Positions 1-36,541 of a stretch of 36,541 nucleotides of DNA are shown piece after piece. The position numbers and the translations under genes were made by a program. This DNA is from Knoellia flava TL1 (lineage in GTDB: Bacteria > Actinomycetota > Actinomycetes > Actinomycetales > Dermatophilaceae): assembly GCF_000768675.1 (NCBI RefSeq), contig NZ_AVPI01000017.1, positions 1 through 36,541 of the forward strand, read 5' to 3'. The first letter of the stretch is position 1, and each line of letters begins with the position of its first letter. The notes below the pieces were generated by a model that made no database searches, was not told the DNA's origin, and was given only the letters and a program-made list of their open reading frames with translations.

Positions 1-109
1 ATCCTGTATGCCGTGGTGCGCCGTGGGTACGCCCGTCGCGAGCAGCGCGCCTTCCGGCACGCCGACCTGCTCGGGACCGCCGTCTCGCCGTGACAGCCAA
101 GCGAACAGG

Positions 110-3100
110 TCAGATGCCGAGCGAGCGGCGCTGCTCCGCGAACCGGTCGAGGAGGACGGCCATGCCCCACTCGCGGGCCAGCGCCTCTCCCCGGTCGGCC
201 GCGGAGCGCGCCGTCTCGACATCTCCCGCCGTCGCGAGCGCCATCGCGAGGAAGCAGTCAACCGGCCCTTGCAGGCTCGCGGTGCCGGCCACCGCCATGC
301 GCCCGCTGAGCGGAGCCAGCCGCGACGCGACCTGCCGCGCCAGCTCCACGTCGCCGACCGCCGTCGCTGCGATCGCCAACAAGGCAAGGTCCATAGACTC
401 GCTCCAGTCCTCGGTCGGCAGGCTCGTCCGGGACAGCAGATGCTCGACCCGCTCCCTGTCGCCGGTCACCGCAGAGAGGTGCAGCAACGGCGTGAGGGTG
501 ATGTCGTCGGTGCCGTTCGGGTCGGCCGCCGCCATCTGCTCGGCAAGGATCGCGGCTGCCGGCGGGTTCCACGCCGCGAGCACGTAGGCGATGCCGAACT
601 CGATGTAGTCGCTCGCCGGGATCGACATCGTCACCCCGGTGAGTCCGCGCAGCGAGTCGGCCGCCGCGGACGGGTCCTCACGACTGCGCAGGATGAGGAG
701 GTTGAGCTCGACGAAGCGCAGCGCGAACTCGACATAGGCGAGCCGTCGCCGCCGCGCGATCGCCAGGGCCGCCCCGCTCGCGCTCTCCCACGTCGCCCGG
801 TCGCCGGCCTCGACCGCCACGCTCGCCATCCCCGCGAGCGCGACCGCCTCGGCCGCCACGTCACCCGAGGCCCGGGCCGCCGCGACCTCCTCCTCCGACA
901 ACGCCCGCCGGACCCCCAGCGAGCGGCACCGCCACGAGGCGAGGTGCGCCGTCCGCGCCGCCCAGGCTAGCAGCGCCGGGTCCTCGAACCGCCGCGCCAG
1001 CGCCATCCCCTCGTCGACGAGCGCCCCGGCCTCCGCGTCCGACCCCGGCAGGTAGTAGAGCTGGGCCGCGAGCGCGAGCATGAGCGTGCACCGCTCCTGC
1101 GAGCCGCCGGGCTCGAGCCTGACGAGCGTGGCACGCAGGTCGTCGACGAGCTCGTGCTCGACCACGCCGTAGTCCATCGGCGTCCACACCGAGTAGCGCG
1201 TCAGCGCGGCCACCGCCTCCGCCACCCGCGCCGGGTCGTCGAGCGCGCGGGCGACCGCGACCGCGTCGACGACTGCCGCCACACCCTCCTGCCACATGCC
1301 CGCGCGGGCCGCGCTCTCGTTGAAACGCAGCAACAGGTCGAAGCGCTCGTATGCCGTCCCCTGCGGATCCGCTGCCTGCGCACCGAGCGCGGCGTGGAAG
1401 AGGTTCGCAGCCTCGACGTTGGCGAAGTCGTCGGCGGCCAGAGCGCCGGCCGCGGCGGCAGCGGGCCAGGCGCTCCCGGCATACAGGGGTCCGGCAGCGA
1501 GCCAGTGATGGGCGAGGTCGAAGGCGCGCTCCGCGGCGTTGATCGCGGACGAGGGTGCGGACTCGAGGGCGCGGGCGATGCGGGCGTGGGTGCGGGCCAC
1601 CCGACTCGGCGTCGTCATGGCGAGGATCGCGTCCCGCGTGAGGGCATGGTCGAAGGAGAGCAGGCCCTGCGTGCTGTGGAGGATGCCGGCCTCCTGCGCC
1701 GGCTCCAGCCGGTCGAGGAGCTCGTCGGGGTCGAGCTCGGCGACCCGGGCGAGCAGGAGTGGCGGGTGCTGGCGTCCCAGCGCTGCAGCCAGCAGCAGGA
1801 GGTCGCGGACCGGCTCGGGCAGGTCGGCGACCCGGTGGCGGACGACCGACTGGACGCTTTCGGGCACCTCGTCGTCGACCCGCCCGGACTGCTCGGCGAG
1901 GCGGGCCAGCTCGACGAGGAAGAAGGGGTTGCCGTCGGTCCGTGCCCGCCACGCAGCGACCACGTCGGGCTGGGCGTCGGCGCCGAGGATCGAGCCGACG
2001 AGGTCGCGCGCCTCGTCGTCGGCGAGACCGCCGAGCTCGAGGGTGGTGGCGCCGTGCCGGGCCAGGGCGGCGTCGAGCTCCGCACCCGCGGCGTCGCTGG
2101 TGGCTCGGCGGCTCGCGACGACAGCCACCCGGTCACCGGGACCGAGACTCGCGACGACCTGGGCTAGGCAGCGCATCGTCGGCGTGTCGGCCCAGTGAAG
2201 GTCGTCAAGGACGAGGAGCAAGCCGGTGTCCTGGGCCGCCTCGCGCAGGGTGCGGGCGATGGCGTCGTGCGCGGCGAAGGACCGCTCCGCTGTCGTGCCG
2301 TCGCTCGTGCCGTCGCTCGTGTCGCCGCTCGTGTCGCCGCGCGCCCCACTGCGGGAATCGTGAGCGGGCTCGGGTGGCGCCGGCAGGTCGAGCCGGGCGA
2401 GGAGCTGGCGCCACGGCCAGAGCGGTGGGGCGCCCTCGTCCGCCGAGCACGTGCCGACGGCTGCGGCCATGCCGCGCGCCGTCGCCTCGGCCACTGCCCA
2501 CTCGATGAGGCGCGACTTGCCTGCACCGGCCTCACCGACGAGGCGGACCGCGGCCGGCCGACCGGCGACAGCGTCGTCGAGCAGCTGCCGGAGGACCTCG
2601 CGCTCGCGAGTCCGGCCCACGATCGGGCGCTCGTCCCAACCGAGAGGCACAGACCCGCGGGTGCCTCGACTCGGCGGCGCGAGTGGAGGATCACCGGGAC
2701 CGGGGCCCCTGCGATCCTCCACTCGGGCCTCCCGACTCGGCGAGACCGAACCGTTCGCGAGCCAGCCGCGCAAGACTGCCGGATCCTGCTGCAGGAGAGC
2801 GGTCTCGAGGTCGCGCACCTCCTGTCCCGGGTCGAGGCCGAGCTCGTCGTCGAGCACCCGCCGCAATCGACGGATCGCGTCGAGCGCCTCGGCCTGGCGT
2901 CCGGCACGGGCCAGGGCCAGCGCGTGCAGCGCCCAGCCCCGCTCGCGCAGGGGGTCACGCGTCGTGGCCTGCTCGGTCAGGGGCAGCACCGTCGCGTGCT
3001 CCCCAAGCGCGAGGAGCCCGAGCGCGAGGTCGTCGCTCGCGGTCGTGCGCAGCCCCTCGAGGCCGGTGCGCTCGGCGAGGACGTCGGGGTGGTCGGTGAG

Positions 3101-3586
3101 GTCGGCGTACGGCGTGCCGCGCCACCCGCGCAGCGCCTGCTCGAGGCCCTCGACGTGCTCCTCGACCTCGCCCCGACTGGGCCACGTCTCGTTCGGCCCG
3201 GTCGTCAGCTGCGAGCCGAGCCGGCCGAGCACCCGGTGGCGAGCCCGGACCTCGTCGGCGAACGCGGTCGCGTCGACCGCGTGACGCGGGAGCACCAGCC
3301 GGTAGCCCTCGTCCGAGGTGACCAGCACCGTCGGCTTCGCCCGCGGCTGCAGGCCCGGTTCGAGCAGCCGCCGCAGCCCCGAGACATAGGAGTGCAGCGT
3401 CCCGTAGGCACCGGGCGGTGCCTCGTCACCCCACATGAGCGCGACGAGCCGGTCAGCCGACACGACCGGTCCGAGGTCGAGCGCGAGGGCGGCGAGCAGC
3501 GCGCGACGCTTGCGCGCCGCGATCTCGACGGGCCCGTCGGACCCGTGGAGCGCCGTCGCCCCGAGGACGCTCACCTGCACCGACAC
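110..3586 (-). CDS. SARP/BTAD-type transcriptional regulator with AAA ATPase domain
   Basis: About 1158 residues. The N-terminus (about 1-95) is an OmpR-type winged helix starting with a VSVLG strand. It is followed by a bacterial transcriptional activator (BTAD) repeat domain to about residue 262, ending with the LDDELGLDPG signature of the family. A Pro/Gly-rich linker leads to an AAA/NB-ARC-like ATPase with Walker A GEAGAGKS (about 351-358) and Walker B LLLVLDDLHWAD (about 456-467). The remaining 650 residues are Ala/Leu-rich helical repeats of TPR type. No C-terminal LuxR helix-turn-helix is present. Such proteins are cytoplasmic activators of secondary metabolism or stress genes, but the target here is unknown. 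I chose the GTG at 3586 because TAGCGT lies seven bases upstream (leaderless) and the protein then begins like other family members. A reading frame open 20 codons further upstream is an alternative. The divergent neighbour is a small membrane protein. Confidence 0.88.
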   Translation of the reverse strand: MSVQVSVLGATALHGSDGPVEIAARKRRALLAALALDLGPVVSADRLVALMWGDEAPPGAYGTLHSYVSGLRRLLEPGLQPRAKPTVLVTSDEGYRLVLPRHAVDATAFADEVRARHRVLGRLGSQLTTGPNETWPSRGEVEEHVEGLEQALRGWRGTPYADLTDHPDVLAERTGLEGLRTTASDDLALGLLALGEHATVLPLTEQATTRDPLRERGWALHALALARAGRQAEALDAIRRLRRVLDDELGLDPGQEVRDLETALLQQDPAVLRGWLANGSVSPSREARVEDRRGPGPGDPPLAPPSRGTRGSVPLGWDERPIVGRTREREVLRQLLDDAVAGRPAAVRLVGEAGAGKSRLIEWAVAEATARGMAAAVGTCSADEGAPPLWPWRQLLARLDLPAPPEPAHDSRSGARGDTSGDTSDGTSDGTTAERSFAAHDAIARTLREAAQDTGLLLVLDDLHWADTPTMRCLAQVVASLGPGDRVAVVASRRATSDAAGAELDAALARHGATTLELGGLADDEARDLVGSILGADAQPDVVAAWRARTDGNPFFLVELARLAEQSGRVDDEVPESVQSVVRHRVADLPEPVRDLLLLAAALGRQHPPLLLARVAELDPDELLDRLEPAQEAGILHSTQGLLSFDHALTRDAILAMTTPSRVARTHARIARALESAPSSAINAAERAFDLAHHWLAAGPLYAGSAWPAAAAAGALAADDFANVEAANLFHAALGAQAADPQGTAYERFDLLLRFNESAARAGMWQEGVAAVVDAVAVARALDDPARVAEAVAALTRYSVWTPMDYGVVEHELVDDLRATLVRLEPGGSQERCTLMLALAAQLYYLPGSDAEAGALVDEGMALARRFEDPALLAWAARTAHLASWRCRSLGVRRALSEEEVAAARASGDVAAEAVALAGMASVAVEAGDRATWESASGAALAIARRRRLAYVEFALRFVELNLLILRSREDPSAAADSLRGLTGVTMSIPASDYIEFGIAYVLAAWNPPAAAILAEQMAAADPNGTDDITLTPLLHLSAVTGDRERVEHLLSRTSLPTEDWSESMDLALLAIAATAVGDVELARQVASRLAPLSGRMAVAGTASLQGPVDCFLAMALATAGDVETARSAADRGEALAREWGMAVLLDRFAEQRRSLGI
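2295..2342. repeat. 12-bp tandem repeat inside the SARP gene
   Basis: Four 12-bp units, the first two identical (GTGCCGTCGCTC) and the next two diverged. They encode an Asp-Gly-Thr-Ser-rich stretch in the insert between the Walker A and Walker B motifs. Because the unit is a multiple of three, copy-number change would keep the frame. Confidence 0.85.
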
Positions 3587-3593
3587 CCCGGTC

Positions 3594-3599
3594 ACGCTA
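3594..3599 (-). promoter_or_regulatory. -10 box TAGCGT of the SARP gene
   Basis: On the minus strand TAGCGT is followed by seven bases and then GTG at 3586. This spacing places transcription initiation at or next to the start codon, as in leaderless actinobacterial genes. No Shine-Dalgarno sequence precedes this GTG. No clear -35 box was seen. Confidence 0.45.
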
Positions 3600-3684
3600 C
3601 TGACGCGCGTGCGCTGCCGGAGGCGGTTCGGCGCAGCCAGCGACACTCAAGCCGGACCCAAGCCGCGGCCGCGACCGTGGTGAC

Positions 3685-4179
3685 ATGACCAGATCTCTCG
3701 GCCCCCGCCTCCTCGACCGCTCCCCGAACCCTGCTCGTATGCCGGCCCACGCCGAGCGTGCGACCCGCGCCCGTCCTTCGGCCGCGCTCGACCGGAGCGT
3801 CCTCCACGCCGTCGTCGCGCTCGCCGCGGTCTCGGTCGGCGGCGCGCTCGTCTCGGTCGCGGGTGGCCTCGCCGACAGCCTCTGGGACGCGATGGGTCCG
3901 ACCGGCCGCCTGTCGATCCCGGTGCCGATGATGCTCGGGCAGCTCGTCGCGGCGTGGTTCGCCTCCGGTCGACGACGCCGACCGGCCCTCGTCGCGAGCG
4001 CACTCCTGGCGCTCGTCGCACCCGTGTGCATCGTCTCGGGCTTCTTCGACGGCGGCTACTCGGACCCGGCACGGACAGGTGCGCACACGGCATACCAAGC
4101 GGTTCTCGTCACGATGCTCGCCGTCGTGGGAGTTCTCGCTGCGCGGAGGTTCATGCGGCTGCGGACGAGACGAGCGTGA
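3685..4179 (+). CDS. Small integral membrane protein, unknown function
   Basis: 164 residues with a basic N-terminal tail of about 35 residues, then four hydrophobic segments (around 38-60, 72-92, 97-117 and 131-151) and a basic C-terminal tail ending RRFMRLRTRRA. No catalytic motif is visible and I do not recognise the family. It starts 98 bp from the divergent SARP gene, so the two may share a control region. The ATG at 3685 has only a weak GGTG upstream. An ATG at 3739 would shorten the tail without affecting the membrane part. Confidence 0.7.
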   Translation: MTRSLGPRLLDRSPNPARMPAHAERATRARPSAALDRSVLHAVVALAAVSVGGALVSVAGGLADSLWDAMGPTGRLSIPVPMMLGQLVAAWFASGRRRRPALVASALLALVAPVCIVSGFFDGGYSDPARTGAHTAYQAVLVTMLAVVGVLAARRFMRLRTRRA

Positions 4180-4219
4180 GGGCCTGGCACGGGGACGCGT
4201 GACCCGTCCGTCAGTCCGC

Positions 4220-4225
4220 TAGGCT
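4220..4225 (+). promoter_or_regulatory. Putative -10 box TAGGCT of the secreted-protein gene
   Basis: TAGGCT fits TANNNT and would start a transcript near 4232 with an untranslated leader of nearly 90 bases before the ATG at 4319. No convincing -35 hexamer was found. The leader is G-rich, with no obvious hairpin. Confidence 0.3.
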
Positions 4226-4318
4226 CCGCGCCCGGGGGGCATCGTCGTATGGCGCCCTCGTCCATATCGGCCGCGAGCCGCGCCCGCGCGCCCGCGGATC
4301 CAACTAGGGGAGAAGAAC

Positions 4319-4699
4319 ATGAAGTTGGCGTCGAAGTTTGTCTCTGCAGCCGTGGTCGCGGCCACCGCATCAGTGGCAGTGGTGACCATGGCAGCGCCCG
4401 CCCACGCGGCAAGCCACACCTTGTTCTCGGCGAGCGGCAAGTCCTATGGCTGGTACGACGACCCGAACAATCGCATCGTCATCTGCGACATGGTCAGCGG
4501 GGACGGGGATGCCGCGAACGCCTCGATCCAGGGAGGCGGGTGGGCCTGGGGCGGGCACATCGTCTACAACGGCTGCGAGGCGCAGGGTGGGGTCGCCGAC
4601 AACGTGAACGTGCGAATGACCGTCTGCGACTGGGTCTGGTCGGCCGCACAGCAGATGCGGACGCACCGGGGCTGCAAGGACGCCTACTTCACGTCCTGA
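4319..4699 (+). CDS. Small secreted protein with four cysteines, unknown function
   Basis: 126 residues. A classical Sec signal peptide (basic start MKLASK, hydrophobic core, AHA-A cleavage site at about 30/31) is followed by a mature part of about 96 residues. This is rich in Trp, Tyr, Gly and Asn, with Cys at 56, 86, 103 and 119, probably two disulfides. A good ribosome site (AGGGGAGAAGAAC) precedes the ATG. The mature domain resembles small extracellular beta-rich proteins of actinobacteria, but I cannot assign a family. Coding bias is less GC-extreme than that of its neighbours. The gene stands alone and ends at a strong bidirectional terminator. Confidence 0.85.
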   Translation: MKLASKFVSAAVVAATASVAVVTMAAPAHAASHTLFSASGKSYGWYDDPNNRIVICDMVSGDGDAANASIQGGGWAWGGHIVYNGCEAQGGVADNVNVRMTVCDWVWSAAQQMRTHRGCKDAYFTS

Positions 4700-4761
4700 C
4701 CCTGACGTCAGGCAACAGGAGGCGCCGTTCCTCCTGTCTTGCCAGGCGAACTCGTCCGCAA

Positions 4762-4799
4762 GGTCAGGGAGCGGCCAGTGTGATGGCCGCTCCCTGACC
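4762..4799. terminator. Bidirectional terminator between convergent genes
   Basis: Perfect 16-bp inverted repeat, GGTCAGGGAGCGGCCA and its complement, with a six-base loop. It lies between the stop codons of the convergent genes ending at 4699 and 4817. There is no T-run, as is usual for actinobacterial hairpin terminators. Confidence 0.85.
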
Positions 4800-4816
4800 A
4801 TTCAGCGGAACCAGGA

Positions 4817-5740
4817 TCAGTCGGTCGGGTGCGGGGCAGCGCTGACGGCGCGTCGGCGCTCGAACCAGCGCTCGAGCTCGGCCAGGGCCTCGGGGTCGAG
4901 CGCCTGCTCGGGGTCGGCCACGATGTCGCGTTGGATGCGTTCGCGCGCCACGGCATACATCGGTCCGCCCATCGCGTACTCGAGGTTGCGGGCGTACCAA
5001 GGCTTGAAGTGCCGCGCACCCAGGCTCTGGATGGCCCACGCGAGAAGGCCCGGCCTGCCCCGGCGGGCCCAGAAGCCGACCGCGAGGCTCAGGACCCACG
5101 CGACTGCCAGCGCGAGGCCCATGACGCCGAGGGTGGCGGCGATCTCGTCGCTGCCGAAGTTGTCGAGGACGCTGCGCAGGTCGGCGTAGATCCTGCGCAC
5201 GACGGGGTCCTGGAGGTTGAGCTGCGAGATGAAGGCCTCCGCGTCCTGCGCCCGGGTCTCGAGGTCCTCGATGGACTGCAGCGAGGGCCTGCCCGCCCAC
5301 GCCGCCTGGACGTGCTGCTTCACCTGCGGGACGGACTCGAAGACGTTCGTGGGTCGGATGCCGAGGAGTGCGTCCTTGGCCGCGGTGACCTCGTCGTAGG
5401 TCGTGCTGATCTGCCGAACAGTTTCCGAGCTCCGCTGGACCGCGGCGTCGAGCTGCTCGGGGTCGGGTGCGTTGTCACGCGCGTAGTCGAGGGTGGCCTG
5501 GATCTGCTCTCGGTGATCGACGAGGTACTTCGCCTGGCCCAGCCGCTCGCTGAGGTTGGGCACGGCGTGGACCGCGTCGTAGGCCTTGCCGCCCAGCGTC
5601 TCCGAGCTGCTCAGCGCCACGCTGAGGGCCGCCGCCGCTCCGTAGGCCTTGAGCAGGAAGGCGACGACCGCGCCGAGGACGCGGCGGGCGAGCTCCTCGG
5701 GGCGGCGGTAGAGGGGCAGGCCCTTCGCGACGGACGACAT
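4817..5740 (-). CDS. Membrane-anchored hypothetical protein
   Basis: About 307 residues from the ATG at 5740, which has GGAG ten bases upstream; an in-frame ATG at 5761 lacks a good ribosome site. A hydrophobic segment near residues 20-45 and a second near 200-225 frame a mostly helical region. That region contains heptad-like stretches (ERLGQAKYLVDHREQIQATL, and around the VRQISTTYDEV segment) suggesting a coiled coil. After the second membrane segment comes a basic, Trp-rich stretch (RHFKPWYARNLEY) and an acidic helical tail. I do not recognise the family. The topology suggests an extracytoplasmic helical domain tethered at both ends. The lipoprotein gene 69 bp upstream on the same strand may be co-transcribed. 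Confidence 0.75.
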   Translation of the reverse strand: MSSVAKGLPLYRRPEELARRVLGAVVAFLLKAYGAAAALSVALSSSETLGGKAYDAVHAVPNLSERLGQAKYLVDHREQIQATLDYARDNAPDPEQLDAAVQRSSETVRQISTTYDEVTAAKDALLGIRPTNVFESVPQVKQHVQAAWAGRPSLQSIEDLETRAQDAEAFISQLNLQDPVVRRIYADLRSVLDNFGSDEIAATLGVMGLALAVAWVLSLAVGFWARRGRPGLLAWAIQSLGARHFKPWYARNLEYAMGGPMYAVARERIQRDIVADPEQALDPEALAELERWFERRRAVSAAPHPTD

Positions 5741-5809
5741 GGTGGACTCCAGGTTTCGCATGGTCTCTGGCGGTGGAAGCGTAGGCCCGAGACCGACCGG
5801 ATCCGCCGG

Positions 5810-6508
5810 TCACTTCCAGATGACCGTCGCGAGCACGTGCTTCATCGCCTCGCGTGCGGTGTCGCGCTCCTCGGCGGAGTACTCGACAAAGAAGAGTACG
5901 AGCCCCTCGGACGTTCGGACGGCCGTCATGTCCATCGGCTTGTTGCCGATCAGCTTGAAGCAGTATCCGTCCCGCGCACACCACAGGTCGCTCGGGTTGG
6001 TCCCGGGTGCTTGGGTGAGCGTGAACGACTGTGCCGGCACACCTCCGACGGTGGCCGTGCGCACCTCACCCACTCGCACATTGGGTCGCCCCGTCCGGAT
6101 GAAGTCGGCCAGGTCAGCCGGCAGGTCGCCCGCGGCCGTCGAGTTCACCGATCCGACGAGCACCGCTCCTGCGCCGACGCCGTCCTTCGAGACGAGGCGC
6201 GTTCCGACTCCCTCACTGGCCTCGGAGAAGCCGGCCGGCGCCTCGAAACGCATCGGGAAGTCGTCGAAGCCGACAAACCCGTCGACCACGACACCCGCCC
6301 CAGCGGTGACCGCCACCGACGCCGAGGCCGTCGGAGAGGTCGTGGGACTCGCGGTGGCGGACGGCGCGGCCTCTGTGGCACCTTCGGCCCCATCTGCAGC
6401 GCATCCGGCCAGGGCCGCGCTGATGAGCGCGAGCATTCCTACGACGGTGAGCAGCCGGCGTGCCGAGGTGGGACGTCCGCTCACGCGCGGACTCGTGAAG
6501 ATCGACAT
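5810..6508 (-). CDS. Putative lipoprotein
   Basis: 232 residues. A basic N-terminus (residues 1-18) precedes a hydrophobic stretch and the lipobox LAGC near residue 36, so the mature protein should be lipid-anchored to the outer face of the membrane. A Thr/Ser/Ala/Pro-rich spacer (about 40-70) leads to a folded domain beginning VVVDGFVGFDDFPMRFEAPAGF. This region resembles the LpqN/PsbP-like domains of actinobacterial lipoproteins, a low-certainty impression. Two Cys (in WCARDGYCF) may form a disulfide. The ribosome site AAAGGGG precedes the ATG. The upstream region holds an inverted repeat and an 11-bp tandem repeat. Confidence 0.8.
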   Translation of the reverse strand: MSIFTSPRVSGRPTSARRLLTVVGMLALISAALAGCAADGAEGATEAAPSATASPTTSPTASASVAVTAGAGVVVDGFVGFDDFPMRFEAPAGFSEASEGVGTRLVSKDGVGAGAVLVGSVNSTAAGDLPADLADFIRTGRPNVRVGEVRTATVGGVPAQSFTLTQAPGTNPSDLWCARDGYCFKLIGNKPMDMTAVRTSEGLVLFFVEYSAEERDTAREAMKHVLATVIWK

Positions 6509-6540
6509 GGTGACGACCCCTTTCCTGATCCGGGGTCATC

Positions 6541-6558
6541 ACCGTGCCCGTGCACGGT
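6541..6558. repeat. Inverted repeat upstream of the lipoprotein gene
   Basis: ACCGTGC and GCACGGT arms of seven bases separated by CCGT, in the divergent region between the genes starting at 6508 and 6742. It could be an operator for either gene. No factor can be named. Confidence 0.4.
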
Positions 6559-6600
6559 CGCGTCCTGGTCGCGCCTTGGTCGCGGCCCGCGTTCATCGCC

Positions 6601-6633
6601 GAGCCGGTAGCGAGCCGGTAGCGAACCGGTGGC
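6601..6633. repeat. 11-bp tandem repeat, three units
   Basis: GAGCCGGTAGC occurs twice in succession and is followed by the variant GAACCGGTGGC. The unit is close to one helical turn, so a protein could contact the same face three times. It lies in the 233-bp divergent region upstream of the lipoprotein and PLDc_N-like genes. Confidence 0.75.
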
Positions 6634-6741
6634 GGGCCGGACGACCGGCGGGCCCTCAAGCGGGACCTCCGGCCCTGCCGCACCGCTCGAGCGTGAGATG
6701 GGCTGGCCGTGGACGAACCCGACCGACAGGAGCGACCCGCG

Positions 6742-6984
6742 ATGCCCAAGCAGTCCAGGAAGTCCTGGTCCCAGCTCACCCCCACCCAGAAGCGGCTCGT
6801 CGTGCTCGGCGGCGCACTTCAGCTCACCCTGCAGGGTGCGGCACTGCGCGACCTGCGCCGACGCAGGGCCGACGAGGTCAAGGGCCCGCGGTGGGCCTGG
6901 GCCGCTGCGACCTTCGTCAACACGCTGGGCCCGTGCGCCTACTTCCTCTTCGGACGGCGACACAGCCTGCCCGCCTTCGACTGA
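6742..6984 (+). CDS. PLDc_N-like small membrane protein
   Basis: 80 residues from the ATG at 6742, which has AGGAG nine bases upstream; the frame is open 11 codons further but lacks a ribosome site. The protein has two hydrophobic segments separated by a basic loop. It shows a QLTLQGAALRDLRRR segment and a C-terminal FVNTLGPCAYFLFGRR motif. Both are typical of the short PLDc_N family (named after the N-terminal region of cardiolipin synthases), whose stand-alone members are small membrane proteins of unknown function. It converges on the DUF1905 gene 23 bp away. A short inverted repeat (GACGCCT/AGGCGTC, 6983-7015) spans that junction. Confidence 0.75.
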   Translation: MPKQSRKSWSQLTPTQKRLVVLGGALQLTLQGAALRDLRRRRADEVKGPRWAWAAATFVNTLGPCAYFLFGRRHSLPAFD

Positions 6985-7007
6985 CGCCTCCCGAGCCGGC
7001 AGAACCG

Positions 7008-7301
7008 TCAGGCGTCGAGGACCTCGATCGTGACGTCCACGTCGTCGCCGTCCTCGATGCCCTCGGCCTTGCGCACGGCCTTCTTGACCGGCAGGACGTA
7101 GCTCCCGAGCTTGGTGTCGGGGAAGACCGACGTCGACCAGGTCGTCGCGCCGACGGTCACCCGCACCCGCACCGAGCCGAACCCGCGATCCGGACGGTCG
7201 AGCTCGGCGATGTCGTCGGCCGCGTCGGTGGGCAGCGTGACGAAGAACCAGCCGCCCTGCGCGCTCCACTCCCAGAGCGGCGCGGTGAACGAGAACCTCA
7301 C
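7008..7301 (-). CDS. DUF1905 domain protein
   Basis: 97 residues, the usual size of a single DUF1905 domain. It begins MRFSFTAPLWEW and contains the typical GGWFFVTLP segment, then KLGSYVLPVKKAVRKAEGIEDGDDVDVTIEV near the end. DUF1905 forms a small beta-barrel, often found alone or fused to an OmdA/YdeI segment. Its biochemical role is not established. The next gene on the same strand ends at 7429, and a hairpin lies between them, so it is probably transcribed separately. Confidence 0.85.
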   Translation of the reverse strand: MRFSFTAPLWEWSAQGGWFFVTLPTDAADDIAELDRPDRGFGSVRVRVTVGATTWSTSVFPDTKLGSYVLPVKKAVRKAEGIEDGDDVDVTIEVLDA

Positions 7302-7367
7302 TCCCGCAGGCTACGCACGACCACCGTCACCCGACCGGAGCCAACCAGACCCGACCGACCCCACAGA

Positions 7368-7407
7368 CGCGCGTATGCCGTGGAGCCGGCTTCACGGCAT
7401 ACGCGCG
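7368..7407. terminator. Perfect hairpin built from two GTATGCCG copies
   Basis: CGCGCGTATGCCGTG and its exact complement form a 15-bp stem with a ten-base loop. It lies 21 bp beyond the stop codon of the dehydrogenase gene (minus strand), so it can terminate that transcript. Each arm contains one copy of the dispersed 8-mer found throughout the window. Confidence 0.8.
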
Positions 7408-7428
7408 CCTTGCGGGAGGGGGACGACC

Positions 7429-8181
7429 TCAGCGGGCCATGTAGCCGCCGTCGATGTAGAGCTCGAGCCCGGTGACGAACGCGGCGTCGTCGCTGGCGAG
7501 GTAGGCGACACCGGCGGCGATGTCCTCGGGCCGGCCGAGGTGGCCCATCGGCGTGAGCGCGGTCATGCCGTCCCAGATGTCCGTGCCGCGCGCCTGCTCG
7601 AGGATCGGGGTCGCGATGAAGCCCGGGTGGATCGAGTTGACCCGGATGCCCTCGGTCGCCCAGTGGAGCGCGATGTTTTTCGTGAGCGTGCGGACCGCAG
7701 CCTTGGCCGCGTGGTAGGCCGGCGACGTCCCGAAGCCGCCGCTCGCGCCGAAGATCGAGCTGATGTTGGCGACCGACGCGTGCTCGGACGCCTTGAGGTG
7801 CGGCGCGGCGACCTTCATGCCGAGGAAGACGCCGGTCTGGTCGATCGAGACCGTCCGGTCCCACTCCTCGAGGGTCGTGTCCTCGATCGGCTTGATGTCA
7901 CCCATGCCCGCGTTGTTGACGAGGATGTCGAGGCCGCCGAAGTCGTCGACGGCCTTGGCGCAGGCGGCTTCCCACTCCGACTCGCTCGTGACGTCGTGCC
8001 GCAGGAAGGCCGCGTGGTGTCCGGACTCGACGAGCTCGCGGACCGTGGCCTCACCCGGCCCGACCTGGATGTCGGTGACGAGGACGGCGGCGCCCTCCTC
8101 GGCGAGACGCCGGGCGGTGGCCTTGCCGATGCCGCTCGCGGCGCCGGTGACGAGGGCGACGCGGCCGTCGAGCCTGTTCAT
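7429..8181 (-). CDS. Short-chain dehydrogenase/reductase (SDR)
   Basis: 250 residues, the classical SDR length. The N-terminal dinucleotide motif TGAASGIG follows RVALVTG. NNAG is present in the fourth strand, and the catalytic set is S (ISSIFG), Y and K (YHAAK). The C-terminus ends LYIDGGYMA, as in glucose, 3-alpha-hydroxysteroid and cyclopentanol dehydrogenases. The Asp in VTDIQ after beta-2 suggests NAD(H) rather than NADP(H). The substrate cannot be deduced. The ATG at 8181 has GAAGGAG upstream; the open frame extends 13 codons more but without support. It stands alone, with a hairpin after the stop. Confidence 0.93.
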   Translation of the reverse strand: MNRLDGRVALVTGAASGIGKATARRLAEEGAAVLVTDIQVGPGEATVRELVESGHHAAFLRHDVTSESEWEAACAKAVDDFGGLDILVNNAGMGDIKPIEDTTLEEWDRTVSIDQTGVFLGMKVAAPHLKASEHASVANISSIFGASGGFGTSPAYHAAKAAVRTLTKNIALHWATEGIRVNSIHPGFIATPILEQARGTDIWDGMTALTPMGHLGRPEDIAAGVAYLASDDAAFVTGLELYIDGGYMAR

Positions 8182-8284
8182 GCTGTGCTCCTTCGGTGGT
8201 GGGCTGCTCCATTCAGTCAAGACCTGACGGCGACGCGGCGACAGGGACCTACGACCCGGCCCGGACCGGCCGGGCCAGCCCGGC

Positions 8285-8290
8285 TAGCCT
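8285..8290 (+). promoter_or_regulatory. Putative -10 box TAGCCT of the cupin gene
   Basis: TAGCCT fits TANNNT. Transcription would begin near 8297, leaving about 27 bases of leader that include a GAGAGGA ribosome site before the ATG at 8324. Confidence 0.35.
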
Positions 8291-8323
8291 CGGAGGACGT
8301 CGAGCGAGAGGACTGCACGAGCG

Positions 8324-8773
8324 ATGAGCATCCGCGACAACGGACCCGAGCCCAACGCCTTCGACATCGAGGCCGCGACGAAGGCGAACACGACCTACCG
8401 CACGGTCGCGTGGACCGGCCGCTACCTCCAGGTCACCCTCATGTCGATCCCCGTCGGCTCGTCGATCGGCCTCGAGGTCCACCCCGAGACCGACCAGTTC
8501 CTGCGCATCGACGCCGGGCAGGGCACCTTCCGCGTCGGCCCGAGCGAGGACGACCTCACCGACACCGACGTCGGCGACGGCTGGTCGATCCAGGTCCCCG
8601 CCGGCCACTGGCACGACGTCGTCAACACCGGTGACGAGCCCCTCCAGCTGTATGCCGTCTACGCACCGTCGCACCACGCGCAGGGCAAGGTGCACGAGAC
8701 GGCCGAGGACGCCGAGCGCGACGAGGAGTCCGGCGGGGACGAGCCGCCGGAGTGGACCGTCCAGCCCGGCTGA
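8324..8773 (+). CDS. Single-domain cupin protein
   Basis: 149 residues. Cupin motif 1 is GLEVHPETDQFLRIDAGQG (a reduced G-x5-H-x-E pattern with His, Glu and a later Asp/Gln) and motif 2 is VPAGHWHDVVNTGD, with two His able to bind metal. This matches stand-alone cupins annotated as mannose-6-phosphate isomerase-like. The fold would form a small beta-barrel binding Mn, Fe or Zn. The C-terminal 25 residues are acidic and probably disordered. The enzymatic activity is not predictable. The gene is followed 38 bp later by a GNAT gene with its own leaderless-type promoter. Confidence 0.88.
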   Translation: MSIRDNGPEPNAFDIEAATKANTTYRTVAWTGRYLQVTLMSIPVGSSIGLEVHPETDQFLRIDAGQGTFRVGPSEDDLTDTDVGDGWSIQVPAGHWHDVVNTGDEPLQLYAVYAPSHHAQGKVHETAEDAERDEESGGDEPPEWTVQPG

Positions 8774-8799
8774 GCCCAGCGCCGCTGCCGTGCAGGCGC

Positions 8800-8805
8800 T
8801 AGCGT
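8800..8805 (+). promoter_or_regulatory. -10 box TAGCGT, leaderless start of the GNAT gene
   Basis: TAGCGT is followed by exactly six bases and then GTG at 8812. No ribosome site lies before that GTG, which supports a leaderless transcript. Confidence 0.5.
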
Positions 8806-8811
8806 CGACGC

Positions 8812-9405
8812 GTGCCCGACTTCACCTGGCTGCCCGCCAACGAGGCCACGACCGCGGACGTCGAGGCCGTCCTCGGCGCGGGCGGGGCGGCGAAGTGTCG
8901 CTGTCAAGGACTCAAGGTGCCCGGCTGGATCTGGCGCGACACCACCCAGGCCGAGCGTGACGCCGCGCTGGTCGAGCAGACCGCCTGCGGCACCGACGGG
9001 CCGACGTCCGGCCTCATCGGCTACGTCGACGGCGAGCCCGCGGGCTGGGTCGCCGTCGAGCCGAGGGAGAACTACCCGAGGCTGTGGGCCCGCAAGCAGC
9101 CGTGGATGCGGATGGACCCCGAGCTCCCGGGGGTCTGGTCGGTCACATGCTTCGTCGTCGGCAAGGGCCACCGCCGGACCGGGCTGACCTACGAGCTCGC
9201 CCACGCCACCGTGGAGTACGGCGAGCGGGTCGGCGCCGCCGTCCTCGAGGGCTACCCGATCGAGCCGGCGCCCGGCAAGACGGTGATCTGGGACGAGGCG
9301 TCGGTCGGGCTCGTGCAGGTCTTCGTCGAGGCCGGCTACGAGGTCGTGGCCACACCCACCCTGCGCCGCCGGGTCGTCCGACGGCAGCTCGCTCGGCGCA
9401 CCTGA
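8812..9405 (+). CDS. GNAT-family N-acetyltransferase
   Basis: 197 residues. The centre matches GNAT architecture: a GYVDGEPAGWVAVEPREN beta-hairpin, VWSVTCFVVGKGHRRTGL as the acetyl-CoA binding region (beta-4 plus a variant of the Q/RxxGxG loop), a following helix, and a C-terminal F-VEAGYEVVATPTLRRRVVRR strand. An N-terminal CRCQG cluster resembles related actinobacterial GNAT proteins. The acceptor substrate is unknown. The GTG start is set by the -10 box six bases upstream. It converges with the small anchored-protein gene, the two stops being six bases apart. Confidence 0.85.
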   Translation: MPDFTWLPANEATTADVEAVLGAGGAAKCRCQGLKVPGWIWRDTTQAERDAALVEQTACGTDGPTSGLIGYVDGEPAGWVAVEPRENYPRLWARKQPWMRMDPELPGVWSVTCFVVGKGHRRTGLTYELAHATVEYGERVGAAVLEGYPIEPAPGKTVIWDEASVGLVQVFVEAGYEVVATPTLRRRVVRRQLARRT

Positions 9406-9411
9406 CGCACC

Positions 9412-9999
9412 TCAGGAGCTGCTCGGGCTGGGCGACGCGCTGGGCGATGTGGACGGAGAGGGTGAACCCGACCGCTTCGACCCCTTGCCGAGGGCGCTCC
9501 TGCCCGGGTGGTCCTTGCCGGGGTGGTCCTTGCCGGACCGGCCCGCCTTGCCGAGCTGCTTCGCGACTTTGTCCTTCGGAACCGCCTGGGTACCCGAGTC
9601 GCCCGAGCCGCCACCCCGTTTCGCTCCGGCGCTCGGGCGGCGCACCGTCGCGCAGTAGCCCGCGACGCGGTCCTCGCCCCCGGCGGCCTCGGCGAGGTTG
9701 CGCATCGCGACCGAGCCCCGAGCCCGGTCCGCGCCGTCGTTGTGCTTCTCGTGGTTGGCCCACGCCCGGCACAGCCCGAACGCCGCCGGACCGGTCGCGT
9801 CCGGGCCGACGCCACGGTCCGAGGGCACGCTCGACGCCGGCACGTCGGCCGGGCGCGTGGCCGAGTGCGCGACCACCGTGGCCGCACCGAGCGCGAGCAC
9901 CACACCCGCGAGGGCCGCGCCGGTCCGCGCGCCGAGGACTGAGCCGAGAGCCACGCCATCAGTCTGCTCCTGCACGGCTGGCGACGGACCCCGTTTCAC
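9412..9999 (-). CDS. Small membrane-anchored or exported protein, unknown
   Basis: About 195 residues from the GTG at 9999; a GTG at 9954 is an equally possible start, so the first 15 residues are uncertain. One hydrophobic segment (about 20-44) is followed by an extracytoplasmic region with the motif FGLCRAWANHE and a second Cys about 39 residues later (VAGYC). This pattern occurs in actinobacterial proteins encoded near sigma-factor genes, but no sigma gene is nearby here. The last 60 residues are Lys/Gly/Ser-rich, with a GKDHPGKDHPG duplication and a SPSPSTSPSASPSPSSS tail. No enzymatic motif is visible. It is divergent from the TIGR02569 gene. Confidence 0.7.
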   Translation of the reverse strand: MKRGPSPAVQEQTDGVALGSVLGARTGAALAGVVLALGAATVVAHSATRPADVPASSVPSDRGVGPDATGPAAFGLCRAWANHEKHNDGADRARGSVAMRNLAEAAGGEDRVAGYCATVRRPSAGAKRGGGSGDSGTQAVPKDKVAKQLGKAGRSGKDHPGKDHPGRSALGKGSKRSGSPSPSTSPSASPSPSSS

Positions 10000-10017
10000 A
10001 GGTCCGTCGCACCGGGC

Positions 10018-10023
10018 TACGTT
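10018..10023 (+). promoter_or_regulatory. -10 box TACGTT, leaderless start of the TIGR02569 gene
   Basis: TACGTT fits TANNNT and lies exactly six bases before the GTG at 10030. No Shine-Dalgarno sequence is present between them. Confidence 0.5.
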
Positions 10024-10029
10024 CGATGC

Positions 10030-10821
10030 GTGAAGCCCAGCGCCGACGTCTTCGACCTCTTCGCCGTGCCGCCCGACGCCGTGCGCCTCGACGGCGGACA
10101 GGGTCACAGCGTCCTCGCCGGCGATCTCGTCCTCTCCCCGGGGCGCGACCCGCGGACGGCCACCTGGCTCAACCCCGTCCTCGCCCGGCTCGCCGCCGAG
10201 CTCGACAACGAACGCCCCCGCACCCTGCGCCTCGCCATGCCGATCCCGACCCGTGACGGCCGCTGGGTCGTCGACGGCTGGGCTGCCAGCCGCTACGAAC
10301 CGGACACGACGCACTGCCGCGACCTCCACGTCCTCCGCGCCACGGCCCACCTCCTCCACGCGCGACTCGCGGCGCGCATCACGACGCGACCGGACGGCAT
10401 ACGGGATCGCGACGACCGCTGGGCCAGAGCGGAACGCATCGCGTTCGGCGAGAGCCAGCCCGGCAACATCCCCAACGCCGTGGCGCCGCTCGTCGCCCGC
10501 ATCCTCGCCGAGCTCGACGCGACCCCCCTCGGACCCGAGCAGCTCGTCCACGGCGACGTCGCCGCGAACGTCCTCCTCGACGCGGACGGCGTGCCGCTCG
10601 TCATCGACGTCGCGCCCTACTGGCGGCCGCTCCGGTGGGCCGACGCGGTCTGCGTCCTCGACGCCGTCGTCGAGCACGGCGCCGACCCGTCCGCGATGCG
10701 CGCCCACGCGACCGGCGCCGACCGCCAGGCCATGCTGCGCGCCTCCCTCTTCCGCCTCCTCAGCGACGAGGACCCCGACATCGAGGCGCACCGGCACGCC
10801 CTCGAGTCCGGACCGCTCTGA
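10030..10821 (+). CDS. TIGR02569-like phosphotransferase-fold protein
   Basis: 263 residues. The C-terminal half has the aminoglycoside-phosphotransferase-type catalytic loop VHGDVAANVLLDADG followed by a metal-binding-like PLVIDVAPYWRP segment. The N-terminal half shows the LDGGQGHSVLAGDLVLSP and DGRWVVDGWAASRYEP segments characteristic of TIGR02569, a single-copy actinobacterial family of unknown role. The catalytic loop reads HGDVAANVL, so Asp and Asn are retained, as required for phosphotransfer. The substrate is unknown. The frame starts at a GTG placed six bases after a -10 box. The gene ends 87 bp before a convergent membrane protein gene. Confidence 0.82.
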   Translation: MKPSADVFDLFAVPPDAVRLDGGQGHSVLAGDLVLSPGRDPRTATWLNPVLARLAAELDNERPRTLRLAMPIPTRDGRWVVDGWAASRYEPDTTHCRDLHVLRATAHLLHARLAARITTRPDGIRDRDDRWARAERIAFGESQPGNIPNAVAPLVARILAELDATPLGPEQLVHGDVAANVLLDADGVPLVIDVAPYWRPLRWADAVCVLDAVVEHGADPSAMRAHATGADRQAMLRASLFRLLSDEDPDIEAHRHALESGPL

Positions 10822-10850
10822 CGAACGAGCCCGTATGCCGGCCGCTCACC

Positions 10851-10884
10851 GAGCGGGGACCGCGCCCGTTGGGCCGCCCCGCTC
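10851..10884. terminator. Candidate hairpin between convergent genes
   Basis: GAGCGGGG and CCCCGCTC form an eight-base stem with an 18-base loop, followed by a small CCCGG/CCGGG hairpin. It lies between the stops at 10821 and 10908. The long loop makes this only a moderate candidate. Confidence 0.4.
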
Positions 10885-10907
10885 CCGGGTTTCGCCGGGA
10901 ACCGTGG

Positions 10908-11375
10908 TCAGCCGGGCTGCACCGGCTCGAGCCGGCGTCGACGCTGCACGGCGTGCACGACGACGACCGCGAACGTGAGGACCATGGCGGCCATGTGTGC
11001 GGGGATGGTGAGGTTGGCCGCGAGGGCGTGCAGGCCACCCTCGGAGCCGAAGAGGTCCTCAGTGCGCCGGCTCACCCAGCCGTCCTCAGCAAGCCGCCGC
11101 ACGGCGGCGACGAGCTCGAGGACGTTGCCGAGGACGGCAAGCGGCAACGCCGCGAGGAGGATGCGCAGGAGGACGCGCTGCACGCCGGATGCGGTCTCGC
11201 GGAGCAGGCGGCCGACCACGACGAAGGCCGTCGCGAGCGCCGACCCGGCGAGGAGGTGGAAGGCGATGTGCGGATGGCTGTCACCGACCGCGTCGACGAG
11301 GGCGGGCGCGGCGAACCCGAAGATGAGGAGGAACGGGACCCAGACGAGGGCCAGCAGGACGAGCGGTCGCTTCAT
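10908..11375 (-). CDS. Four-helix integral membrane protein, unknown
   Basis: 155 residues from the ATG at 11375, which has AAGGAG nine bases upstream. The frame is open 16 codons earlier but has no ribosome site there. Four hydrophobic segments (about 5-27, 37-57, 67-92 and 118-142) alternate with basic loops. The C-terminus is a basic tail (QRRRRLEP). No recognisable domain was found. It lies 85 bp downstream of the membrane LuxR gene on the same strand and has its own TAGCGT box, so co-regulation is possible but not shown. Confidence 0.75.
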   Translation of the reverse strand: MKRPLVLLALVWVPFLLIFGFAAPALVDAVGDSHPHIAFHLLAGSALATAFVVVGRLLRETASGVQRVLLRILLAALPLAVLGNVLELVAAVRRLAEDGWVSRRTEDLFGSEGGLHALAANLTIPAHMAAMVLTFAVVVVHAVQRRRRLEPVQPG

Positions 11376-11441
11376 GGTGGTGCACTCCTTGTGTCGAGGG
11401 CCGGCCGACGTGGCAGTCGCCACGACGCGCCGGGACCACCG

Positions 11442-11447
11442 ACGCTA
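11442..11447 (-). promoter_or_regulatory. Putative -10 box TAGCGT of the membrane protein gene
   Basis: TAGCGT on the minus strand lies about 67 bases before the ATG at 11375. The leader contains the AAGGAG ribosome site. No clear -35 box was found. Confidence 0.35.
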
Positions 11448-11460
11448 GGAAAACCGCAGG

Positions 11461-12615
11461 TCAGGACGCATCGGCCCTTTCGCCTAACTCCCGGGACCTC
11501 CGCCAAGCGTTGACGGCGTGGACCCGCCGGTTCTCGTGCGGGCCACCTGGCAGGTCGAGCTTGGTGAAGACCGAACGGAGGTGGGCGTCCACGGTGCGGT
11601 CCGAGACCACGAGCCGGTCCGCGATCCCGGCGTTCGACAGCCCTTGGGCCAGCAGCCCGAGCACCTCGACCTCTCGTGCGGTGAGCCCCTGGACCTGGAC
11701 CTCGGGGGAGTCGTCAGCCTGAAGCTCGACGACCAGCGCCCGGCTGCAGCCGAGGGCGACCGTCACGACGCCGGCATACATCCCGACGAGGACGAGCACG
11801 CCGGCTGTCTCTCGTGGAGCCATCGAACCCAGGGCGCCGCAGAGCATGACGAGGGCGGCACCGGACAACGCCGAGACCGCCACGAGGGCGAGCCGGCGGC
11901 CTGCGTCGTCGCCGTCGCGCCACGCCGCTCGGAGGGCCACGACCGGTCCGAGCAGCACCGTGGCGAGGAAGGCACTCATCACCGCGGCACCGATGATCTC
12001 GCCCGTGGGCCAGGGCACGAGGGCCGCGGCGGCCAACGGAGCGAAGTCGTCGAAGAAGAGCGCAAAGGCCACGGCAGCCGAGACCGCGAGGCCGACGACG
12101 GTCGCGACCCCGGCTCGCGACGCCCCCTTGCCGAGGCTTCTCACCGCCATGAGCGGCAGCACCGAGAAGGCGGTGAGCATCGGCAGGTGGGCCGTCCCGG
12201 CGAGGACGGCGACGGCCCAGGTCGCCCGGTCACCGGGCATCCACCACGAGGCGGCCACCGCCGCGCTCCAGACCAACGGATGGGCCAGCCCGAGGATCGC
12301 GAGGAGGATCAGCCCCTGGCGCCAGCGAACCCATCCCGGTTGCAGGAGGCGCGTGGTCCGCAGCAGCAGGACCGACGTGACGACAGCACAGCCCCAGGTG
12401 ACGGGCGACGTGCCGGCGACGGAGCCGTCAGGAGGCCCTGCGACGCGCAGCGCCAGCACGGCACGACCCGAGGCGGCCGCCACACCCGCGACGGCCAGCA
12501 CGGTCCCACGGTCGTGGCCGGACCACCTCACTCCAGAAGTATGGGTCGGCGTCGGGTCACGGACCAGCAGTTCGGGCCGGATCGGGCGCGACACGAGGGC
12601 GCGCACTGTCGCCAT
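11461..12615 (-). CDS. Membrane-bound LuxR-type transcriptional regulator
   Basis: About 384 residues from the ATG at 12615; the frame is open further upstream and a GTG at 12531 is another candidate, so the N-terminus is unsure. The first 300 residues contain about eight hydrophobic segments (among them [37 protein letters not shown] and [13 protein letters not shown]). The C-terminal 65 residues are a LuxR helix-turn-helix ([42 protein letters not shown]). Tethering a LuxR DNA-binding domain to a polytopic membrane sensor implies regulation by a membrane signal without a kinase. There is no receiver domain. It is divergent from the anchored globin-like gene, a natural candidate target. Confidence 0.85.
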
Positions 12616-12679
12616 TCGCGGCTCGGCCTGACAGAGTTTGTCGGCACGCCACCACCGAGACTCTGGGGAGGAGCCAGTC

Positions 12680-13588
12680 ATGTGGCCCTGGCTCATGATC
12701 CTTGCCGGCACGCTGCTCATCATCGGAGCACTCCTCGCCCGGCACCGGATGATGCGGGACTACCGCGCCCAGCTGGAGGCGGACCGGATCGCGCCCGTCA
12801 CCGTGCCGGACCCGGCGACGCCTGACGAGATCACGCCCGAGCCACCCGCGCTCGAGGCGCCCACGCCCGAGGCACCCGCACCCACACCCACAGCCATCGA
12901 GTCGACGCCGGTCGTGGCCGTCCCCGCCGCACCCGGGCCCTCCCTCTCGACGCCCGCCGCCCTCCCCGCACCGACCCCGGAAGCGCCGGCAGCACCGGCG
13001 CGCCCAGCACCCGCCGCGCCCGTGCCCGCGTTCGCCCGTGCGGCGCACACCGCGACCGTCACGACCCGCCGCGAGGTCAAGGCCGCCCGCGCCGCGGGCC
13101 AGCCGATCGTCACCGGGCCACCGCCGCTCTTCGCCGACCTGCCCGTGGGCCACCGCCTCACCACGGCACCGACGGTCCGGGTCCGCTCCCAGGACGTCCC
13201 GCTCCAGGACTGGCTGCGCTACTACGCCGAGGGCAACGCCTGGTCCGGTGTCGTCCAGAGCATCTCGGACCGGGTCACCGGCGACCCGATTCTCCAGCCC
13301 TACTTCGGCGGCATGGACCGCACGACGCTCCAGCGCCACGTCATGTCGACGGTCATGATGCTCACCGGCGAGGGCGTGACCGTCGGGGCGGTCCGGCGCC
13401 TCGCCGATGCCCACCTGCGCCACGTCCAGTCCGGCGGCCAGCCGGTGAACGAGGCCGTGTGGAACCGGATGGCCGCGACGCTCGGCAACGCCCTGCGCGA
13501 GCACAACGCCCCCGAGGCCGCGATCCTCTCGCTCAACACGACGGTGTCGCCGCTGCGGTCGGTCATCGTCAGGCGAGACCACGCCTGA
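12680..13588 (+). CDS. Membrane-anchored protein with truncated-haemoglobin-like C-terminal domain
   Basis: 302 residues from an ATG preceded by GGAGGAG. One N-terminal membrane segment (residues 1-20, [10 protein letters not shown] onward) is followed by a basic stop-transfer stretch (RHRMMRDYR). Next is a Pro/Ala/Glu/Thr-rich linker of about 80 residues, a basic patch ([13 protein letters not shown]), and a helical domain from about 178 to 297. That domain reads like a group I truncated haemoglobin: [19 protein letters not shown], then a MLTGEG segment, then [10 protein letters not shown] where the proximal His would be His245, then the C-terminal [20 protein letters not shown] and VSPLR. 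Haem binding is inferred from pattern only. The orientation predicts a cytoplasmic linker and globin. No family assignment beyond this is claimed. Confidence 0.65.
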
Positions 13589-13599
13589 GCCCGCCCGCC

Positions 13600-13658
13600 G
13601 GCATACCCACAACGTCCGGCACGGTGACGACTTGGGCACCACAGTTGCGGACGCAAGC
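13600..13658. repeat. 59-bp intergenic repeat, copy A
   Basis: It matches copy B (16669-16727) at 51 of 59 positions in direct orientation with no gaps. It starts with the CGGCATAC motif and ends GCGGACGCAAGC. It lies between the convergent ends of the globin-like gene (13588) and the ada-alkA fusion (13706). Short inverted segments (CGTCCG near the left, CGGACG near the right) suggest a weak hairpin. Confidence 0.85.
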
Positions 13659-13705
13659 AGGGCAGGCGGACATCCTCGGGGGGTGCGCAGGTCGACGATG
13701 GAGGT

Positions 13706-15283
13706 TCAGGCCACCAGCCGCCAGAGGTGGAGGGCGGCATAGCTGCGCCACGGGGTCGCGTCCGCGAGCACGGTCCCCGGAGTGCCGGCGCCCAAGGCGG
13801 TCGCCGCGTCGACGACGGCGCGGTCGGTGGAGAGGTCGACATCCGGATGGCCGTAGCCGCGCAGCAGGGTGTAGGCGATGGTCCAGCCGCCGACTCCCTT
13901 GACGCGGCGGAGGTCGTCGGCGACGTCGCTCGGGTCGCGCGCCGGGTCGAGGGCGCCATCGTCGGCGAGGCGCAGCGCATCACCGAGCGTCGCGCGCCGG
14001 GCGGCCGGACCACGGAAGCCCTCCAGCCCGCTCGCGAGCAGGGCCGCCGCGGTGGGGAAGGGACGCAGGGTGGCGCCGTCGTCATCGCCGCTGCCGAGCA
14101 CGAGGCGCTCGAGCTGCGCGCGACCGGCCGCGACGCTCACCTGCTGCCCGGTGAGTGCGCGCAGCAGCGCCTCGAGGGGGGTGGCCGCGCCCGGCAGACG
14201 GATGCCCGGCGTGGCGGCGACGAGTGGGTGGAGGGCCGGCAGCCCGCCCAGGTGCCCATCGACAGCGGCGGGGTCGGCGTCAAGGTCGAGCAGGCGCCGG
14301 AGCACGGCGCACGCCGGACCGTAGTCGCGCAGGTCCTCGAGGTCGAGGTCGGCCCGGACCCGTGAGCGGTCGGGGTCGTCGGCGAGGGTCGCGACTCCGG
14401 CGCCGTGGGGGAGGGCGAGCGCAAGGACATAGCTGCCCGCGTCGTTCGCGCTCCTCGTCACCCTGTCCGTGCCCGCCAGTGCGCGGACCTCGAACCACCT
14501 CAACAGTCCCGTCCAATCGAGGGGTGGCCGGTAGGCGAGCGTGGCACGCAGCGTTCCCGCGGCCAGGGCTGCTCCGCTGCCGTCCGGAGCGGTCGAGGCG
14601 CCGCGCTGAGCGGTCGACGCAGCGCCCGCCGCCGCGGTCGACGCGCTCGATCCACGCAGACGACTCGGGCTGGTGCCATAGATCGTGAGCACCGTGTCGT
14701 TGAACTGCCGCAGGCTCGAGAAACCCGCCGCGAACGCGATCGCCGAGAAGGGCTGGTCGGTGCCGGTGATGAGGGCGTGTGCGACGCGCGCCCGCCGCGC
14801 CCGAGCGTGGGCGATGGGGCTCGCGCCGGTGTGTTCGACGAGGAGCCGGCTCACGCTTCGGGTGGACCAGCCGAGGCGGCGGGCGAGCCCATTCACGCCC
14901 TCCTCGTCGACGACGCCCTGCTCGATGAGCTGCAGGGCACGGGCCGCGACACTGCCGGGGATGTTCCACCAAGGGCTGCCCGGCAGCGCCTCGGGGACGC
15001 AGCGGCGGCACGCCCGGTAGCCCGACGACTGTGCGGCCGCCGCGGAGGGATAGAAGGTGACGTTGCGGGCGTGCGGCTTGCGGGCCGGGCACGAGGGACG
15101 GCAGTAGATGCCGGTCGTGTGGACGGCGGTGTAGAAGGTGCCGTCGAAGCGGCGGTCACGCCCGGTGATGGCGGCATACATCGCGTCGAACCCCAGCCCG
15201 GCGCCCCTGACCTGCGTGGAACCCGGCGAGGTCGACGAGCCGAGCTGCGGGTCGTCGAGGGCGTTCGCGGTCTGTGTCGTCAC
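13706..15283 (-). CDS. Ada-AlkA fusion: methyl-phosphotriester sensor plus 3-methyladenine glycosylase
   Basis: 525 residues from GTG at 15283 with GAGGAG five bases upstream. Domains in order: an Ada zinc domain (about 33-98) with Cys61, Cys65, Cys92 and Cys95, where Cys61 in YCRPSC would be the methyl acceptor; an AraC-type double helix-turn-helix (about 108-205); an Ala/Ser/Thr-rich linker; an AlkA N-terminal domain (about 240-330); and an HhH-GPD glycosylase with TGQQVSVAAGR, then VKGVGGWTIAYTLLRGYG and a candidate catalytic Asp in VDLSTD. The fusion senses DNA alkylation through its N-terminus and excises 3-methylpurines through its C-terminus, as in known actinobacterial AdaA-AlkA proteins. 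Its start overlaps the stop of the upstream MFS gene (GTGA). Confidence 0.93.
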   Translation of the reverse strand: MTTQTANALDDPQLGSSTSPGSTQVRGAGLGFDAMYAAITGRDRRFDGTFYTAVHTTGIYCRPSCPARKPHARNVTFYPSAAAAQSSGYRACRRCVPEALPGSPWWNIPGSVAARALQLIEQGVVDEEGVNGLARRLGWSTRSVSRLLVEHTGASPIAHARARRARVAHALITGTDQPFSAIAFAAGFSSLRQFNDTVLTIYGTSPSRLRGSSASTAAAGAASTAQRGASTAPDGSGAALAAGTLRATLAYRPPLDWTGLLRWFEVRALAGTDRVTRSANDAGSYVLALALPHGAGVATLADDPDRSRVRADLDLEDLRDYGPACAVLRRLLDLDADPAAVDGHLGGLPALHPLVAATPGIRLPGAATPLEALLRALTGQQVSVAAGRAQLERLVLGSGDDDGATLRPFPTAAALLASGLEGFRGPAARRATLGDALRLADDGALDPARDPSDVADDLRRVKGVGGWTIAYTLLRGYGHPDVDLSTDRAVVDAATALGAGTPGTVLADATPWRSYAALHLWRLVA

Positions 15284-16524
15284 GTCGCTCCTCGCATCGT
15301 CCGGGTCCCGAAGCCGCCGGTAACCGCCGAGATGACTCCGACCACGGCGATGACAGCCCACCACGAGCGTCCCACCTCCTGCCAGACGGCGACACCCAGG
15401 ACCGGGCCGATCGCCATGCCCAGGCCGAAGGCGGCCTGCGAGGCGGCGAACAGCGCCGGCCGGAGGGTCGGGTGGGCCGCGCTCGGGTGGGACCACAGCC
15501 GGGGAGCGCTGATCGTCGTCCCAGCGACGCAGAGCACGGCCCCGGCGACGACGACGGCACCGACGCCCGCCGCGGCATACGCGGCGTAGGAGAGCCCGAA
15601 GAGGAACGTGCCCACGAAGACCGCGGTCGGCACCGGCCAGTGCCGGGTGGCCGAGGTGACGGGCAGCTCGAGCACGACGAGGGTGATGGCACCGATGCTC
15701 AGCACCGCGGCATACAAGGAGGTGGGCTGCCCCGCGTCGGCGAGCTGGAGGGGCAGGACCGAGTAGGTCTGGCAGTAGACGATCCCGCTGGTGAGCATGG
15801 CGACGAGGTAGAGGGAGAGCGTCGGGGTGAAGAGCGCTCGCGGGCCCTGTCGCGCGAGGTTGTTGTCCGAGAATGACGGCGAGGCGGTCGCGCCGACATC
15901 GACCGTCGGCAGCCGCGCGCCGGCGACGAGCGCGGCCGCGACCAGGCAGCTGAGCGCGTCGAGGACGAAGAGCGCGGTCCACCACCCGCGGGCAATGGCG
16001 GCTGCCGCGATGACCGGAGCGAGGAGCGCGCCGGCGTTCATCGACACCCGGAAGGCGGAGAAGGCGACGACGGCGTCGGCGGCCGGCACCGAGCGGCTCA
16101 GCGCCTCCGAGGACGGGGGCCGGAACGCCTGGGTCGTCACGCCGGTGAGCAGCGCCAGCGCCGTCATGGCCACCGGGCTCGCGGTCTCCGCCGCCCACGG
16201 AGTCAGCGCAACGAAAGCACCGGTCGCGGTGAGGGCGGCGGTCATGGCCGTCCGCGGACCCCAGCGCGTCGTGAGGTCGGCGCCGACGGGTGCACCGACG
16301 AGCGTGCCCACCGCGAAGGCGCCTGCCGCCACGGCGGCCTCTCGGGGCGCGAAGCCGGCCTGCACGAGGAAGACGACGAGGAAGCCCTGCATGACCGAGC
16401 CCAGCTGGTTGATGCCTGCTGCGGCGAGGACACGGCGCGCGCCCGAGGGCATGACGCGCACCGACCGATGGGTCTCGAGGAGGTTCAGCACCCCGCCACT
16501 CTGCGGCTCGACCGCCGTGCGCAC
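15280..16524 (-). CDS. MFS transporter
   Basis: About 414 residues with twelve hydrophobic segments. The first half holds GALVG/DLTTRWGPRTAM-type loop residues between helices 2 and 3, the usual MFS basic motif A in diverged form, and VSMNAGALLAPVIAAA near helix 5. This resembles the drug/metabolite efflux families with an N-terminal INQLGSVMQGFLVVFLVQAGF helix. The substrate is unknown. The start is uncertain: GTG at 16524 or 16491, or ATG at 16452; none has a strong ribosome site. It precedes the Ada-AlkA gene and overlaps it by four bases, so the two are translationally coupled and may serve a shared alkylation-stress role. Confidence 0.88.
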   Translation of the reverse strand: MRTAVEPQSGGVLNLLETHRSVRVMPSGARRVLAAAGINQLGSVMQGFLVVFLVQAGFAPREAAVAAGAFAVGTLVGAPVGADLTTRWGPRTAMTAALTATGAFVALTPWAAETASPVAMTALALLTGVTTQAFRPPSSEALSRSVPAADAVVAFSAFRVSMNAGALLAPVIAAAAIARGWWTALFVLDALSCLVAAALVAGARLPTVDVGATASPSFSDNNLARQGPRALFTPTLSLYLVAMLTSGIVYCQTYSVLPLQLADAGQPTSLYAAVLSIGAITLVVLELPVTSATRHWPVPTAVFVGTFLFGLSYAAYAAAGVGAVVVAGAVLCVAGTTISAPRLWSHPSAAHPTLRPALFAASQAAFGLGMAIGPVLGVAVWQEVGRSWWAVIAVVGVISAVTGGFGTRTMRGAT

Positions 16525-16668
16525 TGGCGGAAATCGGCCAGCACGGTGGACCGGTCAGGGCAGCGTGAGCGGGGTACCCTCCCTCGGCGACGGCGAGCGC
16601 CGGCGCGAAGCCGAACTTCGCGTTTACTGCCAGAAGACGTCCGCGGACGCAAGCAGTCGGGAGCGGAC

Positions 16669-16727
16669 GGCATACCCGCAACGTCCGGCACGATGACGAC
16701 CTGACCCCCACAGGTGCGGACGAAAGC
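16669..16727. repeat. 59-bp intergenic repeat, copy B
   Basis: Direct copy of the element at 13600-13658 with eight mismatches, beginning with the same CGGCATAC motif. A further fragment, GCGGACGCAAGCAG, lies just upstream at 16643-16656 and is also found in copy A at 13647-13660. The element touches the stop codon of the CsoR/CstR-like gene on one side. The two copies bracket the MFS/Ada-AlkA block. Confidence 0.85.
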
Positions 16728-16728
16728 G

Positions 16729-19754
<3,026 letters not shown>

Positions 19755-19858
19755 GCACCCGGCCTCACCCGCCCTCACCTCTCCGGCACGACCCCTGATT
19801 CACCCGAATCCCTGAACCACCCGAACCCCCGAACCCCCTGATCCCAAGGAGAACTCCC

Positions 19859-20038
19859 ATGTGTCGTCCCGCCACCTGCAACGTCTGCGGCAAGACCACC
19901 TGGGCCGGCTGCGGCCAGCACGTCGACCAGGTCATGGCCGCCGTCCCACGCGGCGAGCGCTGCACCGGCCACACCGACGCCGAGAAGGCCGCCGCCTCGA
20001 GCGGATCGCGGTTCGGCCGCTTCTTCGGCCGCGGCTGA
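19859..20038 (+). CDS. 59-residue Cys-rich protein of the sulfur operon
   Basis: The start MCRPATCNVCGKTTWAGCG is preceded by AAGGAG seven bases before the ATG. Cys lie at 2, 7, 10, 18 and 35, with His21 and His38. The first four Cys form C-x4-C-x2-C-x7-C, which suggests metal or sulfane-sulfur binding. The last 16 residues are basic, Ser/Gly-rich and aromatic (FGRFFGRG). I have seen this MCR..C..CGKTTWAGCGQH pattern as a conserved actinobacterial hypothetical protein. Its stop is three bases from the GTG of the TauE gene, so the two are coupled. Its job is unknown; the neighbours imply persulfide or sulfite handling. Confidence 0.85.
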   Translation: MCRPATCNVCGKTTWAGCGQHVDQVMAAVPRGERCTGHTDAEKAAASSGSRFGRFFGRG

Positions 20039-20041
20039 GAG

Positions 20042-20851
20042 GTGTCACCGCTGCTCGTCCCCGTCGGGCTCGTCATCGGCCTGGCGCTCGGAGCGCTGGG
20101 CGGTGGCGGCTCGATGCTCACGATCCCCGCCCTCGTCTACGTCCTCGGTCAGCAGCCGGGCATCGCGACCACGAGCTCGCTGCTCATCGTCGGCACGACC
20201 TCGCTCCTGGGCCTCGCTCCGCACCTGCGTGCCGGTCGCGTCCGCGTCACGCAGGGCCTGATGTTCGGCGCGCTCGGGACGGCCGGGTCGTATGCCGGCT
20301 CGCTCCTGTCCTCCCACGTCGCCCCTGCCGTGCTGCTCACCGCGTTCGCGGGGCTTATGCTCGTCGTCGCGACCGTGATGCTCGTGAAGTCGATCCGCGG
20401 GTCGGGGCCGGGCGAGGCGGCCGACCTGTCGCGGGAGCCGATCGTCACACTGCGACCGGTGACGTGCGCCTGTCCGAGGCTCGTGAAGCTGCTCGTCGCC
20501 GCCACGTCCGTCGGGCTGCTCACCGGGTTATTCGGCGTCGGCGGTGGGTTCCTCCTCGTGCCGGCCCTCGTGCTCGCGCTCTCCTTCCCCATGCCCGTCG
20601 CCGTCGGCACCTCGCTGCTCGTCATCGCCGTCAACAGCGCCACCGCGCTGCTGTCCCGCGTGTCGACGATCGGCACCGACCTCGACTGGCCGCTCATCGC
20701 CGGGTTCACCGCGGCAGCGGTCGTCGGCAGCCTCGTCGGCGGCCGACTGGCCTCACGCATCCCGCCGAAGGTTCTGTCGCGCACCTTCGCAGTGCTCGTC
20801 CTGGCCGTCGCCGGCTACACGGCGGCGAGCAGCATCCCCGCGCTCGTGTGA
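20042..20851 (+). CDS. TauE/SafE-family sulfite/anion exporter
   Basis: 269 residues with about eight hydrophobic helices in two repeats. Each repeat has a Gly-rich helix start (LALGALGGGGSMLTIPALVYVLG, then LLTGLFGVGGGFLLVPALVLAL), the hallmark of the TauE/SafE/TSUP family. A cytoplasmic loop near 130-150 contains the CACPR motif with two Cys. It most likely exports sulfite or a related organosulfur anion made by the persulfide-oxidising genes upstream. GTG start three bases after the stop of the small Cys-rich gene. Last gene of the rightward operon. Confidence 0.9.
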   Translation: MSPLLVPVGLVIGLALGALGGGGSMLTIPALVYVLGQQPGIATTSSLLIVGTTSLLGLAPHLRAGRVRVTQGLMFGALGTAGSYAGSLLSSHVAPAVLLTAFAGLMLVVATVMLVKSIRGSGPGEAADLSREPIVTLRPVTCACPRLVKLLVAATSVGLLTGLFGVGGGFLLVPALVLALSFPMPVAVGTSLLVIAVNSATALLSRVSTIGTDLDWPLIAGFTAAAVVGSLVGGRLASRIPPKVLSRTFAVLVLAVAGYTAASSIPALV

Positions 20852-20885
20852 CACCTCGGCCGCAGCAGCTTCCCCCTCCCGCTGA

Positions 20886-21086
20886 CTCACCACTCTCCTC
20901 CGACCCGGGAGACCTCGGCCCGGATGGGAGGACGACTGCGCCGATCTCGGTCCACACGAAGGGTTCTCGCTCTGGCCGCCGCCGTTCTCGCAGGAGGGAG
21001 CGGACCGCGCCGCGGTGTCCCGGCGGCGGGTCCCGGTCGCCGAGCTCTTCGCCTTCTACGACGACGCGGCCCGCCAGCTGGACTGA
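20886..21086 (+). pseudogene. Orphan C-terminal coding remnant
   Basis: Starting just after a TGA at 20883 there is an open frame without any start codon that ends at 21084-21086. The last 54 codons (from 20925) read protein-like, with WEDDCADLGPHEGF and later VPVAELFAFYDDAARQLD, and show the normal GC bias at third positions. It overlaps the 3' end of the histidine kinase gene on the other strand by 31 bases. I do not recognise the protein. It looks like the tail of a lost gene. Confidence 0.35.
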
Positions 21087-22818
21087 CCCGCGGGCCCTCG
21101 GGCCGGAGGGCCGAGCGGGAGGCGCGCTGCGACCACCGTGCCGGTAGGGCTGCGGTCGACCGACACCGTGCCGCCCAGCTCGCTCGCACGCTCGCGCATC
21201 GAGGACAGCCCCACCCCAACGACCCAGGCGGCATCGGACCGGCCGTCGTCGCGCACCTCAATGGGAAGGTGGGTGTCGCACGGCCCCAGGACGACGTCGG
21301 CCCGGCCGGCGCCGCTGTGGCGAGCGACATTGGTGAGCGCCTCGGCGACGATCCGGTAGGCCGCCACCTCGACGGCCGCAGGCAGGACCGGCAGTGCGTC
21401 GGCGGTGATGACGACATCCACGTTGGGGAACGACTCGGCGCGGAGCGAGAGTGCGCCGAGCAGCCCGAGCTCGTCGAGCGCAGGCGGACGCAGGCCGTCG
21501 ACGAGATCACGGATCTCTTGGATCGCGGTCGCGGCCTCGTCGCGGAGCCGGTCGAGCATCGGCAGGCGCGTCTCGTCGGAGGACGCCAGCCGGGCGGCGT
21601 CCGCGGTGAAGGCGATCCCGGTGAGCCGCGGACCCAGTCCGTCGTGGAGGTCACGGCGCAGCCGTCGCCGCTCCTCCTCCCGCACCGAGGTGGCCGCCAC
21701 TCGCGCCCGTTGCAGGTCGGCGGCCCTGGCCCTCGCCCGCACGACCTGGACGAGGAGCGGGACGGCCAGCGCGAGGACCCGTTCATCGTCGTCCGACAGG
21801 GCGAGATCCCCCGGCCGGACGCCCACGACCGGGTTCCCAGGCGTTCGTCGCCGTGCACCAGGGGCAGGGTGCGCACCGACTCGGGACGTGAGCCGACCGC
21901 GACCACCGGTTCCCCAGCGAGGACGAGTGCGGCATACGGCACGAGGAGACCCTCTCTGATCGCACCGACCGCTGCTGCCGGGTCGTCGCCGATGCCGCCG
22001 GCCAGCCTCTCGGCGGCTGCCAGCGGGTCCGGGCGGAAACCGAACAAGGCCCGGTCCGTGAGCCTGGCCACCCTCCGGAGCAGGGGGTGCCAGGCGGCAC
22101 CGCACCCGATCGTCACCAGTGCCAGCGCCAGGACTCCCGGGGCCCTGCCGCCGGCCCACTCGACGAGGGAGTAGGTGAGGGTCGCGGCCGCGAAGAGGCA
22201 GGCAACGGTGAACGACCAGGCGGCAGCCCGCGACGCCATCCGACGGCCGTCGAGGTGGCGACCCCGTGCGAGGCCGACCCAGGCAGAGACACCCACCAGT
22301 CCGACCATGGCCTGGACAACCTCGGCGAGACCGCGCGGGGACCCGGCCAGCGTGACGACGCCGACAAGGAAGAGCACTACGACGCTCGTCGACACCACCC
22401 AGAGCAGCGGTCCACGGCCGGCGGGGTCGAGCGTCTCGAGACGCCACCAGAGGTGGCTCAGCGCCACCGCCGACGCGGCGAACGTGATCCAGACAAGATC
22501 GGCGCCGTCCAGCGCGTTCCCCTCGGCCAGCCGCACGGCGAGTGCCGGCACCACGACGACCACACCACCCAGCGCGAGGCCTTGCGCGAGGTCACGCGCG
22601 GGTCGGGGGTAGGTCAGCACGGCCAGGGACAGCACGACCACGGCGAGCGCGGCGAGGTTCTCGTCCCCCGCAGTCGCCGAGGTGACGACCAGGATGCCGG
22701 TGAGGCAGAAGAGCACGCCCGCCACGGGCGCGCGGGCGCGGACGCAGAGCCCCAGCCCCGGCACGACGAGCAGGACTCCGGCGACGGACCAGCCGAGATC
22801 CCCGGCACCGCCGGTCAT
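21056..22818 (-). pseudogene. NarL-type sensor histidine kinase gene with a frameshift
   Basis: The ATG at 22818 overlaps the stop of the response-regulator gene (ATGA). The first 330 residues hold about eight membrane segments and then a GAF-like linker up to LPLVHGDERLG. At about 21835-21840 the frame moves by one base, as if one base were missing in a GGG or CCC run. In the other frame the protein continues smoothly with NPVVGVRPGDLALSDDDER, the HisKA_3 dimerisation helix RRRLRRDLHDGLGPRLTGIAF (phospho-acceptor His), and an HATPase domain with EALTNVARHSG and VGVGLSSMRERASELGG. With one base restored the gene would encode about 587 residues. Either the gene is broken in this strain or the sequence has an error. 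The partner regulator is intact. Confidence 0.8.
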
Positions 22819-23468
22819 CGCGACCGGAGCCCCTGCTCCCGCGCGAGCAGGACGGCCCCCGTGCGGTCCGCGACCCCGAGCTTCGCATAGATCGACGTGA
22901 GCTGGTTGCTCACCGTCTTCGGGGAGAGGAAGAGCCGTGCGGCAATGTCCGCGGTCCAGTGGCCACGGACGAGCAGGTCGAGCACCTCGCGCTCCCGCTC
23001 GGTCAGGCCGGGGAACGGGTGGCCGGTCACCGGGGCTGCGCCGCCGACCCGACCCAGCACGCCGTCGGCCACCCCCCGGCCGAAGACGGCCTGTCCCGAC
23101 ACGACGGCCCGCAGCGCGTCCGCCACCTCGTCATGACTCGCGCCCTTGAGGACGTATCCACGGGCGCCGGCACGGACTGCCGCGACGGCGGTGTCCTCGT
23201 CGCCATACATCGACAGGATGAGGACGGCGGTGCGGGGCACGAGCTGGGCGATTCGTCGGGTGGCCTCGACGCCGTCGAGACCCGGCATCCGCACATCCAT
23301 GAGCACGACGTCCGGGCGCAGGGTGACCGCCTCACGCACCGCGTCGTCTCCGGTGCCGACCTCACCGACGACCTCGAAGCCATCGAGCTGGCTGAGGACG
23401 AGGGCCACGCCTTCCCGCACGACAGCATGGTCGTCGACGACGAGGACACGGATGGCCATGCCGTCCAT
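22815..23468 (-). CDS. NarL/FixJ-family response regulator
   Basis: 217 residues. The receiver domain (about 7-122) has Asp12 and Asp13 in VDDH, the phospho-acceptor Asp58 in LMDVRMPG, Ser86 and Lys108 in GYVLKGA. The C-terminal LuxR helix-turn-helix (about 150-212) reads LTEREREVLDLLVRGHWTADIAARLFLSPKTVSNQLTSIYAKLGV. It acts with the kinase encoded downstream, whose ATG overlaps its stop. Two starts are possible: ATG at 23468 (GGGAGG close by) or ATG at 23459. The divergent gene at 23602 is a likely target. Confidence 0.92.
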   Translation of the reverse strand: MDGMAIRVLVVDDHAVVREGVALVLSQLDGFEVVGEVGTGDDAVREAVTLRPDVVLMDVRMPGLDGVEATRRIAQLVPRTAVLILSMYGDEDTAVAAVRAGARGYVLKGASHDEVADALRAVVSGQAVFGRGVADGVLGRVGGAAPVTGHPFPGLTEREREVLDLLVRGHWTADIAARLFLSPKTVSNQLTSIYAKLGVADRTGAVLLAREQGLRSR

Positions 23469-23601
23469 GTTCCTCCCGCCGGATTCCCGTGCACAGGGGG
23501 AACGGAGCCCGTGGGAGGGGAAGGATCTCCCTTGTCCGGGGACCCTCCGCATCGCGACGCTGGAGTCATCCAGCCCACCACCGCGGAGAAGGAGAGAGGT
23601 C

Positions 23602-24015
23602 ATGGCCGTCACCACAGCGTCCCCGTCCACCCAGAGGTTCTCCCTCGCGAACCACGTCGGCCACGCCCTCGGGCTGTTGCTCTGCGCCGGCAACGTCCTC
23701 ATCGGCCTCACGCCCGGGGCTCGCGAGGGCGACGGCTACGCCGGCAACATCTGGGTCGCCTTCGTCGTCTTCGGTGCCATCGGTGCGGTCGCGCTGCTGG
23801 CGTCCTGGTTCACCCGCGCGGGAGCTCCCCGCCGGATCGGTGCCGTCGCTCTCGTTCTCGTCGGCGTGGCCAGCCTCGGCATCCTCTTCGAGCCGGGTAT
23901 CGGCACCCCCGGGCGGATCGCGAACTCGGTCGGGGCGCTGCTCCAGTTCGGCACGGCCGCACTGGTCCTGCTGCCGGGCCGGGGGACGTCACACCGGGAC
24001 GGTCTCGACGGGTGA
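23602..24015 (+). CDS. Small integral membrane protein, unknown
   Basis: 137 residues from the ATG at 23602, which has AAGGAG upstream. The frame is open upstream but runs through the regulator region on the other strand. Four hydrophobic segments (about 21-40, 50-70, 81-97 and 106-124) are visible, with short Gly/Arg loops. No conserved catalytic residues were seen. It is divergent from the two-component regulator by 133 bp. That interval holds several short G/C-rich inverted repeats (GGGAG/CTCCC around 23514-23532) that could be regulator sites. It ends at the strong terminator shared with the tRNA. Confidence 0.72.
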   Translation: MAVTTASPSTQRFSLANHVGHALGLLLCAGNVLIGLTPGAREGDGYAGNIWVAFVVFGAIGAVALLASWFTRAGAPRRIGAVALVLVGVASLGILFEPGIGTPGRIANSVGALLQFGTAALVLLPGRGTSHRDGLDG

Positions 24016-24023
24016 GCCGCTGA

Positions 24024-24064
24024 CCCGACGAAGCCCCGGACCTGAGGTCCGGGGCTTCGTCGGG
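24024..24064. terminator. Bidirectional terminator abutting tRNA-Leu
   Basis: CCCGACGAAGCCCCGGACC and its exact complement form a 19-bp stem with the three-base loop TGA. It begins eight bases beyond the stop at 24015 and ends at the base next to the encoded CCA of the tRNA, so it can terminate both transcripts. Confidence 0.92.
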
Positions 24065-24150
24065 TGGTGCGCAAGGGGGGATTTGAACCCCCACGCCCAT
24101 AAGGACACTGCCACCTGAAGACAGCGCGTCTGCCGTTCCGCCACTTGCGC
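24065..24150 (-). tRNA. tRNA-Leu (anticodon CAG)
   Basis: On the minus strand the acceptor stem GCGCAAG pairs with CTTGCGC, followed by an encoded ACCA end. The anticodon stem is CTGTC/GGCAG with loop TTCAGGT, giving CAG, which reads CUG, the main Leu codon of a high-GC genome. A long variable arm and the T arm GGGGG TTCAAAT CCCCC confirm a class II tRNA. Length is 86 bases including CCA. Confidence 0.96.
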
Positions 24151-24254
24151 GTGAGCCGTCCCAGTGTGCCGCACGCACCCCGCGTCCTCCAAACCGGATC
24201 GGGTATGCCGTGCGCCCCGGTTCCCGTCGGTCTCGCGGCCCGCTCCGGGCGGGA

Positions 24255-24270
24255 CCGGACCACGGTCCGG
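24255..24270 (-). terminator. Short hairpin after the GntR gene
   Basis: CCGGACC and GGTCCGG separated by AC, 17 bp beyond the stop of the GntR gene. It is compact and GC-rich, without a T-run. Confidence 0.45.
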
Positions 24271-24286
24271 GCGCCGGGCTCGGTCG

Positions 24287-24976
24287 TCAGGATCCGATGG
24301 CGGCGACCAGCTGGTCGCGGGCGTCGGCGAGGTAGGCGCGCAACGCCTCCGCGGCGGCGGGTCGTCCCTCGTCGACGAGCAGCCGGACGATCTCGGCGTT
24401 GCGGTCGAGGTAGGGCTCGTGGAACCCGGGGTCGTTCTTCATGAGGTGGAAGACGAGGCGCATCTCGGCGAGCGCCCCCTCCATGAGCTGGTCGATGCGG
24501 CGACTGGCGGCCAGCCGCACGATCGCGCGGTGGAACTCCTGGTTGGCCTGGGCGACCGCCGCGACGTCACCTGCGTACCGAGCCACGCGGGCCGTCTCGA
24601 CGACCTCCGAGAGGCGGGCGGGGGTGTCGTCCAGGAACCCCGGCCCGTGCTCGAGGGCGCCGGGCTCGATCGCGAGGCGGGCGGCATACAGGTCGTGGAT
24701 GTCGCCCTCGGTCGGGGTCGCGACGAAGACGCCCCGGTTGGGCTCGCGCACGACGAGGCGCTCCGCGGCGAGCAGGGCGAAGGCCTCGCGGATCGTGTTG
24801 CGCGAGAAGCCGAGCGCCGTGCTGATGGTGTCCTCGGTCAGCCGCGTCCCGGAGCGCAGCGCACCGTCGACGATCTGCTCGCGCAGGACGTTGCCGACCC
24901 TCTCGGCCGCGGAGGGCACGACGGTGCGGTCCGCCGGGATGCGGTGGAGGGCCTCGGCGAGGACGCTGTTGGTCAC
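24287..24976 (-). CDS. GntR-family regulator, FCD subfamily
   Basis: 229 residues. The N-terminal winged helix (about 20-88) includes RVGNVLREQIVDGALRSGTRLTEDTISTALGFSRNTIREAFALLAAERLVV. The C-terminal all-helical FCD domain (about 95-220) keeps the metal-site pattern Asp/His (the HDLYAARLAIEP, EFHRAIVRLA and RNAEIVRLL segments). Such proteins bind a carboxylate effector and usually control the adjacent catabolic operon. Here that is the divergent transporter-pxpABC operon, so 5-oxoproline or a relative is the natural effector candidate. The GTG start lies six bases after a TACAGT -10 box and has no strong ribosome site, suggesting a leaderless message. Confidence 0.9.
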   Translation of the reverse strand: MTNSVLAEALHRIPADRTVVPSAAERVGNVLREQIVDGALRSGTRLTEDTISTALGFSRNTIREAFALLAAERLVVREPNRGVFVATPTEGDIHDLYAARLAIEPGALEHGPGFLDDTPARLSEVVETARVARYAGDVAAVAQANQEFHRAIVRLAASRRIDQLMEGALAEMRLVFHLMKNDPGFHEPYLDRNAEIVRLLVDEGRPAAAEALRAYLADARDQLVAAIGS

Positions 24977-24982
24977 GACCTC

Positions 24983-24988
24983 ACTGTA
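24983..24988 (-). promoter_or_regulatory. -10 box TACAGT, leaderless start of the GntR gene
   Basis: TACAGT on the minus strand is followed by six bases (GAGGTC) and then the GTG at 24976. This is the same spacing as seen for the genes at 8812 and 10030. Confidence 0.5.
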
Positions 24989-25024
24989 GGTCCGTCCCGT
25001 CCCGCAGATCGCCCCATCGAACTA

Positions 25025-25054
25025 TTGCCGGATTGTTGAACAATCCGTTACGGT
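25025..25054 (+). promoter_or_regulatory. Promoter of the transporter-pxpABC operon
   Basis: -35-like TTGCCG at 25025-25030 and -10 TACGGT at 25049-25054, 18 bp apart, with the GntR-type palindrome between them. The leader to the ATG at 25122 is about 60 bases. Confidence 0.5.
25030..25046. promoter_or_regulatory. Perfect 17-bp palindrome, likely GntR/FCD operator
   Basis: GGATTGTT, a central G, then AACAATCC. FCD-type GntR operators are short palindromes of this kind. It occupies the spacer of the rightward promoter, so binding would block the transporter-pxpABC operon. It is unusually AT-rich for this window. Confidence 0.8.
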
Positions 25055-25121
25055 CATCGACAACCACAACGCCGTGGTTGCCCACGCGCCAGGGCACTGG
25101 CGCCGCAGAGGTCGGAGCCCC

Positions 25122-26372
25122 ATGGACCCCAGGACCCCGCTCGACGCCGGATCCCGTCAGGCCGAGCACGAGCACGCGACCACGCCGAGCCGCAGCGGCC
25201 GCAGCGCCCTTCTCGGCGCGATGTTCCTCATGGCCACGTCGGCCATCGGCCCCGGCTTCATCACCCAGACCACGAACTTCACCGTCCAGCTCGGCGTCGC
25301 GTTCGCCTTCGCGATCGTCGTGTCGATCCTCGTCGACATCGCGGTGCAGATGAACGTGTGGCGCGTCATCGGCGTCTCGGGCCTGCGCGCCAACGAGCTA
25401 GCGAACCGCGTCGCCCCCGGTCTCGGCTGGGCCCTCGCCCTGCTCATCCTGCTCGGCGGGCTGGTCTTCAACATCGGCAACATCGCCGGCACAGGCCTCG
25501 GCACCGACGCGATGATGGGTCTCGACCCCAAGCTCGGCGCCGTCCTCTCCGCGGCGCTCGCCGTGGGCATCTTCCTCGTCAAGCGCGCCGGCGCCGCCCT
25601 CGACAAGATCGTCGTCGTCCTCGGCCTCGTGATGATCGGCCTCACCGCCTGGATCGCGCTCACGAGCGGGCCGCCCGTCGGTCTCGCGCTCAAGAACAGC
25701 GTGCTCCCGGAGCAGGTCGACGTCCTCGCCATCACCACGCTCATCGGCGGCACGGTCGGTGGCTACATCACCTACGCGGGCGCCCACCGGCTCATCGAGT
25801 CGGGGCGCACCGGACCCGAGCACGCGAGCGAGATCGCCAAGGGCTCGGTCTACGGGATCGTCGTCACCGGCATCATGCGCTCGGTCCTCTTCCTCGCCGT
25901 CCTCGGCGTCGTCCACGGCGGTGCCAAGCTCGCCGAGGACAACCCCGCCGCCAGTGCCTTCCAGCAGGCGGCCGGCGAGTTCGGGCTGCGCGCCTTCGGC
26001 GTGATCTTCTGGGCGGCGGCGATCACCTCGGTCATCGGCGCGAGCTACACGACCGTCTCGTTCCTCACGACCCAGAGCACCTCCGCCCGCAACCGCAACC
26101 TCGCCACGGTCGCCTTCATCGCGGTCTGCACGGTGCTCTTCCTCGTCCTCGGCAAGGCGCCGGTCAAGCTGCTCGTCTTCGCCGGTGGCTTCAACGGCCT
26201 CATCCTCCCGATCGGCTTCACCGTCATCCTCTGGGTGGCGTGGCGGCGACGCGACCTGCTGCGCGACTACGCCTACCCGAAGTGGCTCCTCGCCGTCGGC
26301 GTCCTCGCGTGGCTGCTCACCCTCTGGCTCGGCTGGCAGTCCATCACCGGGCTCCAGGCCCTCTGGTCCTGA
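25122..26372 (+). CDS. NRAMP-like transporter of the 5-oxoprolinase operon (YcsG-like)
   Basis: 416 residues, eleven hydrophobic helices of the NRAMP/LeuT fold. The first helix reads [17 protein letters not shown] and the sixth [16 protein letters not shown]. The metal-binding motifs of true NRAMP proteins (DPGN in helix 1, MPH in helix 6) are replaced by GPGF and AGAH, so Mn/Fe transport is doubtful. In Bacillus subtilis an NRAMP relative (ycsG) lies in the same gene cluster as ycsF and kipI/kipA. Uptake of 5-oxoproline or another amino acid is my inference. ATG at 25122 with GGAG five bases upstream; an upstream ATG at 25074 has no ribosome site. Confidence 0.85.
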
Positions 26373-26382
26373 GGACACCGCA

Positions 26383-27156
26383 ATGACCGCCCGCATCGAC
26401 CTCAACTCCGACCTCGGGGAGTCCCTCGGCACGTGGCAGCTCGGTGACGACGCCGCCATGCTCGACATCGTCACGAGTGCCAACGTCGCCTGCGGCTTCC
26501 ACGCGGGCGACAGCCTCACCCTCCAGCAGACCTGTGAGCAGGCGGTCGAGCGAGGCGTCGTCATCGGGGCCCAGGTCGGCTACCGCGACCTCGTCGGCTT
26601 CGGCCGCCGGTTCATCGACATGGAGCCGGCCGAGCTCACCGCGGACGTCATCTATCAGGTCGGCGCCCTCGAGATGGTCGCGCGCGTGTCGGGCGGGAGG
26701 GTCGCCTACGTCAAGCCGCACGGCGCCCTCTACAACGCGATCGTCCACCACGAGGACCAGGCCGCGGCCGTCGTGCAGGCCGTCGTCGCCGTCGACCCCG
26801 ACCTGCCGGTCATGGGCCTGCCCGGCTCGGCCTTCCTGCGTCTCGCCGAGGCCGCCGGGCTGCGCACCATCGCCGAGGCCTTCGCCGACCGCGCCTACAC
26901 GCCGGAGGGAGCCCTCGTCTCCCGCCGCGACCCCGGGGCCGTCCTCCACGACCCGGCCGAGGTGGCCGAGCGCATGGTCCGACTCGTCACGGAGGGCCGT
27001 GTCACCGCGGTCGACGGGACCGAGGTCACCGTGCGGGCCGACTCGATCTGCACCCACGGCGACTCGCCCGGTGCCGTCGAGATGGCCCGGGCGGTCCGCC
27101 GCGCCCTCACCGACGCAGGCGTGACGATCGCCGCCTTCACCGGCTCGTCGCCGTGA
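26383..27156 (+). CDS. pxpA: 5-oxoprolinase subunit A (LamB/YcsF family)
   Basis: 257 residues, the normal length. Family signatures are present in order: [11 protein letters not shown] at the start, [12 protein letters not shown] (around 31-42), [22 protein letters not shown] and a C-terminal [18 protein letters not shown]. With PxpB and PxpC it forms the ATP-dependent enzyme that opens 5-oxoproline (pyroglutamate) to glutamate. The ATG at 26383 is preceded by GAGGACACC and lies ten bases after the transporter stop. Its stop overlaps the GTG of pxpB. The set is a complete salvage module for the 5-oxoproline that forms spontaneously from glutamine and glutamate. Confidence 0.95.
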
Positions 27157-27887
27157 CCCCGGCACCCGACTCTGTCGATGCCGTCGACGCGGTCGACGTA
27201 CCCGACGCGGTCGACGCGGCCGACGCGGCAGCCACCGGCTCCGTATCGGTGCGCTTCCTCCCCATGGGCGAGGCCGCGTGGCTGGTCGAGACCGACGACA
27301 TCGAGTCGGTGCTCGCCCTCGAGGCGGCTCTCGCACCGCTGCTCCGGTCGGGGGAGGGTGTCTGGGCCGACGTCGACGACCTCGTCCCGGCCGCCCGCAC
27401 ACTGCTCGTCGTGGCCCGCAGGACGACGAACCTCGCCGACCTCGCGAACGGGATCCGAGCCGCCGCCGGTCGCGCGACCCGCGGCGCCCCGAGCGGCACC
27501 ACGACGGTGACGGAGATCCCCGTCCACTACGACGGGCCCGACCTCGACGACGTCGCGGCCCACACGGGCCTCACCCGCGCCGAGGTCGTCGCCGCCCACA
27601 CCGGCACGCCGTGGCGAGTGGGCTTCGGCGGGTTCGCCCCGGGATTCGCCTACCTCGTCGGCGGGGACCCGCGCCTCGTGGTGCCCCGCCGCACCGAGCC
27701 CCGCACCCGCGTGCCGGTCGGTGCCGTCGCGCTCGCGGGCGAGTTCAGCGGCATCTACCCCCGCGAGTCCCCGGGCGGGTGGCAGCTCCTCGGCACGACC
27801 GACGCCGTGCTCTGGGACGTCGACCGCGAGCCGCCCGCCCTGCTCGTGCCCGGCACCACGGTGCGCTTCACCGAGGTCACGTCGTGA
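27153..27887 (+). CDS. pxpB: 5-oxoprolinase subunit B (KipI family)
   Basis: 244 residues from a GTG overlapping the pxpA stop. The conserved core begins at about residue 31 with [16 protein letters not shown]. It contains the family motifs [19 protein letters not shown] (around 150) and [24 protein letters not shown]. The first 30 residues are an unusual Asp-Ala-Val repeat encoded by a diverged short tandem repeat at about 27174-27232. An in-frame GTG at 27249 could be the true start, which would leave a 92-base gap. KipI proteins pair with KipA/PxpC; earlier they were described as kinase inhibitors in Bacillus. The 5-oxoprolinase role is now established. Confidence 0.93.
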
Positions 27888-28762
27888 GCGGCGTCATGAA
27901 CCGCGCCGTCGAGGTGCTGGCCCCCGGTCCGATGACCCTGCTCCAGGACCTGGGCCGCTTCGGTCACCTCGCCGTCGGCGTCGGCCGGGCCGGCGCGGCC
28001 GACGCCGGCTCCTACCTGCTCGGCAACCGGTTGCTCGGCAACGCCAGCGGAGCCGCTGCCCTCGAGGTCACGATGGGCAACCTGCGCCTGCGTGCCTCGG
28101 GCGACCTGCTCGTCTGCCTCACAGGCGCCGCCGCACCTGCGAGCGTCGACGGCCGCCCCGTGCCGCGCGCGGCCCTCGTCGAGGTCCGCCACGGCCAGGA
28201 GCTCTCCCTCGGTATGCCGGTCGCCGGGCTGCGCACCTACGTCGCGGTCCGCGGCGGCTTCTCCGTGCCGGAGGTGCTCGGCTCGGTCTCGTCGGACACG
28301 ATGTCCGGGCTCGGGCCCGAACCCGTGCGTGCCGGTCAGGTGCTCCCCGTCGGCGACCGCACCGAAGGCTTCCCCGTCGTCGACGTCGCCGGCGTCGCCG
28401 AGCCGTCGACGGGCACCGTCACCCTCGACGTCCTGCCCGGCCCGCGCCTCGACTGGTTCGCGGACCCGGAGCGTCTGGCACAGACGCCGTGGTCGGTCTC
28501 GTCCCGCAGCGACCGCAAGGGCATCCGCCTCGAGGGTGAACCGCTCGAGCGCCACGCCGAGCTGCGCGACGCCGAGCTCCCGAGCGAGGGCATGGTCCGG
28601 GGCGCGATCCAGGTGCCACCGAACGGACAGCCCGTCGTCTTCCTCAACGACCATCCGGTCACCGGCGGCTACCCCGTCATCGGCGTGCTGCGCTCCGCCT
28701 CCGTCGACCGAGCAGCCCAGCTCCAGCCCGGCCAGGAGGTCCGGCTTCGCTGGAACCTCTGA
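27884..28762 (+). CDS. pxpC: 5-oxoprolinase subunit C (KipA/biotin-dependent carboxyltransferase-like)
   Basis: 292 residues, one AHS2 domain. Typical segments are VLAPGPMTLLQDLGRFGHLAVGVGRAG near the start, LLGNASGAAALEVTMGN, GLRTYVAVRGGF and the C-terminal HPVTGGYPVIGVL. The GTG at 27884 overlaps the pxpB stop (GTGA); an ATG at 27896 is an alternative. The domain is related to the carboxyltransferase part of urea amidolyase and acts in the PxpBC complex to activate 5-oxoproline with ATP. It is the last gene of the operon. The GntR regulator and transporter upstream complete the module. Confidence 0.94.
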   Translation: MSGVMNRAVEVLAPGPMTLLQDLGRFGHLAVGVGRAGAADAGSYLLGNRLLGNASGAAALEVTMGNLRLRASGDLLVCLTGAAAPASVDGRPVPRAALVEVRHGQELSLGMPVAGLRTYVAVRGGFSVPEVLGSVSSDTMSGLGPEPVRAGQVLPVGDRTEGFPVVDVAGVAEPSTGTVTLDVLPGPRLDWFADPERLAQTPWSVSSRSDRKGIRLEGEPLERHAELRDAELPSEGMVRGAIQVPPNGQPVVFLNDHPVTGGYPVIGVLRSASVDRAAQLQPGQEVRLRWNL

Positions 28763-28816
28763 CCGCGGTCACGAACCTCCGCCACGGCCACTGCCTCACA
28801 GCAGCCACCACGGCGG

Positions 28817-28868
28817 GACCTACCGCGCAGAAGGTGCTGCGATCGCGACGCTCACCAAGCGGTAGGTC
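28817..28868. repeat. Inverted repeat with long loop after pxpC
   Basis: GACCTACCGC and GCGGTAGGTC, perfect ten-base arms separated by 32 bases that include GCGATCGC. It lies between the convergent stops at 28762 and 28904. It may be a weak terminator or a protein site; the loop is longer than usual for a terminator. Confidence 0.5.
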
Positions 28869-28903
28869 GCGAGTCAGCCGGTCAGCCGCGCGCCATCGCC
28901 GTG

Positions 28904-30148
28904 TCAGGGCCGGGTGAGCGCCTCGACCGCACGACCGACACCGTCCTCGGCTCGGATCGCCGCTCCCACCACCGCTGCTCGCTCGGCCGACACCCCTCGG
29001 GCGAACCCTCGGAGCACCTCCGTGAGCCACTCGACCGACAGCTCGTGCCGGCGCACGGGCCGGGCCCCGACGCCGAGCTCCCACACACGCCGGCCCCAGT
29101 AGGGCTGGTCCCCGATGTGTGCCACGACCGCCTGCGGCACGCCCGCCCGCAGCGCCGCCGCCGTCGTCCCCGCACCTCCGTGGTGCACGACTCCGGCCGT
29201 CCGGGGGAGGAGCCACCCGTGCGGCACGCTGCCGACGGAGTGGACCCACGTGTCGTCGTGCGAGGCCAGCCCCGCAGACCCGGAGTGCAGCACGACCCGC
29301 ACCCGTGCGGCCCGCGCCGCGACCGCGACGAGCTCGCCCAGGTGCCGCGCCTCGCTCGTCGACATCGACCCGAATCCGACGTATGCCGTGCGCCGACCCT
29401 CGCCGACCCATGTCGCCAGCGCGTCGTCCGGCACGAACCCGGGGTCGTCGTCGAGGAACCAGTAGCCCGTCACCTCCGGGTCGCCGTGCCAGTCCGGAGC
29501 CGGAGGCACGACGAGCGGCGACGCGGCGAGCAACGCGGGGGTGCGGCGCATCGCGTCGAGCATGCCGCGCGTCCCGGTGGCCGGGAGCCCGAGCTCGCGA
29601 CGGACCTGGTCGCCGGGCGGGGCGAAGACCGACGCCACCGTGGCCTGGAGCACCTGCGCCGCAAGGACGTTGAGCACCGAGGACCTCCGCGGCAGCACCG
29701 GCTGGAGCCCCGCCGTCCCCTCTCGCGTGGGCCGCACCGGAGCGAACTCGGTGCTCACGTGGCGCCCACCTCCGGCGGACGCCAAGGCATCCGCGGCGTG
29801 GACGGTGAGCATCCCGCTCACCCACAGGTCCGCCGAGCCGACGAGCGGGAGCCAGGCGCCGGCATACTCCTCGACGGTCGAGCGCACGAAGCGGCGCAGC
29901 GCCGCGAGCTCGTGCCACGGGCTGCGGCTCGACTCCCCGAGCCAGGCGACGCCGAGCGGCGAGGCGATGAGCTCCTCGATCCGGACGCCCGCGGGTGCGA
30001 AGCCGACACCGTGCGAGGTCACCAGCGGCTCGAAGTCGTCGCCGGCGCAGACCGTCACCTCGTGCCCGGCGCGCTGCAGGCCGACGCCGAGGGCGACCAT
30101 CGGCTGCACGTCCCCTCGCGACCCGGCCGCGAGGATGTTGACCCTCAC
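28904..30148 (-). CDS. GT1-family glycosyltransferase (UGT/vancosaminyl type)
   Basis: 414 residues, GT-B fold. The N-terminus RVNILAAGSRGDVQPMVALGVGLQRAGHEV is the acceptor-domain signature of this family. The C-terminal sugar-nucleotide binding region has VVHHGGAGTTAAALRAGVPQAVVAHIGDQPYWGRRV. A VGFGSM motif opens the second Rossmann half. It should transfer a sugar from a nucleotide donor to a hydrophobic acceptor (polyketide, sterol or lipid); the acceptor is unknown. The GTG at 30148 overlaps the stop of the NYN gene (GTGA), so the two are coupled. No biosynthetic cluster for an obvious acceptor is nearby. Confidence 0.9.
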   Translation of the reverse strand: MRVNILAAGSRGDVQPMVALGVGLQRAGHEVTVCAGDDFEPLVTSHGVGFAPAGVRIEELIASPLGVAWLGESSRSPWHELAALRRFVRSTVEEYAGAWLPLVGSADLWVSGMLTVHAADALASAGGGRHVSTEFAPVRPTREGTAGLQPVLPRRSSVLNVLAAQVLQATVASVFAPPGDQVRRELGLPATGTRGMLDAMRRTPALLAASPLVVPPAPDWHGDPEVTGYWFLDDDPGFVPDDALATWVGEGRRTAYVGFGSMSTSEARHLGELVAVAARAARVRVVLHSGSAGLASHDDTWVHSVGSVPHGWLLPRTAGVVHHGGAGTTAAALRAGVPQAVVAHIGDQPYWGRRVWELGVGARPVRRHELSVEWLTEVLRGFARGVSAERAAVVGAAIRAEDGVGRAVEALTRP

Positions 30149-31239
30149 GTGAGGCGGATCCGACCGACGTGGTGCCAGAACCGCTCTCGCACACCGTGTC
30201 TCGCCGCGTCGTCGATGTCGTAGGCCCCCGACCGGCTCGACAGGTCGAGCAGCAGCGCGCGGTCGAGCTCGCCGGGCACGGTCGGCTGCGCGGCCCGGAG
30301 CTCGGCGAGCGACGCGGGCGTGGCGGTGCGGCACCACGACGACACGACGGCATACGCGACGGCGTCCCAGAGACCGGGACCCGACTCCGTCCCCGGCCCG
30401 GTCGTCGCGGTGAGCGGCTCCGGCAGGACCACCTCGCTCGCCCGCTTGCGTCCCAGCACGGCGGGCGACGGCACAGGTATGCCGGCCGGTTCTGCCTGCG
30501 GCACAGGCTCGCTCGCGTCGGCCTCACCGCTGGCAGACGTGGCGTCACCGACGTCCGCGGTGTCGGGTTCGGGCGCGGAAGGCGTGGCGCCGGGCACCGT
30601 CTCGTCCGTGGCGTCGTCCGAGGGAGCACCGATCTCGTCGACCGCGGCGTCCTCCTCGCCCAGGCTCGCCACGAGACCGGGTGCGAGCGCCCGCGAGCGC
30701 ACGCACGTGTCGACGGTCTCGAGGTCGATGAGGAGCTCGTCGTCGACGGCCCGGCGCAGGTGCTTCGAGACGGCGTGCGAGGTGCCGTTGACCCCCGGCA
30801 CGGAGAGCAGGCGCACCTGCACACCGGCGCCCTGGGCCTCCTCGACCGCCTCGGTGAGGTCGTCGTCGCCGGAGACGAGGTAGACGACGTCGGCGACACG
30901 GGCGCGGCCGTGGAGGGCGAGGTCGAGCCCGAGCCGGACGTCGACGCCCTTCTGCTCTCCGGCGTAGGAGAGGCGCCCGAGGCGGAGCTTGACCTTGGGC
31001 AGGAGGCCGATCTGGTCCTGGTGGTGGTCGGGCTGGCCGCCGGGGCGGGAGCCGGAGTCGTACCAGTTGACGCGCAGGACCGGGAGCCCCGAGTCCGCCT
31101 CGACCTGCTCGACGAGCCGGCTCACGAGACCGGGGTAGTCGACCTCGATGCCGCTGCGCAGCGACGACCCGGTGACGCGCGTCGCGGCGGACGCGAGGAG
31201 GTAGCCGACGTCGACATAGACCGCGCACCAGGAGCTCAT
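30145..31239 (-). CDS. NYN-domain (PIN-like RNase) protein
   Basis: 364 residues. The N-terminal NYN/LabA-type domain (about 1-165) has AVYVDVGYLL, then GVDVRLGLDLALHGRARVADVVYLVSGDDDLTEAVEEAQGAGVQV. The acidic residues expected to hold Mg at a PIN-type nuclease site (Asp in VDVGY, Asp in VDVRL, Asp-Asp in SGDDDL) are present. A disordered Ala/Pro/Glu/Asp-rich linker (about 215-270) precedes a helical C-terminal domain with WDAVAYAVVSSWC. It probably cleaves or binds RNA in the cytoplasm. Start and stop overlap with its neighbours (ATGA with the MerR gene, GTGA with the glycosyltransferase gene). Confidence 0.88.
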   Translation of the reverse strand: MSSWCAVYVDVGYLLASAATRVTGSSLRSGIEVDYPGLVSRLVEQVEADSGLPVLRVNWYDSGSRPGGQPDHHQDQIGLLPKVKLRLGRLSYAGEQKGVDVRLGLDLALHGRARVADVVYLVSGDDDLTEAVEEAQGAGVQVRLLSVPGVNGTSHAVSKHLRRAVDDELLIDLETVDTCVRSRALAPGLVASLGEEDAAVDEIGAPSDDATDETVPGATPSAPEPDTADVGDATSASGEADASEPVPQAEPAGIPVPSPAVLGRKRASEVVLPEPLTATTGPGTESGPGLWDAVAYAVVSSWCRTATPASLAELRAAQPTVPGELDRALLLDLSSRSGAYDIDDAARHGVRERFWHHVGRIRLT

Positions 31240-31907
31240 GACGACACCATCCCATCCGCATCGTCGGTGGCGGTCCCCGTCCCACGCGCGGCCGCACCCT
31301 GGAGCCCGCGCGACACGTGCTGCTGGGCCAGACGCCGCAGCGCGACGAGGACCGGGTCGACGAGCAGCGTTCCGAGGACGACGTGACGCACGGCCGCCTC
31401 GGGGTCGGCGGGCACGGTCGAGACGTCGACCTCGGCGATGCCCTCGACGTGGTCGGCGTAGCGGTCCATCCGCTCCTCGTCGAGACCGAGCGCCGCGTGG
31501 TCGCAGGCCTCCCAGGCGCGCGCGAGGTCGTCGATGAAGGGGTCCTGAGGGTCGATCTCCCAGCCGTGCTGCTCGATCCACGCGCGCACGCGCCGGACCG
31601 AGGCACCCTCGTCGCTGCCCACGGTCCGCGACGCCCGCGCCAGCGTCCGTTGCGCCACCTCGAGCACGTGCAGCCGGTCGGTGCCCGGCTCGGTGATGAC
31701 CTCGAGCACCTGCTCGATCGTCGCCAGCGAGAGCCCTCCGACCTCGCTCAGCGCCCGGACGAGCCGCACCCGGTCGACGTGCGTCTCGTCGTACTCCGCC
31801 TGCGTGCGCGACATCGCCCGGCCGGCGTGCAGCAGGCCCTCGCGCAGGTAGTACTTCAGCGTGGCGACCGAGACGCCGGTCTCGGTGGACAGCTCCGCGA
31901 GCCGCAC
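31236..31907 (-). CDS. MerR-family transcriptional regulator
   Basis: 223 residues from the GTG at 31907, which has AGGAGG seven bases upstream. The N-terminal MerR helix-turn-helix (about 1-70) reads RLAELSTETGVSVATLKYYLREGLL and is followed by the wing and the GLSLATIEQVLEVI helix. The rest is an effector domain of about 150 mostly helical residues with no Cys metal site, so a small-molecule or protein effector is more likely than a metal. It is divergent from the DUF4188 gene and coupled to the NYN gene downstream. Three GGATAG-type half-sites lie in the shared 118-bp region. Confidence 0.88.
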   Translation of the reverse strand: MRLAELSTETGVSVATLKYYLREGLLHAGRAMSRTQAEYDETHVDRVRLVRALSEVGGLSLATIEQVLEVITEPGTDRLHVLEVAQRTLARASRTVGSDEGASVRRVRAWIEQHGWEIDPQDPFIDDLARAWEACDHAALGLDEERMDRYADHVEGIAEVDVSTVPADPEAAVRHVVLGTLLVDPVLVALRRLAQQHVSRGLQGAAARGTGTATDDADGMVSS

Positions 31908-31940
31908 GGCACACCTCCTCGTACGGAAAGGGTCTTGACT

Positions 31941-31995
31941 TTGGATAGTAGACCTCTCCAAACTGGTCGAGACACGGGATAGCGTCACTATCCAA
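31941..31995. promoter_or_regulatory. Operator region with repeated GGATAG half-sites
   Basis: TTGGATAGT at 31941-31949 and its complement ACTATCCAA at 31987-31995 form perfect nine-base arms 37 bp apart. Within, GGATAG at 31977-31982 pairs with CTATCC at 31988-31993. TTGGA/TCCAA arms also frame 31941-31961. These lie across the likely promoter of the DUF4188 gene. Confidence 0.65.
31980..31985 (+). promoter_or_regulatory. -10 box TAGCGT of the DUF4188 gene
   Basis: TAGCGT inside the GGATAG/CTATCC palindrome would start transcription near 31992. That leaves a 34-base leader with GGAGG before the ATG at 32026. Operator and -10 overlap. Confidence 0.45.
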
Positions 31996-32025
31996 GAGTC
32001 ACGGCCACGACCGGAGGACCCCCCG

Positions 32026-32586
32026 ATGAGCGAGCAGCACCCGACCGACGCGGCCACCGACGCACGCGTCGCGCACACGACCCACGCCTGGGAGGGCGAC
32101 GTCGTCGTCTTCCACATCGGGATGACGATCCGCAAGCCACACCGCCTCGACCTGTGGTTGCCGGTCCTCGCCGCGATGCCGAAGATGCTCGCCGAGCTCG
32201 AGCGCAACAGGGCAGCGGCTGCGCGCGGCGAGGAGGAGGACCTCGGGTTCCTCGGCGCGCGCACGCTGATCGGCGGTCGCGGCCCGTGGGTCGTGCAGTG
32301 GTGGCGCAGCACCGAGCAGCTCTACGCCTACGCGCGGATGGCCGACCGAGCGCACCTCCCGGCCTGGCGCGCCTTCAACACCGCTGCCCGTCGCTCACCC
32401 GGCGCGGTCGGCATCTGGCACGAGACGTATGCCGTCCCCGCCGGTTCCGTCGAGACCATCTACGGCAACGGGGCGACCGTGGGCCTGGGCGCGATCACCG
32501 GGACGGTCCCCGTGACCCGTCGAGGGCGGACGGCGAGGGAGCGGCTCGGCCGCCGCGTCGTCGGCGGCACCGTCGCCGACGGCTGA
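32026..32586 (+). CDS. DUF4188 (monooxygenase-like) protein
   Basis: 186 residues. It carries the DUF4188 pattern: VVVFHIGMTIRKPHRLDLWLPVLAAMPKML, then VVQWWRSTEQLYAYARMADRAHLPAWRAFN, and GAVGIWHETYAVPAGSVETIYGN with conserved His and Glu. The fold is a ferredoxin-like dimeric alpha-beta barrel. Members are annotated as monooxygenases or phenylacetaldoxime dehydratase-like, but the activity is unproven. The C-terminal 20 residues are basic. ATG with GGAGG upstream. It is controlled by the divergent MerR gene through the overlapping operator. Confidence 0.87.
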   Translation: MSEQHPTDAATDARVAHTTHAWEGDVVVFHIGMTIRKPHRLDLWLPVLAAMPKMLAELERNRAAAARGEEEDLGFLGARTLIGGRGPWVVQWWRSTEQLYAYARMADRAHLPAWRAFNTAARRSPGAVGIWHETYAVPAGSVETIYGNGATVGLGAITGTVPVTRRGRTARERLGRRVVGGTVADG

Positions 32587-32614
32587 ACCCTCGGCGAGCG
32601 CGCACCGTTCTCAC

Positions 32615-32620
32615 TAGGGT
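32615..32620 (+). promoter_or_regulatory. Putative -10 box TAGGGT of the phosphoketolase gene
   Basis: TAGGGT fits TANNNT and would give a 36-base leader with GAGAGGA before the ATG at 32663. No clear -35 box was seen. Confidence 0.35.
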
Positions 32621-32662
32621 GAGGAGGGCAGTCGAGACCCGCCCTCCGAGAGGACCCATGCG

Positions 32663-35164
32663 ATGACGACCCCTGCCCTCGGCACCCCCTGGCAGACACG
32701 AGCGGACGCCGGTGCCGAGTCGCTCGACGACGCCACCCTCGACCGCATCCACCGGTGGTGGCGTGCGGCCAACTACCTCTCGGTCGGGCAGATCTACCTG
32801 CTCGACAACCCCCTGCTGCGCCAGCCGCTGCACAAGGACCACGTCAAGCCACGGCTGCTCGGCCACTGGGGCACGACTCCGGGCCTCAACTTCCTCTATG
32901 CGCACCTCAACCGCGCGATCGACGAGCGCAAGCAGTCGACGATCTACATCACCGGTCCCGGGCACGGTGGTCCCGGCCTCGTCGCCAACACCTACCTCGA
33001 GGGCACCTACTCCGAGACCTACCACGACATCACCGAGGACGAGCCGGGCCTGCAGCGGCTCTTCAAGCAGTTCAGCTTCCCGGGCGGCATCCCCTCGCAC
33101 GTCGCCCCCGAGACGCCCGGCTCGATCCACGAGGGAGGTGAGCTCGGCTACGCCCTCTCGCACGCCTACGGCGCCGCGCTCGACAACCCGGACCTCCTCG
33201 TCCTCGCGGTCGTCGGCGACGGCGAGGCCGAGACCGGTCCGCTCGCGACGAGCTGGCACGCCAACAAGTTCGCCAACCCGGCGACCGACGGCGTCGTCCT
33301 GCCGGTCCTGCACCTCAACGGCTACAAGATCGCCAACCCGACCGTCCTCGCCCGGATCGGGCACGACGAGCTCGAGTCGCTCATGGTCGGCTACGGCCAC
33401 AAGCCGTACTTCTTCAAGGCCGGGTTCGACGACGAGGCACCCGAGAGCTACCACCGGCGCTTCGCCGAGCTGCTCGACGAGGTCCTCGACGAGATCGCCG
33501 CGATCAAGGCCGCCGCCGCGAGGGCGGGCGCCGACGAGGTCGAGCGGCCCCGCTGGCCGATGATCGTCTTCGAGCACCCCAAGGGCTGGACCGGACCCAA
33601 GCAGATCGACGGCAAGCCGACCGAGGGCCACTGGCGCAGCCACCAGGTGCCGCTCGCGAGCGCTCGCGACACCGACGAGCACCTGAAGGACCTCGAGGAC
33701 TGGCTCCAGTCGTATGCCGCGGACGAGCTCTTCGACGAGGCCGGCCGCCTCCACGACGACATCGCCCGGCTCGCCCCCGAGGGACAGCTGCGCATGGGTG
33801 CCAACCCCCATGCCAACGGCGGCCTCCTCAAGGTGCCGCTCCGGCTGCCCGACTTCCGTGACTTCGCCGTCGAGGTCGACTCCGAGGCCCGCGGCGCCGC
33901 GATGGCCGAGGCCACCCGAGTCCTCGGCACGTGGTTCGCGTCCGTCATGGAGGCCAACCCCGAGAACTTCCGGATCTTCGGCCCGGACGAGACCGCCTCG
34001 AACCGGCTGGGCGGGGTCTTCGACGTCACCGCGAAGCAGTGGAACGCGGCATACGAGCCGTTCGACGAGGCCGACCCTATGCGCAAGGTGGGCAAGGTCC
34101 TCGAGATGCTCAGCGAGCACCAGTGCCAGGGCTGGCTCGAGGGCTACCTGCTCACCGGGCGCCACGGGATGATGAGCAGCTACGAGGCCTTCATCCACAT
34201 CGTCGACTCGATGTTCAACCAGCACGCCAAGTGGCTCAAGGTCACCAACCACATCGAGTGGCGGCGGCCGATCGCCTCGCTCAACTACCTGCTCAGCTCG
34301 CACGTGTGGCGCCAGGACCACAACGGCTTCAGCCACCAGGACCCCGGCTTCATCGACCACGTCGTCAACAAGAAGGCCGACATCATCCGGGTCTACCTGC
34401 CGCCGGACGCCAACACGCTGCTCTCGACGTGGGACCACCTGCTGCGCACCGACCAGTGCGTCAACGTCGTCGTCGCCGGCAAGCAGCCCGGGCCGACGTG
34501 GCTGACGATGCAGGAGGCGATCCACCACTGCACCCGCGGCCTCGGCGTCTGGGACTGGGCGGGGTCGGAGGGGCCTGGCGGTGAGTGCGACGTCGTCCTC
34601 GCGTGCGCGGGCGACGTGCCGACCGTCGAGGTCATGGCCGCGGCGCAGCTGCTCCGGGAGCACCTGCCCGAGCTCAAGGTGCGCGTCGTCAACGTCGTCG
34701 ACCTCATGCGGCTCCAGGACGAGACCGAGCACCCGCACGGCCTGAGCAACCGCGACTTCGACACGATCTTCACGCCCGACAAGCCGGTGATCTTCGCCTA
34801 CCACGGCTACCCGTGGCTCATCCACCGCCTCACCTACCGCCGCACCGGCCACGACAACCTCCACGTGCGCGGCTACAAGGAGGAGGGCACGACGACGACG
34901 CCGTTCGACATGGTCATGCTCAACGACCTCGACCGCTTCCACCTCGTCATCGACGTCATCGACCGCGTGCCCGGGCTCGGGCCACGCGCCGCCGGGCTGC
35001 GACAGCGGATGCAGGACAAGCGGTTCGAGGCGCGGGCGCACGCGACGACCCACGGCGAGGACCTGCCCGAGGTGCGCGACTGGGTGTGGGCCGACGTCGG
35101 CGAGACGGGCACCGCGCAGGGCGGCCCGAACGCGACCCAGCTCACCGGCGGCGACAACGACTAG
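32663..35164 (+). CDS. xfp: Phosphoketolase (xylulose-5-phosphate/fructose-6-phosphate)
   Basis: 833 residues, slightly longer than typical (about 790-825) because of a Gly/Asn-rich tail. The N-terminal XFP domain has [24 protein letters not shown], the GPGHGGPG substrate loop, and the thiamine diphosphate/Mg motif [19 protein letters not shown] with NGYKIANP. The middle contains [11 protein letters not shown], and the C-terminal domain [19 protein letters not shown]. The enzyme cleaves ketose phosphates to acetyl phosphate plus an aldose phosphate. No acetate kinase or phosphotransacetylase gene is adjacent. The gene appears monocistronic, with its own -10-like box. Confidence 0.97.
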
Positions 35165-35206
35165 AAGTCAGGACCTAAGGCCCATCTGCCCGAGACCGGC
35201 TGCTTC

Positions 35207-35212
35207 TAGCGT
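35207..35212 (+). promoter_or_regulatory. -10 box TAGCGT of the DoxX-like gene
   Basis: TAGCGT gives a leader of about 50 bases that contains a CCGGAGGG segment and, near the start codon, the true ribosome site GGAGG. Confidence 0.4.
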
Positions 35213-35268
35213 CGGTGGTACCGGAGGGAGAGTCCCACCGGACCACCTACCAACTGGAGGTAGACACC

Positions 35269-35874
35269 ATGGCCACCACCAAGCACCACGAGGCGGTCCG
35301 GGCCAACACCACGACCCGCACCCATGACCTCGACGTCCGCGAGGGCGCCCACATGGAGGACGTCGTCCGCAACCCCGTCGCCCGCTGGGCGCTCGTGGTC
35401 CTGCGGTTCGTCCTCGGCTTCACCTTCCTGTGGCCGTTCCTCGACAAGCTCTTCGGCCTCGGCTACGGCACGCCGGCCGAGAACGCCTGGATCGACGGCG
35501 GCTCGCCGACCACCGGGTTCCTCACCAAGAACCCCGCAGTCGTCGAGGGCCCGTTCGGTGACTTCTTCGCCAACTTCGCCGGCGGATTCTGGGACTACCT
35601 GTTCATGGGCGGTCTCCTCGGCATCGGCGTCGCCGTCCTCCTCGGGGCCGGCATGAAGATCGCCGCCTGGTCGGGCACCCTCCTCATGGCCCTCATGTAC
35701 CTCGCCGAGTTCCCCATCGGGCGCGACGGCGAAGGCTTCACCAACCCGATCTTCGACAGCCACTGGATCGAGGCGCTGGCCCTCATCGTCCTCGCCTACA
35801 CCTTCAGCGGCGACAAGCTCGGACTCGGCCGCTGGTGGAGCAGGATCGTCGGCGAGGACAGCTTCCTCCGCTGA
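35269..35874 (+). CDS. DoxX-like membrane protein
   Basis: 201 residues from the ATG at 35269 with GGAGG eight bases upstream; an earlier in-frame GTG has no support. A hydrophilic N-terminus of about 40 residues is followed by four membrane segments (about 42-62, 108-128, 133-151 and 165-183). The first has LRFVLGFTFLWPFLDKLFGLGYGTP, typical of DoxX and thiosulfate:quinone oxidoreductase-like proteins. The extracytoplasmic loop holds WIDGGSPTTGFL. Such proteins link quinone redox to thiol or sulfur compounds in a few organisms; here no partner is adjacent. It ends at a hairpin with a short T-run. Confidence 0.82.
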   Translation: MATTKHHEAVRANTTTRTHDLDVREGAHMEDVVRNPVARWALVVLRFVLGFTFLWPFLDKLFGLGYGTPAENAWIDGGSPTTGFLTKNPAVVEGPFGDFFANFAGGFWDYLFMGGLLGIGVAVLLGAGMKIAAWSGTLLMALMYLAEFPIGRDGEGFTNPIFDSHWIEALALIVLAYTFSGDKLGLGRWWSRIVGEDSFLR

Positions 35875-35887
35875 CGACCCGGACCGG

Positions 35888-35913
35888 CCGCCGCATCCCC
35901 TCCGGTGCGGCGG
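35888..35913 (+). terminator. Terminator after the DoxX-like gene
   Basis: CCGCCGCA and TGCGGCGG with a ten-base loop, followed by TCTTTCC. The stem can be extended two pairs with one G-U. Confidence 0.82.
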
Positions 35914-35993
35914 TCTTTCCGTGCCCGGGCCGCCCATGCGCATCTCGAGACATCCCTCACGCACGCCTCACGAGTCACCACAGACCCGGCAAG

Positions 35994-35999
35994 TAGCAT
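35994..35999 (+). promoter_or_regulatory. Putative -10 box TAGCAT of fhaA
   Basis: TAGCAT fits TANNNT and lies about 45 bases before the ATG at 36045. AGGAGG precedes that ATG. Confidence 0.4.
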
Positions 36000-36044
36000 C
36001 GCTACGGCAACCAGACCGTCGACGCCACGCCAGGAGGTGCGCCC

Positions 36045-36541
36045 ATGGGACTGTTCGACCGCATGGAGGGCAGGCTCGAGCGTGCCGTCAACGGCGTCTT
36101 CGCCAAGGCCTTCCGCTCCGAGGTGCAGCCCGTCGAGATCGCGAGCGCGATCCGCCGGGCCATGGACGACCGCGCCGCGACCGCAGGCTCCGGTCGCAGC
36201 CTCGTCCCCAACGTCTTCACGATCGAGCTGAGCGAGACCGACTACGAGCGCCTCACCGACCACGGGGTCGAGCTCGAGAACGAGCTCGTCGCCGCCGCCG
36301 AGGAGCACGCCGACAGCCAGCACTACCAGCCCGGCGGCCCGATCGACATCCACTTCGACGAGGACGCCGACCTCGAGACCGGCGTCTTCCGCGTCCGCCC
36401 CAGCACCGCGAAGCGCCCGCGCGCGACCGGCATGACGGGCCAGCACCGGGCCGTCCCGCGTTCCCGTGAGGACAGCCCGTATGCCGGCCGCCCACCCGCC
36501 GCTTCGGGTGCCGGTGGCGCTGCGGCCGGCGCTGCCGCGGG
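36045..36541 (+). CDS. fhaA: FhaA, DUF3662/FHA-domain protein (partial, runs off the window)
   Basis: The first 165 codons are visible. MGLFDRMEGRLERAVNGVFA and FRSEVQPVEIASAIRRAMDDRAA are the start of the DUF3662 domain that begins FhaA proteins. It is followed by LVPNVFTIELSETDYERL and by GGPIDIHFDEDADLETGVFRVRP. Then comes a Gly/Ala/Pro-rich linker; the C-terminal FHA domain would lie past the edge. FhaA binds phosphothreonine on partners of the Ser/Thr kinases and, in mycobacteria, controls cell wall synthesis. ATG at 36045 with AGGAGG upstream. The following genes are probably fhaB, pstP, rodA, pbpA and pknAB. Confidence 0.92.
   Translation, partial: MGLFDRMEGRLERAVNGVFAKAFRSEVQPVEIASAIRRAMDDRAATAGSGRSLVPNVFTIELSETDYERLTDHGVELENELVAAAEEHADSQHYQPGGPIDIHFDEDADLETGVFRVRPSTAKRPRATGMTGQHRAVPRSREDSPYAGRPPAASGAGGAAAGAAA

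Follow-up and report, generated by a model that had tools for sequence, protein, structure and literature searches.

Why does a single octamer, GTATGCCG, recur so often on both strands of an actinobacterial contig, and what kind of element is it? The window analyzed here spans 36,541 nt, and copies were counted on both strands. The recount gave 31 copies, 14 forward and 17 reverse, exactly as the initial annotation had reported against about one predicted, while 100 dinucleotide shuffles of the window averaged 0.34 copies and never exceeded 3. Its statement that every GTATGC continues with CG also held (31 of 31 occurrences), as did the near-equal use of the strands, which extends to the 3.56-Mb genome, most likely that of a Knoellia, with 2,541 copies (1,268 and 1,273 by strand). 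The reversed string, used as a control in the same genome, occurs 94 times (44 and 50). A third-order Markov model predicts 10.9 copies in 311 kb of the genome, where 231 were found, and 11.2 in a second genome of the genus, where 251 were found, corresponding to a 21- to 22-fold enrichment in the two genomes. The genome-wide count that had been proposed as a check thus bears out the over-representation.

A comparison with octamers of the same base composition, also proposed, was run as well. Among 1,680 such octamers in the window, GTATGCCG lies far above the mean of the others (1.3), but GTCGTCGA outnumbers it (36 copies), the only word to do so; across 311 kb of the genome its 231 copies are exceeded by two words, GTCGTCGA (252) and TCGTCGAG (246). 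Neither of these is among the eight octamers that deviate most from the Markov model, a ranking that covers the top eight only. One-base variants of GTATGCCG are far scarcer than the exact word, and its flanks are free, the clear extension being a bias in the next base (0.84 bits in genome G000 and 0.33 bits in genome G007). The word is not its own reverse complement. In being an exact, short, non-palindromic word that is strongly over-represented genome-wide on both strands, it resembles an uptake sequence.

A simple gene caller assigned 21 of the 31 sites to gene interiors and 1 to a gene edge, leaving 9 outside genes (Table 1). Eight intergenic copies had been claimed; the nine found here include one of unsure placement, at 21930. 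Two sites (13599 and 16668) fall in a dispersed intergenic repeat.

Table 1. Positions of the 31 GTATGCCG sites in the window and their gene context.
Position	Strand	Context
6..13	+	outside called genes
1349..1356	+	within gene 110-3646 (-), BTAD/AAA regulator
1477..1484	-	within gene 110-3646 (-)
3737..3744	+	edge of called gene 3739-4179
4088..4095	-	within called gene 3739-4179 (+)
4951..4958	-	within called gene 4817-5761 (-)
7373..7380	+	intergenic; left arm of inverted pair with 7395..7402
7395..7402	-	intergenic; right arm of inverted pair with 7373..7380
8650..8657	+	within called gene 8324-8773 (+)
10395..10402	-	within called gene 10030-10821 (+)
10833..10840	+	intergenic
11772..11779	-	within ORF 11461-12723 (-), LuxR-type regulator
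13599..13606	-	intergenic, in dispersed repeat
15172..15179	-	within called gene 13706-15283 (-), Ada/AlkA domains
15573..15580	-	within called gene 15280-16524 (-), MFS transporter
15708..15715	-	within called gene 15280-16524 (-)
16668..16675	-	intergenic, in dispersed repeat
17944..17951	-	intergenic
20290..20297	+	within called gene 20042-20851 (+), TauE/SafE
21930..21937	-	outside genes by caller, yet in long ORF 20887-22818 (-); unsure
24203..24210	+	intergenic
24682..24689	-	within called gene 24287-24976 (-)
28212..28219	+	within called gene 27884-28762 (+), carboxyltransferase domain
29381..29388	+	within called gene 28904-30148 (-), glycosyltransferase domains
29860..29867	-	within called gene 28904-30148 (-)
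30348..30355	-	within called gene 30145-31239 (-)
30477..30484	+	within called gene 30145-31239 (-)
32427..32434	+	within called gene 32026-32586 (+)
33712..33719	+	within called gene 32663-35164 (+), phosphoketolase
34047..34054	-	within called gene 32663-35164 (+)
36479..36486	+	within called gene 36045-36539 (+)

The earlier description of the copies as evenly spread proved imprecise. Distances between neighboring sites along 260 kb show a coefficient of variation of 1.23, and a 27-kb region of contig 1, with a tRNA adjoining it and a transposase present, holds a single copy. Replication polarity was assessed in the single-contig genome G007, on 20 stretches totaling 400 kb, with the origin placed from GC skew. 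Leading- and lagging-strand copies numbered 125 and 126, so the word is without replication polarity, and its density across the 20 stretches showed no significant trend with distance from the inferred origin (Spearman -0.25, p 0.29). Inverted pairs able to fold into hairpins, in large numbers, would be expected of an uptake sequence; of the 31 close pairs of sites in G000 and G007, 27 are inverted. For G000 this is a bias of orientation only (12 pairs within 80 bp, with 13.3 expected by chance), and for G007 it comes with a slight excess (19, with 12.3 expected); a numerical excess as such was rejected for G000.

The octamer is a property of much of the family. With at least 100 copies per Mb as the threshold for an octamer-rich genome, GTATGCCG qualifies in 108 of 186 family genomes and in 31 of 53 genera, with copies running into the thousands in many genomes, while 362 genomes drawn from 19 further families of the order are at background. 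Different octamers are carried by some relatives, namely GGATGCCG, GAATGCCG (alongside GTATGCCG), and CGAAGGGG, the last in all 16 Janibacter-group genomes and all 3 of a sister genus. These dialects are lineage-specific and split by genus; two occur together within each of three genomes (G044, G045, and G055), and GGATGCCG appears on two separate branches of the ComEC tree. A core, G.ATGCCG, is common to GTATGCCG, GGATGCCG, and GAATGCCG and is missing from CGAAGGGG. Fifty-four of the 186 genomes fall below the threshold for all four words, 9 of them with 40-100 copies of GTATGCCG per Mb, and a scan of 40-80 kb from each of 20 low genomes revealed no other clear word. Two candidates were set aside. 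GTACGCCG (G023 and G088) was not accepted because loci of Kribbella and Actinopolymorpha are about equally dense in it, and it may be codon-driven; GTAGCCC, considered for G016, has 22 of its 33 copies in one reading phase.

Within genes, synonymous codons are bent towards the octamer, and this happens only where the full eight-base word results. The codon TAT was used in 85 of 98 cases where it completes GTATGCCG, compared with 76 of 1,421 elsewhere. Where just the last G of the octamer is missing, TAT appeared in 1 of 13 cases, and in the same codon context in loci without the motif, in 0 of 12. For GCA, the counts were 57 of 88 in the octamer context and 1 of 123 otherwise. The test was extended to two further dialects. 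For GGATGCCG, GAT is bent in G178 (15/22 versus 18/1,159), G026 (6/7 versus 14/252), and g15 (15/27 versus 60/742); for CGAAGGGG, GAA is bent in the Janibacter group (12/23 versus 66/2,048) and in g35 (17/23 versus 48/2,723). Conservation between related genomes, another check that had been suggested, points the same way: aligned GTATGCCG sites are kept in 42 of 53 cases, compared with 10-48% for all octamers.

The initial annotation had offered three kinds of element, namely a DNA uptake sequence, a HIP1-like word, and an orphan methyltransferase target, without choosing among them. The first is favored because the word is non-palindromic, strand-neutral, codon-bending, inverted in close pairs, split into lineage dialects, and accompanied by com genes; HIP1, a palindrome, is a misfit for this asymmetric motif. 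We consider that GTATGCCG is probably the word by which a naturally transformable family of actinobacteria recognizes its own DNA for uptake. In such a system, a surface DNA-binding protein would prefer octamer-bearing DNA, which would pass through ComEA/ComEC to recombination. Imported DNA would be enriched in the octamer, so copies would spread and, where the encoded protein tolerates them, be maintained by biased transmission. A shift in the specificity of the reader could lead to slow rewriting of the genome to a new dialect (GGATGCCG, GAATGCCG, or CGAAGGGG), and where competence is lost the octamer would be expected to decay.

Other explanations make different predictions. A recombination or repair signal of the Chi type, recognized by a helicase-nuclease and kept for channelling repair of the cell's own chromosome, has in its favor that Chi sites likewise lack palindromy, span about eight bases, are over-represented, and vary between lineages, and that dialects could arise if such a reader changed its specificity. 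However, E. coli Chi is strongly oriented with replication, unlike the 125 and 126 copies on the two strands here, a balance for which polar motifs (Chi and KOPS) were rejected, and neither the near-saturated codon contexts (85/98) nor the bias toward inverted pairs (27/31) would be expected of it; we regard this explanation as unlikely. A binding site for a chromosome-organizing or nucleoid protein would account for an occurrence that is genome-wide, on both strands, and without a significant trend relative to the inferred origin in G007, yet the known organizing motifs (KOPS and matS) either show polarity or are limited to a domain. Such proteins also tolerate mismatches as a rule, which the scarcity of one-base variants argues against, making this a very improbable reading.

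A conserved orphan methyltransferase target, as proposed for HIP1 in cyanobacteria, is quite unlikely: the octamer is contiguous and asymmetric rather than palindromic, and one word abundant across 31 genera is unlike methyltransferases, which usually turn over fast. It does draw on published links, since HIP1 abundance has been tied to orphan methyltransferases (PMC4390886) and a Micrococcus luteus screen on com expression and transformation gave mutations in an N6-adenine methyltransferase gene with unknown target (PMC8467076). That the word arises from codon or dinucleotide preferences, or from a single family of dispersed repeats, could be suggested by equally frequent octamers of the same composition (GTCGTCGA) and by the 2 of 31 sites in the repeat. 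This explanation is refuted by the Markov and shuffle expectations, the reversed-string control, the free flanks, and codons that are seldom used outside the octamer context.

For an uptake sequence, genes of the uptake channel are expected, and a ComEC domain is present in 180 of the 186 family genomes. ComEA and ComEC were both found in all 43 loci examined, and comEA adjoins comEC in G000. Com and Tad genes are present in motif-free genomes too, so having or lacking ComEC, ComEA, or Tad genes was rejected as the explanation for why some genomes are rich in the octamer and others poor. PilM, a marker of type IV pili, was matched in just 7 of the 186, one match being strong; consequently, no reader of the ComP type is expected, and a type IV pilus with a ComP minor pilin, as in the Neisseria DUS proper, was rejected on the strength of this marker. 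A tad-1-like TadB was not found in several octamer-rich genomes, including G000, G002, and G117, nor was Flp-TadEFG found next to TadABC in G178. A dialect-tracking column was defined as a residue uniform in both GGATGCCG branches and present in at most 10% of GTATGCCG rows; there was none in ComEA or ComEC, nor in tad-1-like TadA, B, C, Flp, E, F, and G. ComEA column 92 (G000 numbering) and ComEC column 397 are nearly specific to CGAAGGGG (6/7), which says little because the CGAAGGGG genomes are one clade.

On balance, we lean toward regarding this as the first uptake-sequence system of monoderms, in which a single actinobacterial family uses four or more words. The DNA receptor would then belong to a new class, distinct from ComP-like type IV pilins and, as far as current evidence shows, from ComEA and the tad-1-like pilins, and would have switched specificity several times, twice independently to the same word on the ComEC tree. 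The initial annotation knew of no such element for this group, in agreement with the titles and abstract beginnings listed from the open-licence literature; the matches listed in an exact-string search for the octamer are, by title, unrelated. Textbooks describe sequence-specific DNA uptake in two Gram-negative families. If the octamer behaves in the same way, this behavior would have arisen anew in a phylum with a different envelope and pilus, and natural transformation would be indicated for many genera for which the papers listed in a literature search on the subject included no relevant report, including relatives of Tetrasphaera-type phosphorus accumulators. It would also hint at how these genera restrict recombination to kin, each lineage perhaps marking its own DNA for uptake as Neisseria and Haemophilus do, and dialect shifts could serve as natural experiments for finding the reader.

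Known systems provide a frame for this reading. Neisseriaceae have eight DUS dialects with a shared core, and S. muelleri holds two in one genome, as do the three genomes named above; the short, abundant, non-palindromic word, the occurrence of inverted pairs, and lineage dialects are likewise shared (PMC3630211). In contrast, the present word is an octamer rather than at least 10 bases, belongs to a monoderm, high-GC phylum with few type IV pilus markers (7/186), and includes a dialect, CGAAGGGG, without the core of the others. More than one USS type exists within the Pasteurellaceae, with longer AT-rich flanks, whereas here the next-base bias is the clear extension. There, a short over-represented word of 9 bp is linked to competence (PMC1626085), a link that we infer here. 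HIP1 is similarly a high-copy octamer that is scarce in some relatives, but it is the palindrome GCGATCGC and tied to orphan methyltransferases (PMC4390886), while GTATGCCG is asymmetric. Competence in M. luteus involves Flp/Tad pili and ComEA/ComEC, and the two papers on it (PMC4322843, PMC8467076), in which the term "uptake sequence" does not occur, describe an actinobacterial ComEA-ComEC pair and a tadABC-flp-tadEFG cluster like those found here, although some octamer-rich genomes of this family lack the Tad cluster or have it in incomplete form. The FtsK/SpoIIIE gene that lies beside tad-1 in M. luteus (PMC4322843, PMC8467076) is matched by a counterpart next to the G017 cluster.

The initial annotation had reported an over-represented octamer, GTATGCCG, and its count was reproduced: the window holds 31 exact copies over both strands, where 100 dinucleotide shuffles averaged 0.34 copies and never exceeded 3, and CG follows GTATGC in 31 of 31 cases. 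The flanks of these 31 sites are free. The excess extends to the whole Knoellia flava TL1 genome (G000; 3.56 Mb, 94 contigs), with 1,268 forward and 1,273 reverse copies, far above the 44 and 50 of the string read backwards. A third-order Markov model predicted 10.9 copies against 231 observed in 311 kb of this genome, and 11.2 against 251 in 400 kb of G007, a single-contig genome of the same genus. One-base variants were far scarcer in these two samples, the most frequent being GGATGCCG (58 and 53, respectively), and a clear extension in both genomes is that A is seldom the next base. The idea that octamers of equal composition would not rival this count stood for nearly all of the 1,680 compared rather than for every one; one is commoner in the window and two are in the 311 kb, the words concerned being GTCGTCGA and TCGTCGAG.

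The force behind this excess bears on the exact eight bases and acts through synonymous choice. In genes called with a simple codon-score caller made for this analysis, tyrosine in G000 was encoded by TAT at 85 of 98 positions where the octamer is thereby completed, at 76 of 1,421 elsewhere, and at 1 of 13 where only the octamer without its last G results; in G007, the counts were 83 of 92 in octamer context and 475 of 1,767 elsewhere. For the opposite strand, GCA was used in 57 of 88 octamer contexts versus 1 of 123. In word-poor genomes the corresponding octamer-context counts were 0/12 and 0/19 for seven loci, and 1/17 for a second pool of nine.

Octamer density is higher between genes than within them (1.18 versus 0.65 per kb in G000; 0.77 versus 0.59 in G007). 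Aligned sites were kept between same-genus genomes in 42 of 53 comparisons, which are not independent since one site may count against several relatives, while octamers of any kind, taken within matching identity bands, were kept in 10–48%. In 400 kb of G007, leading and lagging strands carry 125 and 126 copies, with no significant trend in density away from the inferred origin. Pairs spaced no more than 80 bp apart are about as frequent as expected in G000 (12 versus 13.3) and number 19 versus 12.3 in G007; 27 of 31 such pairs are inverted. A site-poor, lower-GC region of G000 (see table) is probably a genomic island, its tRNA-Thr neighbour and transposase being features expected of a mobile one.

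We surveyed 186 genomes (53 genera) of the family, which is probably Dermatophilaceae in the GTDB sense; NCBI assigns Knoellia to Intrasporangiaceae. PMC9123174 places Tetrasphaera in Dermatophilaceae. In one scan of named genomes the nearest ComEC was that of Knoellia remsis (73% identity), which forms a fully supported clade with G000 and G007 on a ComEC tree, a single-gene tree of 43 rows with 9 of 40 inner branches weak. All nine genomes of the Knoellia genus carry 1,971–3,277 copies of GTATGCCG. Because the reversed-string control was elevated in some family genomes (for example, 578 versus 1,660 in G013), density was used instead of a ratio: a density of 100 copies per Mb or more, a threshold chosen with the data already seen, is reached by 108 of the 186 genomes, representing 31 of the 53 genera, and the maximum is 1,356 per Mb. 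In an order survey of 34 family genomes and 362 from 19 other families, inspection by eye showed no more than 180 copies, and no density beyond about 80 per Mb, in any of the 362.

Other words, spotted in sampled loci and then counted across all 186 genomes, are abundant in some relatives. GGATGCCG reaches 3,816 and 3,838 copies in both genomes of genus g9, 4,480, 3,619, 2,195 and 2,099 in the four of g15, 3,949 in G178, and 1,210 and 1,336 in two of g46, with 241–1,239 elsewhere. It coexists with GTATGCCG in G044 and G045. G055 carries 3,135 GAATGCCG plus 1,025 GTATGCCG; GAATGCCG numbers 730 in G054, 388 in G057 and at most 352 elsewhere. CGAAGGGG occurs 1,198–2,588 times in 16 of 16 genomes of g27, taken as Janibacter because Janibacter indicus groups with it on the ComEC tree, 2,589–3,180 times in 3 of 3 of g35, and at most 396 times outside these genera. 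GTATGCCG is at background level in g27, g35 and G178. On the ComEC tree the CGAAGGGG genomes group in a single clade; of the GGATGCCG genomes the tree includes five, and these fall into two separate clades. The threshold is reached for at least one of four words in 132 of 186 genomes; of the remaining 54, nine have 40–100 GTATGCCG per Mb. Synonymous choice in these dialects is shifted towards the resident word, as tested for GGATGCCG and CGAAGGGG genomes: GAT in G178 (15/22 in own-word context versus 18/1,159) and GAA in g27 (12/23 versus 66/2,048) and g35 (17/23 versus 48/2,723). TAT in GTATGCCG context was found there in 0 of 3 and 0 of 8 cases, and in 6 of 9 in g15, where GTATGCCG and GGATGCCG both occur. 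Separately, GTACGCCG is enriched 4–7-fold relative to expectation in certain genomes lacking GTATGCCG (L215, L225, L235, L245; G088, G023), an excess that may stem from codon usage or represent an older dialect, and locus L206 (G153) has a local repeat of nine AACGGCAA within three 400-bp bins.

We consider it likely that GTATGCCG is an uptake sequence; the main alternatives would be that it serves as a Chi-like signal or as the target of a methyltransferase. What argues for uptake is the combination: an asymmetric, exact word with free flanks and absent polarity, codon contexts near saturation, a mostly inverted orientation of the close pairs, an octamer-poor island-like region and lineage dialects are jointly as in uptake sequences. 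Dialects and inverted pairs are described for Neisseriaceae uptake sequences in excerpts of PMC3630211. None of the titles and abstract beginnings listed in searches of open-licence literature described an uptake sequence in actinobacteria.

A ComEC domain is present in 180 of 186 genomes, comEA and comEC are neighbours in 33 of 34 loci (a contig end cuts the remaining one), and ComEA and ComEC were both found in 43 of 43 loci, octamer-high and octamer-low alike. The apparent split of comEC in G083 could reflect either an error in sequencing or a disrupted gene. PilM, a marker of type IV pili, was found in 7 of 186 genomes, strongly in one, and Tad-type T2SSF genes in all 60 chosen genomes (30 GTATGCCG-rich, 30 GTATGCCG-poor). 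In G017, tadABC-flp-tadEFG form a cluster next to an FtsK/SpoIIIE gene, resembling Micrococcus luteus tad-1 as described in PMC8467076. TadB of this cluster was found in 162 of 186 genomes and not in 24, including octamer-rich G000, G002 and G117 and incomplete G100; by elimination G120, G121, G123 and G181 also lack it, three of the four octamer-rich. In G178, with its many GGATGCCG copies, flp, tadE, tadF and tadG were not detected next to tadABC (L281), and tadC scored low. Since TadB or Flp-TadEFG were not found in several word-rich genomes, maintenance of the octamer does not appear to require the tad-1-like pilus, unless its loss was very recent each time. The cluster in L205 (G184, low in the words counted) looks much like that in L281. 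No residues common to both GGATGCCG branches were found in ComEA/ComEC or the tad-1-like proteins.

Coordinates and content of individual features
Feature	Sequence	Coordinates	Content
Site-poor region	G000 contig 1 (L035, L036)	30273-57739	27 kb, extent unsure as genes near the right end have host-like GC; one octamer inside; GC 65-67%; starts near tRNA-Thr; transposase with integrase core; 1,475-aa ORF with sub-threshold WD40-type matches
Apparently split comEC	L048 (G083)	7066-11234	Two overlapping frames; genome without the octamer
Dispersed intergenic repeat	Window	13593-13671, 16643-16729	About 60-90 bp; core CGTCCGGCA...GATGACG...TTGCGGACGCAAGC
Putative sulfur-related cluster	Window	17830-20851	Small gene, rhodanese-domain gene and TauE/SafE exporter; upstream of them, an imperfect palindrome (GGGGTATTTGACAAATATACCCC) that overlaps a perfect TACCCCCGGGGGTA box

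The dispersed repeat has many more copies in G000, some of them in tandem. The genes in the last row look like a regulated cluster for sulfur detoxification, whose regulator is presumably of the CsoR/CstR type.
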